Below are positions 1-64,000 of a stretch of DNA of 64,000 bases, in pieces. This stretch comes from Spirosoma rhododendri (lineage in GTDB: Bacteria > Bacteroidota > Bacteroidia > Cytophagales > Spirosomataceae), in the NCBI RefSeq assembly GCF_012849055.1, contig NZ_CP051677.1, positions 2,867,001 through 2,931,000 on the forward strand, read 5' to 3'. The first letter of the stretch is position 1. Every line of letters begins with the position of its first letter. Below the pieces are notes generated by a model. The model was not told where the DNA came from, made no database searches, and worked only from the letters and a program-made list of their open reading frames with translations. The position numbers and the translations under genes are program-made.

Positions 1-993
1 GACGTTGGAGAAAAACAGCGCACTCACCGACCGGTTGGCAGCCGAATCGTCGAGCGTTGCCTTATAGGCTGCTCCCTGCGCTTTGGCTCCCACCAGGGCG
101 TAAATATTGTCGAGGTTACGCTCGGCAAAGCCGAGTACATACCCGTACAGCACGGCATAAACATCGTAGTATCGTCTGAGGAACAGGGCGATACCAACCA
201 CACCCAGTGCCACCACACCCAGCGTAACCGGGCGGAAAATGCCCCGAACGACAGCCCGGATCTGCGGTGGGCGAACGTTAAAAGCCAGAAACAGCGTAAT
301 AGCGATGATCAGCGCCAGAATGGACGATCGTGTCTGGGTCAGGACTAGTACGGCCAGATTGATAACACCCGCAAACAGGGCGAAGATGCGCAAAAGAATA
401 TTGGTGTCGGAACGGATAAGCCATATTGCGCAGGCAACGACGCCCATGAATGCATTCCGCGAGAAAACGTGGGGGTTACCCGACCCGTCGTCGTTGTCGC
501 CCAGTGTAATCGTCGCCCGCTGACCGATGGCCCAGCTAGGGTTAGTTATCAGCGAATAGATGAGGCCGAGGTTCGAGACAAACGTAAACAGCACAACGAC
601 CAGGATAAAAACGCGGGCAATGTCGTTGGGTATGTTGATAAGCAAAAACAGGAAAATCAGCGCGTAGGCGTAATAAATCATGTCTTTGTCGTAGTCCCTG
701 AAGCCCGGATCGCCCAGGTAGGTAAACATGTAGGCGATGCAGAGCGTGATGAAGCCCAGCCCCATCCAGAACATTGTCATGTTGGGCCGGTACAATCGTC
801 GCAGCACCGTGAAGGGCACCATCAGGATGAGGCCAACCGCAAATACAGCAGCCGTAAACACGGTGCTGCCGGGGGCCAGTTTGAGGGTTTCCCGGAAAAA
901 GAAAATCAGCGGGTACCCGTCGACCAGAATGCAGATGCCGAGCACCATGCGCATCAGGTCAATCGTTTCCAGAAAATAAAGGAATTTTCTCAT
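1..993 (-). CDS. O-antigen ligase/polymerase-like membrane protein (3' end cut by window)
   Basis: The frame is open from an ATG at 991-993 to the window edge, giving 331 residues without a stop, so the C-terminus lies outside. The protein is a chain of hydrophobic segments (about residues 13-33, 46-62, 75-92, 106-120, 127-148, 180-193, 200-218, 224-238, 256-272). Residues 219-224 read TQTRSS, and a HVFSRNAFMG stretch sits at 175-184; both resemble the Wzy/WaaL O-antigen ligase family, where an Arg next to the membrane matters for catalysis. It is the last gene seen in the minus-strand polysaccharide locus. The role would be polymerising or ligating glycan at the periplasmic face. Whether it is ligase or polymerase cannot be decided from the fragment. 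Confidence 0.75.
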   Translation of the reverse strand, partial: MRKFLYFLETIDLMRMVLGICILVDGYPLIFFFRETLKLAPGSTVFTAAVFAVGLILMVPFTVLRRLYRPNMTMFWMGLGFITLCIAYMFTYLGDPGFRDYDKDMIYYAYALIFLFLLINIPNDIARVFILVVVLFTFVSNLGLIYSLITNPSWAIGQRATITLGDNDDGSGNPHVFSRNAFMGVVACAIWLIRSDTNILLRIFALFAGVINLAVLVLTQTRSSILALIIAITLFLAFNVRPPQIRAVVRGIFRPVTLGVVALGVVGIALFLRRYYDVYAVLYGYVLGFAERNLDNIYALVGAKAQGAAYKATLDDSAANRSVSALFFSNV

Positions 994-1058
994 GTTCAAG
1001 TCAGTGTCCCGTGTGTCGACAGTACCGGCAGGTACCAGTCGTACACGCAGTCATCCGG

Positions 1059-1949
1059 TTATTTTCTTGATTGTCTCAGCCCAAACCGATGACGAATATA
1101 CGCCCAATCACCCCGAAATACGAACGTCGTCAGCTTCCGCAACCGGCAGTAGCGGCTCCAGAACCAGCTACCCAGCCCTGATTTCAGCATCGGGCGGTAT
1201 TTCTGTTTTACCTGCTCGTGTTCCGTCAACCCAACCGTGTTGGCAATAGTCGACGATTTAGCGTCGGGCTGTACCCGAAACCCTCCCCAGAAATCGCTGA
1301 CCTGATGAAAGCTAACCCCCGGCTGTACGCCCAACCGGGCGATGATTTCGTAATCGATTACGAAGCGCAGTGTTTCATCGAGCATCCCATGCGTTTCCAG
1401 CAGCGACCGGCGGATAAACAGTGACTGGTTAAACACTTGCATACCCTCGTAAATCTGGCATTCGGGGCAGAAAGGCAGCGCCTTCATCGTCTCCAGTATA
1501 ACGTCCTGTTCGTCGATGATGTACATACCGCCGTAAAAAACGCCCGTGTCGGGGTTTGTTCGCCAGGCGTCGGCAACGCGCAGCAGGGCGTCGGGCGCAA
1601 ACACGTCGTCGGAGTTCTGAAACGCCACGTAGTCGCCCGTTGCCATCCGAAAGCCTTTATTGATCGCGTCGGTCTGCCCCCGGTCTTTTTCACTGACCCA
1701 GCCAGCCAGATAAGGCTCGTACTTACGGATAATATCCAGCGTACCATCGGTTGATCCGCCGTCAATGATGAAGTATTCGAGGTTAGGATACTGCTGATTC
1801 AATACGCTCAGGATAGTCCGCTCCAGATAAGCCGCCTGGTTGTACGAAGGCGTAACGACGGTTAACTTGGGGTAACGTAGCCCATCCGACTGGGGGCGGG
1901 GGCTGTAGGGTTGGGTAACGAACGTGCGGAGCGAAGAAGCAGCAGCCAT
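1059..1949 (-). CDS. Family 2 glycosyltransferase
   Basis: The 296-residue protein has the GT-A nucleotide-sugar fold of family GT2: VTPSYN at residues 32-37, DGGSTDGT at 63-70 and the acidic NSDD motif at 112-115, which takes the place of the metal-binding DXD. The segment SEKDRGQTDAINKG before it is typical of GT2 enzymes annotated in O-antigen and capsule loci. There is no membrane segment, so it should act at the inner face of the cytoplasmic membrane, adding a sugar to a lipid-linked glycan. It starts 3 bases after the stop of the upstream glycosyltransferase, which suggests translational coupling. The donor sugar cannot be read from the sequence. Confidence 0.9.
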   Translation of the reverse strand: MAAASSLRTFVTQPYSPRPQSDGLRYPKLTVVTPSYNQAAYLERTILSVLNQQYPNLEYFIIDGGSTDGTLDIIRKYEPYLAGWVSEKDRGQTDAINKGFRMATGDYVAFQNSDDVFAPDALLRVADAWRTNPDTGVFYGGMYIIDEQDVILETMKALPFCPECQIYEGMQVFNQSLFIRRSLLETHGMLDETLRFVIDYEIIARLGVQPGVSFHQVSDFWGGFRVQPDAKSSTIANTVGLTEHEQVKQKYRPMLKSGLGSWFWSRYCRLRKLTTFVFRGDWAYIRHRFGLRQSRK

Positions 1950-1952
1950 GAA

Positions 1953-3068
1953 TTACAAAAGCGATTGATAAACGGCCAGCGTCTGGGCGGCCGTACGCTC
2001 AGCCGAAAAATGACCCAGCCGACGATACCCCTGCTGAATCAGGTCGGTTCGCAGCGCGTCGTCGGTAATGACCCGCTCAATTGCCGTGCCGATGGCGTCG
2101 ATGTCGTCGGGGTCGAAATAAATAGCCGCGTCTCCCGCCACCTCGGGTAGCGAACTGCGATCGCTCAGCACCGCCGGGCAACCAGCCGCAAAGGCTTCCA
2201 GCACGGGAATACCGAAACCTTCGTTGAGCGAGGGAAACACAAACGCCCGCGCCTGCCGATACAGCTCAAAGAGGGTTTCGTTGCTCGTGATGGGGGCATA
2301 CTGAACCCGGTTGCTGAGGTTAGCCGACCGAAACAGGGTTTGCTCGGCTGGTGAGAAGTTACCCCCGCCCGCGCAAAGCAGATGCAGGTCGGGGTAACGG
2401 CTGAGCAACGGGGCAACGGCGCGAAAAAAAGTGGTAAAGTTTTTATACAGATCCCGCTTGCCCACAAACAACAGGTACGGGTGGGCCGGCGATGCGGGCG
2501 ACGCAGCGCGTACTGTCCCGGTCAGTTCGCTCATCGACGTGCTGAGGGGCACGACATGAATTTTCGCCGGATCGACGGAAAAATAGCGGAGAATATCCTG
2601 CTTTGTGAAGTCAGAAACGGCAATGACCGCGTTTGCGCGGTCGAGCAGCACCTTCTTCGTTTCGTAAAGGCCCGCGCCCAGCTCCGGGTACTTGTCGCCG
2701 AAGCGTTCGGTGCTGGCGTCATGGAACGTCAGTACGAACGGTTTGTGGCCGAGCGAATCCAGAAAATACCGGTGGTAGTAAGTTGGGTGAAACACATCGA
2801 ACTGCCCGGCCCGAATCTGGCGCAGACTGTTCTGCCGGTTGATTTGTGACACGACCTGATTGATCCGGCGGTTGCGGGCCAGCGAGCCGTAGGTCCAGAA
2901 TCGGTTGAACGGCTGCTGCTTCAGATAATCGTTATTTGACAGCAGTAGCGACAGCCGGAACTGCACATCCGACCGGTCGGAGAACACGCGCATCAGATCG
3001 AAAAAGTACCGGGATACTCCCCCGTAGGCCGTTCCTGTAAAGCACTGATGGTCGTATAAAACAGTCAT
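1953..3068 (-). CDS. Family 4 glycosyltransferase (GT-B fold)
   Basis: I start the gene at the ATG giving MTVLYDHQ, because this is where the first GT-B beta strand begins; an ATG 15 bases upstream only adds MRGLP. The 371-residue product has an N-terminal acceptor half with GGVSRYFFDL and a C-terminal donor half with VGKRDLYKN (202-210) and the GT4 E-x7-E signature EGFGIPVLE (283-291), where the two Glu residues contact the nucleotide-sugar. This pattern fits mannosyl- or rhamnosyl-type transferases of O-antigen loci. It is the upstream partner of the GT2 gene that follows after 3 bases. The specific sugar is unknown. Confidence 0.9.
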   Translation of the reverse strand: MTVLYDHQCFTGTAYGGVSRYFFDLMRVFSDRSDVQFRLSLLLSNNDYLKQQPFNRFWTYGSLARNRRINQVVSQINRQNSLRQIRAGQFDVFHPTYYHRYFLDSLGHKPFVLTFHDASTERFGDKYPELGAGLYETKKVLLDRANAVIAVSDFTKQDILRYFSVDPAKIHVVPLSTSMSELTGTVRAASPASPAHPYLLFVGKRDLYKNFTTFFRAVAPLLSRYPDLHLLCAGGGNFSPAEQTLFRSANLSNRVQYAPITSNETLFELYRQARAFVFPSLNEGFGIPVLEAFAAGCPAVLSDRSSLPEVAGDAAIYFDPDDIDAIGTAIERVITDDALRTDLIQQGYRRLGHFSAERTAAQTLAVYQSLL

Positions 3069-3172
3069 GGGTAAACCCCGCAATGCTGGTCGCGTTTGTA
3101 TTTTTCGTAGAAACTGAACCGTAAACCTACGATTTGTTTGTCAAATTTCGGTATCGGCTGGCCTAAACCCGA

Positions 3173-4198
3173 TCAACGGGGCAGGGCTGGCAGGTCGAGA
3201 TTATCGACCCAGCGGTTTACGGCCGTCAGGGCACCCGTTGCGGCCCGGCGCCATCCCCGCAGAACGGCCGGTATTGGCTGATGCCCATACGCGGGTGAAA
3301 CCGAGCGCAAAGCCGACAGGCCCGTATCGCTTACCCGCTGACGGTACGTGTTCAGCAGGGCTTGTACGTCGGGCCGATCGGCTAGTTTTAAGCGGGTCTG
3401 ATGCGGGAAAAAGCCTTCGTCCGGATTGAACAATCCTTTCATGTTGGCAAACAGAACTGGCTCACCGGTGTCGGTCAGTTGCCAGTCGGTGCCCGACTGC
3501 CGGAGCTGTCGCCGGGGCAGGTTCCAGAGGGCTACGTGCCAGCCTGGATTGTGAACAATGGTTACCTTGTCGAAGAAAACCGGCACGTGCATCAGCCATA
3601 GTTGATCCGTACATAAGCCCTGGCAAAAGTCGATGTACGCCCGCTCTTCGACCCGATCCTGCCACCAGCTCAACAGCCGATCGGTTTCGGACGAACGCGC
3701 AAACGCCAGAAAGTCAGCGCTATAAAGACCAATGTTTTGCAGGTACTTCTCGTCGGGCCAGGCCGATTTGCCCGGTCCTGTGTCGCCCGGCGGGTACAAC
3801 ATATGGGGCGTCAGTAGTACCGTCTGATCGAGCAGCCGGTCCAGGATAGGCTGAACCGAGTGCAGAAAGAGCCCGTTCGGATCGGCGTACAGCACCGTTT
3901 GCGCGGTTGGGTACTGCGTGAAAACGGCCTGAATGAAGCGGGGCTTGCAGGCGGCTGCAAATTCAACGGGTGTGTACTGCGCCGATAGTTTTTGCAGGTA
4001 ATCTGCTTCAAACAGCGTACTGACCGGAAGCAACGGATAGGGCGACTGAAAACCGGCGGGAAGGTTAGCCGGATCGTCGGCCAGGCCAATGACAATTGGT
4101 GGCGTCTCCGAATTAGCGGCTGGCGACTGCTGGCGGTAGCTGTCGGCAAGAACCAGTACCTGTGGTAGCTGGTGAATGAAACAAATGGTTACAAGCAC
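3173..4198 (-). CDS. Putative GT-A-type glycosyltransferase, degenerate DXD paralogue
   Basis: This 341-residue protein aligns along its length with the product of 7170-8153. Both start with a short strand (VTICFIHQ here, FTICSINY there), contain a strand ending in an acidic motif, the segment LLTPH / VLTPH, a CxGLxxDQxW box, and a C-terminal part ending in ADRPDVQALL / AQRPDVKPLF. The paralogue has YFDPDI at the position of a metal-binding DXD, while this copy has YADPNG, so one Asp is missing. Proteins like this are found in Bacteroidota polysaccharide loci and are usually called glycosyltransferases without biochemical proof. The altered motif may mean a changed metal dependence or loss of activity. 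Confidence 0.6.
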   Translation of the reverse strand: MLVTICFIHQLPQVLVLADSYRQQSPAANSETPPIVIGLADDPANLPAGFQSPYPLLPVSTLFEADYLQKLSAQYTPVEFAAACKPRFIQAVFTQYPTAQTVLYADPNGLFLHSVQPILDRLLDQTVLLTPHMLYPPGDTGPGKSAWPDEKYLQNIGLYSADFLAFARSSETDRLLSWWQDRVEERAYIDFCQGLCTDQLWLMHVPVFFDKVTIVHNPGWHVALWNLPRRQLRQSGTDWQLTDTGEPVLFANMKGLFNPDEGFFPHQTRLKLADRPDVQALLNTYRQRVSDTGLSALRSVSPAYGHQPIPAVLRGWRRAATGALTAVNRWVDNLDLPALPR

Positions 4199-4213
4199 AG
4201 GCGCAAAGCTACT

Positions 4214-5239
4214 TTATTCAAGAATATCGCCCAAAGCGGCTAGCATCGGCGCGTACCAATTGGCCGATACGTCGGCATAACGCTGGTAGTCGCCCTGCTG
4301 TAGACCGAGCCACACGGGCTGAAAGCGACGCATCCGGTCGTGGGGGAGGCAACTCCGCATGGTAAAATGAGCGAGCCGCCGATAAAGTTGCTGCATGCCG
4401 GGCGTTGTTACCGGCGCTCGCTCCGACAGTAGCCGCGCAAATGTTGCCAACGTGGCCTGTTTCTCGCGAAGGGGGGCTAGTTTGATAGCTCGCGGGCGAA
4501 TAAATCGGTCGCGCAGCCGGACACGGTCGGGAACGTCTTCTTCCCGCCCCACGCCAACCTGTTGCTTCTCGTGGGTGCGGTACAGCTGTAGTGGTTCGTC
4601 GACAAACTGAATGCTATCGTAAGCGGCTGCTACCAGGCCAATCCAGCCGTCGTAAATGTACCCTGGCAGGTTGCCGGGTATGGGCAGTATATGGGTAAGC
4701 AGCGACCGGCGAATGACTGAAGCGCACCCCATAACCCGATTTCCGTCGAGCATGACGTCCATCATCTCGCCCGATTGCCAGCGCGTCCGCGTCGGCTCGT
4801 CGAACCGCACCCAGCTCCAGAAGCGACTTTGGCGTTCTTGCAACTGCTCATCAGTTACCCAGGCGTCGCAGAACGCAACCTGTGTGGTTGGATGACTGGT
4901 CATGAAATCGGTCATGACACGGATTTTTTCCGGAAACCAGGCGTCGTCCTGATCACAGATAAATACCAGATCGCCGATACATTCCGTCAGAACACGCTCA
5001 AAATTCTTGTTGAAGCCAAGCCGATTTTCATTGACCAGGATACGGACTGGAAACGGGGCTTTGGCCGCCAGGCGCTCTAACAGAGCAACGGTACCGTCGG
5101 ACGAGCGATCGTCACAGACAACGAGTTCGTCGGGTAGCAGTTGTTGCTCAACCAGACTTTGCCACTGCGTTGCCAGGTACGCTTCGCCGTTATAGGTGCA
5201 AAGCGCAATGGAAATCGTCGGTCTAACTGGAGTAATCAT
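4214..5239 (-). CDS. Family 2 glycosyltransferase (rhamnosyltransferase-like)
   Basis: The 341-residue protein opens with ISIALCTYNGEAYL, then CDDRSSDGT at residues 42-50 and the metal-binding motif DQDD at 96-99, a classic GT2 arrangement. The form CTYNGE...FICDQDDAW is common in GT2 enzymes annotated as rhamnosyltransferases of O-antigen assembly, so an L-rhamnose or deoxysugar donor is possible but only by resemblance. A C-terminal extension of about 100 residues follows the catalytic domain. It lies 15 bases upstream of the 3173-4198 gene, on the same strand and probably in the same transcript. Confidence 0.88.
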   Translation of the reverse strand: MITPVRPTISIALCTYNGEAYLATQWQSLVEQQLLPDELVVCDDRSSDGTVALLERLAAKAPFPVRILVNENRLGFNKNFERVLTECIGDLVFICDQDDAWFPEKIRVMTDFMTSHPTTQVAFCDAWVTDEQLQERQSRFWSWVRFDEPTRTRWQSGEMMDVMLDGNRVMGCASVIRRSLLTHILPIPGNLPGYIYDGWIGLVAAAYDSIQFVDEPLQLYRTHEKQQVGVGREEDVPDRVRLRDRFIRPRAIKLAPLREKQATLATFARLLSERAPVTTPGMQQLYRRLAHFTMRSCLPHDRMRRFQPVWLGLQQGDYQRYADVSANWYAPMLAALGDILE

Positions 5240-5305
5240 GAGTTACTAAAAGCAATCGAGCGAATAACCGTACCAAAAGTACGGTTCTTACGCGCTGGAA
5301 ATAAG

Positions 5306-6133
5306 TTAAATCTGGTAGCCATAACGCGCGAAAACCGGGCGCCAGTACTCAGTTCCATGGATGTCCCATGCATGACAGCCGAATGGTAGCTTTCCCTGCA
5401 TGTATCGTTCGATAGCACGCTGGGGGAAAAATTCGACGGAAAAATGCAGGGCGGTGCGATAGGATGGTATACGCAGGCGGGGCCAATATCGATTCACTTC
5501 AATGCCCCAGAACGCGTCTTCGTTGTACTGATGAATCGTCTGATTTTGGTACCGGTGAAGGTGTTTGTGGCCCGACTTCAGTACGGCCAGCATGGCTGGA
5601 ATACGGCGTAGCGAAAAACCGCCGTTGCCTACCATGTTCTGACTGATAATCTCGCGGGGCGTCACGCCGTCGTCTTTTTTCAGATCAAGGAGCGTTGCCA
5701 TGCGTTGCCTGGCCCGAAACAAGGCGGCATCACGCCAGCCGACGAAATCGATGTCGCGGAGCCAGGGGGCACCCACGTAATCGTACCCCCGGCGGCACCA
5801 GTCGGCCAGCTCGTCCCGGAAAACAAAGGCGTCGAGCTGATACAGCAGCATGTACTCCCAGTCGATGAAGGCCCGGTAGAATTCGGCGTTCAGCATCAGT
5901 TGGTTGTACGCCTGAATGTTGGCAAAAAACGAATCGTCGAAGCGGTATACCCGCAGCGTCGGATACTGGTTCGTGTAAGCCGACAGGTCGAGCGAGCGGG
6001 GGGCTACCAGACAAACCGGGTAATGCCCCAGCACCTTCATACACTGTGTCAGCGAGATCTGCTCATACGCTGACAGCACCGGTTTGTAGACCGGGATAAC
6101 GACGCAGACACTAGTGGTTAACGAACTACTCAT
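5306..6133 (-). CDS. DUF5672 family protein, probable sugar transferase
   Basis: The 275-residue product begins with a Rossmann-like strand (CVVIPVYKP) and carries the features I associate with DUF5672: a PRSLDLSAY segment, YMLLYQLDAFVF near residue 115, and the GYDYVGAPW box near residue 135, followed by VGNGGFSLR. These proteins occur among glycosyltransferases of capsule and O-antigen loci and look like GT-A enzymes, but no reaction is firmly assigned. The start codon overlaps the stop of the upstream GT9 gene as ATGA, so the two are translationally coupled. A GT-A fold is inferred from the LDAFVF and GNGGFSLR motifs. Confidence 0.75.
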   Translation of the reverse strand: MSSSLTTSVCVVIPVYKPVLSAYEQISLTQCMKVLGHYPVCLVAPRSLDLSAYTNQYPTLRVYRFDDSFFANIQAYNQLMLNAEFYRAFIDWEYMLLYQLDAFVFRDELADWCRRGYDYVGAPWLRDIDFVGWRDAALFRARQRMATLLDLKKDDGVTPREIISQNMVGNGGFSLRRIPAMLAVLKSGHKHLHRYQNQTIHQYNEDAFWGIEVNRYWPRLRIPSYRTALHFSVEFFPQRAIERYMQGKLPFGCHAWDIHGTEYWRPVFARYGYQI

Positions 6134-7170
6134 GCAAGTTTAGGCTGACCCAGTTGCTGCGCAACGGCTTCCGGTACCCAGTCGTAGGGCAGTTCAGCGC
6201 AGGGGTGACCAAAATTATTCAGAATTGTGATGCCTTCTCCGCGTTTATAACGGCCGGAATAGGGCATATAGTCGACAAAATCAAACAGTTTGCCCAGCAG
6301 CAGAATGGCCGTTGTCTGCATGGCGTTGGCCATGTGCGCCGGACCACTATCGATGCCGATAAACAACCGCGCGTCCCGGATTACCTCTGCCGTTTCAAGC
6401 AGGCTCAACTGGCCGCACAGGTTGATATATCGCGGATTGGTTTGCCGAATTACCGGTTGCAGGCCCACCTCGACGATGTCGTAGTCGTAATTGTTGAGTA
6501 ACCACTCAACCAACCGGTTCCAGTTTTGGGCGGGCCAGTCGCGGGCAACGTGGCTCGACTGGCAGTGGAGCACGATTGGGGAGGCTGGCAGCTTCCGACT
6601 GGCTATCTGTTGCTGCACCACTTGCGGGATGTACATCTGCGGATCGGCGGTGAGCGCGGGCAGGCCGGCTCCCTGCGAGAAGATGTACAACAGATCGCCC
6701 CGATCGTAGTAGTTGTCGAAGTTCAGCCCAATCGCGTCGGCGGTTGGGTTGACCGGGTCTTCGGGACAGTACTTACACTTGCGGTGCGAAATATGCAGGT
6801 TATAGACGTGGTCGAACGGGTTACGCTTCAGCAACTGAACTCGTTCGCCGGGGCATTTCTCGATCAGGAAATTATCCAGAGTGGGGTTAAACCGGACCAG
6901 ATCGACGTATGCCTCGCGGACAAACCAGATGATGTACCCATCGGGGTAGAGCCGCCGGACTTCGCGGGCAACGGGTTCGCAGGCGATAATATCGCCCATC
7001 TGCTCCGACAGGATAATGGCCACGAACGGCCGTTTCCCCGCCCGCCATTTCAACCAGTGCAGGTAAAGCGTCTTCGTCAAGACGCTCCAGTACTTACCAA
7101 TGATGTGGGTGTATTTGTGGTACCGGTACGTCCATAGTTTTCTCAGACGTGTCCATTCGGCGTCAGTCAT
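6130..7170 (-). CDS. Family 9 (heptosyltransferase-like) glycosyltransferase
   Basis: The 346-residue protein has the GT9 layout: an N-terminal half with the phosphate-contacting ILSEQMGDII segment (GT9 enzymes usually read GDxxxxxP), and a C-terminal half with VLHCQSS, and GIDSGPAHMANA, the GT9 motif (D/T)SGxxH that binds the ADP-sugar. An unusual pair, C132 and C135 (KCKYC), lies in the middle together with C64 and C106, which I do not know from heptosyltransferases. The start codon overlaps the stop of the upstream gene as TAATG and the stop overlaps the next start as ATGA, so three genes form a tightly coupled block. The acceptor could be the lipopolysaccharide core or a repeating unit. 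Confidence 0.82.
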   Translation of the reverse strand: MTDAEWTRLRKLWTYRYHKYTHIIGKYWSVLTKTLYLHWLKWRAGKRPFVAIILSEQMGDIIACEPVAREVRRLYPDGYIIWFVREAYVDLVRFNPTLDNFLIEKCPGERVQLLKRNPFDHVYNLHISHRKCKYCPEDPVNPTADAIGLNFDNYYDRGDLLYIFSQGAGLPALTADPQMYIPQVVQQQIASRKLPASPIVLHCQSSHVARDWPAQNWNRLVEWLLNNYDYDIVEVGLQPVIRQTNPRYINLCGQLSLLETAEVIRDARLFIGIDSGPAHMANAMQTTAILLLGKLFDFVDYMPYSGRYKRGEGITILNNFGHPCAELPYDWVPEAVAQQLGQPKLA

Positions 7171-8153
7171 TACGGCTGTAGCAGGGTTATCAGGCGGTTA
7201 ATCGGCAATTTGATTGCTTTTCGTACGCGCTGATACCGTTTTATGGTTGGTGGTTTTATATATACGCAGGAATACTTGACATACCGCTCGTTGGCGTTGG
7301 CCAGCAGTTCCCGGCAATACAGGTCGAACAGGGGTTTAACGTCGGGTCGCTGGGCAAACGTATACCGCGTCTGGTACTTGGAAATGTCGTCGGGCTTGAA
7401 CGGATTATAGCCGCTGTAGTGAAAAAAGCGCAGTTCGTCGGTGCCGTTGATAATCCAGGTACCGTCGGTGCGCTGCGAAAATAGACGTTCGTGCAGATTC
7501 CAGTATGCTACATTGTAGCCCCGGTATTTGTCGATTCGTACGTTCTGATGGTATACCGGCGCAAAATTGACCCAATGCTGATCCACAAAAAGTCCTTCGC
7601 ACAAATCGATCCGGCATTCGTACACCAGCCGTTCTTTCCACCAGTCGACAAATTGCCGGGCCGTTTCATCAACGCGTAAGCCAACGAACCCTAGATTGAA
7701 AATACCCGTATTGAGATGGTGTTGCTCATTGGGTCGTTCCCAGTCGGGGGTGGGCGAACAGGTATGCGGTGTCAGCACAATACTGTTCGTGGTCAGCGCC
7801 TGATTAAGCTCGACAAGTGGCTGAAAAACAATGATGTCGGGGTCAAAATAGATGACTGCCGTAGCCTCCGGCTGGTTCTTGTAGAAATAGTCGATGAAAA
7901 ACGGTTTGACCGCCGTGTTTAGCTCGGTGATATCGTACCGGTCGCACATGGCCGCAAAATCGGGAATGCCAATTTTATCGACCTCCAGCATGGGGTAGTC
8001 GGGTACGAGGTCGGGTGGTAAGTTGGCGTCGTTTAGCTTATCGACCAGCCCAATCACGTACTGATAATCCGGGTTGGTCCGACGCAGTGAATCGCCGAGC
8101 GTACGGGCTTGAGCCAGATAGTTGATGGAACAGATCGTAAAAGCAAGCGTCAT
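7170..8153 (-). CDS. Putative GT-A-type glycosyltransferase with intact DPD motif
   Basis: I start at the second Met (MTLAFTIC), because this aligns with the start of its paralogue at 3173-4198; an upstream ATG would add MPNRCF. The 327-residue protein carries YFDPDIIVF, a likely DXD metal and nucleotide-sugar site, then VLTPH, the box LCEGLFVDQHWV and NVAYWNLHER near the C-terminal third. The sequence resembles proteins labelled glycosyltransferase in Bacteroidota sugar loci; the topology recalls GT8-like enzymes but I cannot prove the family. No signal peptide or membrane segment is present. Its stop overlaps the GT9 start by one base. Confidence 0.65.
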   Translation of the reverse strand: MTLAFTICSINYLAQARTLGDSLRRTNPDYQYVIGLVDKLNDANLPPDLVPDYPMLEVDKIGIPDFAAMCDRYDITELNTAVKPFFIDYFYKNQPEATAVIYFDPDIIVFQPLVELNQALTTNSIVLTPHTCSPTPDWERPNEQHHLNTGIFNLGFVGLRVDETARQFVDWWKERLVYECRIDLCEGLFVDQHWVNFAPVYHQNVRIDKYRGYNVAYWNLHERLFSQRTDGTWIINGTDELRFFHYSGYNPFKPDDISKYQTRYTFAQRPDVKPLFDLYCRELLANANERYVKYSCVYIKPPTIKRYQRVRKAIKLPINRLITLLQP

Positions 8154-8331
8154 AAAGCAACGGTTGGGCAAAAAAACGAACCAGTATTTTCGGTATCGGC
8201 TCTCCGGTCCTTATCCTGGCAGACCTTACACGTCAGCCGAGTTTACCTGCCGGCTAAGCGGTCTGTGGGGATGCAGGCCAATACACAACTTGTTTTTTCC
8301 TGACGGCTACGGTACGCACAGGCGCATTTGG

Positions 8332-9483
8332 TTAGCCGCTCAGTTGGGTTGTTCCGGTATTTTTCCGCTCGTTGTACGAAAAATACCGTTTCAGGCCGTT
8401 GATCGGTCTTTCAAACAGATACCACGATACTGAAGCCAGCACCAACAATACGGCCAAACTCAACAACCGGTGCGACCAGAAGCCCAACGACAGATGAACG
8501 CCCAGCCGGTTGGTGATCCGGAGTAACAAAGGTACGGCATAGCCCGGAACCAGCATATGAAACACATAAATACCGTAACTGATTCGCCCGATGTACTGCA
8601 ACAGGCTGTTATTCAGTATCAAGCCTCCCGCACCACCAAAACCCAGACTGGCCCCAACGACAAACCACAGGGCAATGACCGAAATCAGCAGTCGTTGAAA
8701 CAGCACCACGGCCAGATGATCGCCGGGCAGCAGGGTCAGTAAACCGATCAGGAGAATCAGCGCCACGATTGTGGTTATGCTCAGCGTTTGCCGAAACCGG
8801 GCAATCGTGTCTGGCCGCTCGGTTGTGATCCAGGCCCAGAGTGCGCCCAACCCGAACGCATCAAAGCTGGCAGGCGTCAGTACCCCGTCGAAATCACCGT
8901 TCCAGTAGCCGTAGCCCCGAAACAATACGCCGATACCGATCATGGTGATGATAACAGCCCGGAACAGGCGTGGCGGAGTCAGCAGCACTACCCATGGCCA
9001 GACCAGATACAACTGCTCCTCAACACCCAGCGTCCAGAAGGGCGATAACAGATCGGCCCAATTGCCCGTCCGGTGCAGCAGGATATTGTAACCGTAGAAA
9101 TAGTAGTACGCCGGGTGAGCCCAAATGTCGGACGCCTGCGGCAGGAACACGTAGACGAACGTAATGACCAGGTAATACAGCGGGAAGATGCGCAGCACCC
9201 GGCGAACGAAAAAGTTGCGGTACGTATGGCCCAGCGTTGTTTTGCCCGCCCTGATACGGTCGCGGTTGCCGAGCAGGATGCGGGTAATCAGGAAGCCGCT
9301 GACGACAAAAAACACCATCACCCCGATGGTACCGTTGGGGAGCCGATTGATGCCTTCACCCGTTGGAAACCAGTGGTAAACGACCACCAGCAGCACGGCC
9401 AGCGTTCGCAGTGAGTCGAGTTGCGGCATGTGTCCGGCCAGGGGCTGGTCCGCAGTCTGTCGGGGCGAAGGCACAGGTGTCAT
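8332..9483 (-). CDS. Acyltransferase family 3 (OafA/YrhL-like) membrane protein
   Basis: The 383-residue protein has the Acyltransferase-3 signature: LDSLRTLAVLLVVVYHW with the conserved His near residue 42, then FFVVSGFLI, RRVLRIFPLYYL in the next loop, and FWTLGVEEQLYLVWP. About ten hydrophobic helices follow one another to the C-terminal FERPI. Such enzymes move acetyl or other acyl groups across the inner membrane onto sugar hydroxyls of O-antigen or capsule. The start overlaps the stop of the upstream GT4 gene by 4 bases (ATGA). The C-terminal SGNH domain seen in some members is absent, so this is the membrane-only form. Confidence 0.9.
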   Translation of the reverse strand: MTPVPSPRQTADQPLAGHMPQLDSLRTLAVLLVVVYHWFPTGEGINRLPNGTIGVMVFFVVSGFLITRILLGNRDRIRAGKTTLGHTYRNFFVRRVLRIFPLYYLVITFVYVFLPQASDIWAHPAYYYFYGYNILLHRTGNWADLLSPFWTLGVEEQLYLVWPWVVLLTPPRLFRAVIITMIGIGVLFRGYGYWNGDFDGVLTPASFDAFGLGALWAWITTERPDTIARFRQTLSITTIVALILLIGLLTLLPGDHLAVVLFQRLLISVIALWFVVGASLGFGGAGGLILNNSLLQYIGRISYGIYVFHMLVPGYAVPLLLRITNRLGVHLSLGFWSHRLLSLAVLLVLASVSWYLFERPINGLKRYFSYNERKNTGTTQLSG

Positions 9484-10670
9484 CGGGCGGTCAGTTGATC
9501 AAACAGCGTAACCAGCGTATCGACGCTCTGCTGCGCCGGGTGACGTTCCATTATCTTTGCGCCCAGACGCTGCCCCATCGTTCGGCGCAGGGCGGGCTGT
9601 TGCAGCAGGTCAACAACGCGGCTGCTCATAGCGTCGAGGTCGAGGTACGGTACGACGAAACCCCCGTCGGCCTCGACCAGTTCGGGCGATCCACCGGCTC
9701 CGGCAAAGCAAACGACGGGTACGCCACTGAGTCCGGCCTCAAACACGACCAGCGGGTACGGGTCTTCGCGCGAGCAGAGCACAAACACGTCGAACCGTTT
9801 CATGTAGCGCAGCACATCGGGCGTCGGCGGAATCAGGTGGACGCAATCAGCCAGTCCCGCCTTACGGATGTCGAGCAACAGGTCTTCCCGTAGTAAACTC
9901 GGCGGCATACCGACCCAAACAAAATGCACGGGCGTATCCGCCATGCGGCCGGTTACCTGCCGGGCCAGCGCCACAAACAGATCGTTGCCTTTGCGCCATT
10001 CGGCATTGCCACAGCCACCCACGATGAGCGCGTTGGGCGGCAAGCCCAGGGTGTCGTACAGGTCGGGCTGCTCGTGAGCCTGCGCGACGTTGGCAACCAG
10101 TGCGGGGGTGTCAATCAGTGTGTACTGCGTGATTTTCGCCGGATCGACGCTGTGCTGATTTACGTAATAGTCGGCGGTAGCTTTCGAGACAGCCAGTAGC
10201 CGGGTTGTCCGGGCCAGTAGTTCGGCCAGTTCCGCCGGGTCGGTATAGATTCGCACCGACATATCCAGCTCGTGCGCAAACGTCACGACCGGCACGGTGG
10301 GGGCAAGGCCCAACTGCACAAACCAGCGACTGCTCATGACCGTATTGGCCAGCACCAGATCGATGCTGTCCAGATTCAGCTCCGACTGTATTTGCTGCTG
10401 GTGTGCGGTTCGCCGTCGCTGATACGCCTGATCCCAGATGCCCATGCGCCACAGCACTTTATCGGCCAGTACACCCACCACGTGCGACGGCTGCGCGGGC
10501 CAGAGTGTGACCGGACAAATAGCCTGATACTCATCAAGCAGCGGGCCACCTTCACCCAGCAGCAGGTGCAGATCGTAGCCACGCTCGCGCAGTAGCCGCA
10601 TCAGGTTGAGTAATACCAGCTGCGCTCCCGCCCGGTTGGCGTCGTGACCGATGAGTAGTATCTTTTTCAG
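9480..10670 (-). CDS. Family 4 glycosyltransferase with a non-ATG start
   Basis: The first ATG (10601) would remove the opening strand of the GT-B fold. Reading upstream in frame gives KKILLIGHDANRAGAQLVLL, a typical GT4 N-terminus, and no ATG exists before stops. The most likely start is CTG at 10668-10670 or ATT at 10671-10673, giving about 396 residues. The C-terminal half has GNAEWRKGNDLF, the donor loop, and EDPYPLVVFE with the two Glu of the GT4 E-x7-E motif. The gene follows an octamer-built hairpin (10684-10783). A rare start codon would lower expression; a lost start through a base error is the alternative. Confidence 0.82.
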   Translation of the reverse strand: MKKILLIGHDANRAGAQLVLLNLMRLLRERGYDLHLLLGEGGPLLDEYQAICPVTLWPAQPSHVVGVLADKVLWRMGIWDQAYQRRRTAHQQQIQSELNLDSIDLVLANTVMSSRWFVQLGLAPTVPVVTFAHELDMSVRIYTDPAELAELLARTTRLLAVSKATADYYVNQHSVDPAKITQYTLIDTPALVANVAQAHEQPDLYDTLGLPPNALIVGGCGNAEWRKGNDLFVALARQVTGRMADTPVHFVWVGMPPSLLREDLLLDIRKAGLADCVHLIPPTPDVLRYMKRFDVFVLCSREDPYPLVVFEAGLSGVPVVCFAGAGGSPELVEADGGFVVPYLDLDAMSSRVVDLLQQPALRRTMGQRLGAKIMERHPAQQSVDTLVTLFDQLTAR

Positions 10671-10683
10671 AATATGGTGTAAG

Positions 10684-10783
10684 GTTATAGAGTCATAAAG
10701 TTGTAGAGTTGTAAAGTTGACCAGCGCGTTAGCCCTTCCGGCGGCAGCAACTTTACAACTCTATAACGTTACGACTTTACAAC
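10684..10783. repeat. Intergenic hairpin with octamer-repeat arms
   Basis: The arms are 10684-10719 and 10748-10783 (36 bases, about 31 complementary) around a GC-rich loop. Each arm is a degenerate tandem of octamers such as TTATAGAG, TCATAAAG, TTGTAGAG, TTGTAAAG. It fills the gap between the NeuD-type gene and the GT4 gene. It shares its words with the hairpin at 61185-61325. Confidence 0.85.
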
Positions 10784-10795
10784 TATCAACGACGC

Positions 10796-11452
10796 TTAAT
10801 ACGCTTTATAACTCGGAATGGGCCGTTTCTCGGCGGGATTACCGACGTAAACACCCCAGGCATCGGTGTTTTTGGTGACCGACGCGGCCATACCGACCAG
10901 CGTACCTTCGCCGATGGTCAGGTAATCGCGGATGGTACTGTTGACCCCAAAAAACGAGTACGAACCGATGGTGCAGTGCCCCGACATAACCACGTGTGAG
11001 GTAAAGAATACGTGGTCATTGATGCGGCCGTGGTGCCCGATGTGATTACCACTCCACAACACGACGTTATTACCGATAGTGGTGAACGGCTGAATGGTAT
11101 TGTCTTCGAGAATAAAGCAGTTTTCGCCGATTTCGTTGCCGAAGGTGGTCGATTTCGAGCTGATGTATGAAATAAACTCATACCCTTTCGCTTTGGCTTC
11201 CAGATAGATACGCTCCCGGTTCTTGTTCATTCCCTTGCCTGTCATCGGCGCAAAGAACTTGTACTCCTGTGGGGGAAAAAGTTCTGCCACGTCTTCAAAC
11301 GGAACGAGAGGCAGCCCCCGAAATCCGGTTTTGTCGTGCAGGTACTCCTGATTTACCGTGAACGCAACGACTTCGTGTTCCGAATCATGCGTCAGGTAGA
11401 AGTGGGCCAGTTCGGCCGTATCCATAACCCCGAAAATAATAACCTTCGCCAT
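10796..11452 (-). CDS. NeuD-family sugar O-acetyltransferase (left-handed beta helix)
   Basis: The 218-residue protein has an N-terminal PglD/NeuD-like nucleotide-binding domain (KVIIFGVMDTAELAHFYL) and a C-terminal left-handed beta helix of hexapeptide repeats from about residue 105, including IGENCFILEDN, IGNNVVLWSG, IGSYSFFGVN and IGEGTLVGMAA. The GHHGRI segment near residue 139 holds the His that serves as general base in this family. Acetyl-CoA should donate an acetyl group to a sugar or nucleotide-sugar amine or hydroxyl. With the DegT aminotransferase in the same locus, an N- or O-acetylated aminosugar is a reasonable product. Confidence 0.8.
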   Translation of the reverse strand: MAKVIIFGVMDTAELAHFYLTHDSEHEVVAFTVNQEYLHDKTGFRGLPLVPFEDVAELFPPQEYKFFAPMTGKGMNKNRERIYLEAKAKGYEFISYISSKSTTFGNEIGENCFILEDNTIQPFTTIGNNVVLWSGNHIGHHGRINDHVFFTSHVVMSGHCTIGSYSFFGVNSTIRDYLTIGEGTLVGMAASVTKNTDAWGVYVGNPAEKRPIPSYKAY

Positions 11453-11460
11453 AGTGTAAA

Positions 11461-11537
11461 GAGCGAAAGAGCGAAAGAATCAAAGAGTGAAAATTGCTGA
11501 CGCGCATTATCGCTCTTTTGCTCTTTCACTCTTTCGC
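11461..11537. repeat. Intergenic hairpin with octamer-repeat arms
   Basis: The left arm is a tandem of octamers close to AGAGCGAA (with variants AGAATCAA and AGAGTGAA); the right arm from about 11510 is the degenerate reverse complement. It fills the space between the wbqC-like gene and the NeuD-type gene, beginning 8 bases before the latter's start codon. It uses the same word family as the hairpin in front of purL (32978-33062). Confidence 0.8.
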
Positions 11538-11544
11538 AATTAAA

Positions 11545-12255
11545 TTATACGAGTTCATACTGCGTTAGTAATTCCTTTGTTGCGGGTACGTCGTTGAACA
11601 TGAGGGCGTCGAGTATGGATAGCCAGGGGATGAATGTACTGCTATCGCCCCGGTTAAACTGTGCGTACTCGACCCGCTTCGACTGAATGAAGTTCAGGGT
11701 AATACCCGCTTCGGCAAAGCGCTCCCGATTATAAAGCTCCATACCACCGATTGGATTGATGTAGCGCGTAGCCCCTTCCTGCTTACAGATGTCCAGAATC
11801 CGTTCCTGTGCTTTCAGCTGCGTATTCTCGTAGACCGACGACGAGGCTACCAATGTCGGTGTCAGCCCCAGATAACCGTTCAGTTCAACCAGACTGTGGT
11901 AGATAAGCTCGGCGATGGAGCCGGTAGTAAAGTTGACGATTTTTTCGGTCAGCGGCATAACGGCCGCGTACTGTGGTGCCTTCCGATAGCCCTGCTCGAT
12001 GGTTTTCAGCAGCTTGCTCCGCCATTTCGGATCATCGGCCAGTTGAACTTCGTTGATTCGCTTATTCTGACTGGCATCTTTCAGCGGGATGGTGAACAGG
12101 TGCTCCTGCCCGTTGATTAACAGCTTGTTACGATTGATCCAGCCCCGATTTATGAACGAAACATCATCGTACAGCACAAACGTATCAACAGCCCCCATCA
12201 ACTGCATGTAGCCAATGTACGGCAAGAAATAAGGCTGCATGATGGCAAGGGTCAT
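11545..12255 (-). CDS. WbqC-like family protein
   Basis: The 236-residue protein is a textbook WbqC-like sequence: MTLAIMQPYFLPYIGYMQL at the start, FVLYDDVSFINRGWINRNK, and further on INPIGGMELY and FIPWLSILDAL near the end. Members of this family accompany O-antigen and sialic-acid-like sugar genes and are thought to be transferases working on aminosugar derivatives, but the exact reaction is not settled. It stands between the GT-C gene and the NeuD-type acetyltransferase, separated from both by heptamer or octamer hairpins, so expression may still be joint by read-through. Confidence 0.85.
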   Translation of the reverse strand: MTLAIMQPYFLPYIGYMQLMGAVDTFVLYDDVSFINRGWINRNKLLINGQEHLFTIPLKDASQNKRINEVQLADDPKWRSKLLKTIEQGYRKAPQYAAVMPLTEKIVNFTTGSIAELIYHSLVELNGYLGLTPTLVASSSVYENTQLKAQERILDICKQEGATRYINPIGGMELYNRERFAEAGITLNFIQSKRVEYAQFNRGDSSTFIPWLSILDALMFNDVPATKELLTQYELV

Positions 12256-12259
12256 GGAC

Positions 12260-12337
12260 GGGTTTGTAGTTTAATGGTCAATGTCTAAGGTTTTGTGGCA
12301 GCCAACGTTAACCATTGAACCATAAACCTTAAACTAT
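12260..12337. repeat. Intergenic hairpin with heptamer-repeat arms
   Basis: The left arm reads as heptamers GGGTTTG, TAGTTTA, ATGGTCA, ATGTCTA, AGGTTTT; the right arm (about 12307-12337) is an imperfect reverse complement. It occupies the whole gap between the wbqC-like gene and the GT-C-type gene, ending at the latter's stop codon. Confidence 0.75.
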
Positions 12338-14473
12338 CTATTTCAGCTTGCGTAAATAATAGTCTTCACCGGGCACGATAACGGCCTGACGCATGGTGGT
12401 GTCGGTACCAAGCCGCAGGTCGCCCGGTTGGGGGGTAATGACGCTTTTATCGAAAAACAGATAATCGGCGGCCTTGGGAATGGGTTGCACGCCCTGCTCA
12501 AACGGGTTGATAGTGATGAGTCGGCGCGACAGGTGAGGACCGTACAGCGGGTATTCGTAGTCGTCGTTGATCGTGCCGAGGGCCACCGTCGCTGTGTCGG
12601 GTACGAGTTGGTTAAAGCGCTCGTAAGGCGTGTAGATATCGGGTCGGCCGAGCGTCATCTGACGGATGCGATCCGAGGCAAAAGCCGATGGGTAAGCAAT
12701 GCCATCGGGTGCACGCCAGGGCAACGGCAGGGCACGGATGTTCAGAAACACGCATAGCACAGCCGATAGACAGCCAAGCCCCGTTACCATACCGACATAG
12801 ATTTTGCCCAGAAAATGGCCCGGGTTGGTAAATGTCAGTCTGGGGCTCAGTAAGAGTAAGCCCGCAAACGGCGCGCTCATCAGCCCGGTTTCGATAAAAT
12901 AACGCCCTTTAAATGGGTCGTACGGTGCAGAATAGGATAGGGTTACGAAGTGTAGAAGGACGGCTACCGCCAGAAAAATGTACGGATCATCGAGCAGTTT
13001 AGGCGTCAGTCTGAGCCAGCGAACCAGCGACAGAATAAGCAGGGGGAGCAGTAGCCCAAAACCAAAAATACCCCAGTACGGGTTGGCATTGAAAAACACA
13101 AACCGGCGATCGAAAGCGAAGGGCTGAATCGAGAAGTCGGTTTCCTCATCGAGCCGCATATGCAATTTAGCCTCCAGCCAAACCAGCGGCTCGCGCATCA
13201 GATGATTCAGTCGGTTACCCGTTGGCAGGTTACGCAGCCCGTCGAGGTTGATGTGGTCGAAACTGTAGCGTACCAGGTTTCGGCTGCCCTGCTCCAGCAA
13301 ATTCTTCAGCGATCCCGCCCGCTCAACCGACTGGTGTTTTAGGGCGGTTGGTGGGCCGATCGGGTGGCCGAAAACTTCAATGTTCTTCAGATAGCCCGTC
13401 GGCAGCGTCCACAGGCTGACACCGATAAGGATTGCACCCGCGAGTCGCAGCGTCCGACCGACTGTGGTGGCCAGCGAATCAGACAGAAAGACGGTGTAAA
13501 TCATGATGACAAACACCGATGGCAGCAGCAGCGCAAACGTGATCTTGTGCCCAAAGGCAATTCCGAAAGCCATACCCGCCATGTACAGATAGCGGTTGTC
13601 GCGGGTTTGCCGATACGTAAATAGCATGTACAGTACCACGCTCAGGTAGGCCGTCAGTACGATGTCGGTTTCGGTGGTGATGGCCTGCATCAGAAAATCG
13701 GGCACCAGTGCATAGATCAGGGCACATAAGAAACTGGCCGTCATGTTGGCCCGACCAGTGGTTAGCTGACCGATGCGCTGCACGATACCGAACACCGACA
13801 CAATAGCCGTCCAGTAGCTGAGGTGATGGATGAACTTGAACCCGTTTTCAAAATGGTTCGTCATCAGAAACCCGTAAATCTGGAGCGTGCAGACGCTTTT
13901 TGGGTAGGTATCGATGTTCCAGTTCGTACCACCAAAATGACGCATCGTACCGCGCTGCACGTACTGCATCACCCGATTCAGGTGGCCCGTCATGCTGTCC
14001 CACTCATTCGGCACAGTAAATAGAACCAGCAACAGATTCGTAACGGCAATCACGCTCAGCGTGAGCAGCAGCACCAGAAAAATAATGTTCAGATAAGGCG
14101 GCAACGATTCAAACCACTCCACACCAAGCTTACGTCGGTCGGCTACTAACGCCGGTATGGAAAAGGGGGTTGGCCGACCTGCCAGCCAACCCAGTACCCC
14201 GCCAACGACCGTTGCCGTGACGAAGACACCCAACCCCCAGGCCAGCGTGTTTGCTGTCAGATACAGGGCCGACAGCACAAAGCCCGTCAGGATGACGCTG
14301 CCCGCTCCCAGTAGAAAGGTTGTCAGCCACCAATCCGTCAAAGAAGGGCGGGCGATGCGACTCGCCAGATGACCCAGATAAATCAAAAACAAAACCAGCC
14401 CGGCCAGTTTAGGTAGCAGCAGGGCACTATCGGTCAGGCCGCTGAGCAGGATGCTGTTCAGAAGGCTAGACAT
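12338..14473 (-). CDS. Large multispanning membrane protein, putative GT-C glycosyltransferase
   Basis: The 711-residue protein has about twelve to thirteen hydrophobic helices spread over residues 15-600 and a soluble C-terminal tail. Between early helices there is a loop with WDSMTGHLNR, a candidate acidic catalytic motif for the GT-C fold (ArnT/PMT/GT39-like enzymes keep an Asp in the first periplasmic loop), and FGGTNWNIDTYPKSV follows. Such enzymes use polyprenyl-phosphate sugars on the periplasmic side. I do not recognise a precise family. The stop region overlaps the gap hairpin and the start overlaps the DegT gene's stop by 8 bases, indicating one operon. Confidence 0.65.
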   Translation of the reverse strand: MSSLLNSILLSGLTDSALLLPKLAGLVLFLIYLGHLASRIARPSLTDWWLTTFLLGAGSVILTGFVLSALYLTANTLAWGLGVFVTATVVGGVLGWLAGRPTPFSIPALVADRRKLGVEWFESLPPYLNIIFLVLLLTLSVIAVTNLLLVLFTVPNEWDSMTGHLNRVMQYVQRGTMRHFGGTNWNIDTYPKSVCTLQIYGFLMTNHFENGFKFIHHLSYWTAIVSVFGIVQRIGQLTTGRANMTASFLCALIYALVPDFLMQAITTETDIVLTAYLSVVLYMLFTYRQTRDNRYLYMAGMAFGIAFGHKITFALLLPSVFVIMIYTVFLSDSLATTVGRTLRLAGAILIGVSLWTLPTGYLKNIEVFGHPIGPPTALKHQSVERAGSLKNLLEQGSRNLVRYSFDHINLDGLRNLPTGNRLNHLMREPLVWLEAKLHMRLDEETDFSIQPFAFDRRFVFFNANPYWGIFGFGLLLPLLILSLVRWLRLTPKLLDDPYIFLAVAVLLHFVTLSYSAPYDPFKGRYFIETGLMSAPFAGLLLLSPRLTFTNPGHFLGKIYVGMVTGLGCLSAVLCVFLNIRALPLPWRAPDGIAYPSAFASDRIRQMTLGRPDIYTPYERFNQLVPDTATVALGTINDDYEYPLYGPHLSRRLITINPFEQGVQPIPKAADYLFFDKSVITPQPGDLRLGTDTTMRQAVIVPGEDYYLRKLK

Positions 14474-15554
14474 GATTGTTTATGATGGTGGCGATACGGT
14501 CGACGTCGGATTCCGGCAGGTCGGGGTACATGGGCAGCGCCAGCACCCGCAGCGCTACCGACTCCGACACAGGGCAAGCCTGCGCCTGTCCCGCGCCCGG
14601 CGGCACGGCGAAAGGCAGCGTGTTCAGCGACGGATAAAAATACCGGCGTGGTGTAATCTCGGCAGCTTTCAGCGCGTCGACCACGCGCAGCAGCGTTTCT
14701 TCCGACTCAAACACCACGGGGTAGTACGCGTAGTTGTATTCGATGCCGGGTGTCAGGGCGGGGCGGGAAATCTTATCGAAGTTCAGCCGGGCGTCGTACC
14801 AGCCGAATACCTGCTTCCGGGCGGCAATCAGTTCGTCGACTTTGGGTAGTACGCACAAACCCATCGCTGCGTGCAGCTCCGAATTTTTGGCGTTGATCCC
14901 CACGCTGTAGTAATCGTCGTTGCGGTGTCCGAAGGAGCGATACCGCCGAAGCGTCAGGGCCAGCTCATCGTCGTTCGTAACGATACAACCACCCTCAACA
15001 CTGTGAAATACCTTCGTTGCGTGGAAGCTACAGGTGCTCACATCGCCATAATTCAGGATGGCTTCACCGTTGTAGCGGGCACCAAACGTGTGGGCCGCGT
15101 CGTAGATAACTTTCAGGTTGTACTTGTCGGCAATCGCCTGAATGGCTTCGATCCGGCAGGCATTACCGTACACGTGCGTCGCCATGATCGCCTGCGTATT
15201 CTCTGTAATCAACGGCTCGATCTTGTCGGCGTCGAGGCAGAAATCATCCGGGCGAATGTCGGCGTAAACGGGCGTACACCCTTCCCAGAGTAGCACGTTC
15301 GTTGTGGCCACGTAGGAGAAAGGCGTCGTGATAACTTCTTTGGTGATATTCATGGCCTTGAGGGCCATTTGCAGAACAATGGTACCGTTTGAGCAGATCA
15401 GCAGATGCTTCACGCCCAGGTACTCTTTCATCTGTTCCTCCAGCTTCTGCAACAGCGGCCCGTCGTTCGTCAGGTGCACCCGATCCCATACTCCTTTGAG
15501 CAGGGCCGTATATTCGTCGAAGTCGGGTAAGTACGATTTGGTAACGTTAATCAT
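14466..15554 (-). CDS. DegT/DnrJ/EryC1/StrS-family sugar aminotransferase
   Basis: The 362-residue protein is a PLP-dependent nucleotide-sugar aminotransferase. The PLP lysine is K181 in SFHATKVFHSVEGG, D152 in YDAAHTFGA holds the pyridine nitrogen, and CSNGT at 54-58 with TPFSYVAT at 77-84 forms the phosphate pocket. The family transfers an amino group from glutamate to a 3- or 4-keto-nucleotide sugar. With NeuD-type and WbqC-like genes close by, the locus probably makes an N-acylated aminosugar. No dehydratase for the keto-sugar is seen in this window, so it must be encoded elsewhere. The 3' end overlaps the GT-C gene by 8 bases. Confidence 0.92.
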   Translation of the reverse strand: MINVTKSYLPDFDEYTALLKGVWDRVHLTNDGPLLQKLEEQMKEYLGVKHLLICSNGTIVLQMALKAMNITKEVITTPFSYVATTNVLLWEGCTPVYADIRPDDFCLDADKIEPLITENTQAIMATHVYGNACRIEAIQAIADKYNLKVIYDAAHTFGARYNGEAILNYGDVSTCSFHATKVFHSVEGGCIVTNDDELALTLRRYRSFGHRNDDYYSVGINAKNSELHAAMGLCVLPKVDELIAARKQVFGWYDARLNFDKISRPALTPGIEYNYAYYPVVFESEETLLRVVDALKAAEITPRRYFYPSLNTLPFAVPPGAGQAQACPVSESVALRVLALPMYPDLPESDVDRIATIINNHV

Positions 15555-15637
15555 AGAGAGAGGCCGGTGCTGGCACTCGTTTACACGGCAGGCGGTAAAG
15601 TGCTGCGAACCGGATGCGGAGATCTAAACCCCAGAAC

Positions 15638-16891
15638 TTATTTTACTGCTTCCTCGAGCATCCCGATCTGAAACGGGAACTGCGGCCGGACGTAGCCGGG
15701 CCATTTTCCGTACCAGGCAATGCCCTCGCGGTAGTCTTCCACGTCGAACGTCAGGCTTTCCTCCATCGTAAACAGGGGCGTCACGGTATCTTTCACGATC
15801 ATGACCGAGATTGTGTACGATCCGTCGTTGAGGAAATAACCGGGGATAACGCACTCGCCCGCGATGACGCCCGGCCCGTACGGCTGCGATTTCGTGCCGA
15901 CGTTGAAGATGCACTCGCCAGTCAGCGAATTGAGGTGCATCGACAGATTCAGGTTAGCACTGTCCATCATGTTCCAGAACTCAAACCGGAACTTCATGGG
16001 GGTTCGCACGTCGATGTGCGTCAGCTCGTCCTGATACTCCGGGATCAGTTCGATGCGCTTGATGCGCACCAGATCGTTGCCCGGCGCGTTTTCGGGCGTG
16101 TCCCACTCGCGAAGCAGCCGCGTGCGTGACACTTTGCTCAGGTACGTGGCAACAACCTGATTGGTTTCACCCTGCTCCAGCAGTTGCCCTTTCTCAAAGT
16201 AGAACGCTTTGTTGCACAGCGCCTGCACCGCCGTCAGGTTGTGGCTGACGAACAGAATCGTACGACCACTGGCGGAGTTGTCGCGCATCTTACCCAGACT
16301 TTTCTTCTGAAATTCAGCGTCGCCAACGGCCAGTACTTCGTCCACGATCATGATCTCGGGGTCGAGGTGGGCGGAGATGGCAAAACCCAGGCGAACGTAC
16401 ATGCCCGAGGAGTACCGCTTGACGGGGGTATCGAGGAATTTTTCGACCCCGGCAAAGGCTACGATTTCGTCAAACTGCTTGCGGATTTCACTCCGGCTCA
16501 TGCCCAGCAGCGAACCGTTGAGGAAGATATTTTCGCGACCGGTCAGTTCGGGGTGGAAACCCGTCCCAACTTCGAGCAGCGACGCTACCCGGCCCCGAAT
16601 TCGAACCGACCCACTCGTCGGTTCGATGATTTTGCTCAGGATCTTGAGCAGCGTCGATTTACCCGCGCCGTTGTGACCCACGATACCGACCCGGTCGCCC
16701 TGCTCGATGGAAAAGCTCACATCGCGCAGCGCCCAGAACTCCTCGTGGGTGGTGGTAATTTTATCTTTCTTCTGGCCGAACAACTGCCGGAAATTCTCGC
16801 TCACCACATCCCGCAGGGTATTGACGCCCTTACCTTTCTGGTGGTCGATGATGTATTGTTTGCTGATGTTTTCGACCGTAATGACCGACAT
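15638..16891 (-). CDS. wzt: Polysaccharide ABC exporter ATP-binding subunit (Wzt-like)
   Basis: The nucleotide-binding domain covers residues 1-250: Walker A GHNGAGKST at 72-80, signature YSSGMYVRL at 160-168 and Walker B IMIVDE at 180-185. This is the TagH/KpsT/Wzt subfamily. Residues from about 265 to 417 form an extra domain like the Wzt C-terminal domain, which in O-antigen exporters recognises the modified non-reducing end of the finished glycan. This extension argues for an O-antigen-type chain-terminated export route. It pairs with the permease 10 bases upstream. The activity is ATP-driven export of lipid-linked polysaccharide across the inner membrane. Confidence 0.92.
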   Translation of the reverse strand: MSVITVENISKQYIIDHQKGKGVNTLRDVVSENFRQLFGQKKDKITTTHEEFWALRDVSFSIEQGDRVGIVGHNGAGKSTLLKILSKIIEPTSGSVRIRGRVASLLEVGTGFHPELTGRENIFLNGSLLGMSRSEIRKQFDEIVAFAGVEKFLDTPVKRYSSGMYVRLGFAISAHLDPEIMIVDEVLAVGDAEFQKKSLGKMRDNSASGRTILFVSHNLTAVQALCNKAFYFEKGQLLEQGETNQVVATYLSKVSRTRLLREWDTPENAPGNDLVRIKRIELIPEYQDELTHIDVRTPMKFRFEFWNMMDSANLNLSMHLNSLTGECIFNVGTKSQPYGPGVIAGECVIPGYFLNDGSYTISVMIVKDTVTPLFTMEESLTFDVEDYREGIAWYGKWPGYVRPQFPFQIGMLEEAVK

Positions 16892-16901
16892 ACTAATTGC
16901 G

Positions 16902-17759
16902 TTAAATATCGTCTACAAACGAGTTCTCGCGCTTGCGGAAGAAGTAAACCGACAGAATCAGACAAATACCCGTCAATACAACGGATGCCAGCAGGCTCTG
17001 CGGATTGAAATAAGTTTTACCCCCCAGCAAAGCCCACCGAAAGCCATCGATGATACCCACCATTGGGTTGAGAATATAGATCGGGTACCAACGTTCGTCG
17101 GCTACCAACTGACTCGTGTAAGCGATTGGGCACGCGTAGAAACCGACCTGTACGATAAAGGGAATCAGCTGCCCGATGTCACGAAATTTCACGTTAATGA
17201 CTGCAAAAAACAGACCGAACGCAAACGCAGCCAGTACTGCCAGCACCACAAATACCGGGACCAGCAGCAAATGCCAGTCGGGTATGAACTGATACCAGAT
17301 CGCCAGCAGGATAAACAAGCCCAGCGACACCAGAAAATCAAGGAAGCTGACGGCAATTGAGCTGAGCGGCATCAGCAACCGGGGAAAGTATACTTTCGTG
17401 ACCAGATTGGAGTTGAGCGTTACGCTGTTGCTGATCTGCGTAAAGGCCGTCGAAAAAAACGTCCAGATCGTGATGCCGGCCAGCACCATGAGTGGATAGG
17501 GAATACCCGGATCACCTTTCAACTTGGCAACCTTGCTGAATACGAAGACCATGATGAGCATGGTTGTCAGCGGGCGAATGAGGCCCCAGGCCATGCCCAG
17601 AGCCGTCTGCTTGTACCGAACCGATACGTCGCGCATCGACAGAATCAGCAGCAATTCACGGTTGCGCCACAGGTCTCGCCAGTAATGTTTCTCCGAGCGG
17701 CCGGGCTGTATAACTACCTCTTGTGTTTTCAATGATTTATGGTTTTCGGTTTTCAGCAT
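16902..17759 (-). CDS. wzm: Polysaccharide ABC exporter permease (Wzm-like)
   Basis: The 285-residue protein has the ABC-2 polysaccharide-export layout: a cytoplasmic N-terminus with HYWRDLWRNRELLLILSMRD followed directly by VRYKQTALGMAWGLIRP and six hydrophobic helices. It forms the channel for the Wzt-like ATPase downstream. The first residues (MLKTENHKSLKT) are encoded by the left arm of the heptamer hairpin at 17735-17819; a TTG at codon 10 (17730-17732) would be an alternative start that avoids most of the repeat. The conserved part begins near residue 20, so either start gives a working protein. Confidence 0.9.
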   Translation of the reverse strand: MLKTENHKSLKTQEVVIQPGRSEKHYWRDLWRNRELLLILSMRDVSVRYKQTALGMAWGLIRPLTTMLIMVFVFSKVAKLKGDPGIPYPLMVLAGITIWTFFSTAFTQISNSVTLNSNLVTKVYFPRLLMPLSSIAVSFLDFLVSLGLFILLAIWYQFIPDWHLLLVPVFVVLAVLAAFAFGLFFAVINVKFRDIGQLIPFIVQVGFYACPIAYTSQLVADERWYPIYILNPMVGIIDGFRWALLGGKTYFNPQSLLASVVLTGICLILSVYFFRKRENSFVDDI

Positions 17760-17819
17760 TCAGTTTTCAGTGGATGCGCAGGGATGAGACCGTCAACTGA
17801 AAACTGAATACCGTAAACC
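17735..17819. repeat. Heptamer-repeat hairpin reaching into the wzm 5' coding end
   Basis: The left arm is made of heptamers TTTATGG, TTTTCGG, TTTTCAG, CATTCAG, TTTTCAG and the right arm (about 17796-17819) is their imperfect reverse complement. Part of the left arm lies inside the predicted wzm coding sequence and contains its ATG, so the repeat also supplies codons. Confidence 0.75.
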
Positions 17820-17823
17820 TCCT

Positions 17824-18942
17824 CTATTGCCCCTGCATGATGGAGCGATAGGTTTCCCGCAAAAATATGACAATAAGCGCCAGTATCAATCCCAGTGCAA
17901 TACCGATTTGCATGCCGACGGGCGTGATAACCTCCCGGTAAAGAGGCAGCGTAACCGGTTCGATGATCGTAAACAGGGGGGCTTCCCGGATCAGCGACAG
18001 ACGCATGTTCTCGGCGTTTTGCAGCGCCTGGTAATAAATCGTTGTCAGGAAGGTCGAGTTTCGGGTCAGCTTGTTTTGCATCATCTGCCCCTGCGCCACC
18101 ACCATCTGCTGGTTCTGATCCATGTACTGGGCCAGCCGCCGTTCGGTACCGCTCATCAGCCCGGCAATCGAGTCGGCACGGGCGGTCAGCAGGTCGTACA
18201 TTTCACGTGTCTTCTTCGTCTGCTTGCTCCGGTAATCTTCCTCGATGGTTTCGAGGTGATGCTCGATAAAACTGGCCGCCAGCATTTCGTCTTCCATGCC
18301 GCAGCGTAGTTCCATGAACGACGATTTCCGCTCGGGCTGCACCACGCCAATTTCCGCTTTCATGCGGCCATAAATCTGCGACATCGCGATCCGCTCCAGC
18401 TTCGTGTATTCGCTGGGCTTTTTAGCGCGGGGAAACGAGAAGGCGCGCAGGGTGTCGCTCTTTTCCCACTCCTTGTCGCGAATGCCGCTGTGCCGGATGT
18501 AATAGTTGACAAGCAGGGTGTCGACACCGTTGATTTTAACGGTCTTCATTAACGTCTTCTCGACAACCGGGCGCGATTTAGCGTAGACCAGGAAGTTTTC
18601 GCCGACGAAAATATTAGCGTCGGGGGCTCCCTGACCAATACCAAAGGCACCTGCCAGCGCGCCCAGCTCACCACCGAACGAACTGGAACTACCACCACCG
18701 CCGAGGTTGAAGGTCATCGTGGCGGTGTAGACGGGAGCTTTCTGGTTGAACTGATCGTAGATAAACCCGATAGTGGCACCAATACCGATCAACGCGACCA
18801 GCAGCAGCCAGTTTCGGCGGACGACATCCTTGAGCCGGAACAGGCGGAGAACGACCGATTTGGGCGAAATCTGATCCGGGGGCAGCGGGCGGGTAACCAT
18901 GCCGTTTGGATCGTTGGCCGGGGTTAAATTAGTTGGTATCAT
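17824..18942 (-). CDS. Wzz-like chain-length determinant / polysaccharide co-polymerase
   Basis: The 372-residue protein has the Wzz topology: a membrane helix near residues 44-62 (WLLLVALIGIGATIGFIYD), a long periplasmic part with predicted helices, and a second membrane helix near 338-362 (GIALGLILALIVIFL) with a short cytoplasmic tail and no tyrosine kinase domain. A Gly/Ser-rich loop with GGGGSSSSFGG follows the first helix. It stands 13 bases after the export-protein gene. In this context it probably sets chain length or bridges the inner-membrane exporter to the outer-membrane channel. Coexistence with an ABC exporter is unusual for classical Wzz, so the bridging role may be more likely. 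Confidence 0.82.
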   Translation of the reverse strand: MIPTNLTPANDPNGMVTRPLPPDQISPKSVVLRLFRLKDVVRRNWLLLVALIGIGATIGFIYDQFNQKAPVYTATMTFNLGGGGSSSSFGGELGALAGAFGIGQGAPDANIFVGENFLVYAKSRPVVEKTLMKTVKINGVDTLLVNYYIRHSGIRDKEWEKSDTLRAFSFPRAKKPSEYTKLERIAMSQIYGRMKAEIGVVQPERKSSFMELRCGMEDEMLAASFIEHHLETIEEDYRSKQTKKTREMYDLLTARADSIAGLMSGTERRLAQYMDQNQQMVVAQGQMMQNKLTRNSTFLTTIYYQALQNAENMRLSLIREAPLFTIIEPVTLPLYREVITPVGMQIGIALGLILALIVIFLRETYRSIMQGQ

Positions 18943-18955
18943 GTGAAAAGAGACC

Positions 18956-21574
18956 TTAGCGATTTACGGTTGCACTCAGGGCAATAACCAGCCCAATCAC
19001 CGATAGCAGCGACGAAATCGTACCCGCCGTAGTGCTCAGCAGTTGCTGGGGTGTAAGCGGATTCGACGTTTTGCGCGGTACAACCACTTCCGAGCCTGGC
19101 TCGACGCGGGGGTACACGTTGAAGAACATGAACCGGCGTGTCCGGTCGACTGAGCCGTTGGCGTACACGACGAACGCCCGCTTGCGCTGCGACCGCTCCG
19201 TGAAGCCGCCGGCATTGGCAATGTAGTCCTGGAACGTCTGGCCAGAGCGGTATTTTACCGTGTTGGGCAGCAGCACTTCGCCATCGACCCGTACCGTTTC
19301 CAGCACTTTCGGAATCCGCAGAATATCGCCTTCCTGTACCAGAATATCTTCCGACGAGCCCGGGCGATCGATGATGCGCTTCAGGTTGATACCAATTGAT
19401 TCGGGCCGCTCGGCCGATGGTGCCTGCACCTGCACTACCGATTTACGATCGATGTCCGACAGTTCCGTGATCGATTGCTGCTGCCGGGCCAGTTCGTCGG
19501 GGCTCAGCCGTACCTGCCGCACCAGCGTTGCGCCTTCGACGTATGCCTGTGGCGTCAGACCACCAGCCAGTTGAATCAGGTCCGAGATTTTCTGGTCTTT
19601 GCGCAGAATGGCGTACGAGCCCGGCAGAATTACTTCACCCTGCACCGCTGCGTAGGTCTGCACGAGGTAGTTGGGCGAACGCCGGATGATGATCTGATCG
19701 TAAGGCTCCAGCAAAAATCGGTTCTGATCGTTGGAAATCGACAGGTCACGGTTGACATTGAAGCGGAAAATATCGGCGACAGAGGCAGATGCTGATTTTG
19801 GGTCGACATCTTTCTTGCGCCGAACAACCTCTACCTGCGAAGCCGCTGCCGACTCCTTGAGGCCACCCGCCCGAATCAGGGCGTCGTCGAGGGTCATGTT
19901 TGCCATGAACGCCATCTCAGCGGGTTTGTTCACTTCGCCCTGTACGGTGATGTTAGCCTGTTCAGCCAGGTCAAACCGCGACGGGATGATGACCTGATCT
20001 TCGCGTTGAAGCGTTACATCGGGGTCGGTGCCAGCCAACACGTTTGCCAGATTGACGGTGATGTTTTCGATCGCCAGATCTTCGCGGGTACGGATAATCG
20101 TGACACGGCCCGTGAAGGCGTCGCCTTTCAGATTTTCCGCCGACGCGATCAGTTGCTTCAGCGTTTTGTTGTCGTCCAGTGAGTACTGACCGGGGCGGTA
20201 CACAGCCCCTTCGATCGTTACCTGATTCTCGAACCGGTCCAGCAGTTGCTCAACCGTGACCAGGTCACCGTCCTGCATCGTAAAAGCCTTGAATTCCGGG
20301 GCCGTTACGTCGATGATTTTGCGCTCCCGATCGGTCAGGCGCTGTACTTTGATTCGGCCCTTGTAGGAATTGGCCGCAAACCCACCCGCGTAGAACAGCA
20401 GCCGGTCGAGGGTTTCGCCGGGCAGCATTTCGAAGATATTGTTGCGCTTTACCGTTCCCTGAATCTCGACCCGTTCGATGTACGGTTCAAACCGGATGTT
20501 GTCGTTGTCCTGAAGCCGCAGGTCGTTGCGTTGGGTACCATTGAGCAGGTAATCGTACAGGTCGAGCGTAGCCGCGACCCGGTTATTACGAATCAGCTGC
20601 ACGCGCCGGAACGAACCCAGTTCGCTCGGGCCACCCGCCTGATAGACGGCATTCATAACCGTCGACAGCGACGACATCGTGTAAGTGCCCGGCCGGATAG
20701 CATCGCCCGTTACCGTTACGCGGATGCTGCGGATACTACCCAGCGACACTTCCAGAAAGGTATTCTGCGGGCCATACGACGACGTCTTCAACCCAACAAA
20801 CTTGGTTGCCAGCCGCCCGACCATCCGGGCTTTAGCCTGTTCGATCGTCAGTCCCGATATGAAAACGGGGCCGATACCGGTGGCCTGCTTGAAATATACG
20901 TACCCTTCGGGCGATACCCGTTGGGTGAAATCAGCTTCCGAATAGCCGTATAACTGAATGTTGAGCTGGTCATTCGGCCCGACGATGTAGTTACGGGGCG
21001 TCGCCATCGTCAGGTTCGGCTGAAACGTCGTCGCCATGTTCGGGTCGCTGAAGATCGAACTGCCAAAGAGTTTCCGGCGAATCTCGTTGCGCTCCCGGTT
21101 CCGGGCCGCATCGTAGCCGTTTTCGATTATCTCCTGCTGCGTCACGACCCCGTTGGTATCGGCCTGCGTGTTGGCACCAAGCTGGGCTGGTACTTCGCCA
21201 TTAACAGTACGGCCGTCCTGCGCGGTCGTGGCTCCGTTCTGGTTAGACGTCTGGGCATTAGTGCGGCCCGTTGGTACGTTGGTGCCGGGTGTCTGCCCGC
21301 CCGCCCGCTGAATCTGCTGGCGAACGGCTGGTGGCAGTGAATTGGGGTTGACCCCGGCGGGCAACGTTACGTTACCACTGGCGGGAGCGGTCGTCCCACT
21401 TCCCGACGATGAGCCGCTGCCGGTCGCGCCGGGTGTCACCTGCGCGTTGCTGGTCAGCCCGGTAAGCAGGCCTCCCATCAGTACTAATGCCGGTAACAAA
21501 CGGGGGCGAAACGAGGCTGTGGCGGGAGAAAAAAAGTTTGCCGGGAAGATGATGGAATCTCGCGTTTTTTGCAT
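18956..21574 (-). CDS. Multi-SLBB outer-membrane polysaccharide export protein (Wza-like)
   Basis: I prefer the ATG at 21572-21574 (MQKTRDSIIF), which places a signal peptide with core LLPALVLMGGLLTGLTSNAQ near the start; an ATG at 21656-21658 adds 28 residues without signal character. The mature protein has a low-complexity Gly/Ser/Thr/Gln stretch, a poly-export domain beginning NYIVGPNDQLNIQLYG, then six SLBB-like repeats headed VTVTGDAIRPG, VEIQGTVKRN, VTIEGAVYRPG, ITVQGEVNKPA, AAVQGEVILPG and VRVDGEVLLPN. A hydrophobic segment closes the C-terminus. Wza has two to three SLBB units, so six make a much longer periplasmic tube. It heads the polysaccharide operon. Confidence 0.88.
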   Translation of the reverse strand: MQKTRDSIIFPANFFSPATASFRPRLLPALVLMGGLLTGLTSNAQVTPGATGSGSSSGSGTTAPASGNVTLPAGVNPNSLPPAVRQQIQRAGGQTPGTNVPTGRTNAQTSNQNGATTAQDGRTVNGEVPAQLGANTQADTNGVVTQQEIIENGYDAARNRERNEIRRKLFGSSIFSDPNMATTFQPNLTMATPRNYIVGPNDQLNIQLYGYSEADFTQRVSPEGYVYFKQATGIGPVFISGLTIEQAKARMVGRLATKFVGLKTSSYGPQNTFLEVSLGSIRSIRVTVTGDAIRPGTYTMSSLSTVMNAVYQAGGPSELGSFRRVQLIRNNRVAATLDLYDYLLNGTQRNDLRLQDNDNIRFEPYIERVEIQGTVKRNNIFEMLPGETLDRLLFYAGGFAANSYKGRIKVQRLTDRERKIIDVTAPEFKAFTMQDGDLVTVEQLLDRFENQVTIEGAVYRPGQYSLDDNKTLKQLIASAENLKGDAFTGRVTIIRTREDLAIENITVNLANVLAGTDPDVTLQREDQVIIPSRFDLAEQANITVQGEVNKPAEMAFMANMTLDDALIRAGGLKESAAASQVEVVRRKKDVDPKSASASVADIFRFNVNRDLSISNDQNRFLLEPYDQIIIRRSPNYLVQTYAAVQGEVILPGSYAILRKDQKISDLIQLAGGLTPQAYVEGATLVRQVRLSPDELARQQQSITELSDIDRKSVVQVQAPSAERPESIGINLKRIIDRPGSSEDILVQEGDILRIPKVLETVRVDGEVLLPNTVKYRSGQTFQDYIANAGGFTERSQRKRAFVVYANGSVDRTRRFMFFNVYPRVEPGSEVVVPRKTSNPLTPQQLLSTTAGTISSLLSVIGLVIALSATVNR

Positions 21575-21775
21575 ATTTTTAAGATGCCGAAAGCAGGTTG
21601 TCCTGAATGCAAAACACCCTGTTTCTAACGACACAGTTGAACGCTTAGTACGTTTCATAGTTTGGTCGGCAAAGTAAACGAACTTTTGTTGGATTGTAAA
21701 TGATTTCTTAAGCTACGGACCGCCCGTCTGACTCATTCTTAGGGTATGACTTTTCCAATGTTGAGCGAAATAACG

Positions 21776-21804
21776 TTTGTGATTCCAGCGGTACAATAGT
21801 TTTA
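21776..21804 (+). promoter_or_regulatory. Probable promoter of parE
   Basis: TTTG at 21776-21779 and TAGTTTTA at 21797-21804 are separated by 17 bases, close to the Bacteroidota consensus TTTG-N19-21-TAnnTTTG. The parE ATG follows 20 bases downstream of the second box. Confidence 0.5.
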
Positions 21805-21824
21805 CTACTACAAATATAGTTGAA

Positions 21825-23725
21825 ATGACTGAAACGGCAAATCAGCCCGTGCAATACAACGAAGACAGTATTCGCTCGCTCGATTGGCGTGAGCACATCC
21901 GGCTCCGTCCGGGCATGTATATCGGCAAGCTGGGCGACGGTTCGGCTGCTGACGACGGTATATACGTGTTGCTCAAAGAAACCGTCGACAACTGCATCGA
22001 TGAGTACGTAATGGGCTTCGGTAAAACCATTGATATTCGCGTTAGTGACCACCGCGTCGACGTGCGCGACTACGGCCGGGGTATTCCGCTTGGTAAGGTT
22101 GTCGAGGTTGTATCGAAAATTAATACCGGAGGTAAGTACGATTCGGGGCTTTTCAAAAATCGGTTGGGCTGAACGGTGTCGGTACGAAGGCCGTCAATGC
22201 GCTGTCTACCTATTTCCGGGTGCAGGCCTTCCGGGACGGGCGTACGGTCTGGGCCGAGTTTAAGCGGGGCGAGCTGGTACAGCAGGGCGATGAGATGACC
22301 AGCGAACGAAACGGTACGCTGATCTCCTTCGAGCCCGACGATACGGTGTTCAAAAACTTCCATTTCATTCCGCAGTACCTGGAAAACATGGTCTGGAATT
22401 ACTGCTACCTGAACGCCGGACTAACCATCTCGTTCAACAAGCAGAAATACGTTTCGCAAAACGGCTTGCTCGACCTGCTGCGCGACAAGACCAAGAAAGA
22501 CGAAGAATCGTTGCGGTACCCGATCATTCACCTGAAGGGTAATGATTTGGAGATTGCCATGACCCACGGTAATGCTTACGGCGAAGAATATTACTCGTTT
22601 GTGAACGGGCAATACACAACGCAGGGCGGTACACATTTGCAGGCCCTGCGCGAAGCGATCGTTGACACGGTTCGGAAACACTTCGACAAAAACTACGACG
22701 TCGCCGACGTTCGATCCAGCATCATCGCGGCTGTTAGTATCCGGGTGCAGGAGCCGGTGTTCGAGTCGCAGACCAAGACCAAGCTGGGTTCTATTAATAT
22801 GTCGCCGGAGCCGAATGCGCAGTCGGTCAACTCATTTGTAAAAGATTTTGTCAAAGAGCGGCTGGACAATTTCCTGCACATGAACCCCACCGTGCGCGAT
22901 GCGCTGCGGAAGCGAATCGAGCAGTCGGAGCGGGAGCGCAAGGAACTGGCCGGTATCAAGAAACTGGCCAACGATCGTGCCAAGAAGGCAAGTCTGCACA
23001 ACAAAAAACTGCGCGACTGCCGCAACCACCTGCCCGACGCTAAGGCTGAAGACCGCTACCAGTCGACGCTGTTCATCACCGAAGGCGACTCGGCCAGTGG
23101 GTCTATTACCAAATCAAGAAATGTGCAGACGCAGGCCGTATTCAGTCTGCGCGGTAAACCCCTGAACTGCTTTGGCCTGACCAAAAAGGTCGTGTACGAA
23201 AACGAAGAGTTCAACCTCCTACAACACGCGCTCGACATCGAAGACGGGCTGGAAGGGCTGCGTTACAACCGCATTGTAATCGCCACTGACGCCGACGTCG
23301 ACGGGATGCACATCCGGTTGCTGATGCTGACGTTCTTCCTGCAATTCTTCCCGGATCTGGTGCGGAATGGGCATCTGTATATCCTCGAAACACCGCTGTT
23401 CCGCGTACGTAACCCACGTAACCACAAGGAAACGACTTACTGCTATTCGGAAGAGGAAAAGCAAAAGGCGATCGATAAACTGACGAAGGGCGGCAAGAAA
23501 GTCGAGATTACCCGATTCAAAGGGCTGGGCGAGATTTCGCCGGAAGAGTTCGGCTTGTTTATCGGCGAAGACATGCGTCTGGAGCCGGTTATCGTGGAGC
23601 AGGAAACGTCGGTTGCCAAACTGCTCAGTTACTACATGGGTAAGAACACGCCCGATCGGCAACGCTTTATTATCGATAATCTGCGGGTAGAGAAAGACGT
23701 AGACGAGGCCGCACTGGCCGGATAG
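21825..23725 (+). CDS. parE: DNA topoisomerase IV subunit B, interrupted by a one-base frameshift
   Basis: The two open parts join into one GHKL/TOPRIM protein of about 633 residues if one A is added to the A5 run at 22155-22159, restoring [19 protein letters not shown], the ATP lid. Before the break are [13 protein letters not shown] and the Mg/ATP residues in DNCIDEY and DYGRGIP. After it are the TOPRIM motifs EGDSASGS and DADVDGMH. The sequence matches Bacteroidota ParE more closely than GyrB ([20 protein letters not shown]). The enzyme decatenates chromosomes with ParC and is essential, so the frameshift, which would abolish ATPase closure, is most likely a homopolymer sequencing error. 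parC is not in the window. Confidence 0.9.
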
Positions 23726-23751
23726 GTACTGGTTCAATTCCAAAAAATGGG

Positions 23752-23791
23752 TTCCCGGTGGCATCGACTGACGATGTCACCGGGAATTTTT
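23752..23791 (+). terminator. Rho-independent terminator after parE
   Basis: A stem TTCCCGGTG/CACCGGGAA with an inner CATCG/CGATG stem is followed by a T5 tract at 23787-23791. Confidence 0.85.
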
Positions 23792-24023
23792 ATTTATATG
23801 GACTATATAACTGATAGACAATTCATTGGGTCGAATAGTACTGTGACCTTACAGCGGAAAAATCAAATTGGTTGTCGGATTAGTAAAATAGGTGTATCGA
23901 AATTTTATATATGAAAAAGTTCGTCTATTGAAATTTATACAGAATATTATTCTGATATGTTGGTCGATCATTACTTTTGAAGCTTGATTAAAGAAAAATT
24001 AAAACACTTTATTGGCTAACTCT
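23792..24023. other. AT-rich intergenic leader before susC
   Basis: After the parE terminator this stretch holds no reading frame I can support. It is strongly AT-rich compared with both neighbours and contains a candidate -7 box TACTTTTG at 23972-23979, which fits the promoter of the susCD pair. A matching -33 TTTG at the expected distance is not visible, so an activator (for example an ECF sigma/anti-sigma pair or SusR type regulator) may be needed. Confidence 0.5.
23972..23979 (+). promoter_or_regulatory. Candidate -7 box of the susC promoter
   Basis: TACTTTTG matches TAnnTTTG exactly and lies 44 bases before the susC ATG at 24024. No clear -33 box was found. Confidence 0.5.
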
Positions 24024-27000
24024 ATGAGAAAAGTTCTATTACTAAGCTGGTTACTGACGGTTGTTTTGTGGTTGCCCGGCTGGGCGCAGAGCAACGTCAT
24101 TAGCGGCCGGGTCACTGCCGCCGACGACGGGTCCGGGCTACCGGGCGTGAGTGTACAGGTAAAAGGAACAACGCGCGGCACAACAACCGACGCGGAAGGT
24201 AATTACCGAATCAACGCGGCATCGGGATCGCGGCTGGTGTTTAGCTTCATCGGCTATACCTCGCAGGAAATAGCGGTTGGCAACCAGACAGTACTGCCGG
24301 TAAAACTGGAATCAAGTGCGACTGAATTAGCCGAAGTTGTCGTGCCGTTTGGCGTGGCTAAGCGGGCAAACTTTACCGGTTCGGCCGGTACAATCAACGC
24401 GGCTAACATCAGTGCCCGGCCCATCACCAACGTCGGACAGGCATTGTCTGGAGCGGTGCCGGGGGTGCAAACGACGGCCGGTAGTGGGCAGCCTGGAACG
24501 GCCCCCGAGATTCGGATTCGGGGTTTTGGCTCTATCTCGTCGGGTAACGACCCGCTGTACGTGGTCGACGGTGTTCCGTATTCGGGTAGCATCGCCAACA
24601 TCAGCCCTAACGACATCGAGAACATCTCGGTACTGAAAGATGCCGCGTCGACGGCCTTGTACGGGTCGCGGGCGGCCAATGGCGTGGTTGTAATCACGAC
24701 TAAAAAGGGTACCAAAGACCGGAGTTCGATCAACCTGCGGTACACGAAAGGATTTAGTACGCGGGGTTTGCCTGAGTACGACCGCGTGGGCCCTGCGGAA
24801 TACTACCCGCTGATGTGGGAAATGTACCGCAACAGCATCGCTTACCGGGCTACAAACCCTGTAGCCCTAGCAACGGCGAATCAGGATGCATCGAATCGGC
24901 TGGTGAGCCTGACCGGGTACAATGTATATAACGTACCGGATGCCCAGCTTGTTGATGTGAACGGCCAACTGAACCCCAACGCGCAACTGCTGTATTCGCC
25001 GGATGACCTGAATTGGGAAAAGCCGCTGATGCGGCAGGGTAACCGCGACGAACTGAACGTAAGCTTCGCCGGGGGACATGAAAAGTCCGACTACTTCATT
25101 TCGCTGTCATACCTGAACGATAAGGCGTATATCCTCCGCTCGGATTACGATCGCTTTACGGGCCGGATGAACATCAATTCGCAGATGAAATCATGGCTGC
25201 GGACGGGCGCGAATCTGGCCGTTACGCTTACCAAATCGAATCAGGCGGATGCGGATGGCAGTACGTCTTTCGTCAACCCATTCTACTTTTCGCGGAACAT
25301 CGGTCCGATCTATCCCGTCTACGCCTACGATCCGAAGAATCCGGGTACGTTCCTGACGGATGCCAACGGCGACCGGATTTATGATCTGGGTAACCTGACA
25401 TCGTTGGGCTTACCAGCCCGCCCGGCATTCGCGGGTCGGCATTCGCTGGCAGAGACGGTGCTGAACCAGAACTATTTCCGGCGTAACGTACTCAGCGCGC
25501 GTGGCTTTGTCGAAATATCGTTTCTGAAGGATTTCCGCTTTACGACCAACGTTGGTACCGACATTACGAACACCAACTCGTACACCTTCGGCAATACGCT
25601 GGTGGGTGATGGTGCTCCGGCGGGTCGGGCTACGCACGAGTTTCAGAACATTGCCAGCTATAACCTGAACCAATTGCTCAACTACGGGCATTCGTTTGGT
25701 CGGCACAATATCGAAGTGCTGGCGGGGCACGAAAACTTTCAGGTCGGCGACAACTACCTGACTGGCTCGCGCTCGCAGCAGATTCTGGACGGCAACTACG
25801 AACTCATCAACTTCACAACCACGACTAACCTGTCGTCGGTAGCGAACGTGCGCCGGGTTGAGGGCTTTCTCTCGCGTTTCAACTACGACTACGATCAGCG
25901 GTATTTTCTGTCGGCATCGGTTCGGCGCGACGGGTCGAGTAAGTTCTCGCGGGCTACGCGCTGGGGTAACTTTTACTCGATCAGCGGAGCATGGCGGCTG
26001 GATCAGGAGGATTTTGTACGGTCGATACCAAACCTTAACCTGCTCAAACTGCGGACGTCGTATGGGCAGACGGGTAACGACGGCGGGGGCAACACCGCCG
26101 GGAACGCTGCGATCAGCTACTACGCCTGGCAACCGCTGTACAACCTAAACTCGAACAACGCATCGGAAGCGGGTATCATACAAGCAAGTCTGGGGAATGC
26201 CGGGCTGGAATGGGAGTCTAGCAACGCCTTCGACGTCGGCCTGGAGTTTGGTTTGTTCAACAACCGGGTGAGTGGTACGATTGAATACTTCGACCGCCGG
26301 TCATCGAACCTGATTTTCGACGTGCCGCTGCCGCTATCGGCGGGTATCTCGACGGTTACGCGCAACATCGGTACGATGTATAACCGGGGTGTTGAGATAG
26401 AGCTGGGGCTGGAGCCGGTTCGGACGAAAGACTTTACCTGGCGTATCGACCTGAACGCTACGAGCATTCGGAATCGCATCACGAAAATGCCGGACGAAAA
26501 CCCGGAAATTATCGACGGTACGAAAAAGCTGGCCGTCGGCCGGTCGATCTATGATTACTGGCTGCGTGAATACGTAGGGGTAAACCCGGCCAATGGGGAT
26601 GCGCAGTATCGGGCGGTTAACTACGTAGCGGCCAATTCGCGAATTACGGAATCGGGAGACACGCTGACGTCGAGTGTCAACAATGCCCGTTACCGGTATG
26701 CGGGTACGTCGATTCCGGCAATGTCGGGTGGTATCACCAACACGGTCCGCTACAAAGGGTTGTCGTTGTCGGTGCTGGCGGTTTACCAGCTGGGCGGCAA
26801 AACCTACGATGGTGCCTATGCTTCGCTGATGAGCGTCGGAGGCTATGGCAATGCCAAGCACGTCGACATCCTGAACCGCTGGCGTAACCCCGGCGACGTA
26901 ACCAACGTGCCGCGTATGGATGCGGCCCGTACCTCGGACTTCGATGCTGGTTCGGACCGATGGCTGATCGATGCCAGCTACTTCAACGTCCGCAACGTAA

Positions 27001-27197
27001 CGCTTTCGTACGCGATTCCTAATGTGCTGGCCCGCAAGGCATTCCTGCAAAACGCGCAGGTGTACGTAAGCGGTGAAAACCTGCTGATTCTGTCGCGCCG
27101 GAAAGGCATGAACGTACAGCAGAACTTCAGCGGGGTTACCAGCAACGCATTTAGCCCGGCAAGAAGCATCGTACTGGGCGTCAACTTCACGCTATAA
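24024..27197 (+). CDS. susC: SusC/RagA-type TonB-dependent outer-membrane transporter
   Basis: The ATG at 24024 directly precedes a signal peptide (MRKVLLLSWLLTVVLWLPGW AQ); a TTG 12 bases upstream is less likely. The 1057-residue protein then has a carboxypeptidase-D-like domain (GRVTAADDGSGLPGVSV, about 25-100), a TonB plug with the SusC-specific RIRGFGS and DPLYVVDGVPY, the segment VLKDAASTALYGSRAANGV, and a long beta barrel ending in the aromatic-type VNFTL. It forms a lidded importer with the SusD lipoprotein 14 bases downstream. No glycoside hydrolase is adjacent and no anti-sigma partner is visible, so the substrate (glycan, peptide or other oligomer) stays open. Confidence 0.95.
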   Translation: MRKVLLLSWLLTVVLWLPGWAQSNVISGRVTAADDGSGLPGVSVQVKGTTRGTTTDAEGNYRINAASGSRLVFSFIGYTSQEIAVGNQTVLPVKLESSATELAEVVVPFGVAKRANFTGSAGTINAANISARPITNVGQALSGAVPGVQTTAGSGQPGTAPEIRIRGFGSISSGNDPLYVVDGVPYSGSIANISPNDIENISVLKDAASTALYGSRAANGVVVITTKKGTKDRSSINLRYTKGFSTRGLPEYDRVGPAEYYPLMWEMYRNSIAYRATNPVALATANQDASNRLVSLTGYNVYNVPDAQLVDVNGQLNPNAQLLYSPDDLNWEKPLMRQGNRDELNVSFAGGHEKSDYFISLSYLNDKAYILRSDYDRFTGRMNINSQMKSWLRTGANLAVTLTKSNQADADGSTSFVNPFYFSRNIGPIYPVYAYDPKNPGTFLTDANGDRIYDLGNLTSLGLPARPAFAGRHSLAETVLNQNYFRRNVLSARGFVEISFLKDFRFTTNVGTDITNTNSYTFGNTLVGDGAPAGRATHEFQNIASYNLNQLLNYGHSFGRHNIEVLAGHENFQVGDNYLTGSRSQQILDGNYELINFTTTTNLSSVANVRRVEGFLSRFNYDYDQRYFLSASVRRDGSSKFSRATRWGNFYSISGAWRLDQEDFVRSIPNLNLLKLRTSYGQTGNDGGGNTAGNAAISYYAWQPLYNLNSNNASEAGIIQASLGNAGLEWESSNAFDVGLEFGLFNNRVSGTIEYFDRRSSNLIFDVPLPLSAGISTVTRNIGTMYNRGVEIELGLEPVRTKDFTWRIDLNATSIRNRITKMPDENPEIIDGTKKLAVGRSIYDYWLREYVGVNPANGDAQYRAVNYVAANSRITESGDTLTSSVNNARYRYAGTSIPAMSGGITNTVRYKGLSLSVLAVYQLGGKTYDGAYASLMSVGGYGNAKHVDILNRWRNPGDVTNVPRMDAARTSDFDAGSDRWLIDASYFNVRNVTLSYAIPNVLARKAFLQNAQVYVSGENLLILSRRKGMNVQQNFSGVTSNAFSPARSIVLGVNFTL

Positions 27198-27211
27198 GCC
27201 GTCAACAACTC

Positions 27212-28690
27212 ATGAAAAAAATACACCTGACACTGGCATTAGCAGCGGGGCTGCTGGCCGGTGCCTGCAAGCAGGATTACCTGGATACCGCCCCCACGGG
27301 CAGCGTCGACGCGGCTGCGGCCTACGCGACGACCAAAAATGCGACGGCGGCTATCAACGGTATTTACCGGGCGATGGTTGTACGTTACCTCGACTCGCAG
27401 GGGCACTTCGGCCACCCGGCGATGATGATTATCAACGACGTGCTGGGCGAGGACGTCATCATCAGCAATACGTCGAACAACTGGCATCTGGCCGAAACGC
27501 GCTGGCAGGCCCACCGTTCGGAAACGTCGGCGGGCGATCAGCTGGGGTACCAGTTGTATTACCGCCTGATCGGTAACGCCAACGTTGCCATCGCCAACAT
27601 CGACAACGCAACGGGCACACCCGCCGAGCGCAATCAGGTCAAAGGTGAAGCACTGGGCCTGCGGGCGTTTTCGTACTTCAACCTGGTGCAGCTATACGGT
27701 AAGCGGTACAACGCGGCTACGATCCCCAACAGTCAGCTGGGTGTTCCGCTGATTCTGGTGCCGACAACGACCGGGCAGGCCCGCGCAACGGTTGAAGAGG
27801 TGTACACGCAGATCAACAAAGACCTGGCCGACGCGGCTACGCTCCTGACGTCGACTCGTCCGTACAAGTCGCACATCAATCTGGAGGTGATTCGTGGGTT
27901 TCAGGCCCGCGTCGCGCTGACGCAGCAAAACTGGGCCGATGCGGCAAAATTCGCGGCACAGGCTCGTACCGGCTACTCGCTCATGACGACGGCGCAGTAC
28001 CAGGAGGGCTTCGCCGACATCGCTAACCCGGAGTGGATGTGGGGTTTTGATCATATCGAAGATCAGACAGAGTACTTCGGGGCGTTTCACTCGTATATGT
28101 CGGCCAACTTCAACTCGACCAACATCCGCGTAACGCCGAAGCTTATCAACAGCAAGCTCTACGATCAGATTCCGACGACGGACGTACGCTCGAAGATGTG
28201 GGTGAAGTCGCCAAACACAACGAACTCAGTCGTGCCGACGGGCGGGATACGCGTAGCTTACCTGAACCAGAAATTCCGCCTGCCCGGCACGCCCTCGACC
28301 AGTACGATGGGCGACGTACCGTACATGCGGGTGGCGGAAATGTACCTGATCGAAGCTGAAGCACAGGCCCGGCTGGGTAACTCGGCGGCATCGGCAACGG
28401 CGCTGTACGACCTGATCAGTAAGCGCGATGCTGCCTACACCAAATCGACAAAAACCGGAACGGCGCTGGTCGATGAGATTCTGTTCCACCGGCGTGTCGA
28501 GTTGTGGGGCGAAGGCTTCCGCTTTACCGACCTGAAACGGACAAACCAGCCACTCAACCGCAACGGGGCCAACGTCAACACGGCGGTAGCGGTACTCTTT
28601 GACGTAGCCGCCGGTGACAATCAGTGGGAGTTTCTAATTCCGCGCCGGGAAATCAACGCCAACGCAGCCATCGTGCAGAATCCGTTGTAA
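27212..28690 (+). CDS. susD: SusD/RagB family nutrient-binding lipoprotein
   Basis: The 492-residue protein has a lipoprotein signal peptide with lipobox LAGAC (Cys at residue 19), followed by the SusD-like N-terminal TPR helices (TKNATAAINGIYRAM; NANVAIANIDN; VKGEALGLRAFSYFNLVQLYG, the diagnostic SusD region near residue 145) and the RagB/SusD C-terminal domain with VPYMRVAEMYLIEAEAQAR and DEILFHRRVELWGEGFRFTD. It covers the extracellular mouth of the SusC barrel. The 14-base gap to susC marks a two-gene operon. No terminator is obvious; a heptamer hairpin follows. Confidence 0.95.
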   Translation: MKKIHLTLALAAGLLAGACKQDYLDTAPTGSVDAAAAYATTKNATAAINGIYRAMVVRYLDSQGHFGHPAMMIINDVLGEDVIISNTSNNWHLAETRWQAHRSETSAGDQLGYQLYYRLIGNANVAIANIDNATGTPAERNQVKGEALGLRAFSYFNLVQLYGKRYNAATIPNSQLGVPLILVPTTTGQARATVEEVYTQINKDLADAATLLTSTRPYKSHINLEVIRGFQARVALTQQNWADAAKFAAQARTGYSLMTTAQYQEGFADIANPEWMWGFDHIEDQTEYFGAFHSYMSANFNSTNIRVTPKLINSKLYDQIPTTDVRSKMWVKSPNTTNSVVPTGGIRVAYLNQKFRLPGTPSTSTMGDVPYMRVAEMYLIEAEAQARLGNSAASATALYDLISKRDAAYTKSTKTGTALVDEILFHRRVELWGEGFRFTDLKRTNQPLNRNGANVNTAVAVLFDVAAGDNQWEFLIPRREINANAAIVQNPL

Positions 28691-28693
28691 GAT

Positions 28694-28772
28694 AGTTCAA
28701 CGTTTGTAGTTCAAGGTTTAAGGTTATTGACCAAATTCGCAACGTTAAACTTTGAACTATAAACGTTGAACC
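28694..28772. repeat. Intergenic hairpin with heptamer-repeat arms
   Basis: The left arm (28694-28729) reads as heptamers GTTCAAC, GTTTGTA, GTTCAAG, GTTTAAG; the right arm (about 28739-28772) is a close reverse complement. It fills the susD-pheA gap and ends 7 bases before the pheA start codon. Confidence 0.85.
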
Positions 28773-28779
28773 GTTTTTA

Positions 28780-29853
28780 ATGACCCTCGAATCGCTCCGT
28801 AACAATATCGATGCACTGGACGATCAGTTACTGACGCTGCTGAATCAGCGGATGGAACTGGTGCGGAAAGTGGGTGAACTCAAACGCTCGGCCAACACGG
28901 TGATTTACCGGCCCGAGCGCGAAAAACAAATCCTCGACCGGCTCCACAGTCAGAATACGGGCCTGCTCAATCAGGCGGCTATCGAGGCTATTTTTCTGGA
29001 AATCTTTGCCGTTTCGCGCAATCTCGAACTGCCCGAACGGGTATCGTATCTGGGGCCGGAGGGGAGCTTTACCCATCAGGCCGCCGAGAGTCGGTTTGGG
29101 GCGATGAGTGCATATATGGCCCTGCCGACCATTCGGTCGGTGTTCGAGAGTGTCGAGACGGGGCGGGTGCGGTTTGGCGTCGTGCCGATTGAAAACAACC
29201 AGGAAGGTGTCGTCAACGAGACGATTGACCTGCTGCTGGAGAAAGACCTGCGCATTGCCGCCGAAGCGCAGATTCCGGTGCATTTTACGTTTGCCACGCA
29301 GACGGAGAACCTCGCCGAAATCACGCACATTTATTCAAAAGACATCGCTTTTCGGCAGTGCAGTCGTTTCCTTAACGACTCGTTCGACGGCCTGAACGCT
29401 GAATTTGTCCCGGTTGAATCGACGTCGAAAGCGGCTAAACTGGCGGCTCAACAGCCGAAAACAGCCGCGATCTGCTCGCAAATCGCGGCCAAGCTATTCG
29501 ACGTGCCGGTGTTGTTCGACAACATCGAAAACTCCGATCTGAACCGTACCCGCTTCCTGATTCTGGCCAAAGAGTTCGTCAATCAACCAAGTGGTAACGA
29601 CAAAACGACGCTGATCGCCCGGCTGGCCAACACGCAGTCGCCGGGGGTACTGGCCGAGTTTCTGCAATCGTTCAACGCACGGGGCATTAACCTGACCAAG
29701 ATCGAAAGCCGCCCGCTACGCGACGGGGCTACGTTCCGCTACTGGTTTCTACTCGAATGCGAAGGCCACGCCGACGACCCGGCTCTGCGCGACGTGATGG
29801 CGCAGTACGCCAACGAAGTGAAGCTGCTGGGTAGCTACGTGCGGGGGGCTTAG
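28780..29853 (+). CDS. pheA: Bifunctional chorismate mutase / prephenate dehydratase
   Basis: The 357-residue protein has three parts. Residues 1-85 are an AroQ-type chorismate mutase (LRNNIDALDDQLLTLLNQRM, KVGELK, YRPEREKQIL). Residues about 90-270 are prephenate dehydratase, beginning VSYLGPEGSFTHQAA and ending with the NRTRFLIL segment whose Thr-Arg-Phe is catalytic. The last 85 residues are an ACT domain with LTKIESRP, the phenylalanine-binding loop. It converts chorismate to phenylpyruvate for phenylalanine synthesis and should be feedback-inhibited by Phe. It is unrelated in function to the susCD pair upstream. Confidence 0.94.
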   Translation: MTLESLRNNIDALDDQLLTLLNQRMELVRKVGELKRSANTVIYRPEREKQILDRLHSQNTGLLNQAAIEAIFLEIFAVSRNLELPERVSYLGPEGSFTHQAAESRFGAMSAYMALPTIRSVFESVETGRVRFGVVPIENNQEGVVNETIDLLLEKDLRIAAEAQIPVHFTFATQTENLAEITHIYSKDIAFRQCSRFLNDSFDGLNAEFVPVESTSKAAKLAAQQPKTAAICSQIAAKLFDVPVLFDNIENSDLNRTRFLILAKEFVNQPSGNDKTTLIARLANTQSPGVLAEFLQSFNARGINLTKIESRPLRDGATFRYWFLLECEGHADDPALRDVMAQYANEVKLLGSYVRGA

Positions 29854-29921
29854 CCAACCGATTGGTTGAGAAAACTACTCGCCAGCTGTCGCTGTTATGT
29901 CAACGGATAGATACTTGAGAA

Positions 29922-30614
29922 ATGGAAGCCAACGATAAAACGGATAAAATTGTCGAAGCCCGGATGAAACTCCGTCGGCGGTTTGAGGAGAAGATGGCGC
30001 AGACTCCATCGATGACCGACGAAAAGCCACGCGGTTCGGGGCCGATCAATCGGCACGGTATGCCTGCTACACCGGTCGGGCAGACACTGACAACCAAGTG
30101 GCCGGTGCTCGATCTGGGTTACCAGCCCAGCATCCCACTCGACAAGTGGCAACTAAACATCGACGGGGAAGTCAACAACCCGGTTCGGTTGAAGTGGGAG
30201 GATCTGATGGCCCTGCCGCAGGTTGAAGATACCAGCGATTTTCACTGCGTGACAACCTGGTCGCGGCTCGACGTTCCCTGGGTGGGCGTGCGCTTTATGG
30301 ACCTGGCCGCGCTGGTCGATCCGAAGGGTACGGCAACCCACGTTATGTGTTACGGATACGACGGTTACTCGACTAACGTAGCCCTCGAAGAAGCCCTCAA
30401 ACCCGATGTGCTGCTCGTGCACACCGCCGATGGCCAACCCCTGACCCGCGAACACGGTGGGCCCCTGCGAATGATTACGCCCCAGCTGTACGCCTGGAAA
30501 GGCAGCAAATGGATCAAGCGCATCGAGTTCATGGATAAAAACAAACTCGGTTTCTGGGAAGAGCGGGGTTATTCCAATACGGCCTATCCGTGGCGGAACG
30601 ACCGGTATTCGTGA
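29922..30614 (+). CDS. Sulfite-oxidase-like molybdopterin oxidoreductase
   Basis: The 230-residue protein matches the cytoplasmic sulfite-oxidase-like family: GQTLTTKWPVLDLG, WQLNIDGEVNNPVRLKWEDL, the molybdenum-ligating C109 in SDFHCVTTWS, VMCYGYDGYSTNV and LYAWKGSKWIKRIEFMD. The start ATG gives no Tat or Sec signal, unlike MsrP/YedY, so it probably stays in the cytoplasm. The family binds mononuclear molybdopterin, but the substrate is not known for this clade. No heme or membrane subunit is next to it. A strong hairpin terminator follows after 14 bases. Confidence 0.88.
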   Translation: MEANDKTDKIVEARMKLRRRFEEKMAQTPSMTDEKPRGSGPINRHGMPATPVGQTLTTKWPVLDLGYQPSIPLDKWQLNIDGEVNNPVRLKWEDLMALPQVEDTSDFHCVTTWSRLDVPWVGVRFMDLAALVDPKGTATHVMCYGYDGYSTNVALEEALKPDVLLVHTADGQPLTREHGGPLRMITPQLYAWKGSKWIKRIEFMDKNKLGFWEERGYSNTAYPWRNDRYS

Positions 30615-30628
30615 TTCTGAATTGATAT

Positions 30629-30668
30629 AACGCAAAGGGGTCGGCATCACTGCCGACCCCTTTGCGTT
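30629..30668. terminator. Hairpin terminator between the molybdoenzyme and purL
   Basis: Perfect 18-base arms (30629-30646 and 30651-30668) enclose the loop TCAC. The arm ends with CAAAGGGG and CCCCTTTG. With no long T run on either side it could stop transcription from both directions. Confidence 0.8.
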
Positions 30669-30677
30669 CTTAATACC

Positions 30678-30710
30678 CAGTGGTGTCAGGTCCCCGACCT
30701 GACACCACTG
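30678..30710. repeat. Second hairpin, candidate repetitive palindrome
   Basis: Arms CAGTGGTGTCAGG and CCTGACACCACTG enclose TCCCCGA. It stands just after the stop of purL (converging side) and directly beside the other hairpin, so it is redundant as a terminator and may be a repetitive palindromic element. Confidence 0.6.
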
Positions 30711-30714
30711 AATG

Positions 30715-32973
30715 CTAGCTCATAATCGCTTCCAGCGAGTAGTTGTACAGGGCCTTCGCTTCGTGCGAGGTGAGCACCTGCTTGTCTTCAATCGAGAAGC
30801 CCTGCCCGGTGACTTTACCCAGATACTGGAATGGCAGGATGCTGTCGTTGAGGTAGCCTTCCAGATGCTCAACCTGATCGGGCGAGATCGTTATGACAAC
30901 GCGGCTCTGTCCTTCGCCGAACAGGAAGGCGTCGGTACGGTGCCGCTCGTCGGTGCCGATAGCAAAGCCTTTGTCGCCCGTCATGGCCGATTCCGCCAGG
31001 GCAACGAACAAGCCACCATCCGATACGTCGTGCGCCGACTGAAGCCAGCCGTTACGAATCATCGTTTTGATACCTTCCTGCACGCGCCACTCGTCTTCAA
31101 ACAGGAAATATGGCGCGGGCGACGCTTTGATGCCCCGGTACGAGTACAAATACTCCGACGAAGCAATATCGTTTGACGATGCGCCGATGAGGTAAATCAG
31201 GTCGCCTTCGTTCTTGAAGTTCATCGTCATGCGATGGGTCGGATCTTCCATCAAGCCCAGCATACCGATGGTCGGCGTGGGGAACACCGGACCGTCGTCG
31301 GACGATTGGTTGTAGAAACTAACGTTACCGCCTGTAACGGGGGTGCTGAACCGGCGGCAGGCTTCGCCCATACCCTGAACAGCCTCGACAAACTGCCAGT
31401 ACACTTCCGGTACGTAGGGGTTGCCGAAGTTCAGGTTATTGGTAACGGCCAGCGGTTCGCCACCCGTACAAACAATGTTGCGGCAGGCTTCCGCTACGGC
31501 GATCATCGCGCCCTTGCGGGGTTCGGCGTTTACGTAGCGGCTGTTGCAATCGACCGTGATGACAATTGACTTGTCAGTGGCGGGCAGGCCGGGGCCTTTC
31601 ACGCTGACAACAGCGGCATCCGACGGGGCGTTGGTGCTCCGGTTCGCCGTACCAACCATCGAATCGTATTGCTCATACACCCACCGGCGCGAGCAGATGT
31701 TCGGGTGCGACAGCAGGTGTTTGGCAACTGCCGTCAGTTCATCCGCCGTAACGTCATCGACATCGTCGGGGTTGAACTTGGCGTATTCCTTAATGTACGC
31801 CGGTTCTTTGTATTCGCGCTGATACTGTGGCGCCCCACCACCGAGCACCAGATCATAGGCCGGTACGTCGGCGACGAGTTCGCCGTATCGGTAGAAATGC
31901 AGACGACCCAGGTCGTTTTCGCCTTTGGCCACTACTTCGCCAATCTGCGCGCAGTTGAGGTCCCACTTGTCGAAAATGCCCTGGATAACGTCTTCCTTGC
32001 CTTTCTCGATGACGACCAGCATCCGCTCCTGCGATTCTGACAGCAGAATCTCGAACGGAGCCATATTGGGCTGACGGGTCGGGACTTTGTCGAGGTCGAT
32101 AATCATGCCGTGCTCACCTTTCGCGCTCATTTCTGAGGTCGAGCAGATGATCCCGGCGGCACCCATATCCTGAATACCGATGACGTGACCCGTGGCGATG
32201 ATTTCGAGTGTTGCTTCGAGCAGCAGCTTCTCCATGAACGGGTCACCGACCTGCACAGCGGGCAACTTATCGGTCGAGGCTGCGGTAATGTCTTCCGACG
32301 CAAAGGTGGCTCCGTGAATACCGTCTTTACCCGTCGCCGAGCCAACGATAAACACCGGGTTGCCCACGCCGTACGACGTTGCTTTGGCTACTTTACCCGT
32401 TTCAACGATACCCGCCGAGAACGCGTTGACGAGCGGATTGGTGTTGTAGCATTCGTCGAAATACAGCTCCCCGCCAACGGTTGGAATACCGAACGCGTTG
32501 CCGTAATCGCCGATGCCTTTCACCACACCGCGTAGCAGGCGCTTGGTTTTAGCCAGGCTCAGATCGCCGAAACGCAGCGAATTGAGCTGGGCGATGGGCC
32601 GGGCACCCATCGTAAAAATGTCGCGGTTGATCCCGCCCACGCCCGTTGCGGCACCCTGATAGGGTTCCAGCGCCGAAGGGTGGTTGTGCGATTCGATTTT
32701 GAACGAACAGGCCAGCCCGTCGCCGATGTCGACCAGTCCGGCGTTTTCTTCACCTGCCTTGGCGAGCATCCGATCGGAGTCGCGGGGGAGGGTTTTCAGC
32801 CAGACAATCGAGTTTTTGTAGGAGCAGTGCTCCGACCACATCACCGAGAAGATACTGAGTTCGGTAAAGTTGGGCTGACGGCCCAGAATGTCGACGATTT
32901 TGTCGAATTCGTCGGGGAGCAGGCCCAGCTTGCGGGCGGTTTCGAGCGTTGGCAGTGATTCGGTTGCGTCCAT
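30715..32973 (-). CDS. purL: Phosphoribosylformylglycinamidine synthase, small-type subunit PurL
   Basis: I use the ATG at 32971-32973 ([18 protein letters not shown]), because the longer frame to 33012 is only the translated repeat arm. The 752-residue protein is a small PurL: it carries [21 protein letters not shown] with the catalytic His, [18 protein letters not shown] (ATP/Mg), [22 protein letters not shown] and a second AIRS-like half with GNVSFYN. It uses glutamine-derived ammonia, ATP and FGAR to make FGAM in purine synthesis and needs separate PurQ and PurS, which are not in the window. The promoter box TACTTTTG lies at 33073-33080, and a hairpin fills its 5' leader. Confidence 0.95.
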
Positions 32974-32977
32974 GTGT

Positions 32978-33062
32978 AAAGAGCGAAAGAGCGAAAGAGT
33001 GAAAGAGCGCAAGGAGTCGCGTCAGCTTTTCGCTCTTTCGCTCTTTCACCCTTTCGCTCTTT
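32978..33062 (-). repeat. Octamer-repeat hairpin filling the purL leader
   Basis: Arms 32978-33009 and 33031-33062 (32 bases, 29 complementary) are tandem octamers of the type AGAGCGAA, with an inner loop containing GTCGCGTCAGC. The arm nearest the gene ends 4 bases before the purL ATG, and the predicted transcription start is just upstream of the other arm, so the whole 5' leader is this hairpin. Confidence 0.85.
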
Positions 33063-33072
33063 GAAGATTGCC

Positions 33073-33080
33073 CAAAAGTA
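33073..33080 (-). promoter_or_regulatory. -7 box of the purL promoter
   Basis: Read on the minus strand the sequence is TACTTTTG, an exact TAnnTTTG match. No good -33 TTTG is seen at the usual distance. Confidence 0.6.
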
Positions 33081-33195
33081 CGGGTTTTGGCTGAAACCGG
33101 GTTGGGGGATTTAGAAATCGCTACCGACTTCGTCTGCCCGTTCAGCGAAAAAGAGCTATTGACTCAATGTAAAGCAGCGTTGTACAGCGATCAGA

Positions 33196-34338
33196 TCAAC
33201 CGGCGAACTCGACCCGCAACCGGGCGACGGTGTCGGTGACGTGTTGAACAGCCCGGTCGATTTCGTCGTCGGTGGTAAAGCGACCGAGGCTGAACCGGAC
33301 CGACGCATAGGCCAGTTCGTCCGACAGGCCCATCGCTTTCAGTACGTACGACGGTTCGGTGGTGGCCGATGTACAGGCCGACCCGTTGGATGCGGCCAGT
33401 TCGCTCAGGCTGTCGAGCAGGTGTTCGCCGTCGACGTTCGCAAACGAAATGTTGGTCGTGTTGGGAAGCCGGTGGGTGGTATTACCATTAACGACGGTAC
33501 CGCGTACGTGGCTCAAAATGCCCTGTTCGAGCCGGTCGCGCAGGGCGCAGAGCCGTATGGTTTCGGTCATCAGTTGCTGATGGCACAGCTCGGCGGCTTT
33601 GCCCAGCCCCACAATACCCGGCACATTGAGCGTACCCGACCGGCGTCCGCGCTCGTGCCGACCGCCGTCCTGCTGGGCCGTCAGCTTCACGTGCTTTCGG
33701 GTGATAAGCGCGCCAACGCCCTTTGGTCCGTACAACTTATGCCCCGACAGACTCAGCATGTCAATCAGGCCGTCGGAGAGGTTGAGCGGCAGTTTACCCA
33801 CGGCCTGCGTGGCGTCGGTGTGAAACAGGATACCGCGATCCTGCGCCAGTTGGGCAATAGCGTCGATGGGCTGAATAACACCCGTTTCGTTGTTGGCAAC
33901 CATGACCGAGATCAATAACGTATCGGGCCGGAGCGCGGCCTCTACCTGCGCCGGGTCGATTAGTCCGTCGGCGTGGGGCGTTATATAGGTTACGTCGGCA
34001 CCCAGCCGTGCGAGGTGATCGCAAGTGTCGAGGACGGCTTTATGTTCCGTTTCGACCGTTATGATATGCCCACTGGCCGAACGTCTGGCTTCAGACGCCC
34101 CTTTCAGCGCCAGATTGACCGATTCGGTGGCCCCGCTGGTAAAGACAATCTCTTTCTCCGACACGCCCAGCAGCCGCGCTACCTGATCCCGCGCCTGCGC
34201 CACCGCGTCGGCCGCCTGCCACCCGTAGACGTGCGTGCGCGACGCGGCATTGCCAAAATGCTCCCGAAAGTAGGGGAGCATGGCATCCAGCACCGCCGGG
34301 TCAACGGGCGTCGTCGCGTTATAGTCGAGGTAGGTCAT
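33196..34338 (-). CDS. Cysteine desulfurase (NifS/IscS family)
   Basis: The 380-residue protein has the class V aminotransferase fold: YLDYNATTPVDP at the start, ETEHKAVLD with His near 99, the PLP lysine K201 in SLSGHKLYGPKG, and the persulfide-forming C322 in ASNGSACTSATTEPS. This ASNGSAC loop is like IscS/NifS rather than SufS. It removes sulfur from cysteine for Fe-S clusters and thiolated tRNA. No iscU or other cluster gene is adjacent, which is common when it serves several acceptors. A 130-base gap separates it from the purL promoter. Confidence 0.93.
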   Translation of the reverse strand: MTYLDYNATTPVDPAVLDAMLPYFREHFGNAASRTHVYGWQAADAVAQARDQVARLLGVSEKEIVFTSGATESVNLALKGASEARRSASGHIITVETEHKAVLDTCDHLARLGADVTYITPHADGLIDPAQVEAALRPDTLLISVMVANNETGVIQPIDAIAQLAQDRGILFHTDATQAVGKLPLNLSDGLIDMLSLSGHKLYGPKGVGALITRKHVKLTAQQDGGRHERGRRSGTLNVPGIVGLGKAAELCHQQLMTETIRLCALRDRLEQGILSHVRGTVVNGNTTHRLPNTTNISFANVDGEHLLDSLSELAASNGSACTSATTEPSYVLKAMGLSDELAYASVRFSLGRFTTDDEIDRAVQHVTDTVARLRVEFAG

Positions 34339-34342
34339 TTTT

Positions 34343-34440
34343 GGGTTTAATGTTTCGGGTTCAATGGTTAAGGTTTGGCGTTGGCTGGTCTTTGGTACGC
34401 CCTGCGCCTAACCTTAAACCTTAACCATTAGCCTTTAAAC
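34343..34440. repeat. Intergenic hairpin with heptamer-repeat arms
   Basis: The left arm (34343-34380) is in heptamers such as GGGTTTA, ATGTTTC, GGGTTCA, ATGGTTA, AGGTTTG; the right arm (34405-34440) is an imperfect reverse complement sharing the core AATGGTTAAGGTTT. It fills the gap between xdhC-like and cysteine desulfurase genes. Confidence 0.8.
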
Positions 34441-35558
34441 TAACTGTCTTCCCGCTCATGAATAGGGGCGGGGCGGTGGCGGAGGGCCGTGCCGCTGCGG
34501 TGGGCCAGGAACGCCCGGACCTCGGCGACGATTGAGAGGGCAATTTCTTCGGGTGTTGCCGCGCCGATGTCCAGCCCGATCGGTGCGTGGATACGGTCGG
34601 TTTCGCCGTCGAAGCGCCCTTCCTCCGTTAGTTCGTTAAAGATACGCTCGGCCCGAACGCGCGGCCCCAGCATCCCCACGAATGGTGCATCGGTAGCAAG
34701 TGCGCGGGGCAGGTTGTTTTTGTCGGTCTTGAAATCGTGCGCCATCAGAATTACCGCCGTCTGCTGATCGACGGGAATACTGGCGAAGGCGTCGGGCGCG
34801 ACAATCGCGTGGGCTTCGGCAAACAGCGTTTGCGTTACCTTCTGCGGGTTGGCAACGACGGTAGCCATCCAGCCCAGCTCATTCGTCATCCGAACCAGCG
34901 GCAGAATATCGTACTGCTGTCCCATCAGAATCAGGTGCGGTACGGGCAGCAAGACCTCGATAAACAACTCCACCGACTGCCCATTGACCAACTCGAACGT
35001 AAACGGGGCCGATTTGCCTTTGCTGATATACTGCTGAATCTTCTGATCGATGGGCGCGGTAAGCTCGGCGTCGCCCAGCACGAGCAGGCTGTCGGGGTCT
35101 TCGTAACGGATCATATCGCCCCGTTGCAGCGTGTCGAATGAACCGGTAAAGCTGGTGAGCGTCAGCAGGACGTGGGTTTTACGGGCGTCGGCGAGGCACG
35201 TTTTCAGGCAGTCGAGCGGGTTTGGGTGGTCGGGGTGGAGGGGCGAAATCAGCACGTCGATCACGCCGTTGCAGCCCAGGCCCACGCCAATCTGGTAATC
35301 GTCGTCTTCGGTGGTATCATAGGTAACCAATGTCGGTTTACCCTGCGCGATAGCCAGCCGGGCGCGTTTGAGCGCATCACCTTCCAGGCAACCCCCGCTG
35401 ATACCGCCTACCCACTGCCCGTTGTCCATAATGAGCATACGCGCTCCAGTCCGGCGGTACGACGACCCTTCAACACGAACGACGGTTGCCAAAGCCGCTT
35501 TTGTTGTGTTGGTATTCAGTGCGTTGTAAGCCGCGATGATGGCAAGAATTTCCTTCAT
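34440..35558 (-). CDS. XdhC/CoxI family protein (molybdoenzyme maturation)
   Basis: The 372-residue protein has the XdhC N-terminal domain (ALATVVRVEGSSYRRTGARM, VGGISGGCLEGD with the Cys of the XdhC family near residue 57) and a C-terminal Rossmann domain (VVANPQKV; VILMAHDFKTDKNNL; FVGMLGPRVRAERI). XdhC proteins bind molybdenum cofactor and help insert or sulfurate it into xanthine dehydrogenase-type enzymes. A cysteine desulfurase, which can provide the sulfur, stands right after it in the same direction, an attractive pairing. No xanthine dehydrogenase subunit is in the window. Confidence 0.88.
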   Translation of the reverse strand: MKEILAIIAAYNALNTNTTKAALATVVRVEGSSYRRTGARMLIMDNGQWVGGISGGCLEGDALKRARLAIAQGKPTLVTYDTTEDDDYQIGVGLGCNGVIDVLISPLHPDHPNPLDCLKTCLADARKTHVLLTLTSFTGSFDTLQRGDMIRYEDPDSLLVLGDAELTAPIDQKIQQYISKGKSAPFTFELVNGQSVELFIEVLLPVPHLILMGQQYDILPLVRMTNELGWMATVVANPQKVTQTLFAEAHAIVAPDAFASIPVDQQTAVILMAHDFKTDKNNLPRALATDAPFVGMLGPRVRAERIFNELTEEGRFDGETDRIHAPIGLDIGAATPEEIALSIVAEVRAFLAHRSGTALRHRPAPIHEREDS

Positions 35559-35714
35559 GAAGATGACGAAGCAGGTACAGCCACGATTGGCCGGGCAAGC
35601 CGCGCCAGTCGACTACGCTGCCGATACGATATAAACTGATAACGTATACAGTCGGTTTCGTTGGGCCCTACAAAGCGTATGAACGCATATTTTTTCGCCA
35701 AAACCGCCTGCATG

Positions 35715-35745
35715 TTGCGTTGACGCGAAAATCACCCTACCTTTG
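35715..35745 (+). promoter_or_regulatory. Promoter of tRNA-Ser
   Basis: TTG at 35715-35717 and TACCTTTG at 35738-35745 are separated by 20 bases, matching the Bacteroidota promoter pattern. The tRNA begins 10 bases downstream, so transcription would start almost at the mature 5' end. Confidence 0.75.
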
Positions 35746-35754
35746 TACCACCAA

Positions 35755-35839
35755 AGAGAGATGGCAGAGTGGTCGATTGCGGTGGTCTTGAAAACCACTG
35801 ACTGTAACAGGTCCGGGGGTTCGAATCCCTCTCTCTCTG
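35755..35839 (+). tRNA. tRNA-Ser (anticodon UGA)
   Basis: The acceptor stem pairs AGAGAGA (35755-35761) with TCTCTCT (35832-35838), discriminator G at 35839. The anticodon arm is GTGGT-CTTGAAA-ACCAC with anticodon TGA at 35789-35791. A long variable arm (about 12 bases, CTGTAACAGGTCC) marks class II, and the T loop is TTCGAAT. The CCA end is not encoded. This gene borders the AT-rich island. Confidence 0.97.
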
Positions 35840-35841
35840 CT

Positions 35842-35884
35842 AAAAAAACCCAAGTGTCTGAATGTCAGGTATTTGGGTTTTTTT
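35842..35884 (+). terminator. Terminator of tRNA-Ser
   Basis: The arms AAAAAAACCCAA (35842-35853) and TTGGGTTTTTTT (35873-35884) form an A/T-flanked hairpin ending in a T7 tract. Confidence 0.9.
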
Positions 35885-36128
35885 ATTTATAAGTGATTGC
35901 TTCCGTTCCTCGGGGGCGTTGCTAATGTTGATATAACGGGTTCTATTGTTATATCAACAACGGAATTTTTTGTATATAGCATTTTGATTTTGAATGTATC
36001 AGGTGTCAAAAATATTTGCATCTGGTGCTTTTAACAGTAATTAAGGTCTTTTGAGAGAGTATTTTTTTTGCATTAATTTATCCAGCAGTTGATTAAGTTT
36101 AGATTAGTTCATTTAACTATCATACTCA
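35885..36128. other. AT-rich leader of the defense island with palindrome
   Basis: This 244-base stretch has no supportable gene. Base composition falls sharply compared with the tRNA side. It contains a perfect inverted repeat GTTGATATAAC (35927-35937) / GTTATATCAAC (35948-35958) with a 10-base spacer, and further down TTTG at 36067-36070 and TAAGTTTA at 36094-36101, a loose promoter before the first island gene. No integrase or tRNA-end direct repeat is found here. Confidence 0.5.
35927..35958. promoter_or_regulatory. Perfect 11-base inverted repeat upstream of the HamA-like gene
   Basis: GTTGATATAAC and its exact reverse complement are separated by 10 bases. It is about 170 bases before the first island gene and could be an operator for a dimeric regulator, or a weak hairpin. 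No regulator gene is in the island. Confidence 0.45.
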
Positions 36129-36938
36129 ATGAATATAGTATACCAGCTTCTCGAAAATTCTAGTAGAAATTACCAAGGAGTGTTACTTGATGAGCATAGA
36201 ACCAACGTATGCTTCAAAGGCCCAGTACGAAAAAGTTTACAGGATTATGAAGAGCAACAAGCTATTTTAGAAGATTTACGAGAAGTTGTAGAAAGCTTAA
36301 GTACGACAGGTTTCGATACAACTTTAGCTTTGACTGATATACTGTCAATTGAAACTGCGGAAGTTGATGAGAAGCGCACGTGGCGCATAGGCGAAGCGAT
36401 CGCAGAAGTTGTTCTTGCTGAAAAATTTGATGCGCGGTTTTATTGGAATGAATTAAGAGATGCTAGAAATCCAAAGGGAAATAAGACTGGTGCTGATCTA
36501 GTGGGTTTTGTTGAAATAGATAAACAAGTTTTTTTTCTATTCGGTGAAGTTAAAACATCGTCTCAAGACATTAGACCTAATCCTCCCAACGTTATGACAG
36601 GTAAAGGAGAAATGATGGACCAAATGCGTGGAATATATACAGATGAATACAAAAGGGATATTCTAATAAGATATTTAGCTAGTAAGACGAGAAATCTTTC
36701 AGATAGTGATAGTTTTAAGATTGATTATAAAAATGCAACAGTTCAATATTATCGAAAAAAAAAGAAAGGATTTTCAGTTGTAGGAGTTTTAGTTAGAGAT
36801 GTTGATCCACTTGAATCTGATATAAATTCGTGTTATCACAAATTGAAAGCTGATATTTTGGATCATACGGGTCTCCAACTGATTGCCTGTTATATTCCAA
36901 TAAATAAAGATGATTGGTACAGTATAATTAATAATTGA
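36129..36938 (+). CDS. hamA: PD-(D/E)XK nuclease-like protein, HamA-like (DUF1837-type candidate)
   Basis: The 269-residue protein has no signal or membrane segment. Its central part shows a restriction-nuclease core: E89 in WRIGEAIAEVVL, D123 in TGADLVGFVE, then E140-x-K142 in FFLFGEVKTSSQ. The stretch TGKGEMMDQMRG follows. In the Hachiman system, HamA is the DNA-degrading effector partner of the helicase HamB, and HamA proteins are of this size and gene order. Identification as HamA rests on the nuclease core plus the helicase partner, not on a full alignment. The next ATG follows after one base. The codons are AT-rich (AGA, TTA, ATA), unlike the flanks, which suggests transfer. Confidence 0.65.
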   Translation: MNIVYQLLENSSRNYQGVLLDEHRTNVCFKGPVRKSLQDYEEQQAILEDLREVVESLSTTGFDTTLALTDILSIETAEVDEKRTWRIGEAIAEVVLAEKFDARFYWNELRDARNPKGNKTGADLVGFVEIDKQVFFLFGEVKTSSQDIRPNPPNVMTGKGEMMDQMRGIYTDEYKRDILIRYLASKTRNLSDSDSFKIDYKNATVQYYRKKKKGFSVVGVLVRDVDPLESDINSCYHKLKADILDHTGLQLIACYIPINKDDWYSIINN

Positions 36939-36939
36939 A

Positions 36940-39900
36940 ATGAAAATAATTAATAAATATTCTGTACTAGAAGAGAGTTACCCCGACTTGTTGGATGGGG
37001 CAAATCAGCTTGTTCAAAAAGCCAAGATAAGTGAACGTTTTAAAAATATATCGCTCAACGAAAGTGATATAGAAGAATTAGAGACTATAAAGGAAATTTG
37101 TGAAATATCAATAATAGAGAGATGGAATGCAGGTGAAGATGAAGAACTCAAAACGTTATGTTCTGTCTATTATGATATTGCTAGTTTGCTAGAGTTGCCA
37201 AAAGATCCAATTCTAAGAGTATTTGAATGTATAAAACTGATAGCTATTAGTTATGTAGGTGAGAGTTGGCATTTAGTTAAAAAGTTTCTCAAGAACAATC
37301 AGAATGAATTTTTTGATTCCAAAGTTGACGATGTTTGGAATAAAAAGTTGTTAGAAAATATTTTTTTTGCGTTATATTATACAGTTAAAAAAGATTCTTG
37401 GGAGGACTTAAAACTGGCATCGAAATACATATCTTCCCTGAGAGAGAGACAAAAAGAATTGGAGATTGACTATTTAGAAGCGCTCGACTTAAATGAGAAA
37501 AAACCTGCAGCTGCTGAATTGATATCTCTTTATCATTTAGCAAAATCTGTTGATCTTCTAGCTGTTTATTTAATTGATGGTTCTCCAAATAACGTACTTG
37601 ATCAGTTACGATATCATCTTTCTCAGAGTGAGCAATATGCTCAAGAGTTCAATGATTACTCTTTGAGCTTACTAATTCAATACTTTGAGCCTTTCTCTGA
37701 TAAAATTGTTAAAAATTCTCTTTGGTATATTACTCGTGGTACATATCAGCGAATAGATAAATTTAATGAGTATGTAACTAAAAGAGAAAATGATCCAATT
37801 TTTGAGTTGCTATACCCACAAAGAGAAGCTATATTAAAGGGTAGGCTTCTAGATGACGCATATGATGCAATAGTAGTCAACTTACCAACTTCAAGTGGCA
37901 AAACACTAATAGCTGAATATAGAATCCTGAAAGCAATTAATCAATTTTCTGAGCAAGGTGGATGGGTTGCATATGTTGTTCCTACTAGAGCATTAGTAAA
38001 TCAGATAGCTACTCAACTCAAGAGAGATTTGCAACCTGTTGGAATAAAGGTTGAAAAGTTGAGTGGTGCGTTGGATATAGATGGATTCGAGGATTCTCTA
38101 CTAACCGAAGACACAAATCACAGGCAATTTGACGTTCTTGTTACAACGTATGAAAAACTTCAGATACTGATTAGGAGGGAGGTAGGTACGAAGGCTGAAC
38201 GCCCTCTTGTATTAGTAGTTGTTGATGAAGCACATAATTTAGAGGAGGAGACACGAGGTATCGCCTTAGAGCTTTTGTTGACGCTAATAAAAAAGGAGTG
38301 TAATAAAGCTAACTTTTTATTGTTAACGCCTGAGATTAAAAATTCTGATGAGATAGCTAAATGGCTTGGGGCCGAAAGAGGAAGCCAAATTCATTTAGGT
38401 TTGAATTGGTGGCAACCAAATGAAAGGATAATAGGTGCAGTTTCAGTTGAAGGTTCAGGAAGAAACTTTTCAATTCTATTGAATACGCTATTTACAGAAA
38501 AGGGTACTTATGAAGTTTCAGATAAGATACTGATGACTTCATTTGAGAACGCTGCGGTAACTAAATCATCATTATTTGGAGGTTCTACTAAAAGTGCAGG
38601 TAGAAAGACTATTTTGTCTGCTTATCTCGCTTCCTCTTTCATTGACGAAAATTCGATAGTGCTTGTTGGGACACCTGAGGATACATTTACAGTTGCAGAA
38701 TCAATATGGTCTCTTTGGGGTAACAATGATAAAATTGATAATGAGGTTCAGTTGGTTAAGAAATATGTTTCGGCTGAGTTAGGAAGTGAGTTTCCTTTGA
38801 ATAAATTTTTAGATAAGGGAATAGGGATTCATAGTTCTACGCTTCCTGAAGACATTAAATTCTTAATTGAGGATTTAATGTCAAAGGGGAAACTTCGAGT
38901 TCTAGTTGCTACCACTACAATTGCTCAGGGAATAAATTTTCCTGTTACTTCCGTTATAATGGCTTCTTATAGTTACCCATTTAAGAGAATGCCTGTAAGG
39001 GATTTTTGGAACATTGTTGGGAGGGTAGGTAGGACCAGCCAAAAAAACATTGGCTTTGTTGGCATTACATTAAAAAACGATGCAGAGTTAGATACTGTCG
39101 CACAGTATGTATTAAGGGCGGCTGACGATCTAAAGTCAAGACTGATTGATATGGTTAAAGAAGCCATGAATAATGGTTTTCAAAATTTTGAAAAATTAAT
39201 ATACTTTGAACCACATTGGACCAACCTATTACAATTTATTTCGCACCTACATAAACAAGCAGAAAGTTTAGATCAGTTTTTGGCATCTTTAGAGATTGAT
39301 TTACAAAGTACATTAGGTTATAAACAGCTAGATGAGCCACAGAAAAAGTTTATAAGAGAAAACTTAAGGCAGTATGCTAAAAATATTAAACCTGCAGAAG
39401 CTACGCTTTCAGACGCAACAAGGTTCTCTACTATTTCTGTTAGAACTTTAATCTCAGGACTCGGAAGAGAAAAATTAGTTTCCTCTGATTGGGATAGTAA
39501 AAGATTATTTTCTAATCAAAACTCAAGTCTTAATAAGTTAGTTGGCCTTATGTTAAGCACACCGGAAGTACGCCAACAGTTAGAGGAGATTAAATCAGGT
39601 GATAGTGTCTTGGATAGAACATCAATTTCTAGATTGATTACGGACTGGGTCAGTGGCGAGACTATAGAAAAAATTGCACAAAAGTATTTTGCCGAAGATA
39701 GTTCTCAGAAATCAATCGAAAAATGTACTAAAGCTATTTACAGGAACATAACTAATGCTGCAACTTGGGGATTGGCAGGATTACAAAAGCTCCCGAACAG
39801 TGGTTTGGAATGGGATAGTTTAAGTGATATAGATAAGAGGAGGTTGTCTAATTTGCCAGCAATGATTCATTATGGAGTCAACTCAGACGAAGCCATTCTG

Positions 39901-40113
39901 ATGAGAAAGAATAATGTTCCTAGATCTATAGCTAGCCGTATAGGTAAATTGTTTGACAGTTCAAATAGTAATATATATAGTGCCACTTCTGATGAAGTTA
40001 CTTCTTGGTTACATACTTTGAAGGACGATCAATGGTCGAATCCAGACACTAGTAATATATCTGGTAACGAATATAAAATGATATGGAAGAAATTATCAGG
40101 TTCATTTGTGTAA
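36940..40113 (+). CDS. hamB: Ski2-like DExH helicase, HamB-like
   Basis: The 1057-residue protein has about 300 N-terminal residues without a known motif, then a superfamily 2 helicase core: PTSSGKT (Walker A, 316-322), PTRALVNQ (348-355), DEAH (429-432), HSSTLP (631-636, at the place of the Ski2 VHHAGL motif), LVATTTIAQGINFP (655-668) and IVGRVGRTS (692-700). The C-terminal 350 residues should be the winged-helix/ratchet part of Ski2 enzymes. In Hachiman, HamB holds HamA silent and releases it on sensing DNA damage or unusual DNA. Translational coupling to the upstream gene (one-base gap) fits a fixed complex. A near-perfect hairpin ends the unit. Confidence 0.72.
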   Translation: MKIINKYSVLEESYPDLLDGANQLVQKAKISERFKNISLNESDIEELETIKEICEISIIERWNAGEDEELKTLCSVYYDIASLLELPKDPILRVFECIKLIAISYVGESWHLVKKFLKNNQNEFFDSKVDDVWNKKLLENIFFALYYTVKKDSWEDLKLASKYISSLRERQKELEIDYLEALDLNEKKPAAAELISLYHLAKSVDLLAVYLIDGSPNNVLDQLRYHLSQSEQYAQEFNDYSLSLLIQYFEPFSDKIVKNSLWYITRGTYQRIDKFNEYVTKRENDPIFELLYPQREAILKGRLLDDAYDAIVVNLPTSSGKTLIAEYRILKAINQFSEQGGWVAYVVPTRALVNQIATQLKRDLQPVGIKVEKLSGALDIDGFEDSLLTEDTNHRQFDVLVTTYEKLQILIRREVGTKAERPLVLVVVDEAHNLEEETRGIALELLLTLIKKECNKANFLLLTPEIKNSDEIAKWLGAERGSQIHLGLNWWQPNERIIGAVSVEGSGRNFSILLNTLFTEKGTYEVSDKILMTSFENAAVTKSSLFGGSTKSAGRKTILSAYLASSFIDENSIVLVGTPEDTFTVAESIWSLWGNNDKIDNEVQLVKKYVSAELGSEFPLNKFLDKGIGIHSSTLPEDIKFLIEDLMSKGKLRVLVATTTIAQGINFPVTSVIMASYSYPFKRMPVRDFWNIVGRVGRTSQKNIGFVGITLKNDAELDTVAQYVLRAADDLKSRLIDMVKEAMNNGFQNFEKLIYFEPHWTNLLQFISHLHKQAESLDQFLASLEIDLQSTLGYKQLDEPQKKFIRENLRQYAKNIKPAEATLSDATRFSTISVRTLISGLGREKLVSSDWDSKRLFSNQNSSLNKLVGLMLSTPEVRQQLEEIKSGDSVLDRTSISRLITDWVSGETIEKIAQKYFAEDSSQKSIEKCTKAIYRNITNAATWGLAGLQKLPNSGLEWDSLSDIDKRRLSNLPAMIHYGVNSDEAILMRKNNVPRSIASRIGKLFDSSNSNIYSATSDEVTSWLHTLKDDQWSNPDTSNISGNEYKMIWKKLSGSFV

Positions 40114-40133
40114 TCAAACTTTAAGGTATTATT

Positions 40134-40188
40134 CTCAACTGCAATGTTTCTGACATCGAAGACTGGTGTCAGAAATATTGCAGTTGAG
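40134..40188 (+). terminator. Long hairpin terminating the hamAB-like operon
   Basis: Arms 40134-40155 and 40167-40188 (22 bases, one mismatch) enclose an 11-base loop. A T10 run follows at about 40206. It lies 21 bases after the helicase stop. Confidence 0.8.
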
Positions 40189-40392
40189 TTAGATTATTAA
40201 GAAGATTTTTTTTTTGAATCTCCTTGACGCCTTTGCACATCTATAGCAGCAAAAAGCAGTGTCCATCCTTATGCTTTCATATTTACAATTGCAGTGCAAA
40301 CAGGTTTTGTTGTAGTAAACTTTGCGCCCTACTCGCTCGACGCGACAGCATTTGAAGCTTCTTGATGGTTTGGCACTCGTCTGACATTCAAT
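40189..40392 (-). other. Candidate Cys-rich reading frame without ATG
   Basis: The frame from 40392 (ATT directly after a TAG) to the TAA at 40189-40191 is open for 67 codons and has nine cysteines, clustered as KCCR, TCLHCNC and FCCYRC, with a basic end (RRFKKK). Paired cysteines would suit a zinc ribbon. The only in-frame ATG is internal (MDTAFCC), so either a rare start, a lost start or chance is involved. It is antisense to the island tail. I do not recognise a family. Confidence 0.25.
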
Positions 40393-40458
40393 CTACATGA
40401 GGTCAACTGGATTTTCCGAGTTAGTCATACAAGAATCAGTTGTGTTAGTGTGATCGCA
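40193..40458. other. Right end of the AT-rich island
   Basis: The gap between the operon hairpin and the next gene (40459) holds the Cys-rich frame on the minus strand and nothing else that I can support. The base composition turns back to the GC-rich level near 40310-40440. No direct repeat of the tRNA-Ser 3' end and no transposase remnant is visible here. Confidence 0.5.
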
Positions 40459-40746
40459 ATGACAAGAGAAAGGCGCAATATGTGTGGGTTAGTGATTCTG
40501 TTGCTGTGTCTGCTATTGCCGATTTGCTTTGTGCTGTGGCACGGCGATCCGCCTTACACGGGGTTGACAATGGGCATGCTCGTGTTTGGGTCGGCGGTAT
40601 CGGGTCCGGGCCTGATTCTGTATGGTCTGCTCACCTATCACTTCTCCGCTGTAACGGCTAAAACGTGGCTGGCGACCGTCGCCACGCTGATCGGTTTGCT
40701 CTGGACGGGGTTTGTGCTGTATACCGCAGCCACTACGCCCGATTGA
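40459..40746 (+). CDS. Small three-helix membrane protein, function unknown
   Basis: I start at ATG 40459 (MTRERRNMCG); a GTG nine bases upstream would add three residues. The 95-residue protein has three hydrophobic segments (about 10-26, 36-58 and 66-87) separated by short loops. A Met/Arg-rich start and Thr/Pro end suggest no signal peptide cleavage. I do not recognise a family. Opposite-strand reading of the same bases also gives a 95-codon frame, but it has no membrane or domain pattern. A hairpin terminator follows. Confidence 0.6.
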   Translation: MTRERRNMCGLVILLLCLLLPICFVLWHGDPPYTGLTMGMLVFGSAVSGPGLILYGLLTYHFSAVTAKTWLATVATLIGLLWTGFVLYTAATTPD

Positions 40747-40786
40747 CAGGTTACGCCCGATCACTCGTCTGCGTAACCCATGAAAA

Positions 40787-40824
40787 AGGGGTACGGGCAA
40801 GAAAACGCTCTCGTCCGTACCCCT
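40787..40824. terminator. Bidirectional hairpin terminator
   Basis: Arms AGGGGTACGG (40787-40796) and CCGTACCCCT (40815-40824) enclose an 18-base loop. It serves the convergent genes on both sides. Confidence 0.7.
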
Positions 40825-40850
40825 CCTGCAACTACACTGGTCGGCTGTGA

Positions 40851-41330
40851 CTAGCGCTTATTCAGAATTTGCTGGGCAATTGATGTTTGTTCGCTGTCGG
40901 CCTGTTTGGCTTCTTCCAGCGATGCGTTCATGTCCTGCTCGGTTTGTTGCAGGCCAGCGGCTGCGGCATACGTTCCCAGCGTGCCGAAGGACGCGATCCA
41001 ATAGTGAAGGGCCAGCTGACCGGCGGCAATGATACCCAGGTCGCGCGATATGTCGTCGGTGGCCTGCTGCCGAATCTTTTTGCTGACTTCGTAGTGCGCT
41101 TCCAGCACGGGGTTTTCCTGCTGATCGCTGCCGCCCACTTCGGCCAGTGCCCGATCGATCCGGGCCGACCACTGCTGCGATGTCTGATTTCCTTTTTTGA
41201 GCGCGTCGGTCAGCTGCGCATCCCGAACGTCGTTTTGAATTTCGCTGGTAGCCTGCTCCGCTACCTGACTGCCCGCTTTCAGAGCGCCCAATCCCTGTTT
41301 AATAAGTTGGGTTAAGGGTTCGTTTTCCAT
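40851..41330 (-). CDS. DUF892 (YciF/YciE-like) ferritin-like stress protein
   Basis: The 159-residue protein is helical, with four helix-forming blocks: LTQLIKQGLGALKAGSQVAE, AQLTDALKKGNQTSQQWSAR, VLEAHYEVSKKIRQQATDDI and LGTLGTYAAAAGLQQTEQDM. This is the DUF892 layout seen in YciF, a ferritin-like four-helix bundle. Glu and His (for example E-A-H-Y) are placed where a di-metal site could form, though YciF metal binding is only partly understood. DUF892 proteins are induced by stress in enterobacteria. The gene stands alone, convergent with the small membrane protein gene. Confidence 0.75.
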   Translation of the reverse strand: MENEPLTQLIKQGLGALKAGSQVAEQATSEIQNDVRDAQLTDALKKGNQTSQQWSARIDRALAEVGGSDQQENPVLEAHYEVSKKIRQQATDDISRDLGIIAAGQLALHYWIASFGTLGTYAAAAGLQQTEQDMNASLEEAKQADSEQTSIAQQILNKR

Positions 41331-41528
41331 TAGTTCGGCTTAGTTAAAAACTGCTTTATTAACCGCCGGTCGCCGACAACGGGCGTTCGATTGGGGCCGG
41401 TAGTTAGGGTATGGGCAGGTATCCCGTTTCCTCATAACTCCCAAACTTTGACCAGTAGCTTACCGGTTGTTCTGAACGATCATCAACGCCGTATGGCCTG
41501 TTTCGGGCCTTTGCGACTTAATCCGCTC

Positions 41529-41744
41529 ATGGAAGAAAAACCGATTATCGTAATCACCGGGTATCGGCCCAAACTGTCGATACAACACGTCACCCGGCTG
41601 TATCTGAACAGTGATGAAGCGACTGCATGCCGTCAGTTTGAAGCCGACGGCGGTATGGTTGCTACCTGCCAGCAACTGCGCCGATCCGACATCATCGAAT
41701 GGCAGTCGACCTTGTCGGGTGTCCGGTACACATCCGATTTTTAG
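41529..41744 (+). CDS. Hypothetical 71-residue protein
   Basis: The start MEEKPIIVITGYRPKLSI at ATG 41529 is chosen because the longer frame upstream (from 41391) has no protein-like features. The product has a short N-terminal strand, several charged residues and no membrane segment or Cys pair. I recognise no family. The frame has codon bias like neighbouring genes, which is the main support. It stands in a 670-base gap between the DUF892 gene and the AI-2E transporter. Confidence 0.4.
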   Translation: MEEKPIIVITGYRPKLSIQHVTRLYLNSDEATACRQFEADGGMVATCQQLRRSDIIEWQSTLSGVRYTSDF

Positions 41745-42002
41745 GGCTACCCCGACCGCCGGGCCGGTATGTGAATAGCCTAGCCTCCTTGTATGATCTG
41801 GGGGAACTGAGTGCCGACCGGGTCAGGAGACTCGGATTGGGTAAAGGGCAATGGTCGTGCGTTGCAGAATGGGCTATTCTGCCAGATAAATTCCCGGTAA
41901 TGAATATAGCCCGGAAGCGCGCGGCTTGTTTGCTGAACATCAGGCGATGAGAGCGGTTAAAAAAATAGCCGTGGGTATGTTACGCGGCTACCTACTCAAC
42001 GT

Positions 42003-43067
42003 ATGCCTGATAACTCTCCCCAGCTCGACACCGGTACGTTCGCCCAGCGGGTGTCAATTGCCGTTGGTATCACGATTCTATTTGTCCTGCTGATCTGGCT
42101 GTTCGGCGTCAGCTTCGAGGTGTTTCTGTTAATCATCGCGGCCCTGCTCATTGCCTTGCCGCTGCGGGCGGGTGCGAAGAAAATCCACCAGAAATTCGGC
42201 TGGAACGAAACGCTGTCGCTGATCGTGGTGATCGTCGGGGTGCTGGGGCTGCTGACTGCTATCTTCTGGTTGTTGGCGTCGCGAATCAACACGCAGATTG
42301 CGGAGTTTCAGGAGCAGACGCCTGAAGCCATCGCCAATTTCGAGCAACGGCTGGCGTCGTCGCAACTGGGCCAACAGGTGCTCAATAACCTGCCCGATCC
42401 GGCTCAACTGATGAAGAACGGCCCAAAACTGCTGACGCGGGCAACGGGCGTACTGTCGGGGACGTTTGGCGCGTTAAGCAATATTTACGTCGTTATTTTC
42501 ATGGCTGCTTTCATCGTGGCCGACCCCAAATTATACCGGCAGGGCATCTTGCGGCTGGTGCCGAAGCGGGGCCGCAAACGAGCAGGTGAGGTGCTCGATC
42601 AGCTCAACACGACGCTGGTACATTGGCTGATGGGGCAGCTTTTCTCGATGACAGTGGTCGGGTTGCTGACAGGGCTGGGGCTATGGTTGCTCGGCGTTCG
42701 GCTGGCGGGTGTGCTTGCCCTTTTTGCCGGGCTAATCTCGTTCATTCCCAACCTCGGCCCGATCATCGCGCTGGTTCCGGCTCTCCTGTTTGCCTTTCTC
42801 GACGGCCCGCAGCAGGCACTTTACGTGGTCATTCTGTACATGGGGGTCCAGTTTGTGGAAAGCAGCCTGGCCACTCCACTGGTGCAGAAAAAGCTGATCG
42901 ACATGCCGCCCGCGCTGGTGTTTGGGTCGCAGCTGGTGATCGGCGCGTTCGGTGGTATTCTGGGCCTGATGCTGGCGACACCCATCGTAGCGATGCTGAT
43001 GATCCTGACCCAGATGCTGTACGTGCAGGACGTGCTGGACGATGAAACGATGGATGTGGGATCGTGA
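42003..43067 (+). CDS. AI-2E family transporter (TqsA/PerM-like)
   Basis: The 354-residue protein has eight hydrophobic helices with the spacing of the AI-2E exporter family: two pairs at the N-terminus, a hydrophilic part (about 105-145, EFQEQTPEAIANFEQRL), then GLISFIPNLGPIIALVPALL, LYVVILYMGVQFVESSLATPLVQKK and a last pair with GILGLMLATPIVAML. The conserved FIPNLG and E...P.. motif region marks the family. Substrates range from quorum signals to sodium/proton exchange, so the role here is open. The following AraC gene overlaps its end if read from the first ATG; I start that gene later. Confidence 0.85.
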   Translation: MPDNSPQLDTGTFAQRVSIAVGITILFVLLIWLFGVSFEVFLLIIAALLIALPLRAGAKKIHQKFGWNETLSLIVVIVGVLGLLTAIFWLLASRINTQIAEFQEQTPEAIANFEQRLASSQLGQQVLNNLPDPAQLMKNGPKLLTRATGVLSGTFGALSNIYVVIFMAAFIVADPKLYRQGILRLVPKRGRKRAGEVLDQLNTTLVHWLMGQLFSMTVVGLLTGLGLWLLGVRLAGVLALFAGLISFIPNLGPIIALVPALLFAFLDGPQQALYVVILYMGVQFVESSLATPLVQKKLIDMPPALVFGSQLVIGAFGGILGLMLATPIVAMLMILTQMLYVQDVLDDETMDVGS

Positions 43068-43098
43068 AACTGGTTTATTTTTGGCCAACGGTAGCCCC

Positions 43099-44091
43099 AT
43101 GCCTGCTATGTTGTTTGAATTTGTCAGTAGCCCCCACTTTAATTTTCTGACCAGTTTCGGGCAGCAGTTCGACATACCGGTTCAGGGCGATACGCTGGTG
43201 ATACCACCCAGTCTGGGAACGGGCACCATTCGCAAGATTGATCTGGGGCCGGAGTTTAAACTGCTCATTCATCAGTACACGCTCAACGACGAGCTTATTC
43301 TCAAACGCCTGCCGTCCGAACAGCCCTACGATCTGATCAGCATTATCTTCCACGTCAATGACGTGCCGGCCCGGCTAAGCACCCCCGGCAGCGATGTGGT
43401 TTTATCCCGAACTACTGAGTTCGCCGTTCAGATTGCGTCTGCCGATCTGACCTCAACGATTCATTTCCCCGCCCATGTCCCGATCAGTTACACCGTAGTG
43501 GGGCTGTCGTCGGCTACGCTCCGGGAACTGTTGCAAATCGACGCTCCCAGCCCGGTCCTGCAATCTATGCTGAACCGGGTGCCGGGCTTTCTGGTCTACG
43601 AGCGGCTCGATGCCGACGTGCTCACGAGTCTCCGCCAATTGACTGATAACCAACGCGAGGATGAACTGACGTCGTTCTTTTACCGGATCAAAGTGCAGGA
43701 ACTGGTCTATCAGGTGATTGACCGGCTGCTTCGGCGCGACGCTGGCCAGCACCAGCCTGTCGTCCCGGCCGACACCGACAGGCTGTTCAGCGTTCGTACG
43801 GCCATACTGACCGATCTGGCGGCTCCTCCGCGCCTGCCGCAACTGGCCCGGATGGTGGGTATGAGTCAGACCCGGCTCAAGGATCTGTTCCGGCAGGTGT
43901 TCGGCACCAGCATCTACGCGTATTTCCAGCAGGCCCGCATCGAGGAAGCGGCCCTGTTACTGCGGCAGAGAAAGCACTCCGTTGCAGAGGTGGGTTACCG
44001 GCTGGGTTTCGAGAACATGAGCCATTTCAGTCGGTTGTTCCAGAAACATAAAGGAATTGCTCCGAAAAAGTACGCTGGCGGATACGACTAA
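43099..44091 (+). CDS. AraC/XylS-family transcription regulator
   Basis: The ATG at 43099 (MPAMLFEF) is preferred, because the ATG at 43042 lies inside the preceding gene. The 330-residue protein has an N-terminal effector-like half and a C-terminal double HTH: RLPQLARMVGMSQTRLKDLF, YFQQARIEEAALLL and VAEVGYRLGFENMSHFSRLF, with KKY at the end. This matches AraC-type activators. It stands 128 bases before the MDR oxidoreductase/cupin pair, in the same direction, so it may control them. It could answer to the metabolite those enzymes act on. Confidence 0.88.
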   Translation: MPAMLFEFVSSPHFNFLTSFGQQFDIPVQGDTLVIPPSLGTGTIRKIDLGPEFKLLIHQYTLNDELILKRLPSEQPYDLISIIFHVNDVPARLSTPGSDVVLSRTTEFAVQIASADLTSTIHFPAHVPISYTVVGLSSATLRELLQIDAPSPVLQSMLNRVPGFLVYERLDADVLTSLRQLTDNQREDELTSFFYRIKVQELVYQVIDRLLRRDAGQHQPVVPADTDRLFSVRTAILTDLAAPPRLPQLARMVGMSQTRLKDLFRQVFGTSIYAYFQQARIEEAALLLRQRKHSVAEVGYRLGFENMSHFSRLFQKHKGIAPKKYAGGYD

Positions 44092-44219
44092 TTTTGCGTC
44101 TTACCGGACTATTTTAGTCTGTTCTGCTGGCTGACCTTTGTCATGTGCTTACGAGCCGATGGCCTACAGGCCAATCTGGCCAAACACGATACAAACGAAC
44201 CATCTAGTCAGTCAACGCA

Positions 44220-45169
44220 ATGAACAGCGAGTCTAATTCATCCGGAAATCAATCCGTACAGTACAATCAGTTTGGGGGAACCGACGTCTATTATCTGGCT
44301 GATCTGCCAGTGCCATCGCCCGGAACGGGTGAAGTAGTCGTTCGGGTAAAAGCGGCCGGTATCAACCCCGGCGAAACGAAAATTCGCAGTGGAGCACTCC
44401 AGGCTATTTTCCCGTCTACGTTTCCATCCGGTCAGGGTAGTGACTTTGCGGGTATTGTCGAGGCCGTTGGTCAGGGTGTCGACAGGGTCAGACCGGGCGA
44501 CGAAGTGATCGGCTTTTCGGACAAACGCAACAGCCAGGCGCAGTACGTCGTCGTCGACCAGACGCATCTGACACCCCGCCCCGCCGGCGTAAGCTGGGAG
44601 CAGGCAGGTGGTCTGTTTGTGGCGGGCAGTACGGCCTATGCGGGCGTGAAGGCACTGGCACTGAAGCCCGGCGATCTGCTGATCGTGGCCGGTGCTGCCG
44701 GGGGGTAGGGTCGCTGGCCGTGCAACTGGCTACGGCCTGGGGTGCCGACGTGATCGGTCTGGCCGGTCAGGCCAACCATGCCTGGCTGCGCGACCACGGC
44801 GTAACCCCCGTCGACTACCGGCCCGACGCGGAGAAAGCCGTCCGGGAGGCTTTGCAGGGGCGTCAGCCGGCGGCCCTGTTCGACTGCTCCGGAGCCGGTT
44901 ACGTGGATCTCGCCCTCAGCCTGGGCATCCCCGCCGACCGGATTAACACCATCGCTGACTTTACCGCCGTTGCGAAATACAAGGTCAAATCGGTGGGTAG
45001 TGCGGCAGCATCCAATGCCGATGTACTGGCTGAACTGGCCGGGCTGATCGACGCGGGCAAGCTGGAGTTTCCGGTAGCCGGCAGCTATCCGTTGTCAGAC
45101 GTAAAAGCGGCTTACGATGACCTGGATGCAGGCCACACACATGGCAAAATCGTTCTTATCCCTTGGTAG
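44220..45169 (+). pseudogene. MDR-type (quinone oxidoreductase-like) dehydrogenase, one-base frameshift
   Basis: The first part (44220-44708) has MDR features: NPGETKIRSGAL, GQGSDFAGIVEAVG, RPGDEVIGF and the start of the nucleotide-binding region, LLIVAGAAGG. Then TAG ends the frame. Adding one G to the G6 run at 44700-44705 restores AGAAGGVGSLAVQLATAWGA and reads on to 45169 (VKAAYDDLDAGHTHGKIVLIPW), giving about 316 residues. No zinc ligands occur, as in zinc-independent quinone oxidoreductases. The reaction would be NADPH-dependent reduction of a small carbonyl or quinone. Whether the gene is truly broken depends on the read evidence. Confidence 0.8.
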
Positions 45170-45185
45170 TCAACCCCCGTTAGCC

Positions 45186-45686
45186 ATGAGACCCAACAAA
45201 GTAATTACGCTGGACCCGCAGGCCGGGAACAGCCTGTCGGTTGTCGGTGATACGTACCGTATGCTACTGACCGGCGAGTAGACCGACAACAAGCTGGCCG
45301 TTATCGATATGCTGGTTCCGCCCGGCGGTGGCCCCGGTCCGCACGCCCACGCCAACATCATTGAAACGTTTTACGTAATCGATGGCGAAGTGGTTATTCG
45401 GTCGGAAACGCAGACGTACACGGCCCGTAAGGGGGCATCTGTTACGATTCCGATGGGTGGGGCGGTGCACATGTTTAAAAACGAATCCGACAAGCCAGCG
45501 CACCTGCTTTGTATCGTGGTGCCGTCGGGACTGGAGGCTATGTTTCAGGAGATTGGCCAGCCGGTAGCTGCCGATGAGTTTCTGCCCCCGCCAGCCGTAA
45601 CCCCCGACTGGATCGCGCAGATGCAGGCTGTCGCAGAGAAACACGGTCAGGAGGTATTTCCGCCGGATTATTTCGAAACGAAGTAG
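45186..45686 (+). pseudogene. Cupin-domain protein with in-frame TAG at codon 32
   Basis: The frame starts with ATG at 45186 (MRPNKVITLDPQ) and would code for 166 residues if the TAG at 45279-45281 were read as a sense codon (LLTGE-stop-TDNK). The cupin core follows: GGGPGPHAHAN with two metal-binding His, the Glu of FYVIDGEV, and PMGGAVHMFKN with the third His. The bases fit a C-to-T change of CAG. A restart at the downstream ATG (45309) would lose the first strands but keep the metal site. The gene sits 16 bases after the broken MDR gene, probably in the same operon. Confidence 0.75.
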
Positions 45687-45814
45687 GGTATCAGTAGCCA
45701 GAGCGAGCCGGATCAGCACAACTGATCCGGCTCGCTCTTTTCGAATCCTGTGGTGGTCGTGTAAACTGTAAACCGGCCATTGCCCCGTATCTTGCAGGCT
45801 GAATTTGGACCCTT

Positions 45815-47518
45815 ATGAGTAACGCTGAAATTGTCGACCTGCTGGAACTGACGGCCCGGTTGATGGAGCTTCACGAACGTGATGCGTTTAAAACCCGCGC
45901 CTTCCAGTCGGCCGCGTTCAACCTCGATAAAACTACCGCCGACCTAAGCCAGCTGCCGGTCGATGAGCTGGTCAAGCTGCCGGGCGTGGGAAAAAGCGTC
46001 GCGCAGAAAATCCACGAAATCAGTCAGACCGGGCGGCTGTCGGATCTCGATGCGCTGCTGGCCGAAACACCCGCCGGGGTGCTCGATATGTTCCGCATCA
46101 AGGGGCTGGGCGTCAAGAAAGTACGCACCCTCTGGCGCGAACTAGGCATCGACACGCTCGACGCACTGCGGCAGGCGGGCGAAGAAGGGCGTATTGCCAC
46201 GATCAAAGGGTTTGGGGCCAGTACGCAGGAGAAAATCCTCGACGCGCTGACGTTTTTGCAGGAACAGCAGGGCAAACTCCGCATGGACCGTGCCGACGAA
46301 CTGGCGCAGCGGCTGCGCGAACAGCTATTGCCGCATTTCGAGCGCGTCGACGTCAGCGGGCAGGTACGTCGGCGGGTGCAGGAAGTCGACACCGTGCAGC
46401 TGCTGGTACAAACCACCGATCCGCTCTCGGCCATGCTCACACTCCGGGGTATGCCCGAACTGCTGATCGACGAGCGCGAATCGTCGCCGTTTGTCTGGCG
46501 GGGGCGGTTTGCCGGGTACGACGTACCGGTGGAACTGCGGTTCAACGCGCCCGATCAGATGGACCGGCAACTGTTCATTCAGTCGGCGGCTGAATCCCAT
46601 CTGAAACAGCCGGGGTCGGCGGGTGTCGCGTTGTTGCAGGCGGCTTACACGGGCAACGACGCCAGTGAAACCGCTATTTACGAGCGGGCGGGCCTGCCGT
46701 ATGTGGTGCCCGAAATGCGCGAAGACGACTTCGCTTTCCGCTGGTCGACCCAGCATCACCACACCAATCTGGTCACGTGGGATGATCTGCGCGGCACGCT
46801 CCACAACCACAGTACCTGGTCGGATGGTAAGGAATCTGTCGCGAGTATGGCGGCTTACACGCGGGAGCTGGGCCTGAGCTATTTCGGCATCGCCGACCAC
46901 TCAAAAACGGCCACCTACGCCCACGGACTGAGCGTCGAGCAAGTGATGGCGCAGCACACCGAGATCGATCAGCTGAACGCTGGTTTTGGTGATGACTTCC
47001 GCATTTTTAAAGGTATCGAATCCGATATTCTGGGCGACGGCTCGCTCGACTACGACGACGAGATTCTAGCCCGCTTCGATTACGTGGTGGCGTCGGTACA
47101 TCAGACGCTAAACATGTCTATCGAAAAAGCCACGACGCGACTGTTGCGGGCCATCGAAAACCCGTACACGACGATTCTGGGGCACCCGACCGGTCGGCTG
47201 TTGCTGGCCCGCGAAGGCTATCCCATCGATCACCGCGCCATCATCGACGCCTGCGCCGAGCATAACGTCGTGATCGAAATCAACGCCAGCCCGTACCGGC
47301 TCGACATCGACTGGCGCTGGATCGACTACGCCATGCAGCAGGGCGTTATGCTGAGTATCAATCCCGACGCGCATAGCCTGGCCGGGCTGCTCGACATGCA
47401 CTACGGCGTTGATATTGCGCGCAAAGGGGGGCTAACCGCCGAAATGACGTTCAACGCGCTACCGCTGGAAAAGATGCAGGCGTATCTGCAACAACGGCGT
47501 AGTAACCTGGTTAAATAG
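45815..47518 (+). CDS. PolX-like protein: HhH, degenerate polymerase and PHP phosphoesterase
   Basis: The 567-residue protein follows the PolX order: helix-hairpin-helix motifs LPGVGKSVAQKIHEIS (55-70) and GLGVKKVR (97-104), a nucleotidyltransferase region, and a C-terminal PHP domain with LHNHSTWSDG (329-338), GIADHS (358-363), GIESD, ASVHQ, GHPTGR, NASPYR and NPDAHS. In the palm, SGQVRRRVQEVDTVQLLV (181-198) lacks the DxD pair of active PolX; T193 and Q195 replace the Asp residues. Polymerase activity is therefore probably lost, while the PHP metal ligands remain, so it likely works as a DNA-binding phosphoesterase or 3'-end trimming enzyme. A weak TATCTTGC box lies at 45788-45795. Confidence 0.85.
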   Translation: MSNAEIVDLLELTARLMELHERDAFKTRAFQSAAFNLDKTTADLSQLPVDELVKLPGVGKSVAQKIHEISQTGRLSDLDALLAETPAGVLDMFRIKGLGVKKVRTLWRELGIDTLDALRQAGEEGRIATIKGFGASTQEKILDALTFLQEQQGKLRMDRADELAQRLREQLLPHFERVDVSGQVRRRVQEVDTVQLLVQTTDPLSAMLTLRGMPELLIDERESSPFVWRGRFAGYDVPVELRFNAPDQMDRQLFIQSAAESHLKQPGSAGVALLQAAYTGNDASETAIYERAGLPYVVPEMREDDFAFRWSTQHHHTNLVTWDDLRGTLHNHSTWSDGKESVASMAAYTRELGLSYFGIADHSKTATYAHGLSVEQVMAQHTEIDQLNAGFGDDFRIFKGIESDILGDGSLDYDDEILARFDYVVASVHQTLNMSIEKATTRLLRAIENPYTTILGHPTGRLLLAREGYPIDHRAIIDACAEHNVVIEINASPYRLDIDWRWIDYAMQQGVMLSINPDAHSLAGLLDMHYGVDIARKGGLTAEMTFNALPLEKMQAYLQQRRSNLVK

Positions 47519-47523
47519 GCCAC

Positions 47524-47763
47524 ATGACAAACAAGACACTTTATTTTCTGTCGCAGACATACCGGCAGATTCAGCTATCCGTCGAGAAAGGCACGACGCC
47601 CTACCCGCACAGCGACTTCGCCCACCAGTTCGACGCGCTGCTAAACGCAGTGGGCGAAGAAGCCGCCCGTGCCTTAGCTATCAACCTGGTGGAAGAAGCC
47701 GCTACGGCCAACGAGAATACCGATTATTTTCGTCGACGAATGGCCGAAGCCGCCGAAGTTTGA
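47524..47763 (+). CDS. Small hypothetical protein downstream of the PolX-like gene
   Basis: The 79-residue product (MTNKTLYFLSQTYRQIQLS) is acidic and helical with no membrane segment or Cys pair. It starts 5 bases after the PolX-like gene and ends 3 bases before the terminator, so it is cotranscribed. The ATG start and codon use fit a real gene. I do not recognise a family; the position suggests a partner or regulator of the PolX-like protein, but no sequence proof exists. Confidence 0.6.
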   Translation: MTNKTLYFLSQTYRQIQLSVEKGTTPYPHSDFAHQFDALLNAVGEEAARALAINLVEEAATANENTDYFRRRMAEAAEV

Positions 47764-47765
47764 GC

Positions 47766-47805
47766 AACGAAAAGCCCGAACCGTTTCGGGTTCGGGCTTT
47801 TCGTT
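47766..47805. terminator. Bidirectional hairpin terminator
   Basis: 17-base perfect arms (47766-47782 and 47789-47805) run AACGAAAAGCCCGAACC with their reverse complement, closed by a short loop. Both arms end in A or T runs, so it stops the PolX-like operon and the GH63 gene. Confidence 0.9.
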
Positions 47806-50475
47806 TTACTTACCTACCGGCAGGGCGACCAGCTCTGATCGGTATTTGTACGAGTACTCGATCAGGTCGGCGACAAGGCCCGTCCAGCCGGTTTGGTGGC
47901 TGGCACCCAGACCCGCCCCCACGTCGCCATGGAAGTATTCGTAGAACAGGTACAGGCCCTGGAAATTGGGGTCGTCCTGCATCTTTTTGTCGTTGCCAAA
48001 GGCCGCAATGTGCCCGCTTTCATCGCGCCGGAAGATATTGATAAGCCGGTCGATAACCTGCACGGTTGCTTCCTTGATACTCATCACCTGCCCGGAGTGG
48101 GTCGGGTATTCGATCTCCAGATCATCGCCGTAGTACTGATAGAACTTCAGCAGTGAGTCGACGAGCAGGAAGTTGACCGGAAACCAGATCGGCCCGCGCC
48201 AGTTGGAGTTGCCGCCAAACATGCTCATCTCCGACTCAGCCGGTACGTAGCGCACCTGGAAAATTTCGCTGTTCAGCTCGAACTGATACGGCGTCTTTTC
48301 GTGGTATTTCGACAGCGCCCGGATACCGTAGTCCGACAGGAATTCGCTTTCGTCGAACATCCGGCGCATAATCATCTTCATCCGGTGGCCACGCAGCAGA
48401 CTCAGCAGGTGGGTTTGGCCCTTGCCCGGCTCGTTCCAGCGCGACACCAGCGACGCCAGATCGGGGCGGTTGGTCAGTACCCACTCGACGCGTCGTTTGA
48501 AATCGGGTAGTTTCGACAGTAGCTCCTCGTCCAGAATCTCAACAGCGAACAGCGGAATCAGTCCCACCATCGACCGGATTTTGAGCAGTCGCGAGTCGCG
48601 GCCCGGCGTGTGCAGCACGTCGTAGTAGAACTGATCGATCTCGTCCCACAGGCTGATGTGGTTCTTGCCGAGGTTGTTCATCGCCGACGCGATGTGCAGG
48701 AAGTGCTCGAAAAATTTGCTGGCCATATCCTGATACACCGGGCGCGTCAGCGAGATTTCGCAGGCAATCCGCAGCATATTCAGGGTATACATGGCCATCC
48801 AGCCGGTCCCGTCGGCCTGCTCGATGTGCCCACCCATCGGCAGCGGCTGGCTCCGGTCGAATACCCCGATGTTGTCGAGGCCGAGGAAGCCACCCCCGAA
48901 AATGTTGTTGCCCTCCACGTCTTTGCGGTTGACCCACCACGTGAAGTTGAGCAGCAGCTTATGAAAGGCCCGTTCCAGAAAGCCGACATCACCGGTACCG
49001 TTCAGGTCGCGGTCGATTTCGTATACTTTCCAGGTTGCCCAGGCATGAACGGGCGGGTTGACGTCGGAGAAATTCCATTCATAGGCCGGAATTTGCCCGT
49101 TGGGGTGCATGTAGTACTCGCGCAGAATAACCGCCAGCTGCCGTTTCGCGAAGTTTGGGTCGAGCCGGGCAAGGGTCAGGGTGTGGAAAGCCAGATCCCA
49201 GGCGGCAAACCACGGATATTCCCACTTGTCGGGCATCGACAGAATGTTGGCCGTGTACATGTGCCGCCAGGTTTCGTTGCGGGCATACACACGCCCCTGA
49301 AACGGTACCGGCATCTTTGGGTCACCCTTGAGCCACTCGTTGACGTTGTAGTAGTAAAACTGCTTGTTCCAGAGCATACCGGCGTAGGCCTGCCGCTGAA
49401 TATCCCGCAACTCCGTGTCGGTTACGTTTTTTTGCAGATCGTCGTAATACGTGTTAGCTTCCGTCAGTCGTTTGTCCCAGAGCGCGTCGAAATCAGCGAA
49501 AGGCTGGGCCATCGTCGTCTGATCGCTGAACCGCAGCCGGATCGTTGTGCTGCCCCCCGCCGGAATTTCGCGCGTGTACCGGGCCGCGGCTTTCGTGCCG
49601 ATCTGATGCGGATTGACGAACCCCTTTTTTCCCCGCGACACAATATGGTTATTGATGCCGTCTTTGGGATACTGCACCGTGTTGGGGCGGCCGTACAGCC
49701 GCTCGGTGTTGGTGTCGTTGTCGCAGAACAGCAGTCCGTCGGGGTTTTCGCAGTAGAGTTTGTACTTACCCAGCTGCTTGTGGTTCACCTCGATCTGCCG
49801 GTTGCCGATACCGTTCAGTATCGGCCGGGCGCTGTATTGCGGGTAGCCCCACGACCAGGTGTTGCGGAACCAGATTGTCGGCAGCAGGGTCAGCGGAGCG
49901 GCATGGTCGGCGCGGTTGTGCGCCGTTATCGTCACAAGCCAGTCGTTCTGATCGGCTTTGGCGTATTCGATGAAAATGTCGAAGTATTCGTCGCTGTCGA
50001 AAATGCCCGTGTCGGTGATCTCAAACTCGGGATCCATCCGGTTTCGGCGCGAGCTTTCAATAACCAGCCGGTTGTACGGGAACTCCTGCTGCGGATACTT
50101 GTACAGCATCTTCATGTAGGAGTGCGTCGGCGTACTATCGAGGTAGTAATACAGTTCCTTAACGTCTTCGCCGTGGTTTCCTTCCGGTCCCGACAGGCCG
50201 AACAGCCGTTCTTTCAGGATACTGTCTTTATGATTCCAGAAGGCCAGCGCGAAGCAGATGTGCCCTTTGTTGTCGGAGATACCACCGATACCTTCTTCGC
50301 CCCAGCGGTAGGCTTTGGAGCGGGCCATGTCGTGGGTGATGAAGTTCCAGGCGTCGCCGTAGGGAGAGTAATCTTCCCGGACTGTGCCCCAGGCCCGTTC
50401 AGTCAGGTATGGCCCCCACTTCTTCCAGCCTTTATTATCTGTTCGTTCGCTCAGGCGAATCTTCTCGGCAATCAT
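47806..50475 (-). CDS. GH63-family glucosidase (MGH1-type)
   Basis: The 889-residue protein begins KIRLSERTDNKGWKKWGPYL, which is the usual opening of the bacterial GH63/MGH1-type glucosidase family. The (alpha/alpha)6 barrel contains PWFAAWDLAFHTLTLA near residue 430 with the catalytic-type Asp, YEWNFSDVNPPVHAWATW, and the C-terminal NSNWRGPIWFPVNFLL and LYLFYEYFHGD where the second acid should lie. No signal peptide is seen, so it should be cytoplasmic or exported by an unrecognised route. Members hydrolyse alpha-glucosides or mannosylglycerate-like compounds; the substrate is not certain. It has its own promoter with TATCTTTG. Confidence 0.85.
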   Translation of the reverse strand: MIAEKIRLSERTDNKGWKKWGPYLTERAWGTVREDYSPYGDAWNFITHDMARSKAYRWGEEGIGGISDNKGHICFALAFWNHKDSILKERLFGLSGPEGNHGEDVKELYYYLDSTPTHSYMKMLYKYPQQEFPYNRLVIESSRRNRMDPEFEITDTGIFDSDEYFDIFIEYAKADQNDWLVTITAHNRADHAAPLTLLPTIWFRNTWSWGYPQYSARPILNGIGNRQIEVNHKQLGKYKLYCENPDGLLFCDNDTNTERLYGRPNTVQYPKDGINNHIVSRGKKGFVNPHQIGTKAAARYTREIPAGGSTTIRLRFSDQTTMAQPFADFDALWDKRLTEANTYYDDLQKNVTDTELRDIQRQAYAGMLWNKQFYYYNVNEWLKGDPKMPVPFQGRVYARNETWRHMYTANILSMPDKWEYPWFAAWDLAFHTLTLARLDPNFAKRQLAVILREYYMHPNGQIPAYEWNFSDVNPPVHAWATWKVYEIDRDLNGTGDVGFLERAFHKLLLNFTWWVNRKDVEGNNIFGGGFLGLDNIGVFDRSQPLPMGGHIEQADGTGWMAMYTLNMLRIACEISLTRPVYQDMASKFFEHFLHIASAMNNLGKNHISLWDEIDQFYYDVLHTPGRDSRLLKIRSMVGLIPLFAVEILDEELLSKLPDFKRRVEWVLTNRPDLASLVSRWNEPGKGQTHLLSLLRGHRMKMIMRRMFDESEFLSDYGIRALSKYHEKTPYQFELNSEIFQVRYVPAESEMSMFGGNSNWRGPIWFPVNFLLVDSLLKFYQYYGDDLEIEYPTHSGQVMSIKEATVQVIDRLINIFRRDESGHIAAFGNDKKMQDDPNFQGLYLFYEYFHGDVGAGLGASHQTGWTGLVADLIEYSYKYRSELVALPVGK

Positions 50476-50531
50476 ATTTATAGGTTATAGCGTAAAACGG
50501 TAGGTAGTACAGACTTGACAATCTGTATCGC

Positions 50532-50539
50532 CAAAGATA
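50532..50539 (-). promoter_or_regulatory. -7 box of the GH63 gene promoter
   Basis: Minus-strand TATCTTTG matches TAnnTTTG exactly and lies 57 bases before the gene start. No clear -33 box. Confidence 0.55.
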
Positions 50540-50796
50540 ATAGCCCGGATGAATATAGGCAGGAATGATGCCGAATCGTGTATTGATTATCAGAATATGT
50601 ATAAACGACTCACGGGTCGTACAAATCTGCCGGGCCTCGGAAAATGGGGTACCTGTGCGAAAATTTTAGGGTCACACCCCTATGGTAGGGTATCTGCTAA
50701 CTGAACCAATTCCTGAACTTGTACTGCCTTTCTATCCACACCATTTTTTGGTTTTGCGTTGCCAGCTCAGCAGAAAGGCTGGTACCGTAACATCAG

Positions 50797-50838
50797 CACC
50801 ACGGCGGACCTCGGATTTATCCGGGGTCCGCCGTGGTG
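50797..50838. terminator. GC-rich hairpin after the serine hydrolase gene
   Basis: Perfect 14-base arms CACCACGGCGGACC (50797-50810) and GGTCCGCCGTGGTG (50825-50838) lie 12 bases after the stop of the minus-strand gene. Confidence 0.8.
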
Positions 50839-50849
50839 TTTAGTGCCAG

Positions 50850-52028
50850 TCATGAGCCCGCATTTACGGCTGCCAATACGCGTTTAATCAGTTCGTTCGG
50901 GTTACCGTTGTGCCACCGCCACACAATGACAATGTCGTGCTCCGGGTCGACCCAGACGGTATTTTGCCCCGCGCCCAGAGCCGCAAAACTTGACGTTGGT
51001 GCGTCGGGCCAGGGTTTGGTTTCACCAGGCTTCGGCGTGTTGAGCCACCACAGATAGCCGTAGGCCGGACCCACCGGGCCGCGCGTTGTCGCCTGTTTCA
51101 CCCAGTCACTCGACACGATCTGCTTACCGTTCCAGTTGCCCTGCCGCAGAAAGAGATAGCCGAACCGGGCTTCGTCGCGGGCACTGATCCGGAGGCCACC
51201 GCCCCAGCGCGTTCCCCCACTGACCGACGGCATTTCCTTACCGTCGACGGTGGCGACGGCGTTCGGATAGGTTATGTACCGCCACGTGTCCGACGCACCG
51301 ATGGGATTCATGATCTCGTCGCGGACCACGTCGGGCAGGGGCTTTTTCCAGATGCGCAGCAGCGACAGGGCCAGTCGGTTGATACGAACGTCGTTGTATT
51401 CGTAGTAGGTGCCGGGCGTCTGTAGCGCGCGGGGCTTACGCTCGCCCTTCCCGAACGCTTCCTTCCCGACAAAATCGCTATTCTTACCCCACAGTTCACC
51501 TTCCCACTCGCTGCTTTGCCGGGCGTGGTGTTCCCACGTAATCGCCCGGTTCTGCGCTGATTCGTAGCCGCCGTCGTGAATCAGGCTGGCCACGGGTTGG
51601 TGAATATCCGGGATCATTTTCCGGTCGAGGGTAATGCCCAGCACGGTCGACAGTACGCTTTTGGCGACGCTGTAGGTCGGGTCGACGGCTTCCGTATCAC
51701 CCCACTCGGCCACGATGTAGCCGTGCCGCAGAACGATGCCGTTGGTCTTGGCGCGGCTCGTCGGCATGGGGCCGAGCAGTTTGCCGAAGATTTCTTCCTG
51801 CGTCGAGAAGTCGGGGGCCATCTGCGTCGTTTCCTGCGTCTTCGCAAACGCGACCGCTTCGGCCAGTTTGTCCGCGTTCATGCCTACCTGCGCCGGGTTG
51901 CGGTGCGCCCAGCCATCGCCCTTCGGCGGGAAGTACGGGCGTGTGTCGGTTGGGGGGCGGTGGCAGGCAGCCGTCAGCGCGAGGAGGAGCAGCCAGATAG
52001 CCCAGATTTTCGGTTGAAAAGGGCGCAT
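50850..52028 (-). CDS. Lipoprotein serine hydrolase (class C beta-lactamase / esterase family)
   Basis: The 392-residue protein has a lipoprotein signal peptide with LTAAC (Cys22). The active site is S120-V-A-K123 in PTYSVAKSVLSTVLG, the SxxK motif; YND near residue 205 takes the place of YxN. The family covers beta-lactamases, DD-peptidases and esterases; here esterase or peptidase is more likely, as for most Bacteroidota paralogues. The start ATG overlaps the stop of the upstream M28 gene by one base, so the two are translationally coupled and may work on the same substrate in the periplasm. Confidence 0.85.
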   Translation of the reverse strand: MRPFQPKIWAIWLLLLALTAACHRPPTDTRPYFPPKGDGWAHRNPAQVGMNADKLAEAVAFAKTQETTQMAPDFSTQEEIFGKLLGPMPTSRAKTNGIVLRHGYIVAEWGDTEAVDPTYSVAKSVLSTVLGITLDRKMIPDIHQPVASLIHDGGYESAQNRAITWEHHARQSSEWEGELWGKNSDFVGKEAFGKGERKPRALQTPGTYYEYNDVRINRLALSLLRIWKKPLPDVVRDEIMNPIGASDTWRYITYPNAVATVDGKEMPSVSGGTRWGGGLRISARDEARFGYLFLRQGNWNGKQIVSSDWVKQATTRGPVGPAYGYLWWLNTPKPGETKPWPDAPTSSFAALGAGQNTVWVDPEHDIVIVWRWHNGNPNELIKRVLAAVNAGS

Positions 52029-53542
52029 CAGCGTTCAAGTTTAAAGCCGGGGTCGAGACCAACGCGGGTGGGGCGGTTGGCGACGTCCCACCCGGTCAGG
52101 TAAATCCATTTGGCGATGCGCGTTACCTTGTCGGTGTCGATGCGCTCGGGTTCGTCTTTCGGCGTGTGATAGTCAGGGTGCAGCAGCGACGTGTACGCGA
52201 TGGCGGGGATGTTGGCGCGGGCGTAGGGGAGGTGGTCGCTACGGAAGTACCAGCCTTCGGGGTGCTCGGGTTTATCCCACAGCGTGTCGAGCTTGAAATG
52301 GGCGTCCGCTTTGTTGACCGCCAGTGCTGCGTTGACCAGATCGGTCGAGTTGCGGTGGGGCGGCTGCTGACCCAGAATACAGGCGCTATCCGGCGCGTTA
52401 CGGCCAATCATCTCGGCGTTCAGCACGGCCACGATCGAGCCTTTCGGTACGGTCGGGTGCTCCACGTAGTAGCGCGAACCGAGCAGCCCGCGCTCCTCAG
52501 CCCCGTGAAAAACGATCAGCGCCGACCGCTTGCCGGGTTTCTGCGCAAACGCCCGGCCAATGGCCATCGTCGCGACGCAGCCGCTGGCGTTGTCGTCGGC
52601 CCCGTTCCAGATCGAGTCACCCGCCACGGCCCGGCGGACGCCGTCATGGTCCTGGTGGGTGCTGAACAGTACGTACTCGTTTTTCAGCTTCGGATCGGTC
52701 CCCGGCACTTTCGCCACGATATTGACCGATGGGTAGCTGAAACTCTCGACGTTGACGACGTTGGTAAACTGCTGACCGGGCTGCTTGATCCAGTCGATAG
52801 CAGAAGCCGGAAGCCATACGGTCGGTGCCTGCGAAAACACCCGCGTGTTGGGGCCACCGGGTAAGTCGTACCGGCCGCGTTCCAGCCCCGTTGTCCAGCG
52901 TTCAAAGTACGACTGCGCTTCTTTGTCGGACACCCACACGACCGCAACGGCCCCCGCTTTGACGAGTTCGGCGGCCCGGCGGCTCATCGTTCCGAACAGA
53001 AACCGGCGATAGCTGATGTCGGCCGGGCCGGTACCCGAAAACTGAATTGCGACGGCCTTGCCTTTGATATCGACTTTCGCCAGTTCGTCCGGCGTTCCCG
53101 TCCCGACGAAAACGAGCGGTGCATCGACCGACGCAATGGCGGGAGCCAGCAGAAAAGCGTCCTGCCCGTGGGTGAGCTGATGCGAGCCGATGTTCAGGCG
53201 GCTGGTCTCGGTGATGCGGGTGCGCTGAATGTGAAAAAACTGGAAAAACGTGCCATCGTCGCCCGCCGGTTGCAGGCCCATCGCCCGAAGTTGGTCGGCA
53301 ATCCAGACCGACGCTTTGAGTTCATCGAGCGAACCGGCTTCGCGGCCCCGGAAGTGGTCGCCCGCGAGCGCAAAGAGGTCGCGTTTGATGTCGGTTTCTT
53401 TGATGGCGGCAACGGCACTGGCACCGGGCGCAACGCTCTGTTTGCCGGTTTGCGCCTGCGCGGGTGAACCAGCCCACAGGCTAACGACTGCCAGCAAACC
53501 CGTCAGGCGGGGCCGCAGTGAAAAGGAGGAGAGTAAAGGCAT
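52028..53542 (-). CDS. M28-family zinc aminopeptidase, secreted
   Basis: The 504-residue protein has a Sec signal peptide ending AGSPAQAQ. A PA-like insertion lies near residues 135-260, then the M28 zinc site: His of STHQDHDG, Asp of GADDNASG, Glu pair of FHGAEERGLLGS, Glu of VLNAEMIGR and His of LHPDYHTPKDE. The Asp/Glu change in NAEMIGR is seen in many family members. It should release N-terminal amino acids from periplasmic peptides. It is transcribed from TAAATTTG (53574-53581) and coupled to the serine hydrolase gene, perhaps as part of peptide scavenging. Confidence 0.92.
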   Translation of the reverse strand: MPLLSSFSLRPRLTGLLAVVSLWAGSPAQAQTGKQSVAPGASAVAAIKETDIKRDLFALAGDHFRGREAGSLDELKASVWIADQLRAMGLQPAGDDGTFFQFFHIQRTRITETSRLNIGSHQLTHGQDAFLLAPAIASVDAPLVFVGTGTPDELAKVDIKGKAVAIQFSGTGPADISYRRFLFGTMSRRAAELVKAGAVAVVWVSDKEAQSYFERWTTGLERGRYDLPGGPNTRVFSQAPTVWLPASAIDWIKQPGQQFTNVVNVESFSYPSVNIVAKVPGTDPKLKNEYVLFSTHQDHDGVRRAVAGDSIWNGADDNASGCVATMAIGRAFAQKPGKRSALIVFHGAEERGLLGSRYYVEHPTVPKGSIVAVLNAEMIGRNAPDSACILGQQPPHRNSTDLVNAALAVNKADAHFKLDTLWDKPEHPEGWYFRSDHLPYARANIPAIAYTSLLHPDYHTPKDEPERIDTDKVTRIAKWIYLTGWDVANRPTRVGLDPGFKLER

Positions 53543-53573
53543 AACGACGAATAACGGATGATTGGGTAATCGA

Positions 53574-53581
53574 CAAATTTA
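53574..53581 (-). promoter_or_regulatory. -7 box for the M28 peptidase operon
   Basis: Minus-strand TAAATTTG fits TAnnTTTG and lies 31 bases before the M28 start. The -33 element is not clear. Confidence 0.5.
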
Positions 53582-53684
53582 CACGATTGCGGATAGGAAT
53601 AAGCACGGTCAATTCGTTGTTATTCGTAGTCCAGATAGATCGGCTTTTTGTCCTATTACGCTGGTCAAAACACCGCTCGATTCG

Positions 53685-53692
53685 TATATTTG
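53685..53692 (+). promoter_or_regulatory. -7 box for the dehydrogenase operon
   Basis: TATATTTG fits TAnnTTTG and lies 39 bases before the GTG start at 53732. The -33 element is not clear. Confidence 0.5.
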
Positions 53693-53731
53693 AAGAATTC
53701 TTAAAAATTAAAAAGCTAATCCCGCTTTTCT

Positions 53732-54253
53732 GTGGAACGGAGAAATGCATTGAAAACACTGGCCGGTGCTGTGGGTGGCCTGATTGCCCTGCCCGGCTGG
53801 GCGTCCGGCTGGACAGCGGAGTCGGTTCGGCTGGCGACACCGTTGCTGCCTGCTGATCAGGTCGAGACGTTAGCGGCCGTTGTCGACACCATTATCCCGG
53901 CAACCGATACGCCCGGTGCCAAAGACCTCAACGTGCAGCAGTTCATCCAGAAAGTGGTGGCCGACTGCTACGATAAGCCCACGCAGGATATGCTGTCGAA
54001 CGGCCTGGTTCTGACGAACGATCTGGCGCAAAAGACCTTTGGCAAGCCGTTTAACGCAGGCGACGCAACCCAGCGCGTGACTCTGCTCAAGCAGCTGGAA
54101 CAGTCGACGGACCCGGCGCAGGCTGCATTTATCAAACTGGTCAAGCCGCTCACGATCCGGGGCTATCTCAACTCCGAGTACGTCATGACCAACCTGACGC
54201 ATTACGAGTTCATCCCCGGCCATTACAACGGCTGCGTACCAGTGAAAAAATAG
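53732..54253 (+). CDS. Gluconate 2-dehydrogenase subunit 3-like Tat protein
   Basis: The start is GTG at 53732, giving MERRNALKTLAGAVGGLIAL, a Tat signal with the RR pair at residues 3-4 and a hydrophobic core. The remaining 140 residues fit the gluconate-2-dehydrogenase subunit-3 family: LAAVVDTIIPATDTPGA at the start of the domain and TNLTHYEFIPGHYNGCVPV at the end. In the three-subunit FAD dehydrogenases this small subunit escorts the folded flavin subunit to the periplasm. The GMC gene downstream is its expected partner; a cytochrome subunit is not seen. Confidence 0.85.
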   Translation: MERRNALKTLAGAVGGLIALPGWASGWTAESVRLATPLLPADQVETLAAVVDTIIPATDTPGAKDLNVQQFIQKVVADCYDKPTQDMLSNGLVLTNDLAQKTFGKPFNAGDATQRVTLLKQLEQSTDPAQAAFIKLVKPLTIRGYLNSEYVMTNLTHYEFIPGHYNGCVPVKK

Positions 54254-54328
54254 GTTTAAGGTTTATGGTTCAACGTTTAACGTTGGCCTAATCGACAAAC
54301 CTTAAACGTCAAACTACAAACCTTGAAC
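54252..54328. repeat. Intergenic hairpin with heptamer-repeat arms
   Basis: The left arm (54252-54286) reads GGTTTAA, GGTTTAT, GGTTCAA, CGTTTAA, CGTTGGC; the right arm (54296-54328) is the degenerate reverse complement. It lies between the subunit-3 and GMC genes, only 10 bases before the GMC start codon. Confidence 0.8.
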
Positions 54329-54338
54329 TGTCCAAAGG

Positions 54339-56051
54339 ATGGCTAATTTCAATATTGATGCGCAGGCGCTGAATACCTACGATGCCATTGTGGTGGGGTC
54401 GGGGATCAGCGGGGGCTGGTCGGCGAAAGAGCTGACGGCGAAGGGCCTGCGAACGCTGGTGCTGGAGCGTGGTCGCGATGTACGGCACATTACCGACTAC
54501 CCCACGACCAACATGCAACCCTGGGAGTTTGAACACCGGGGCCAGCTGACCAAAGACGTCAAAGACGCCAACCCGATTATCAGCAAGTGCTACGCATTTT
54601 ACGAAGGCACCGAGCAGTTTTTCGTGAAAGACGCTGAGCACCCCTACGTGCAGGAAAAACCCTTCGACTGGATTCGTGGCTATCAGGTTGGTGGTAAATC
54701 GCTGATGTGGGCGCGGCAAACCCAGCGCTGGAGCGACTTCGACTTTACCGGTCCCGCCCGCGATGGGTTCGCCGTCGACTGGCCAATTCGCTACGCCGAT
54801 CTGGCTCCGTGGTACAGCTACGTCGAGAAATTTGCGGGGATCACCGGCAACAAAGACGGCCTCGATACTCTGCCCGATGGTGAGTTTCTGACGCCCCACG
54901 AGTGGAACTGCGTCGAAACGCATTTTCAGAAGCAGATCGCCAGCAAATACAAAGACCGGCACGTGATTATGGGCCGGGCGGCTCACCTGACAAGCCCAAA
55001 GCAGATTCACTACGATCAGGGCCGGGCACAGTGTCAGCACCGGACGATCTGCGAGCGCGGCTGTCCGTTCGGCGGCTACTTCAGCAGCAACTCAAGCACA
55101 ATTCCGTGGGCGGCCAAGACGGGTAAGATGACCCTGCGGCCCAACTCGGTGGTTCACTCGATCATCTACGACGAGAAAAAAGGCCGGGCAACGGGCGTGC
55201 GCGTGATCGACGCTAATACAAAGCAGATGACGGAGTACTACGCCCGGCTGATCTTCGTCAACGCGGCTGCCCTCAATACCAACCTGATTCTGCTCAACTC
55301 GATTTCGACGCGCTTCCCCAACGGGCTGGGTAACGACAGCGGTACGCTGGGCAAATACGTGGCGTTCCACAACTACCGGGCGGGTATTTCGGGCGAATAC
55401 GACGGTAATCTCGACATGACCACCGACGGACGCCGACCCAACAGCCCGTATATCCCCCGCTTCCGCAACGTTTATAAGCAGGAAACTAACTTTCTGCGCG
55501 GCTACGCGGCTGGTTTTCAGGCGGGTCGTTCCTCGGATACCGATCAAAGCGGGATGGGGGCCGACCTGAAGCAAAGTTTGCTAAACCCGAAGCTGGGTGG
55601 CTGGCACGTCGGATCGCACATGATGGGCGAAACCATTCCGAAAGAAAGCAACTACGTCGCGCTCGATTCGTCGCTGAAAGACCCGTACGGCATCCCGCAG
55701 CTCAAAATTGCGATTGCCTACGACGATAACGACGAGAAGATGATCAAGGATTATCAGGAGCAGATGACCGAGATGTTTCAGGCGGCTGGCTTCACCAATA
55801 TCCGCCTGCGCGACGACAAACGCAACCCCGGCCTCGATATTCACGAGATGGGCGGTGTCCGGATGGGTAAAGACCCCAAAACGTCGATGCTAAACAAGTG
55901 GAATCAGCTGCACGCGGTGAAAAACGTGTTCGTCACCGACGGAGCAAGCATGACGTCGACCTCCACGCAAAACCCCTCACTTACCTACATGGCCTTCTCC
56001 GCCCGCTCGGTTGATTACGCCGTCAAGGCAATGAAAAAAGGTCTGGTTTAA
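54339..56051 (+). CDS. GMC-family FAD oxidoreductase (sugar/gluconate dehydrogenase type)
   Basis: The 570-residue protein has the FAD-binding YDAIVVGSGISGGWSAKEL (14-32) with GxGxxG, the adenine-side VLERG, a second FAD motif QVGGKSLMWARQ, and the C-terminal GMC part MGGVRMGKDPKTS and NVFVTDGASMTSTSTQNPS with the active-site Asn. Cys residues near HRTICERGCPFGG could take part in electron transfer but are unproven. With the Tat-exported small subunit upstream, it would oxidise a sugar or sugar acid in the periplasm after folding in the cytoplasm; it has no own signal peptide. The acceptor is unknown. Confidence 0.88.
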   Translation: MANFNIDAQALNTYDAIVVGSGISGGWSAKELTAKGLRTLVLERGRDVRHITDYPTTNMQPWEFEHRGQLTKDVKDANPIISKCYAFYEGTEQFFVKDAEHPYVQEKPFDWIRGYQVGGKSLMWARQTQRWSDFDFTGPARDGFAVDWPIRYADLAPWYSYVEKFAGITGNKDGLDTLPDGEFLTPHEWNCVETHFQKQIASKYKDRHVIMGRAAHLTSPKQIHYDQGRAQCQHRTICERGCPFGGYFSSNSSTIPWAAKTGKMTLRPNSVVHSIIYDEKKGRATGVRVIDANTKQMTEYYARLIFVNAAALNTNLILLNSISTRFPNGLGNDSGTLGKYVAFHNYRAGISGEYDGNLDMTTDGRRPNSPYIPRFRNVYKQETNFLRGYAAGFQAGRSSDTDQSGMGADLKQSLLNPKLGGWHVGSHMMGETIPKESNYVALDSSLKDPYGIPQLKIAIAYDDNDEKMIKDYQEQMTEMFQAAGFTNIRLRDDKRNPGLDIHEMGGVRMGKDPKTSMLNKWNQLHAVKNVFVTDGASMTSTSTQNPSLTYMAFSARSVDYAVKAMKKGLV

Positions 56052-56141
56052 GGTTCAGAGTTTAACGTTCAAGGTTTAAAGTCTACTGTTTGAGGTTGCT
56101 GCCCGTGTCAACCTTAAACAGTAGACTTTAAACATTAAACC
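56052..56141. repeat. Intergenic hairpin with heptamer-repeat arms
   Basis: The left arm (56052-56098) reads GGTTCAG, AGTTTAA, CGTTCAA, GGTTTAA, AGTCTAC, TGTTTGA; the right arm (56109-56141) is a close reverse complement including AAAGTCTACTGTTT. It lies directly after the GMC stop. Confidence 0.85.
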
Positions 56142-56234
56142 AAGCCTTGCTTCTCTAAACTTTCCGTCGTAACGTTGCGTTAATTAAACTGAGTCTAAAT
56201 AATTAACGCCGTCTTAACAAGCGGTGCCGGGAGT

Positions 56235-56459
56235 ATGAGTAAGCGCAGTGTAGCCGATTTGAAAGTAGGAGAGCGGGCCATCATTCAGGCGTTCAACGAC
56301 GAGGTGATGTCGCTTAAATTGCTGGAAATGGGCTGTTTACCCGGTGCTGAGGTGTGTATGGGCAGCAAAGCCCCTCTTGGCGACCCGATCTGTCTGCACG
56401 TGTCGGGCTATTGCCTGTCAATGCGCAAGGCCGAAGCCGCTACCATTCTTGTTGAGTAA
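56235..56459 (+). CDS. feoA: FeoA ferrous iron transport protein
   Basis: The 74-residue protein is a FeoA SH3-like domain: VADLKVGERAIIQAFNDE, LKLLEMGCLPGAEVCMGS and LCLHVSGYCLSMRKAEAATI-type strand order. FeoA is a small cytoplasmic helper of FeoB. The feoB gene follows after 84 bases. It is the normal length. Confidence 0.93.
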   Translation: MSKRSVADLKVGERAIIQAFNDEVMSLKLLEMGCLPGAEVCMGSKAPLGDPICLHVSGYCLSMRKAEAATILVE

Positions 56460-56543
56460 GGTTAAGTCCTACAGGTTGCACGTTTTCGGGTCGATCCGTT
56501 GTTAACCTGCGGAGACCACCGACCGATAAACTGTACTACCGAG

Positions 56544-58657
56544 TTGAAGCCCCCCGTCATCGCCCTTATCGGCAACCCCAACGCGGGTAAATCATCGCTT
56601 TTCAATCAGCTAACCGGGCTGCGTCAGAAAACCGGTAACTTTCCCGGCGTCACGATGGACCGGAAATCGGGGCCGTGGGCTATCGACGAACAGACCACCG
56701 CTACCGTTGTCGACCTGCCCGGCGTGTATTCTGTTTATCCCAAATCGCTGGATGAACAGGTTGTCACCGATATTCTGGCCAACCCCAGCCATCCCGACTA
56801 CCCCGATGTGGCTATCGTCGTAATCGACGCGTCGAACCTCCACCGAAACCTGCTGCTGTTTACGCAGGTCGCTGATCTGGGTTTGCCGACAGTGCTGGCG
56901 CTGAACATGCTCGACGTTGCCAAAGAGCAGGAGAAGGAAGTCAACGCGGTGCGGCTGGCGATGCGGCTGGGCGTGCCGGTCGTGCGGGTCAATGCCCGGC
57001 TGGGCGAAGGTCTCGATGCACTGCGCAAAGCCGTACAGAAGCAGATGCTGGAGCCGGTATTGCCCGGCAAACCCTTATTTGATCCCGCCGACGAAGCCCC
57101 TCAACTAATCGCTGAAACAAAGGCGCAGTATGGCCTGAGCAATAATTACCTGGCCCTGCAATACGTCATTCAGCACGACGGGTTTACGTTTCTCAACGAA
57201 CAGCAGCGGCACAATCTGGACACGCTAATCTCCGACCATCAGTTCAGGGAAATTCCGTTCCAGGCCGACGAAACCATCACCCGATACAAGCGTATCGCGC
57301 AGATCGTTACGGAGGTCGTCACTGATCAGCGGCCCATTGGCAAACCGACCTGGACCCAGAAAATTGACAAAGTGCTGCTACACCCGATCTGGGGGTACGC
57401 CAGTTTTGCGTTTATCCTGCTGCTGATTTTTCAGGCCATTTTCGCCTGGGCCACGCCCTTCATGGACGGTATCGATGCGGGGGTAGCCTGGCTCAACGGA
57501 CAGCTGAAAGAAAGTCTGCCCCCCGGCCCGCTCACCGATTTACTTACCGACGGTATTCTGGCTGGTATCGGGGTATTCTGGTGTTTATCCCCCAAATCGC
57601 TTTTCTGTTTCTGCTGGTGTCGTTGCTGGAAGAGTCGGGTTATATGGCGCGGGTCATGGTCATCATGGACCGGATTATGCGTAAGTTCGGGCTGAACGGG
57701 CGCAGCGTCGTACCGCTGATTTCGGGCGTTGCCTGCGCCGTTCCGGCCATCATGGCGACCCGCAGCATCGGCACCCGGCGCGACCGGCTGATTACGATTC
57801 TGGTAACGCCCCTGATGAGTTGTTCGGCCCGCCTGCCCATCTACACCATCCTGATTGCACTGGTTGTGCCGAGCCGCCGGGTGCTGGGTGTCTTCAACGT
57901 GCAGGGGCTGGCCCTGATGGCCCTGTATCTGCTCGGTCTGCTCAGTGCGCTGCTGGCGGCTTACGTGCTGAAACTGGTACTGAAAACGAAAGAACGCGGC
58001 TATTTCATTATGGAACTGCCTACGTTCAAGCTGCCCCGCTGGAACCACGTCGGGCTGACGGTTTGGGAAAGTGTGCGGTCGTTTGTGTGGGAAGCCGGGC
58101 GCGTGATTCTGGCCATTTCGATCATCCTATGGGTGCTGGCGAGTTACGGCCCCGGCAATACTATGCAACAGGCTGAAGACACCGTCCGGCGCGAACAGCC
58201 GACGCTGTCACCCGAGGAACTGAGTAATCGCGTTGCGTCGGAGCGGCTCGAAGCGTCGTACGCGGGTCGGTTCGGTCATTTCATCGAACCCGCTATCCGG
58301 CCGCTGGGCTACGACTGGAAAATCGGTATTGCGCTGCTTAGTTCGTTTGCCGCCCGCGAAGTATTCGTCGGCACGATGTCGACGATTTACAGTATCGGCG
58401 CCGGTGGCGACGACGAGGGCGTGACTATCCGCGAACGACTGTTGCAGGAGCGTAACCCCGAAACGGGTGGCCCGATGTATACGCCTGCACTGGCGTGGTC
58501 GCTGCTGATTTTTTACGTCTTCGCCATGATGTGCATGAGTACGCTGGCGGCTACGCAGCGCGAAACCAAAAGCTGGAAGTGGCCCGCCGTGCAGCTAGTG
58601 TACATGATGCTGCTGGCCTACGGTTCCGCTTTCCTGACATATCAGCTTATGAGTTGA
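56544..58657 (+). CDS. feoB: FeoB ferrous iron transporter, interrupted by a one-base frameshift
   Basis: The start TTG at 56544 gives KPPVIALIGNPNAGKSSLFN directly at the G1 motif; an upstream TTG (56499) adds 15 residues with no support. G-domain motifs include GNPNAGKSS, DLPGVYS, NMLDVAKEQ and VNARLGEGLD. After residue 340 the frame breaks at the G4 run 57570-57573; adding one G restores AGIGGILVFIPQIAFLFLLVSLLEE and reads to 58657, with SGVACAVPAIMATRS and SAREVFVG-like membrane gate segments. The complete protein of about 704 residues would import Fe(II). Whether the frameshift is real needs read evidence; the context of two further homopolymer gaps suggests an error. Confidence 0.88.
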
Positions 58658-58679
58658 TCCCTTTCTGACGGGATATACA

Positions 58680-58723
58680 AAGCAGAACGCCCGCTGATCG
58701 TATGATCAGCGGGCGTTCTGCTT
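58680..58723. terminator. Perfect hairpin terminator between feoB and 58742 gene
   Basis: Perfect 20-base arms (58680-58699 and 58704-58723) enclose GTAT. It ends feoB and the convergent small gene. Confidence 0.9.
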
Positions 58724-58741
58724 AAAATCTTATGGAGTAGT

Positions 58742-58900
58742 TTACCAGAGTATACCTTTCGCAATCAGCGGGAAGACGAATTGATAAACGATGTAGCCGA
58801 ACAGAGCTATGGTGATGGTGCCAATGGCGGTAGTCTGATCGAAGAAAGACCGCGATTTGTTGCGGGTAGATGACCAGTTGCGTTGCGTCGTGTATTTCAT
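58742..58900 (-). CDS. Small single-span membrane protein, function unknown
   Basis: From ATG 58898-58900 (MKYTTQRNWSSTRNKSRSFF) the gene codes for 52 residues with one membrane helix in the C-terminal half (IGTITIALFGYIVYQFVFPL). A longer frame begins at 58960. The basic N-terminal part suggests N-in orientation. No family is recognised. Ribosome and codon features are normal but the short length leaves doubt. Confidence 0.4.
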   Translation of the reverse strand: MKYTTQRNWSSTRNKSRSFFDQTTAIGTITIALFGYIVYQFVFPLIAKGILW

Positions 58901-59129
58901 CTCCGGTGTCAGTATCTTGTCTTGTACTATGGACAATTCTGATACCGGATGGGAGTCCACCTATACAGTTATTACGTGTGGCAAGCTAATCAGCCCGTAA
59001 TCAGCGACTTCAAAATAGTGCCTGATTCGGACATTTCGTAAGCGGTAGGGGCAGTATGCAGGCATACTACTATACGTTAGCCCGGTTGTAGAATTATTTC
59101 TACGCTGGCGTCCCATCTTGTCTACGGAT

Positions 59130-60632
59130 TTACTCCCAGCGTAACGCATCAACAACGTCTGATGCCGTCATACCGATCGGGCCGCGCTGTGAAGCCACCA
59201 CATCGCCCGCTAACCCGTGGGCATATACGCCTAGTACGGCGGCTTCGACGGGGTCGTAGCCCTGCGCCAGCAACGCCGTCAGAACGCCCGTCAGCACGTC
59301 GCCCGTACCGCCGGTGCTCAGGCCCGGATTCCCTGTCGCGTTGAAATGCACCTCACCGTCGGGCGTCGCGACAGCCGAATATGCCCCCTTCAGCACGACG
59401 ACAAGCTTGTGCGTTTTGGCAAAATCGCGCAGAAGGTCCAGCTTTTCGTAGTCGTCTTTCCAGGGCTTGGTCAGCCGCTCAAATTCTTTGGGGTGGGGCG
59501 TCAGGATGCTGTGTTTCGGGATCTGCGCGTACAACTCGCGGTTTTCGCTGAGCAGGTTTAGCGCATCAGCATCGATCACCATTGGCTTCTTTATCGTCGG
59601 CAGCAGTTCGCGCAGCATCGTCAGCGTTTCGGGCGCTTTGCCAATACCGGGGCCGATACCAACGGTCGAGTATTCCGACGGCGGAGTACTACTGATGCGG
59701 CTGGTACCGGTAAGCACCGTCTGATGACCGTCGGGCTGGCACATGGCTTCGGGCACCGACGATTGCAGAATTGGGTAGCCGCACTGAGGTACGTGTACCG
59801 TCAGCAACCCCACGCCCGACCGCAGGCAGGCCCGCGCCGAGAGCACAGCTGCACCCATCTTGCCGAAACTGCCCGCCAGCAGCAGGGCGTGGCCAAACGT
59901 CCCTTTGTTGGAATACCGCTCCCGCTTGTGCAGCAGCAGCCGTGCCTCGCGGGGTTGGGTGAAATAGTACGGCGTCGGGGCGAGATCGATATAGCGTTTG
60001 TGAAGCTGAATATCGACCAGGTGCCAGTTGCCAACGTATTTGCCGTTTTTAGGCAGTACAAACGCCAGTTTAGGCAGTTGAAACGACACCGTGTGATCGG
60101 GTTCGATAATCACATCGTCGGGCTGGTTGGCCTGATCGACGTACAGCCCGCTGGCAATATCAACCGAAATGACCGTTGCCGGGGCGCGGTTGATCGTCTC
60201 GATGGTTGCTTTGACGATACCCTCCGCCGGTCGCGACAGCCCCGACCCCAGAATGGCGTCGATTACGACTTCGTTGTGCCGTAGGGTGGGGAGGTCGCGA
60301 GAAAACTCGACGTATTTAATGTCTTCGGTGATGAGCTTGAGCCGACGGTGATTGTGCATAAAGTCGTCGGATTCGCGGGGCGCGTACCGAACGACGTACA
60401 CCTCAACCGGATACTCACGTTCCATCAGCAGCCGGGCAATAGCCAGCCCATCGCCCCCGTTGTTGCCCAGCCCGCAGAAAATTTTTGTCGACGTCGTCGC
60501 CGGAAAATGATCGACGTACCAGTTGACGAACCCCAGCGATGCCCGTTCCATGAGATTCAGCGGAGCAATGGGTTCGTGCTTTATAGTCGACTCGTCGAGG
60601 GCGCGGATCTGGTCAACGTTCAGTATTTTCAT
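59130..60632 (-). CDS. nnr: Bifunctional NAD(P)H-hydrate epimerase / ADP-dependent dehydratase
   Basis: The 500-residue protein joins a YjeF N-terminal epimerase (FCGLGNNGGDGLAIARLL, K+/NADPHX loop, near residue 52, and DAILGSGLSRP) with a C-terminal YjeF/CARKD dehydratase (LLAGSFGKMGAAVLSARACL, GIGPGIG, and TGNPGLSTGGTGDVLTGVL with the ATP/ADP-binding GTGD near residue 450). It repairs hydrated NADH and NADPH. Both halves have normal length. It is divergent from rplS, whose promoter begins in the gap. Confidence 0.94.
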   Translation of the reverse strand: MKILNVDQIRALDESTIKHEPIAPLNLMERASLGFVNWYVDHFPATTSTKIFCGLGNNGGDGLAIARLLMEREYPVEVYVVRYAPRESDDFMHNHRRLKLITEDIKYVEFSRDLPTLRHNEVVIDAILGSGLSRPAEGIVKATIETINRAPATVISVDIASGLYVDQANQPDDVIIEPDHTVSFQLPKLAFVLPKNGKYVGNWHLVDIQLHKRYIDLAPTPYYFTQPREARLLLHKRERYSNKGTFGHALLLAGSFGKMGAAVLSARACLRSGVGLLTVHVPQCGYPILQSSVPEAMCQPDGHQTVLTGTSRISSTPPSEYSTVGIGPGIGKAPETLTMLRELLPTIKKPMVIDADALNLLSENRELYAQIPKHSILTPHPKEFERLTKPWKDDYEKLDLLRDFAKTHKLVVVLKGAYSAVATPDGEVHFNATGNPGLSTGGTGDVLTGVLTALLAQGYDPVEAAVLGVYAHGLAGDVVASQRGPIGMTASDVVDALRWE

Positions 60633-60672
60633 TCGGGGTGTATTGGCTGAAGGAGGTAATTTTGCAAAAGTA

Positions 60673-60703
60673 TTTTCCGGCCGCCAAAATTTTGCTATCT
60701 TTG
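60673..60703 (+). promoter_or_regulatory. Promoter of rplS
   Basis: TATCTTTG at 60696-60703 fits TAnnTTTG exactly; TTTT at 60673-60676 lies 19 bases upstream at the -33 position. The rplS start follows at 60747. Confidence 0.65.
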
Positions 60704-60746
60704 CGGCTCATTTCGCAAATAGTTATCTGGCGATTTATATACGGTC

Positions 60747-61121
60747 ATGAGCGAGTTAATCAAATTAGTGGAGGCAGACAATGCGCAGCGTCGCACCGAG
60801 TTGCCTACGTTCCGGGCGGGAGACACGGTGAATGTGCACGTCAAAATCCGCGAAGGAAATAAAGAACGGATCCAGGTATTCACCGGCACAGTTATTCAGC
60901 GCCGGAACCCAAGCAGCGGTGGCGAAACGTTCACCGTGCGTAAGGTATCGAACGGTGTAGGTGTCGAGCGGATTTTCCCGACCCTGTCGCCTAACATTGA
61001 CAAAATCGAGGTAGTACGTATGGGTAAAGTACGTCGTGCCCGTCTGTTCTTCCTGCGCGGTCGTCAGGGCAAGGCAGCACGTCTGAAAGAGCGCAAGCCG
61101 AAACCAGCAGTCGTGGCTTAA
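60747..61121 (+). CDS. rplS: 50S ribosomal protein L19
   Basis: The 124-residue protein is a clear L19: [55 protein letters not shown] and [22 protein letters not shown]19 contacts the 30S subunit at the interface. The C-terminal [13 protein letters not shown] tail is slightly longer than in E. coli. It stands alone with its own promoter and a rho-independent terminator, so its usual partners (trmD, rimM) are elsewhere. Confidence 0.98.
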
Positions 61122-61151
61122 TTGCCGGCGTCATCGTCAGAAGCGTACCAG

Positions 61152-61177
61152 AGCCACCTGTATGGGTGGCTTTTTTT
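61152..61177 (+). terminator. Rho-independent terminator of rplS
   Basis: Stem AGCCACC/GGTGGCT with loop TGTATG and a T7 run at 61171-61177. Confidence 0.92.
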
Positions 61178-61184
61178 GTTGCAA

Positions 61185-61325
61185 AGTTGTAGAGTTTGAT
61201 AGTTGTAGAGTCGTAAAGTTGCTACCGCCGGATGGCCCGACGCGCCAGTCCCGGCACCGTACGCGGCTGCGGGGGAACCGCAACTTTATAACTTTACGAC
61301 TCTACAACTATCAAACTCTACAACT
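61185..61325. repeat. 36-base perfect octamer-repeat hairpin before dapF
   Basis: Arms 61185-61220 and 61290-61325 are perfectly complementary over 36 bases. Each is a tandem of octamers (TTGTAGAG, TTTGATAG, TTGTAGAG, TCGTAAAG). The loop is long and GC-rich. It begins after the rplS terminator and ends 6 bases before the dapF GTG start, so it belongs to the dapF leader. Confidence 0.92.
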
Positions 61326-61331
61326 ACCCCC

Positions 61332-62111
61332 GTGAACATTCCATTTTTTAAATACCAGGGTACCGGTAACGATTTTGTGATGATCGACGACCGGAGTGAA
61401 ACCTTCCCCGCCAGCGATCAGGCCCTGATTGAGCGACTGTGCCATCGGCGATTTGGTATTGGTGCCGATGGGCTGATTCTGCTGCGCAACGACCCCGACT
61501 ACGATTTTCGGATGATTTATTTCAATGCTGATGGAGCCGAAGGCAGCATGTGCGGCAATGGGGGCCGGTGTATCGTTCGCTTTGCCCACGACCTGAATCT
61601 GTTTGAGGGGCAAACGCGCTTTATTGCTGTGGATGGTGAGCACACTGCTACTGTAACGGACAACGATGTGTCGCTGAAGATGAGCGATGTAGCTGCTATT
61701 GGCGAGCAGGGGAACCATGTGTTTCTCAACACAGGCTCTCCGCACGCCGTGTTGTTTACGGATGATCTGGAATCGACGGATGTAGTGGCTGAGGGGCGTG
61801 CTATCCGGTACAGCGAGCCATTCAGCCCGGGTGGTACAAACGTAAATTTTGTACAGCAGACAGACCAATCGTCGTTGTATGTGCGTACATACGAACGGGG
61901 CGTTGAAGACGAAACCTACTCCTGTGGTACCGGTGTGACGGCGGCAGCGCTGGCGGCTCACAGTCAATTGGGTGTCGCGGAGCCGGTTGCCATACGCACG
62001 CTGGGTGGTAACCTGCGCGTATCGTTCAACCAGAAGCCCGATGGTACCTTTACCGACGTGTACCTGATTGGCCCGGCCCGGCGGGTGTTCACCGGAAGCT
62101 GTACAATCTGA
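61332..62111 (+). CDS. dapF: Diaminopimelate epimerase
   Basis: The 259-residue enzyme starts at GTG 61332 (MNIPFFKYQGTGNDFVMID, a classic N-terminus) and has both catalytic cysteines: C74 in GSMCGNGGRC and C197 in ETYSCGTGV. It is the cofactor-independent racemisation of LL- to meso-diaminopimelate for lysine and peptidoglycan. The 61185-61325 hairpin lies directly upstream. No other dap gene is adjacent. Confidence 0.97.
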   Translation: MNIPFFKYQGTGNDFVMIDDRSETFPASDQALIERLCHRRFGIGADGLILLRNDPDYDFRMIYFNADGAEGSMCGNGGRCIVRFAHDLNLFEGQTRFIAVDGEHTATVTDNDVSLKMSDVAAIGEQGNHVFLNTGSPHAVLFTDDLESTDVVAEGRAIRYSEPFSPGGTNVNFVQQTDQSSLYVRTYERGVEDETYSCGTGVTAAALAAHSQLGVAEPVAIRTLGGNLRVSFNQKPDGTFTDVYLIGPARRVFTGSCTI

Positions 62112-62126
62112 TTTTTATCCGTTGTT

Positions 62127-63056
62127 ATGATCCTTTACAAAGCAAAGAGCTGGCTACCCGCTGTTTGGCATTTCCACACTGGTCCAACTGCATTTGCACT
62201 GTTCCGGCGGCTGGGTGTCGTACTGATTTACGTTGCGATCGTAACGACCGTTGAAATACACTACTTCGACACTCGCCTGAAAGACACGCCCAGTTCGTTT
62301 CTGTCGGCAATGGGCATTCTGCTTAGCCTGCTGCTGATCTATCGGACGAATACGGCTTATGACCGGTTCTATGAGGGTCGGACTGCCTGGGGGGCTCTGG
62401 TGAATAACAGCCGGAACCTGGCGCTTTACTTTAACGCCGTACTACCGCTCGATCGACACGAAGACCGATTGTTCTTCGCAAAGATGATTTCCAACTTTCC
62501 GTTCGCGCTCAAAAACCACTTGCGGGGAAGTACAAACACAGATGAACTGGAACTGCTGGACGACGAAGACAAACAAACACTGAATCGGTTCGATTACAAA
62601 CCCGGTGGCGTGTCGAGCCTGCTATGGAACCGGTCAGAATCGCTGTACCGGGAGGGTATGCTGTCGACGTCGCAACATATCAACCTGAATCAGCGGCTCA
62701 CAGCCATGATGGACGTGGCCGGTATCTGCGACCGGATCAAGAGTACGCCGATTCCGTTTTCGTACAACCTGTTTATCAAGCTGTTTATTACGATTTACGT
62801 GGGGGTATTGCCATTTACCATCGTTCAGGCGTTTGGGTACATGACCATTCCTGCCGTGGTGCTTACTTCCTATATTCTGATTGGGCTGGAACTGATCGGG
62901 GAGGAGATCGAAGACCCGTTTGGTGTCGACCGTAACGATTTGCCGCTGAATCAGATCAGCCAGTTGATTCGGGTCAACGTACACGATATCCTGAATTACG
63001 AACTGCCGCAGGCCGAGAAACAGGCCGCAAAACCCGGCTTCGTTATCGTCACGTAG
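62127..63056 (+). CDS. Bestrophin-family (UPF0187) membrane channel
   Basis: The 309-residue protein has the bacterial bestrophin pattern: YRTNTAYDRFYEGRTAWGAL near residue 72-91, followed by NNSRNLAL, four membrane helices, and the C-terminal IGEEIEDPFGVDRNDLPL, which is the family's acid-rich hinge. Bestrophins form pentameric anion or cation channels; bacterial ones conduct Na+ or K+. It starts 15 bases after dapF, in the same direction. Confidence 0.92.
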   Translation: MILYKAKSWLPAVWHFHTGPTAFALFRRLGVVLIYVAIVTTVEIHYFDTRLKDTPSSFLSAMGILLSLLLIYRTNTAYDRFYEGRTAWGALVNNSRNLALYFNAVLPLDRHEDRLFFAKMISNFPFALKNHLRGSTNTDELELLDDEDKQTLNRFDYKPGGVSSLLWNRSESLYREGMLSTSQHINLNQRLTAMMDVAGICDRIKSTPIPFSYNLFIKLFITIYVGVLPFTIVQAFGYMTIPAVVLTSYILIGLELIGEEIEDPFGVDRNDLPLNQISQLIRVNVHDILNYELPQAEKQAAKPGFVIVT

Positions 63057-63065
63057 GTTTTCTTT

Positions 63066-63121
63066 CGACAGGATTACAGGATTTACTTTCTTTTTCAACA
63101 GTAAATCCTGTAATCCTGTCG
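63066..63121. repeat. Octamer-type hairpin between convergent genes
   Basis: Perfect 20-base arms (63066-63085 and 63102-63121) contain the tandem octamer ACAGGATT twice. The loop is T-rich. It separates the bestrophin gene from the rhodanese and could act as a terminator. Confidence 0.85.
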
Positions 63122-63122
63122 G

Positions 63123-63428
63123 TTATACATCCCCGATTAGGCCACCGTGAAGATGGTAGAGGGTGTGCTGCTGAAATTCGGGCTGACGCAACAGATCTTT
63201 AATGGCAATACGGCTGCGGGTACCGTTTGAGCACACGACGATCAGCGGATCATGGCCAGTCAGTTCGTCCTTGCGGGCTCGGATGTCGGGCAGGGGCAGG
63301 TTTAGACCACCCAGATTAAACTCGTCGAACTCCCATTCATCGCGCACATCAACAACCAGCGTGCCGGGCTGCTGCCGAAGCGAGTCGAGTTCATCCAGCG
63401 AAATATCGGAGTACGAATGAGTAAGCAT
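63123..63428 (-). CDS. Single-domain rhodanese-like protein
   Basis: I start at ATG 63426-63428 (MLTHSYSDISLDELDSL), where the rhodanese fold begins; a longer frame adds seven residues. The 101-residue protein has VVDVRDEWEFDEFNLGG and the active-site loop VCSNGTRSR with the persulfide Cys, followed by GGL. Such single domains move sulfane sulfur or bind thiols, e.g. in detoxification or thiosulfate handling. It is not part of a visible operon. Confidence 0.9.
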   Translation of the reverse strand: MLTHSYSDISLDELDSLRQQPGTLVVDVRDEWEFDEFNLGGLNLPLPDIRARKDELTGHDPLIVVCSNGTRSRIAIKDLLRQPEFQQHTLYHLHGGLIGDV

Positions 63429-63480
63429 ACGTCGATACAACAACGGCAATTTGCACCCTGTTCAGTACCGTAGTAGAGAA

Positions 63481-63852
63481 TCAGCGTCGACTAATCTCCA
63501 GAATAGCGATTTCGTGAACAGTGGGGCTTACCCAGCCACATGAAATAGCGCGTCGGTGGTTTGTTTCCTGAAACCGAACAATGACTGGGAGATGAACAAA
63601 CTCCTTAGGGTCGAGATTCGATTCCGCGATTATACGTCGAACGAGAGGTAACGACGCAGCGATTGGTAAATACTGTTGACCTGTGTTAGGCGAACTTCCC
63701 GAATCGAGTTGCAGGTGGAGTTCACAGCCATCAGCGTACATACTGCTATCGTAAATAAAGGCGTTGATGCCACGTTCCGGACTAACTGCACCATTATCAT
63801 CAGTATGGCAGCCAAATAGCAGGGTGAGTAGTAAGTAGCTGATATAGCGCAT
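63481..63852 (-). CDS. Putative lipoprotein of unknown function
   Basis: The 123-residue protein has an N-terminal lipobox LLFGC (Cys15) after a short hydrophobic stretch, then DDNGAVSPERG and a folded-looking part ending VHEIAILEISRR. No family is recognised. Two further Cys (in DGCELHL and ISCGWVS) could form a disulfide in the periplasm. After the gene, 63853-64000 holds nothing I can support. Confidence 0.6.
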   Translation of the reverse strand: MRYISYLLLTLLFGCHTDDNGAVSPERGINAFIYDSSMYADGCELHLQLDSGSSPNTGQQYLPIAASLPLVRRIIAESNLDPKEFVHLPVIVRFQETNHRRAISCGWVSPTVHEIAILEISRR

Positions 63853-64000
63853 ATGCTAATTGAGTTTTTCCATACAGGAGCCTGACGAATTGGGAAAGGT
63901 TGTAAAGCAGGGAGCCTTTTATTGCTGTCAATCTGTCAGCTAATTGCCCAACTGGAACAAGCTTTGTCTGGCAGTGGGCAGATACTATTTGGTTCGATTC

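Follow-up and report, generated by a model that had tools for sequence, protein, structure and literature searches.

Tandem-armed hairpins at gene 3' ends of Spirosoma rhododendri: candidate dispersed elements with possible arm-to-arm copying

Analysis of the window, a stretch of 64,000 nucleotides of the Spirosoma rhododendri genome, and of related genomes revealed intergenic hairpins whose arms, about 31 nt long, are built of 7- or 8-nt words and change between species faster than their flanks while staying matched to each other. We lean, at slightly better than even confidence, towards regarding these hairpins as dispersed inverted-repeat elements, grouped in families, that settle at the 3' ends of genes and keep their two arms alike through template switching on the DNA.

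Abundance and placement of the hairpins

The earlier note had listed eleven tandem-armed inverted repeats in the window, and a long inverted repeat was indeed present at all 11 sites (Table 1), each of which folded more stably than all 200 of its dinucleotide shuffles (z -3.3 to -12.7). An ungapped finder (arms ≥18) detected 8 of the 11, the missed sites (12260, 34343 and 54252) having imperfect, offset arms. TRF reported arrays of period 7/14 or 8/16 at all sites but 12260 (10 of the 11); at 63066 it gave just two ACAGGATT copies per arm. At a score of ≥14, the 35 window gaps held 16 inverted repeats, and in 8 of these the arms reached an autocorrelation of ≥0.55 at lag 7 or lag 8; when the gaps were shuffled 50 times with dinucleotide content preserved, none of either kind appeared. 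The comparison with shuffled intergenic sequence proposed in the earlier note was also run on 705 gaps of a 1.2-Mb sample, which contained 256 inverted repeats, 72 with lag-7/8 arms; five shuffles gave a mean of 0.2 (maximum 1) inverted repeats and no tandem-armed hairpin. Over the whole 1.2 Mb, 264 inverted repeats were found versus 3 in random sequence, and strong arm periodicity was nearly restricted to lags 7 and 8. This census covered 1.264 Mb of the 6.05-Mb S. rhododendri genome and 0.9 Mb, in long contigs, of its nearest relative (G055), of which a further 0.3 Mb served for mapping alone.

The pattern (GTTNNNN)x4+GTT had 250 matches in the whole genome and its reversed control none. Of 27 tandem-armed hairpins in 20-kb loci from other genera, 18 had lag 7 or 8, a weaker rule than in S. 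rhododendri. A five-word pattern matched 116 of 150 genomes from the family's other genera, where the reversed control often matches too, so that this count is no clean measure.

Table 1 Tandem-armed hairpins of the window and their counterparts in the nearest relative, G055.
Feature	Coordinates	Strand	Words	Gene context	Fold z	G055 counterpart
Period-8 hairpin	10684..10783	.	GTTGTAAA	stop of gene 10796-11452 (-) 12 nt away		word family unchanged, with changes
Period-8 hairpin	11461..11537	.	AAAGAGCG; GCTGACGCGC within loop	7 nt to stop of gene 11545-12255 (-)		GAATGATT words in both arms
Period-7 hairpin	12260..12337	.	GTTTAA	occupies whole gap up to stop of gene 12338-14473 (-)	-3.3 (weakest of the 11; predicted fold pairs part of the arms in a different register)	GTTTACG/TTTTCAG words
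Period-7 hairpin	17735..17819	.	TTTTCAG	4 nt to stop of gene 17824-18942 (-)		word family kept, with changes
Period-7 hairpin	28694..28772	.	GTTCAAC	3 nt past stop of 27212-28690 (+); ATG of 28780-29853 (+) 7 nt later	-9.7	GTTTACG words
Period-8 hairpin	32978..33062	.	AAAGAGCG	upstream stop 133 nt away; start of 30715-32973 (-) 4 nt away		almost identical, contrary to the word-change pattern
Period-7 hairpin	34343..34440	.	GTTTAAT	occupies gap 34338/34440	-3.9 (second weakest)	GTTTTCGG/GTTTACAG words
Period-7 hairpin	54252..54328	.	GTTTAAG	overlaps stop of 53750-54253 (+); start of 54339-56051 (+) 10 nt on		words unchanged in kind, with changes
Period-7 hairpin	56052..56141	.	GTTTAAG/GTTCAAG	adjoins stop of 54339-56051 (+)		GTTTTCGG/GTATTCAG words
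Period-8 hairpin	61185..61325	.	AGTTGTAG; perfect 36-nt arms	63 nt past stop of 60747-61121 (+)	-12.7	family kept, arrangement different
Hairpin	63066..63121	.	ACAGGATT, two per arm	convergent genes, stops 9 and 1 nt away	-12.1	words kept plus a third word

The hairpins were said to lie between co-directional genes as often as between convergent ones; by our own gene calls, made with a simple caller, 10 of the 11 window gaps are co-directional. In the 1.2 Mb, period-7 hairpins occupied 14/112 convergent, 26/426 co-directional and 1/135 divergent gaps, a rate ratio near 2:1:0 and hence proportional to gene 3' ends. The corresponding period-8 counts were 10/112, 22/426 and 4/135, and divergent gaps were avoided (Fisher p 0.0008). 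Among tandem hairpins in co-directional gaps, 42 of 48 begin ≤15 nt from the upstream stop codon, compared with 17/55 for non-tandem families and 14/43 for unclassified hairpins. Two window sites, 32978..33062 and 61185..61325, are exceptions to this placement.

A position at gene 3' ends is what ordinary intrinsic terminators would occupy, but we consider that explanation very improbable and rejected it for the absence of a U-tract: a T-rich stretch (≥6 of the first 10) follows 2/57 period-7, 1/47 period-8 and 12/92 unclassified hairpins, and many hairpins sit within operon-like gaps shortly ahead of the next start (medians 16–24 nt).

Word families and their change between species

Words were grouped by patterns that we wrote after seeing the data. 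The GTTYAAN pattern is nearly private to S. rhododendri, with 58 matches there, 4, 1, 1 and 1 in four genomes and 0 in 31 of 36, and GTWTWCR matched 328 times in G055, 102 times in G162 and 85 times in S. rhododendri. The earlier note had concluded from the differing words that the sites do not derive from a single mobile sequence. A common architecture that carries variable words and greatly exceeds chance was borne out, but GTTYAAN sites share word order and polarity. Because four-word order and fixed polarity are common to GTTYAAN arms across sites, each word family has the look of a degenerate element present in dispersed copies. With one mismatch allowed, the loop core GGCTGRCGC was present in period-8 loops at 22/40 sites of S. 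rhododendri and 17/32 of G055, versus 4/43 and 5/31 period-7 loops, respectively, and its rarity in the latter ruled it out as a universal hairpin part. Exact GGCTGACGC also occurs within genes: of its 48 copies in 1.2 Mb, 31 are non-intergenic. When loops were compared in search of donor copies, shared modules emerged but no exact donors.

G055 carries a hairpin in all 11 orthologous gaps of the window, 9 detected by the finder and 2 by eye, and the word family differs at 5 of them. In Spirosoma validum (L001), the gap orthologous to 54252..54328 is short and without hairpin. Cross-species mapping was achieved for 104 of 280 hairpins. Period 7 in S. rhododendri corresponded to period 7 in G055 at 16 mapped sites and to no hairpin at 2, and period 8 to period 8 at 19 sites, to other types at 3 and to none at 1; sequence comparison thus documents conservation of both place and period, with exchange between periods 7 and 8 in 0 of 35 mapped pairs. 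Arm identity at mapped sites was 66–68% across species versus 89–93% between the two arms of one site. For period 7, within-site identity was 0.89/0.91, identity across species 0.66 and that of the flanks 0.84, and the corresponding values in close species of Larkinella were 0.94/0.95, 0.76 and 0.94. The arms therefore change faster than their flanks while staying matched, and the check for arm covariation proposed earlier, run between species, likewise revealed joint change of both arms. The AAAGAGCG family exhibited little difference between arm matches within (0.945) and between sites (0.923).

Arm copying, replacement and selection on RNA

Two kinds of rearrangement bear on how the arms stay matched. 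At 4 S. rhododendri sites both arms carry a GC block in mirror image, in site-specific variants; at 2 the block lies in a single arm. In Larkinella, the loop is inverted in 7 of 40 pairs, several of which are one event repeated over pairs or low-complexity, versus a mean of 0.78 and a maximum of 3 in 200 permutations; clear inversions are those of A168 at 15592, 34109, 78557 and 96542, the last two being period-7 hairpins. Loop inversion combined with joint multi-base arm change, the signature of template-switch hairpins, is thus found through the Larkinella inversions and the mirrored blocks, with no inversion excess between S. rhododendri and G055 (1/41 pairs versus a permutation mean of 0.40).

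Under the reading that we favour, elements of about 70–90 bp would disperse and settle at gene 3' ends, mostly right after the stop codon, each word family consisting of two arms of about 31 nt with roughly four 7-mers or 8-mers each. A hairpin-folded strand, or its nascent copy, would template the other arm, so that one arm is copied from the other, and the same template switching could also flip loops. Slippage by whole words, together with arm copying, would spread changes within a site, so that words shift and place and period stay; lineage-specific word families might then expand and take over existing sites, and the transcribed hairpins could play a role like that of REP hairpins, in 3' end protection or in separating the translation of neighbouring genes. 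The comparisons document directly the joint arm change, the mirrored blocks, some loop inversions and the word order within families; template switching as the process, the slippage, the takeover and the RNA role are inferred. Points against this reading include, besides the missing inversion excess between S. rhododendri and G055, the following: slippage alone leaves words common to many sites of one genome unexplained, 32978 is unchanged between S. rhododendri and G055, and the AAAGAGCG arms are barely better matched within than between sites.

Turnover could instead proceed by replacement, new hairpins inserting into or recombining with old ones at a site and arm matching being inherited from the incoming element, which we hold to be possible rather than probable. 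Loops of S. rhododendri and G055 were plainly unrelated in 37 of 41 pairs, so wholesale replacement fits them as well as copying does; many sites show a complete change of arms and loop together. Cross-species arm identities in Larkinella (n=25) are bimodal, 10 at ≤0.71 and 15 at ≥0.82, i.e. they change in jumps, which suits arm copying and replacement alike. The near-private GTTYAAN and the GTWTWCR common to G055, G162 and S. rhododendri also agree with replacement. Period-7 words in hairpin polarity flank 6 of 91 non-tandem hairpins in S. rhododendri versus 10 of 2000 random intergenic stretches, another point in its favour (G055, 0/31). However, random exchange should mix periods 7 and 8, which no mapped pair did, the mirrored GC blocks and inverted loops require arm-to-arm copying, and the few absent sites exhibited no clean target duplication.

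Selection at the RNA level, under which the mRNA would require the stem and both arms would change through compensatory mutation of the ordinary kind, possibly alongside a word-reading protein, appears improbable as the main cause. It would account for placement at gene 3' ends, stable folds and the strong avoidance of divergent gaps, and period-7 mismatches (59 G.U versus 43 A.C, p 0.14) leave room for some of it. Against it, the arms outpace the flanks in change, co-directional period-7 and period-8 hairpins contain 97 G.U, 79 A.C and 102 transversion mismatches, and loop flips and mirrored blocks are unexpected. Unclassified hairpins, which include real terminators, had 43 G.U, 22 A.C and 12 transversions, a weak control, since convergent gaps, which should show no strand bias, gave 8 G.U versus 20 A.C (p 0.036) for this class. 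The G.U versus A.C test lowers the weight of RNA selection and still allows an RNA role at the 3' end. Rfam at gathering score matched one tRNA and nothing else in the whole window. The inverted loops, the mirrored inserted blocks, the many transversion mismatches and the lack of a significant excess of G.U over A.C on the transcribed strand thus favour copying between arms in DNA over the RNA-level function or repeat-reading protein suggested earlier.

If arm copying is right, the hairpins constitute a natural record of it in bacterial genomes, each of which offers hundreds of independent replicates, and would allow the rate at which template switching rewrites palindromes to be measured and the reason for a word length of 7 or 8 to be tested. 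Joint arm changes are easily mistaken for RNA covariation, which calls for caution in deducing RNA function from compensatory changes alone. More tentatively, one lineage may have undergone a genome-wide change of dialect, in which dozens of orthologous hairpins at 3' ends passed from GTWTWCR to GTTYAAN in both arms with place and period kept. This, if true, would imply either a trans-acting writer, be it a copying system that writes words in steps of 7 or 8 nt or ectopic template switching from site to site, or a word reader that co-evolves; a trans-acting writer, if it exists, would be a new kind of system.

Comparison with known systems

No prior report of such tandem-armed hairpins was found in the open-licence literature. 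The short tandemly repeated heptanucleotides (STRR) of cyanobacteria are intergenic direct repeats of period 7; the hairpins share their period and location and differ in having inverted arms. TAACTGA heptamer repeats are described from Beggiatoaceae, cyanobacteria and five Bacteroidetes, with mention of other heptamers in strain-specific sets (PMC4679880). Like the hairpins, they are intergenic tandem heptamers with a patchy distribution over species. They are direct repeats, a single inverted case being noted in the main genome; no RNA structure is predicted for them, and most lie shortly before start codons (PMC4679880), unlike the mirrored arms behind stop codons and the two periods, 7 and 8, seen here. 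Direct copies near starts do not describe the window, where 11 of 11 sites have inverted arms.

The hairpins resemble REP/REPIN sequences: both are extragenic, dispersed and made of inverted pairs forming a hairpin. REP/REPIN lie mostly between co-directional and convergent genes, near gene ends, in families that peak in single strains, and REP stems measure 5–13 bp with a GTAG or CGTC tag (PMC3116915, PMC3733652). The hairpins share these gaps, the closeness to gene ends and the families peaking in one strain; in contrast to REP stems, their arms are made up of 7- or 8-nt words and measure about 31 nt. In the 10 nt beyond either arm, GTAG occurred at 13/88, GGAG at 4/88 and CGTC at 2/88 (counts without a random expectation), which does not amount to a REP tag. 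Unlike in REPIN/RAYT systems, no RAYT gene is flanked by tandem hairpins: the S. rhododendri genome has a single weak Y1_Tnp match (E 4e-8), beside which stand GTCTCAAACAGC and TGTCATTCCGA types, none tandem. Y1_Tnp copy number does not track word counts over 36 genomes, 7 of which have no match, including G162 and G106 with 132 and 64 word matches, respectively; a RAYT/IS200-type mover was rejected on these grounds, and no enzyme moving the elements was found. The hairpins are best read as REPIN-like in habit, though they have neither the REP tag nor a RAYT to match.

Template-switch mutations are reported to create and maintain hairpins in rRNA genes and microRNAs (PMC8794818). The joint multi-base arm changes, stem insertions and loop inversions observed here resemble those described there; unlike in the rRNA and microRNA cases, the process would here operate on bacterial hairpins that are dispersed, number in the hundreds and have arms of tandem words.

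Hairpins at the ends of genes

An inverted repeat was found at all 11 intergenic hairpin sites in the window, with folding far better than that of shuffles; an ungapped finder detected 8 of the sites, and TRF reported tandem arrays at 10. One of the proteins encoded in the window has its best named matches in Spirosoma species, suggesting that the DNA comes from a Spirosoma or a close relative. The excess over chance claimed by an earlier note was borne out, since 1.2 Mb of chromosome from the genome carrying the window (6.05 Mb, three contigs) yielded 264 inverted repeats with a score of at least 14 versus 3 in first-order random sequence, and dinucleotide-shuffled gaps yielded no tandem-armed hairpins (arms with a period of 7 or 8). 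When arm autocorrelation was tested at lags 3–12 with a cut-off of 0.6, the best lag was 7 in 36 and 8 in 33 of the 264 repeats, with 9 at all other tested lags and 186 below the cut-off.

Arms were about 31 nt long regardless of period (medians of 31, 30 and 31 for the word families GTTYAAN, AAAGAGCG and TGAATGAT), loops had medians of 16–27 nt, and whole hairpins spanned about 77–86 bp. The common loop core of period-8 hairpins, GGCTGRCGC (at most one mismatch), occurred in 22 of 40 loops here and in 17 of 32 in the nearest relative, G055. Word polarity, from outside inwards, was constant in almost all cases (GTTYAA 40 vs 4 and GARTGAT 21 vs 0 in this genome; GTWTWC 38 vs 1 in G055 and 16 vs 0 in Larkinella), the exception being GTTYAA in G055 (0 vs 3). 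GTTYAAN arms showed a word order: counting units from the loop, GTTTGT-like words were third in 20 of 52 arms, first in only 2 of 52 and fourth in only 3 of 38. Given this order and the near-constant polarity, same-family sites resemble degenerate versions of a single arm rather than independent inventions.

In the 1.2-Mb sample, period-7 hairpins were present in 14 of 112 convergent, 26 of 426 co-directional and 1 of 135 divergent gaps; the corresponding numbers for period 8 were 10, 22 and 4. The upstream stop codon lay within 15 nt of the hairpin start in 42 of 48 co-directional tandem hairpins, and likewise at 9 of the 11 window sites (exceptions: 32978 and 61185). The tandem hairpins are not followed by a U-tract.

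Numerous further families without tandem arms coexist in the genome. Those in the sample (G000:C1 1-1200000, L081-L140) include GTCCCCGACAGCTTCCAGCTGTCGGAGCCG, TTTGTCATYCCGACGACAGGAGG, CCTCACCCCCGGCCCCTCTCC and TGTAGCCTGGACGTCCACGTCCGGGTGG and have long arms that are in many cases perfect; their sites in G055 were often empty (13/35) or occupied by another family. The GTCTCAAACAGC hairpin is possibly an element moved by the adjoining transposase-like gene.

Locations of individual hairpins and genes (G000, genome of the window; A168 and L013-L015, Larkinella)
Location	Feature	Observation
Window 32978-33062	Hairpin	Almost identical in G055 while most others changed; abuts start codon, not stop
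Window 30629-30668	Short-loop hairpin	Perfect or near-perfect; resembles ordinary terminator
Window 50797-50838	Short-loop hairpin	As preceding
Window 58680-58723	Short-loop hairpin	As preceding
Window 54339-56051	Gene	89% identity with G055
G000:C1:351401	TGTAGCCTGGACC hairpin	Nested within period-7 hairpin
G000:C1:695831	TGTAGCCTGGACC hairpin	As preceding
G000:C1:782055	TGTAGCCTGGACC hairpin	As preceding
G000:C1:971494-972126 (-)	Y1_Tnp-like gene	Sole one of genome
G000:C1:972143	GTCTCAAACAGC hairpin	Adjoins Y1_Tnp-like gene
L013-L015 near 11870 (alignment columns)	CGGAGTTGAG-type-word hairpin	Arms change in concert among three species, same gap
A168 15592	Inverted loop	
A168 34109	Inverted loop	
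A168 78557	Inverted loop	
A168 96542	Inverted loop	

Period and words across genomes

Orthologous gaps of G055 held a hairpin at all 11 window sites (nine by the finder, 12260 and 54252 by eye). Both arms carried a different word family at five sites (11461, 12260, 28694, 34343 and 56052), five others retained the family with changes, and 32978 was nearly identical. In the larger sample, 104 of 280 hairpins were mappable, and the orthologous gap held a hairpin in 80 and none in 24. Of the period-7 hairpins, 16 had a period-7 counterpart and 2 had none; of the period-8 hairpins, 19 had a period-8 counterpart, 3 a counterpart of another type and 1 none, with no exchange between 7 and 8 (Fisher p 2e-10, 35 pairs); non-tandem families had period-7 counterparts in 6 of 35 cases. 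Between the two genomes, then, the period is inherited and the words are not. GTTYAAN corresponded to GTWTWCR in G055 at 8 of 16 sites, AAAGAGCG to TGAATGAT at 7 of 10, and TGAATGAT to AAAGAGCG at 2 of 8. Arm identity between the genomes was 0.66 (period 7) and 0.68 (period 8), barely exceeding the 0.61 and 0.64 of random within-class pairing; the two arms of a single site matched at 0.89–0.93.

Among 36 genomes of the genus, GTTYAAN, counted as three in a row, gave 58 matches in the genome of the window, 4 in G162, 1 each in G150, G154 and G055, and 0 in the remainder, a near-restriction that makes these words most likely a derived feature of its lineage. GTWTWCR was present in 25 genomes (highest in G055, 328; G162, 102; and this genome, 85), AAAGARYG in 32 and GARTGATN in 21.

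Copying between arms

A GC block, CCGGGCCGCCGGGCG (and variants), breaks the arms of six sites in this genome, and was mirrored in both arms with an identical site-specific variant at four and present in a single arm at two; two more copies lie within genes, and at two Larkinella sites the block is confined to one arm. Separate insertion at mirrored positions is unlikely, so one of the arms served as the template for its partner. Transversions were numerous among arm–arm mismatches. On the transcribed strand, the excess of G.U over A.C mismatches (97 vs 79) was not significant; unclassified hairpins, the comparison class, had 43 vs 22, but the same class had 8 vs 20 in gaps between convergent genes, which should show no bias, so this test is of limited weight.

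Across three Larkinella genomes (identity 92.6–93.6%), period-7 arms matched at 0.94–0.95 within sites and 0.76 across species, with flanks at 0.94; cross-species identities were bimodal, some sites being almost unchanged and others entirely rewritten. Loops of 8–60 nt were inverted in 7 of 40 pairs versus 0.78 expected, some of the 7 being a repeated single event or low-complexity; between this genome and G055 there was no such excess (1/41 pairs).

Proposed origin and known systems

The favoured reading is that the hairpins are dispersed elements at gene 3′ ends, whose arms are homogenised via DNA template switching, for which PMC8794818 offers a precedent. Newly expanding word families would take over existing sites. 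The main rival is replacement of the whole element, and the two processes may complement each other. The main gap in the account is that numerous sites within a genome adopt one and the same new word; with nothing but local slippage and copying between arms, each site would drift separately.

The hairpins are of a known kind, repetitive extragenic palindromes, but in defining features they match neither REP elements nor heptamer direct repeats. Once transcribed, the stems that follow stop codons may act in the manner proposed for REP hairpins.
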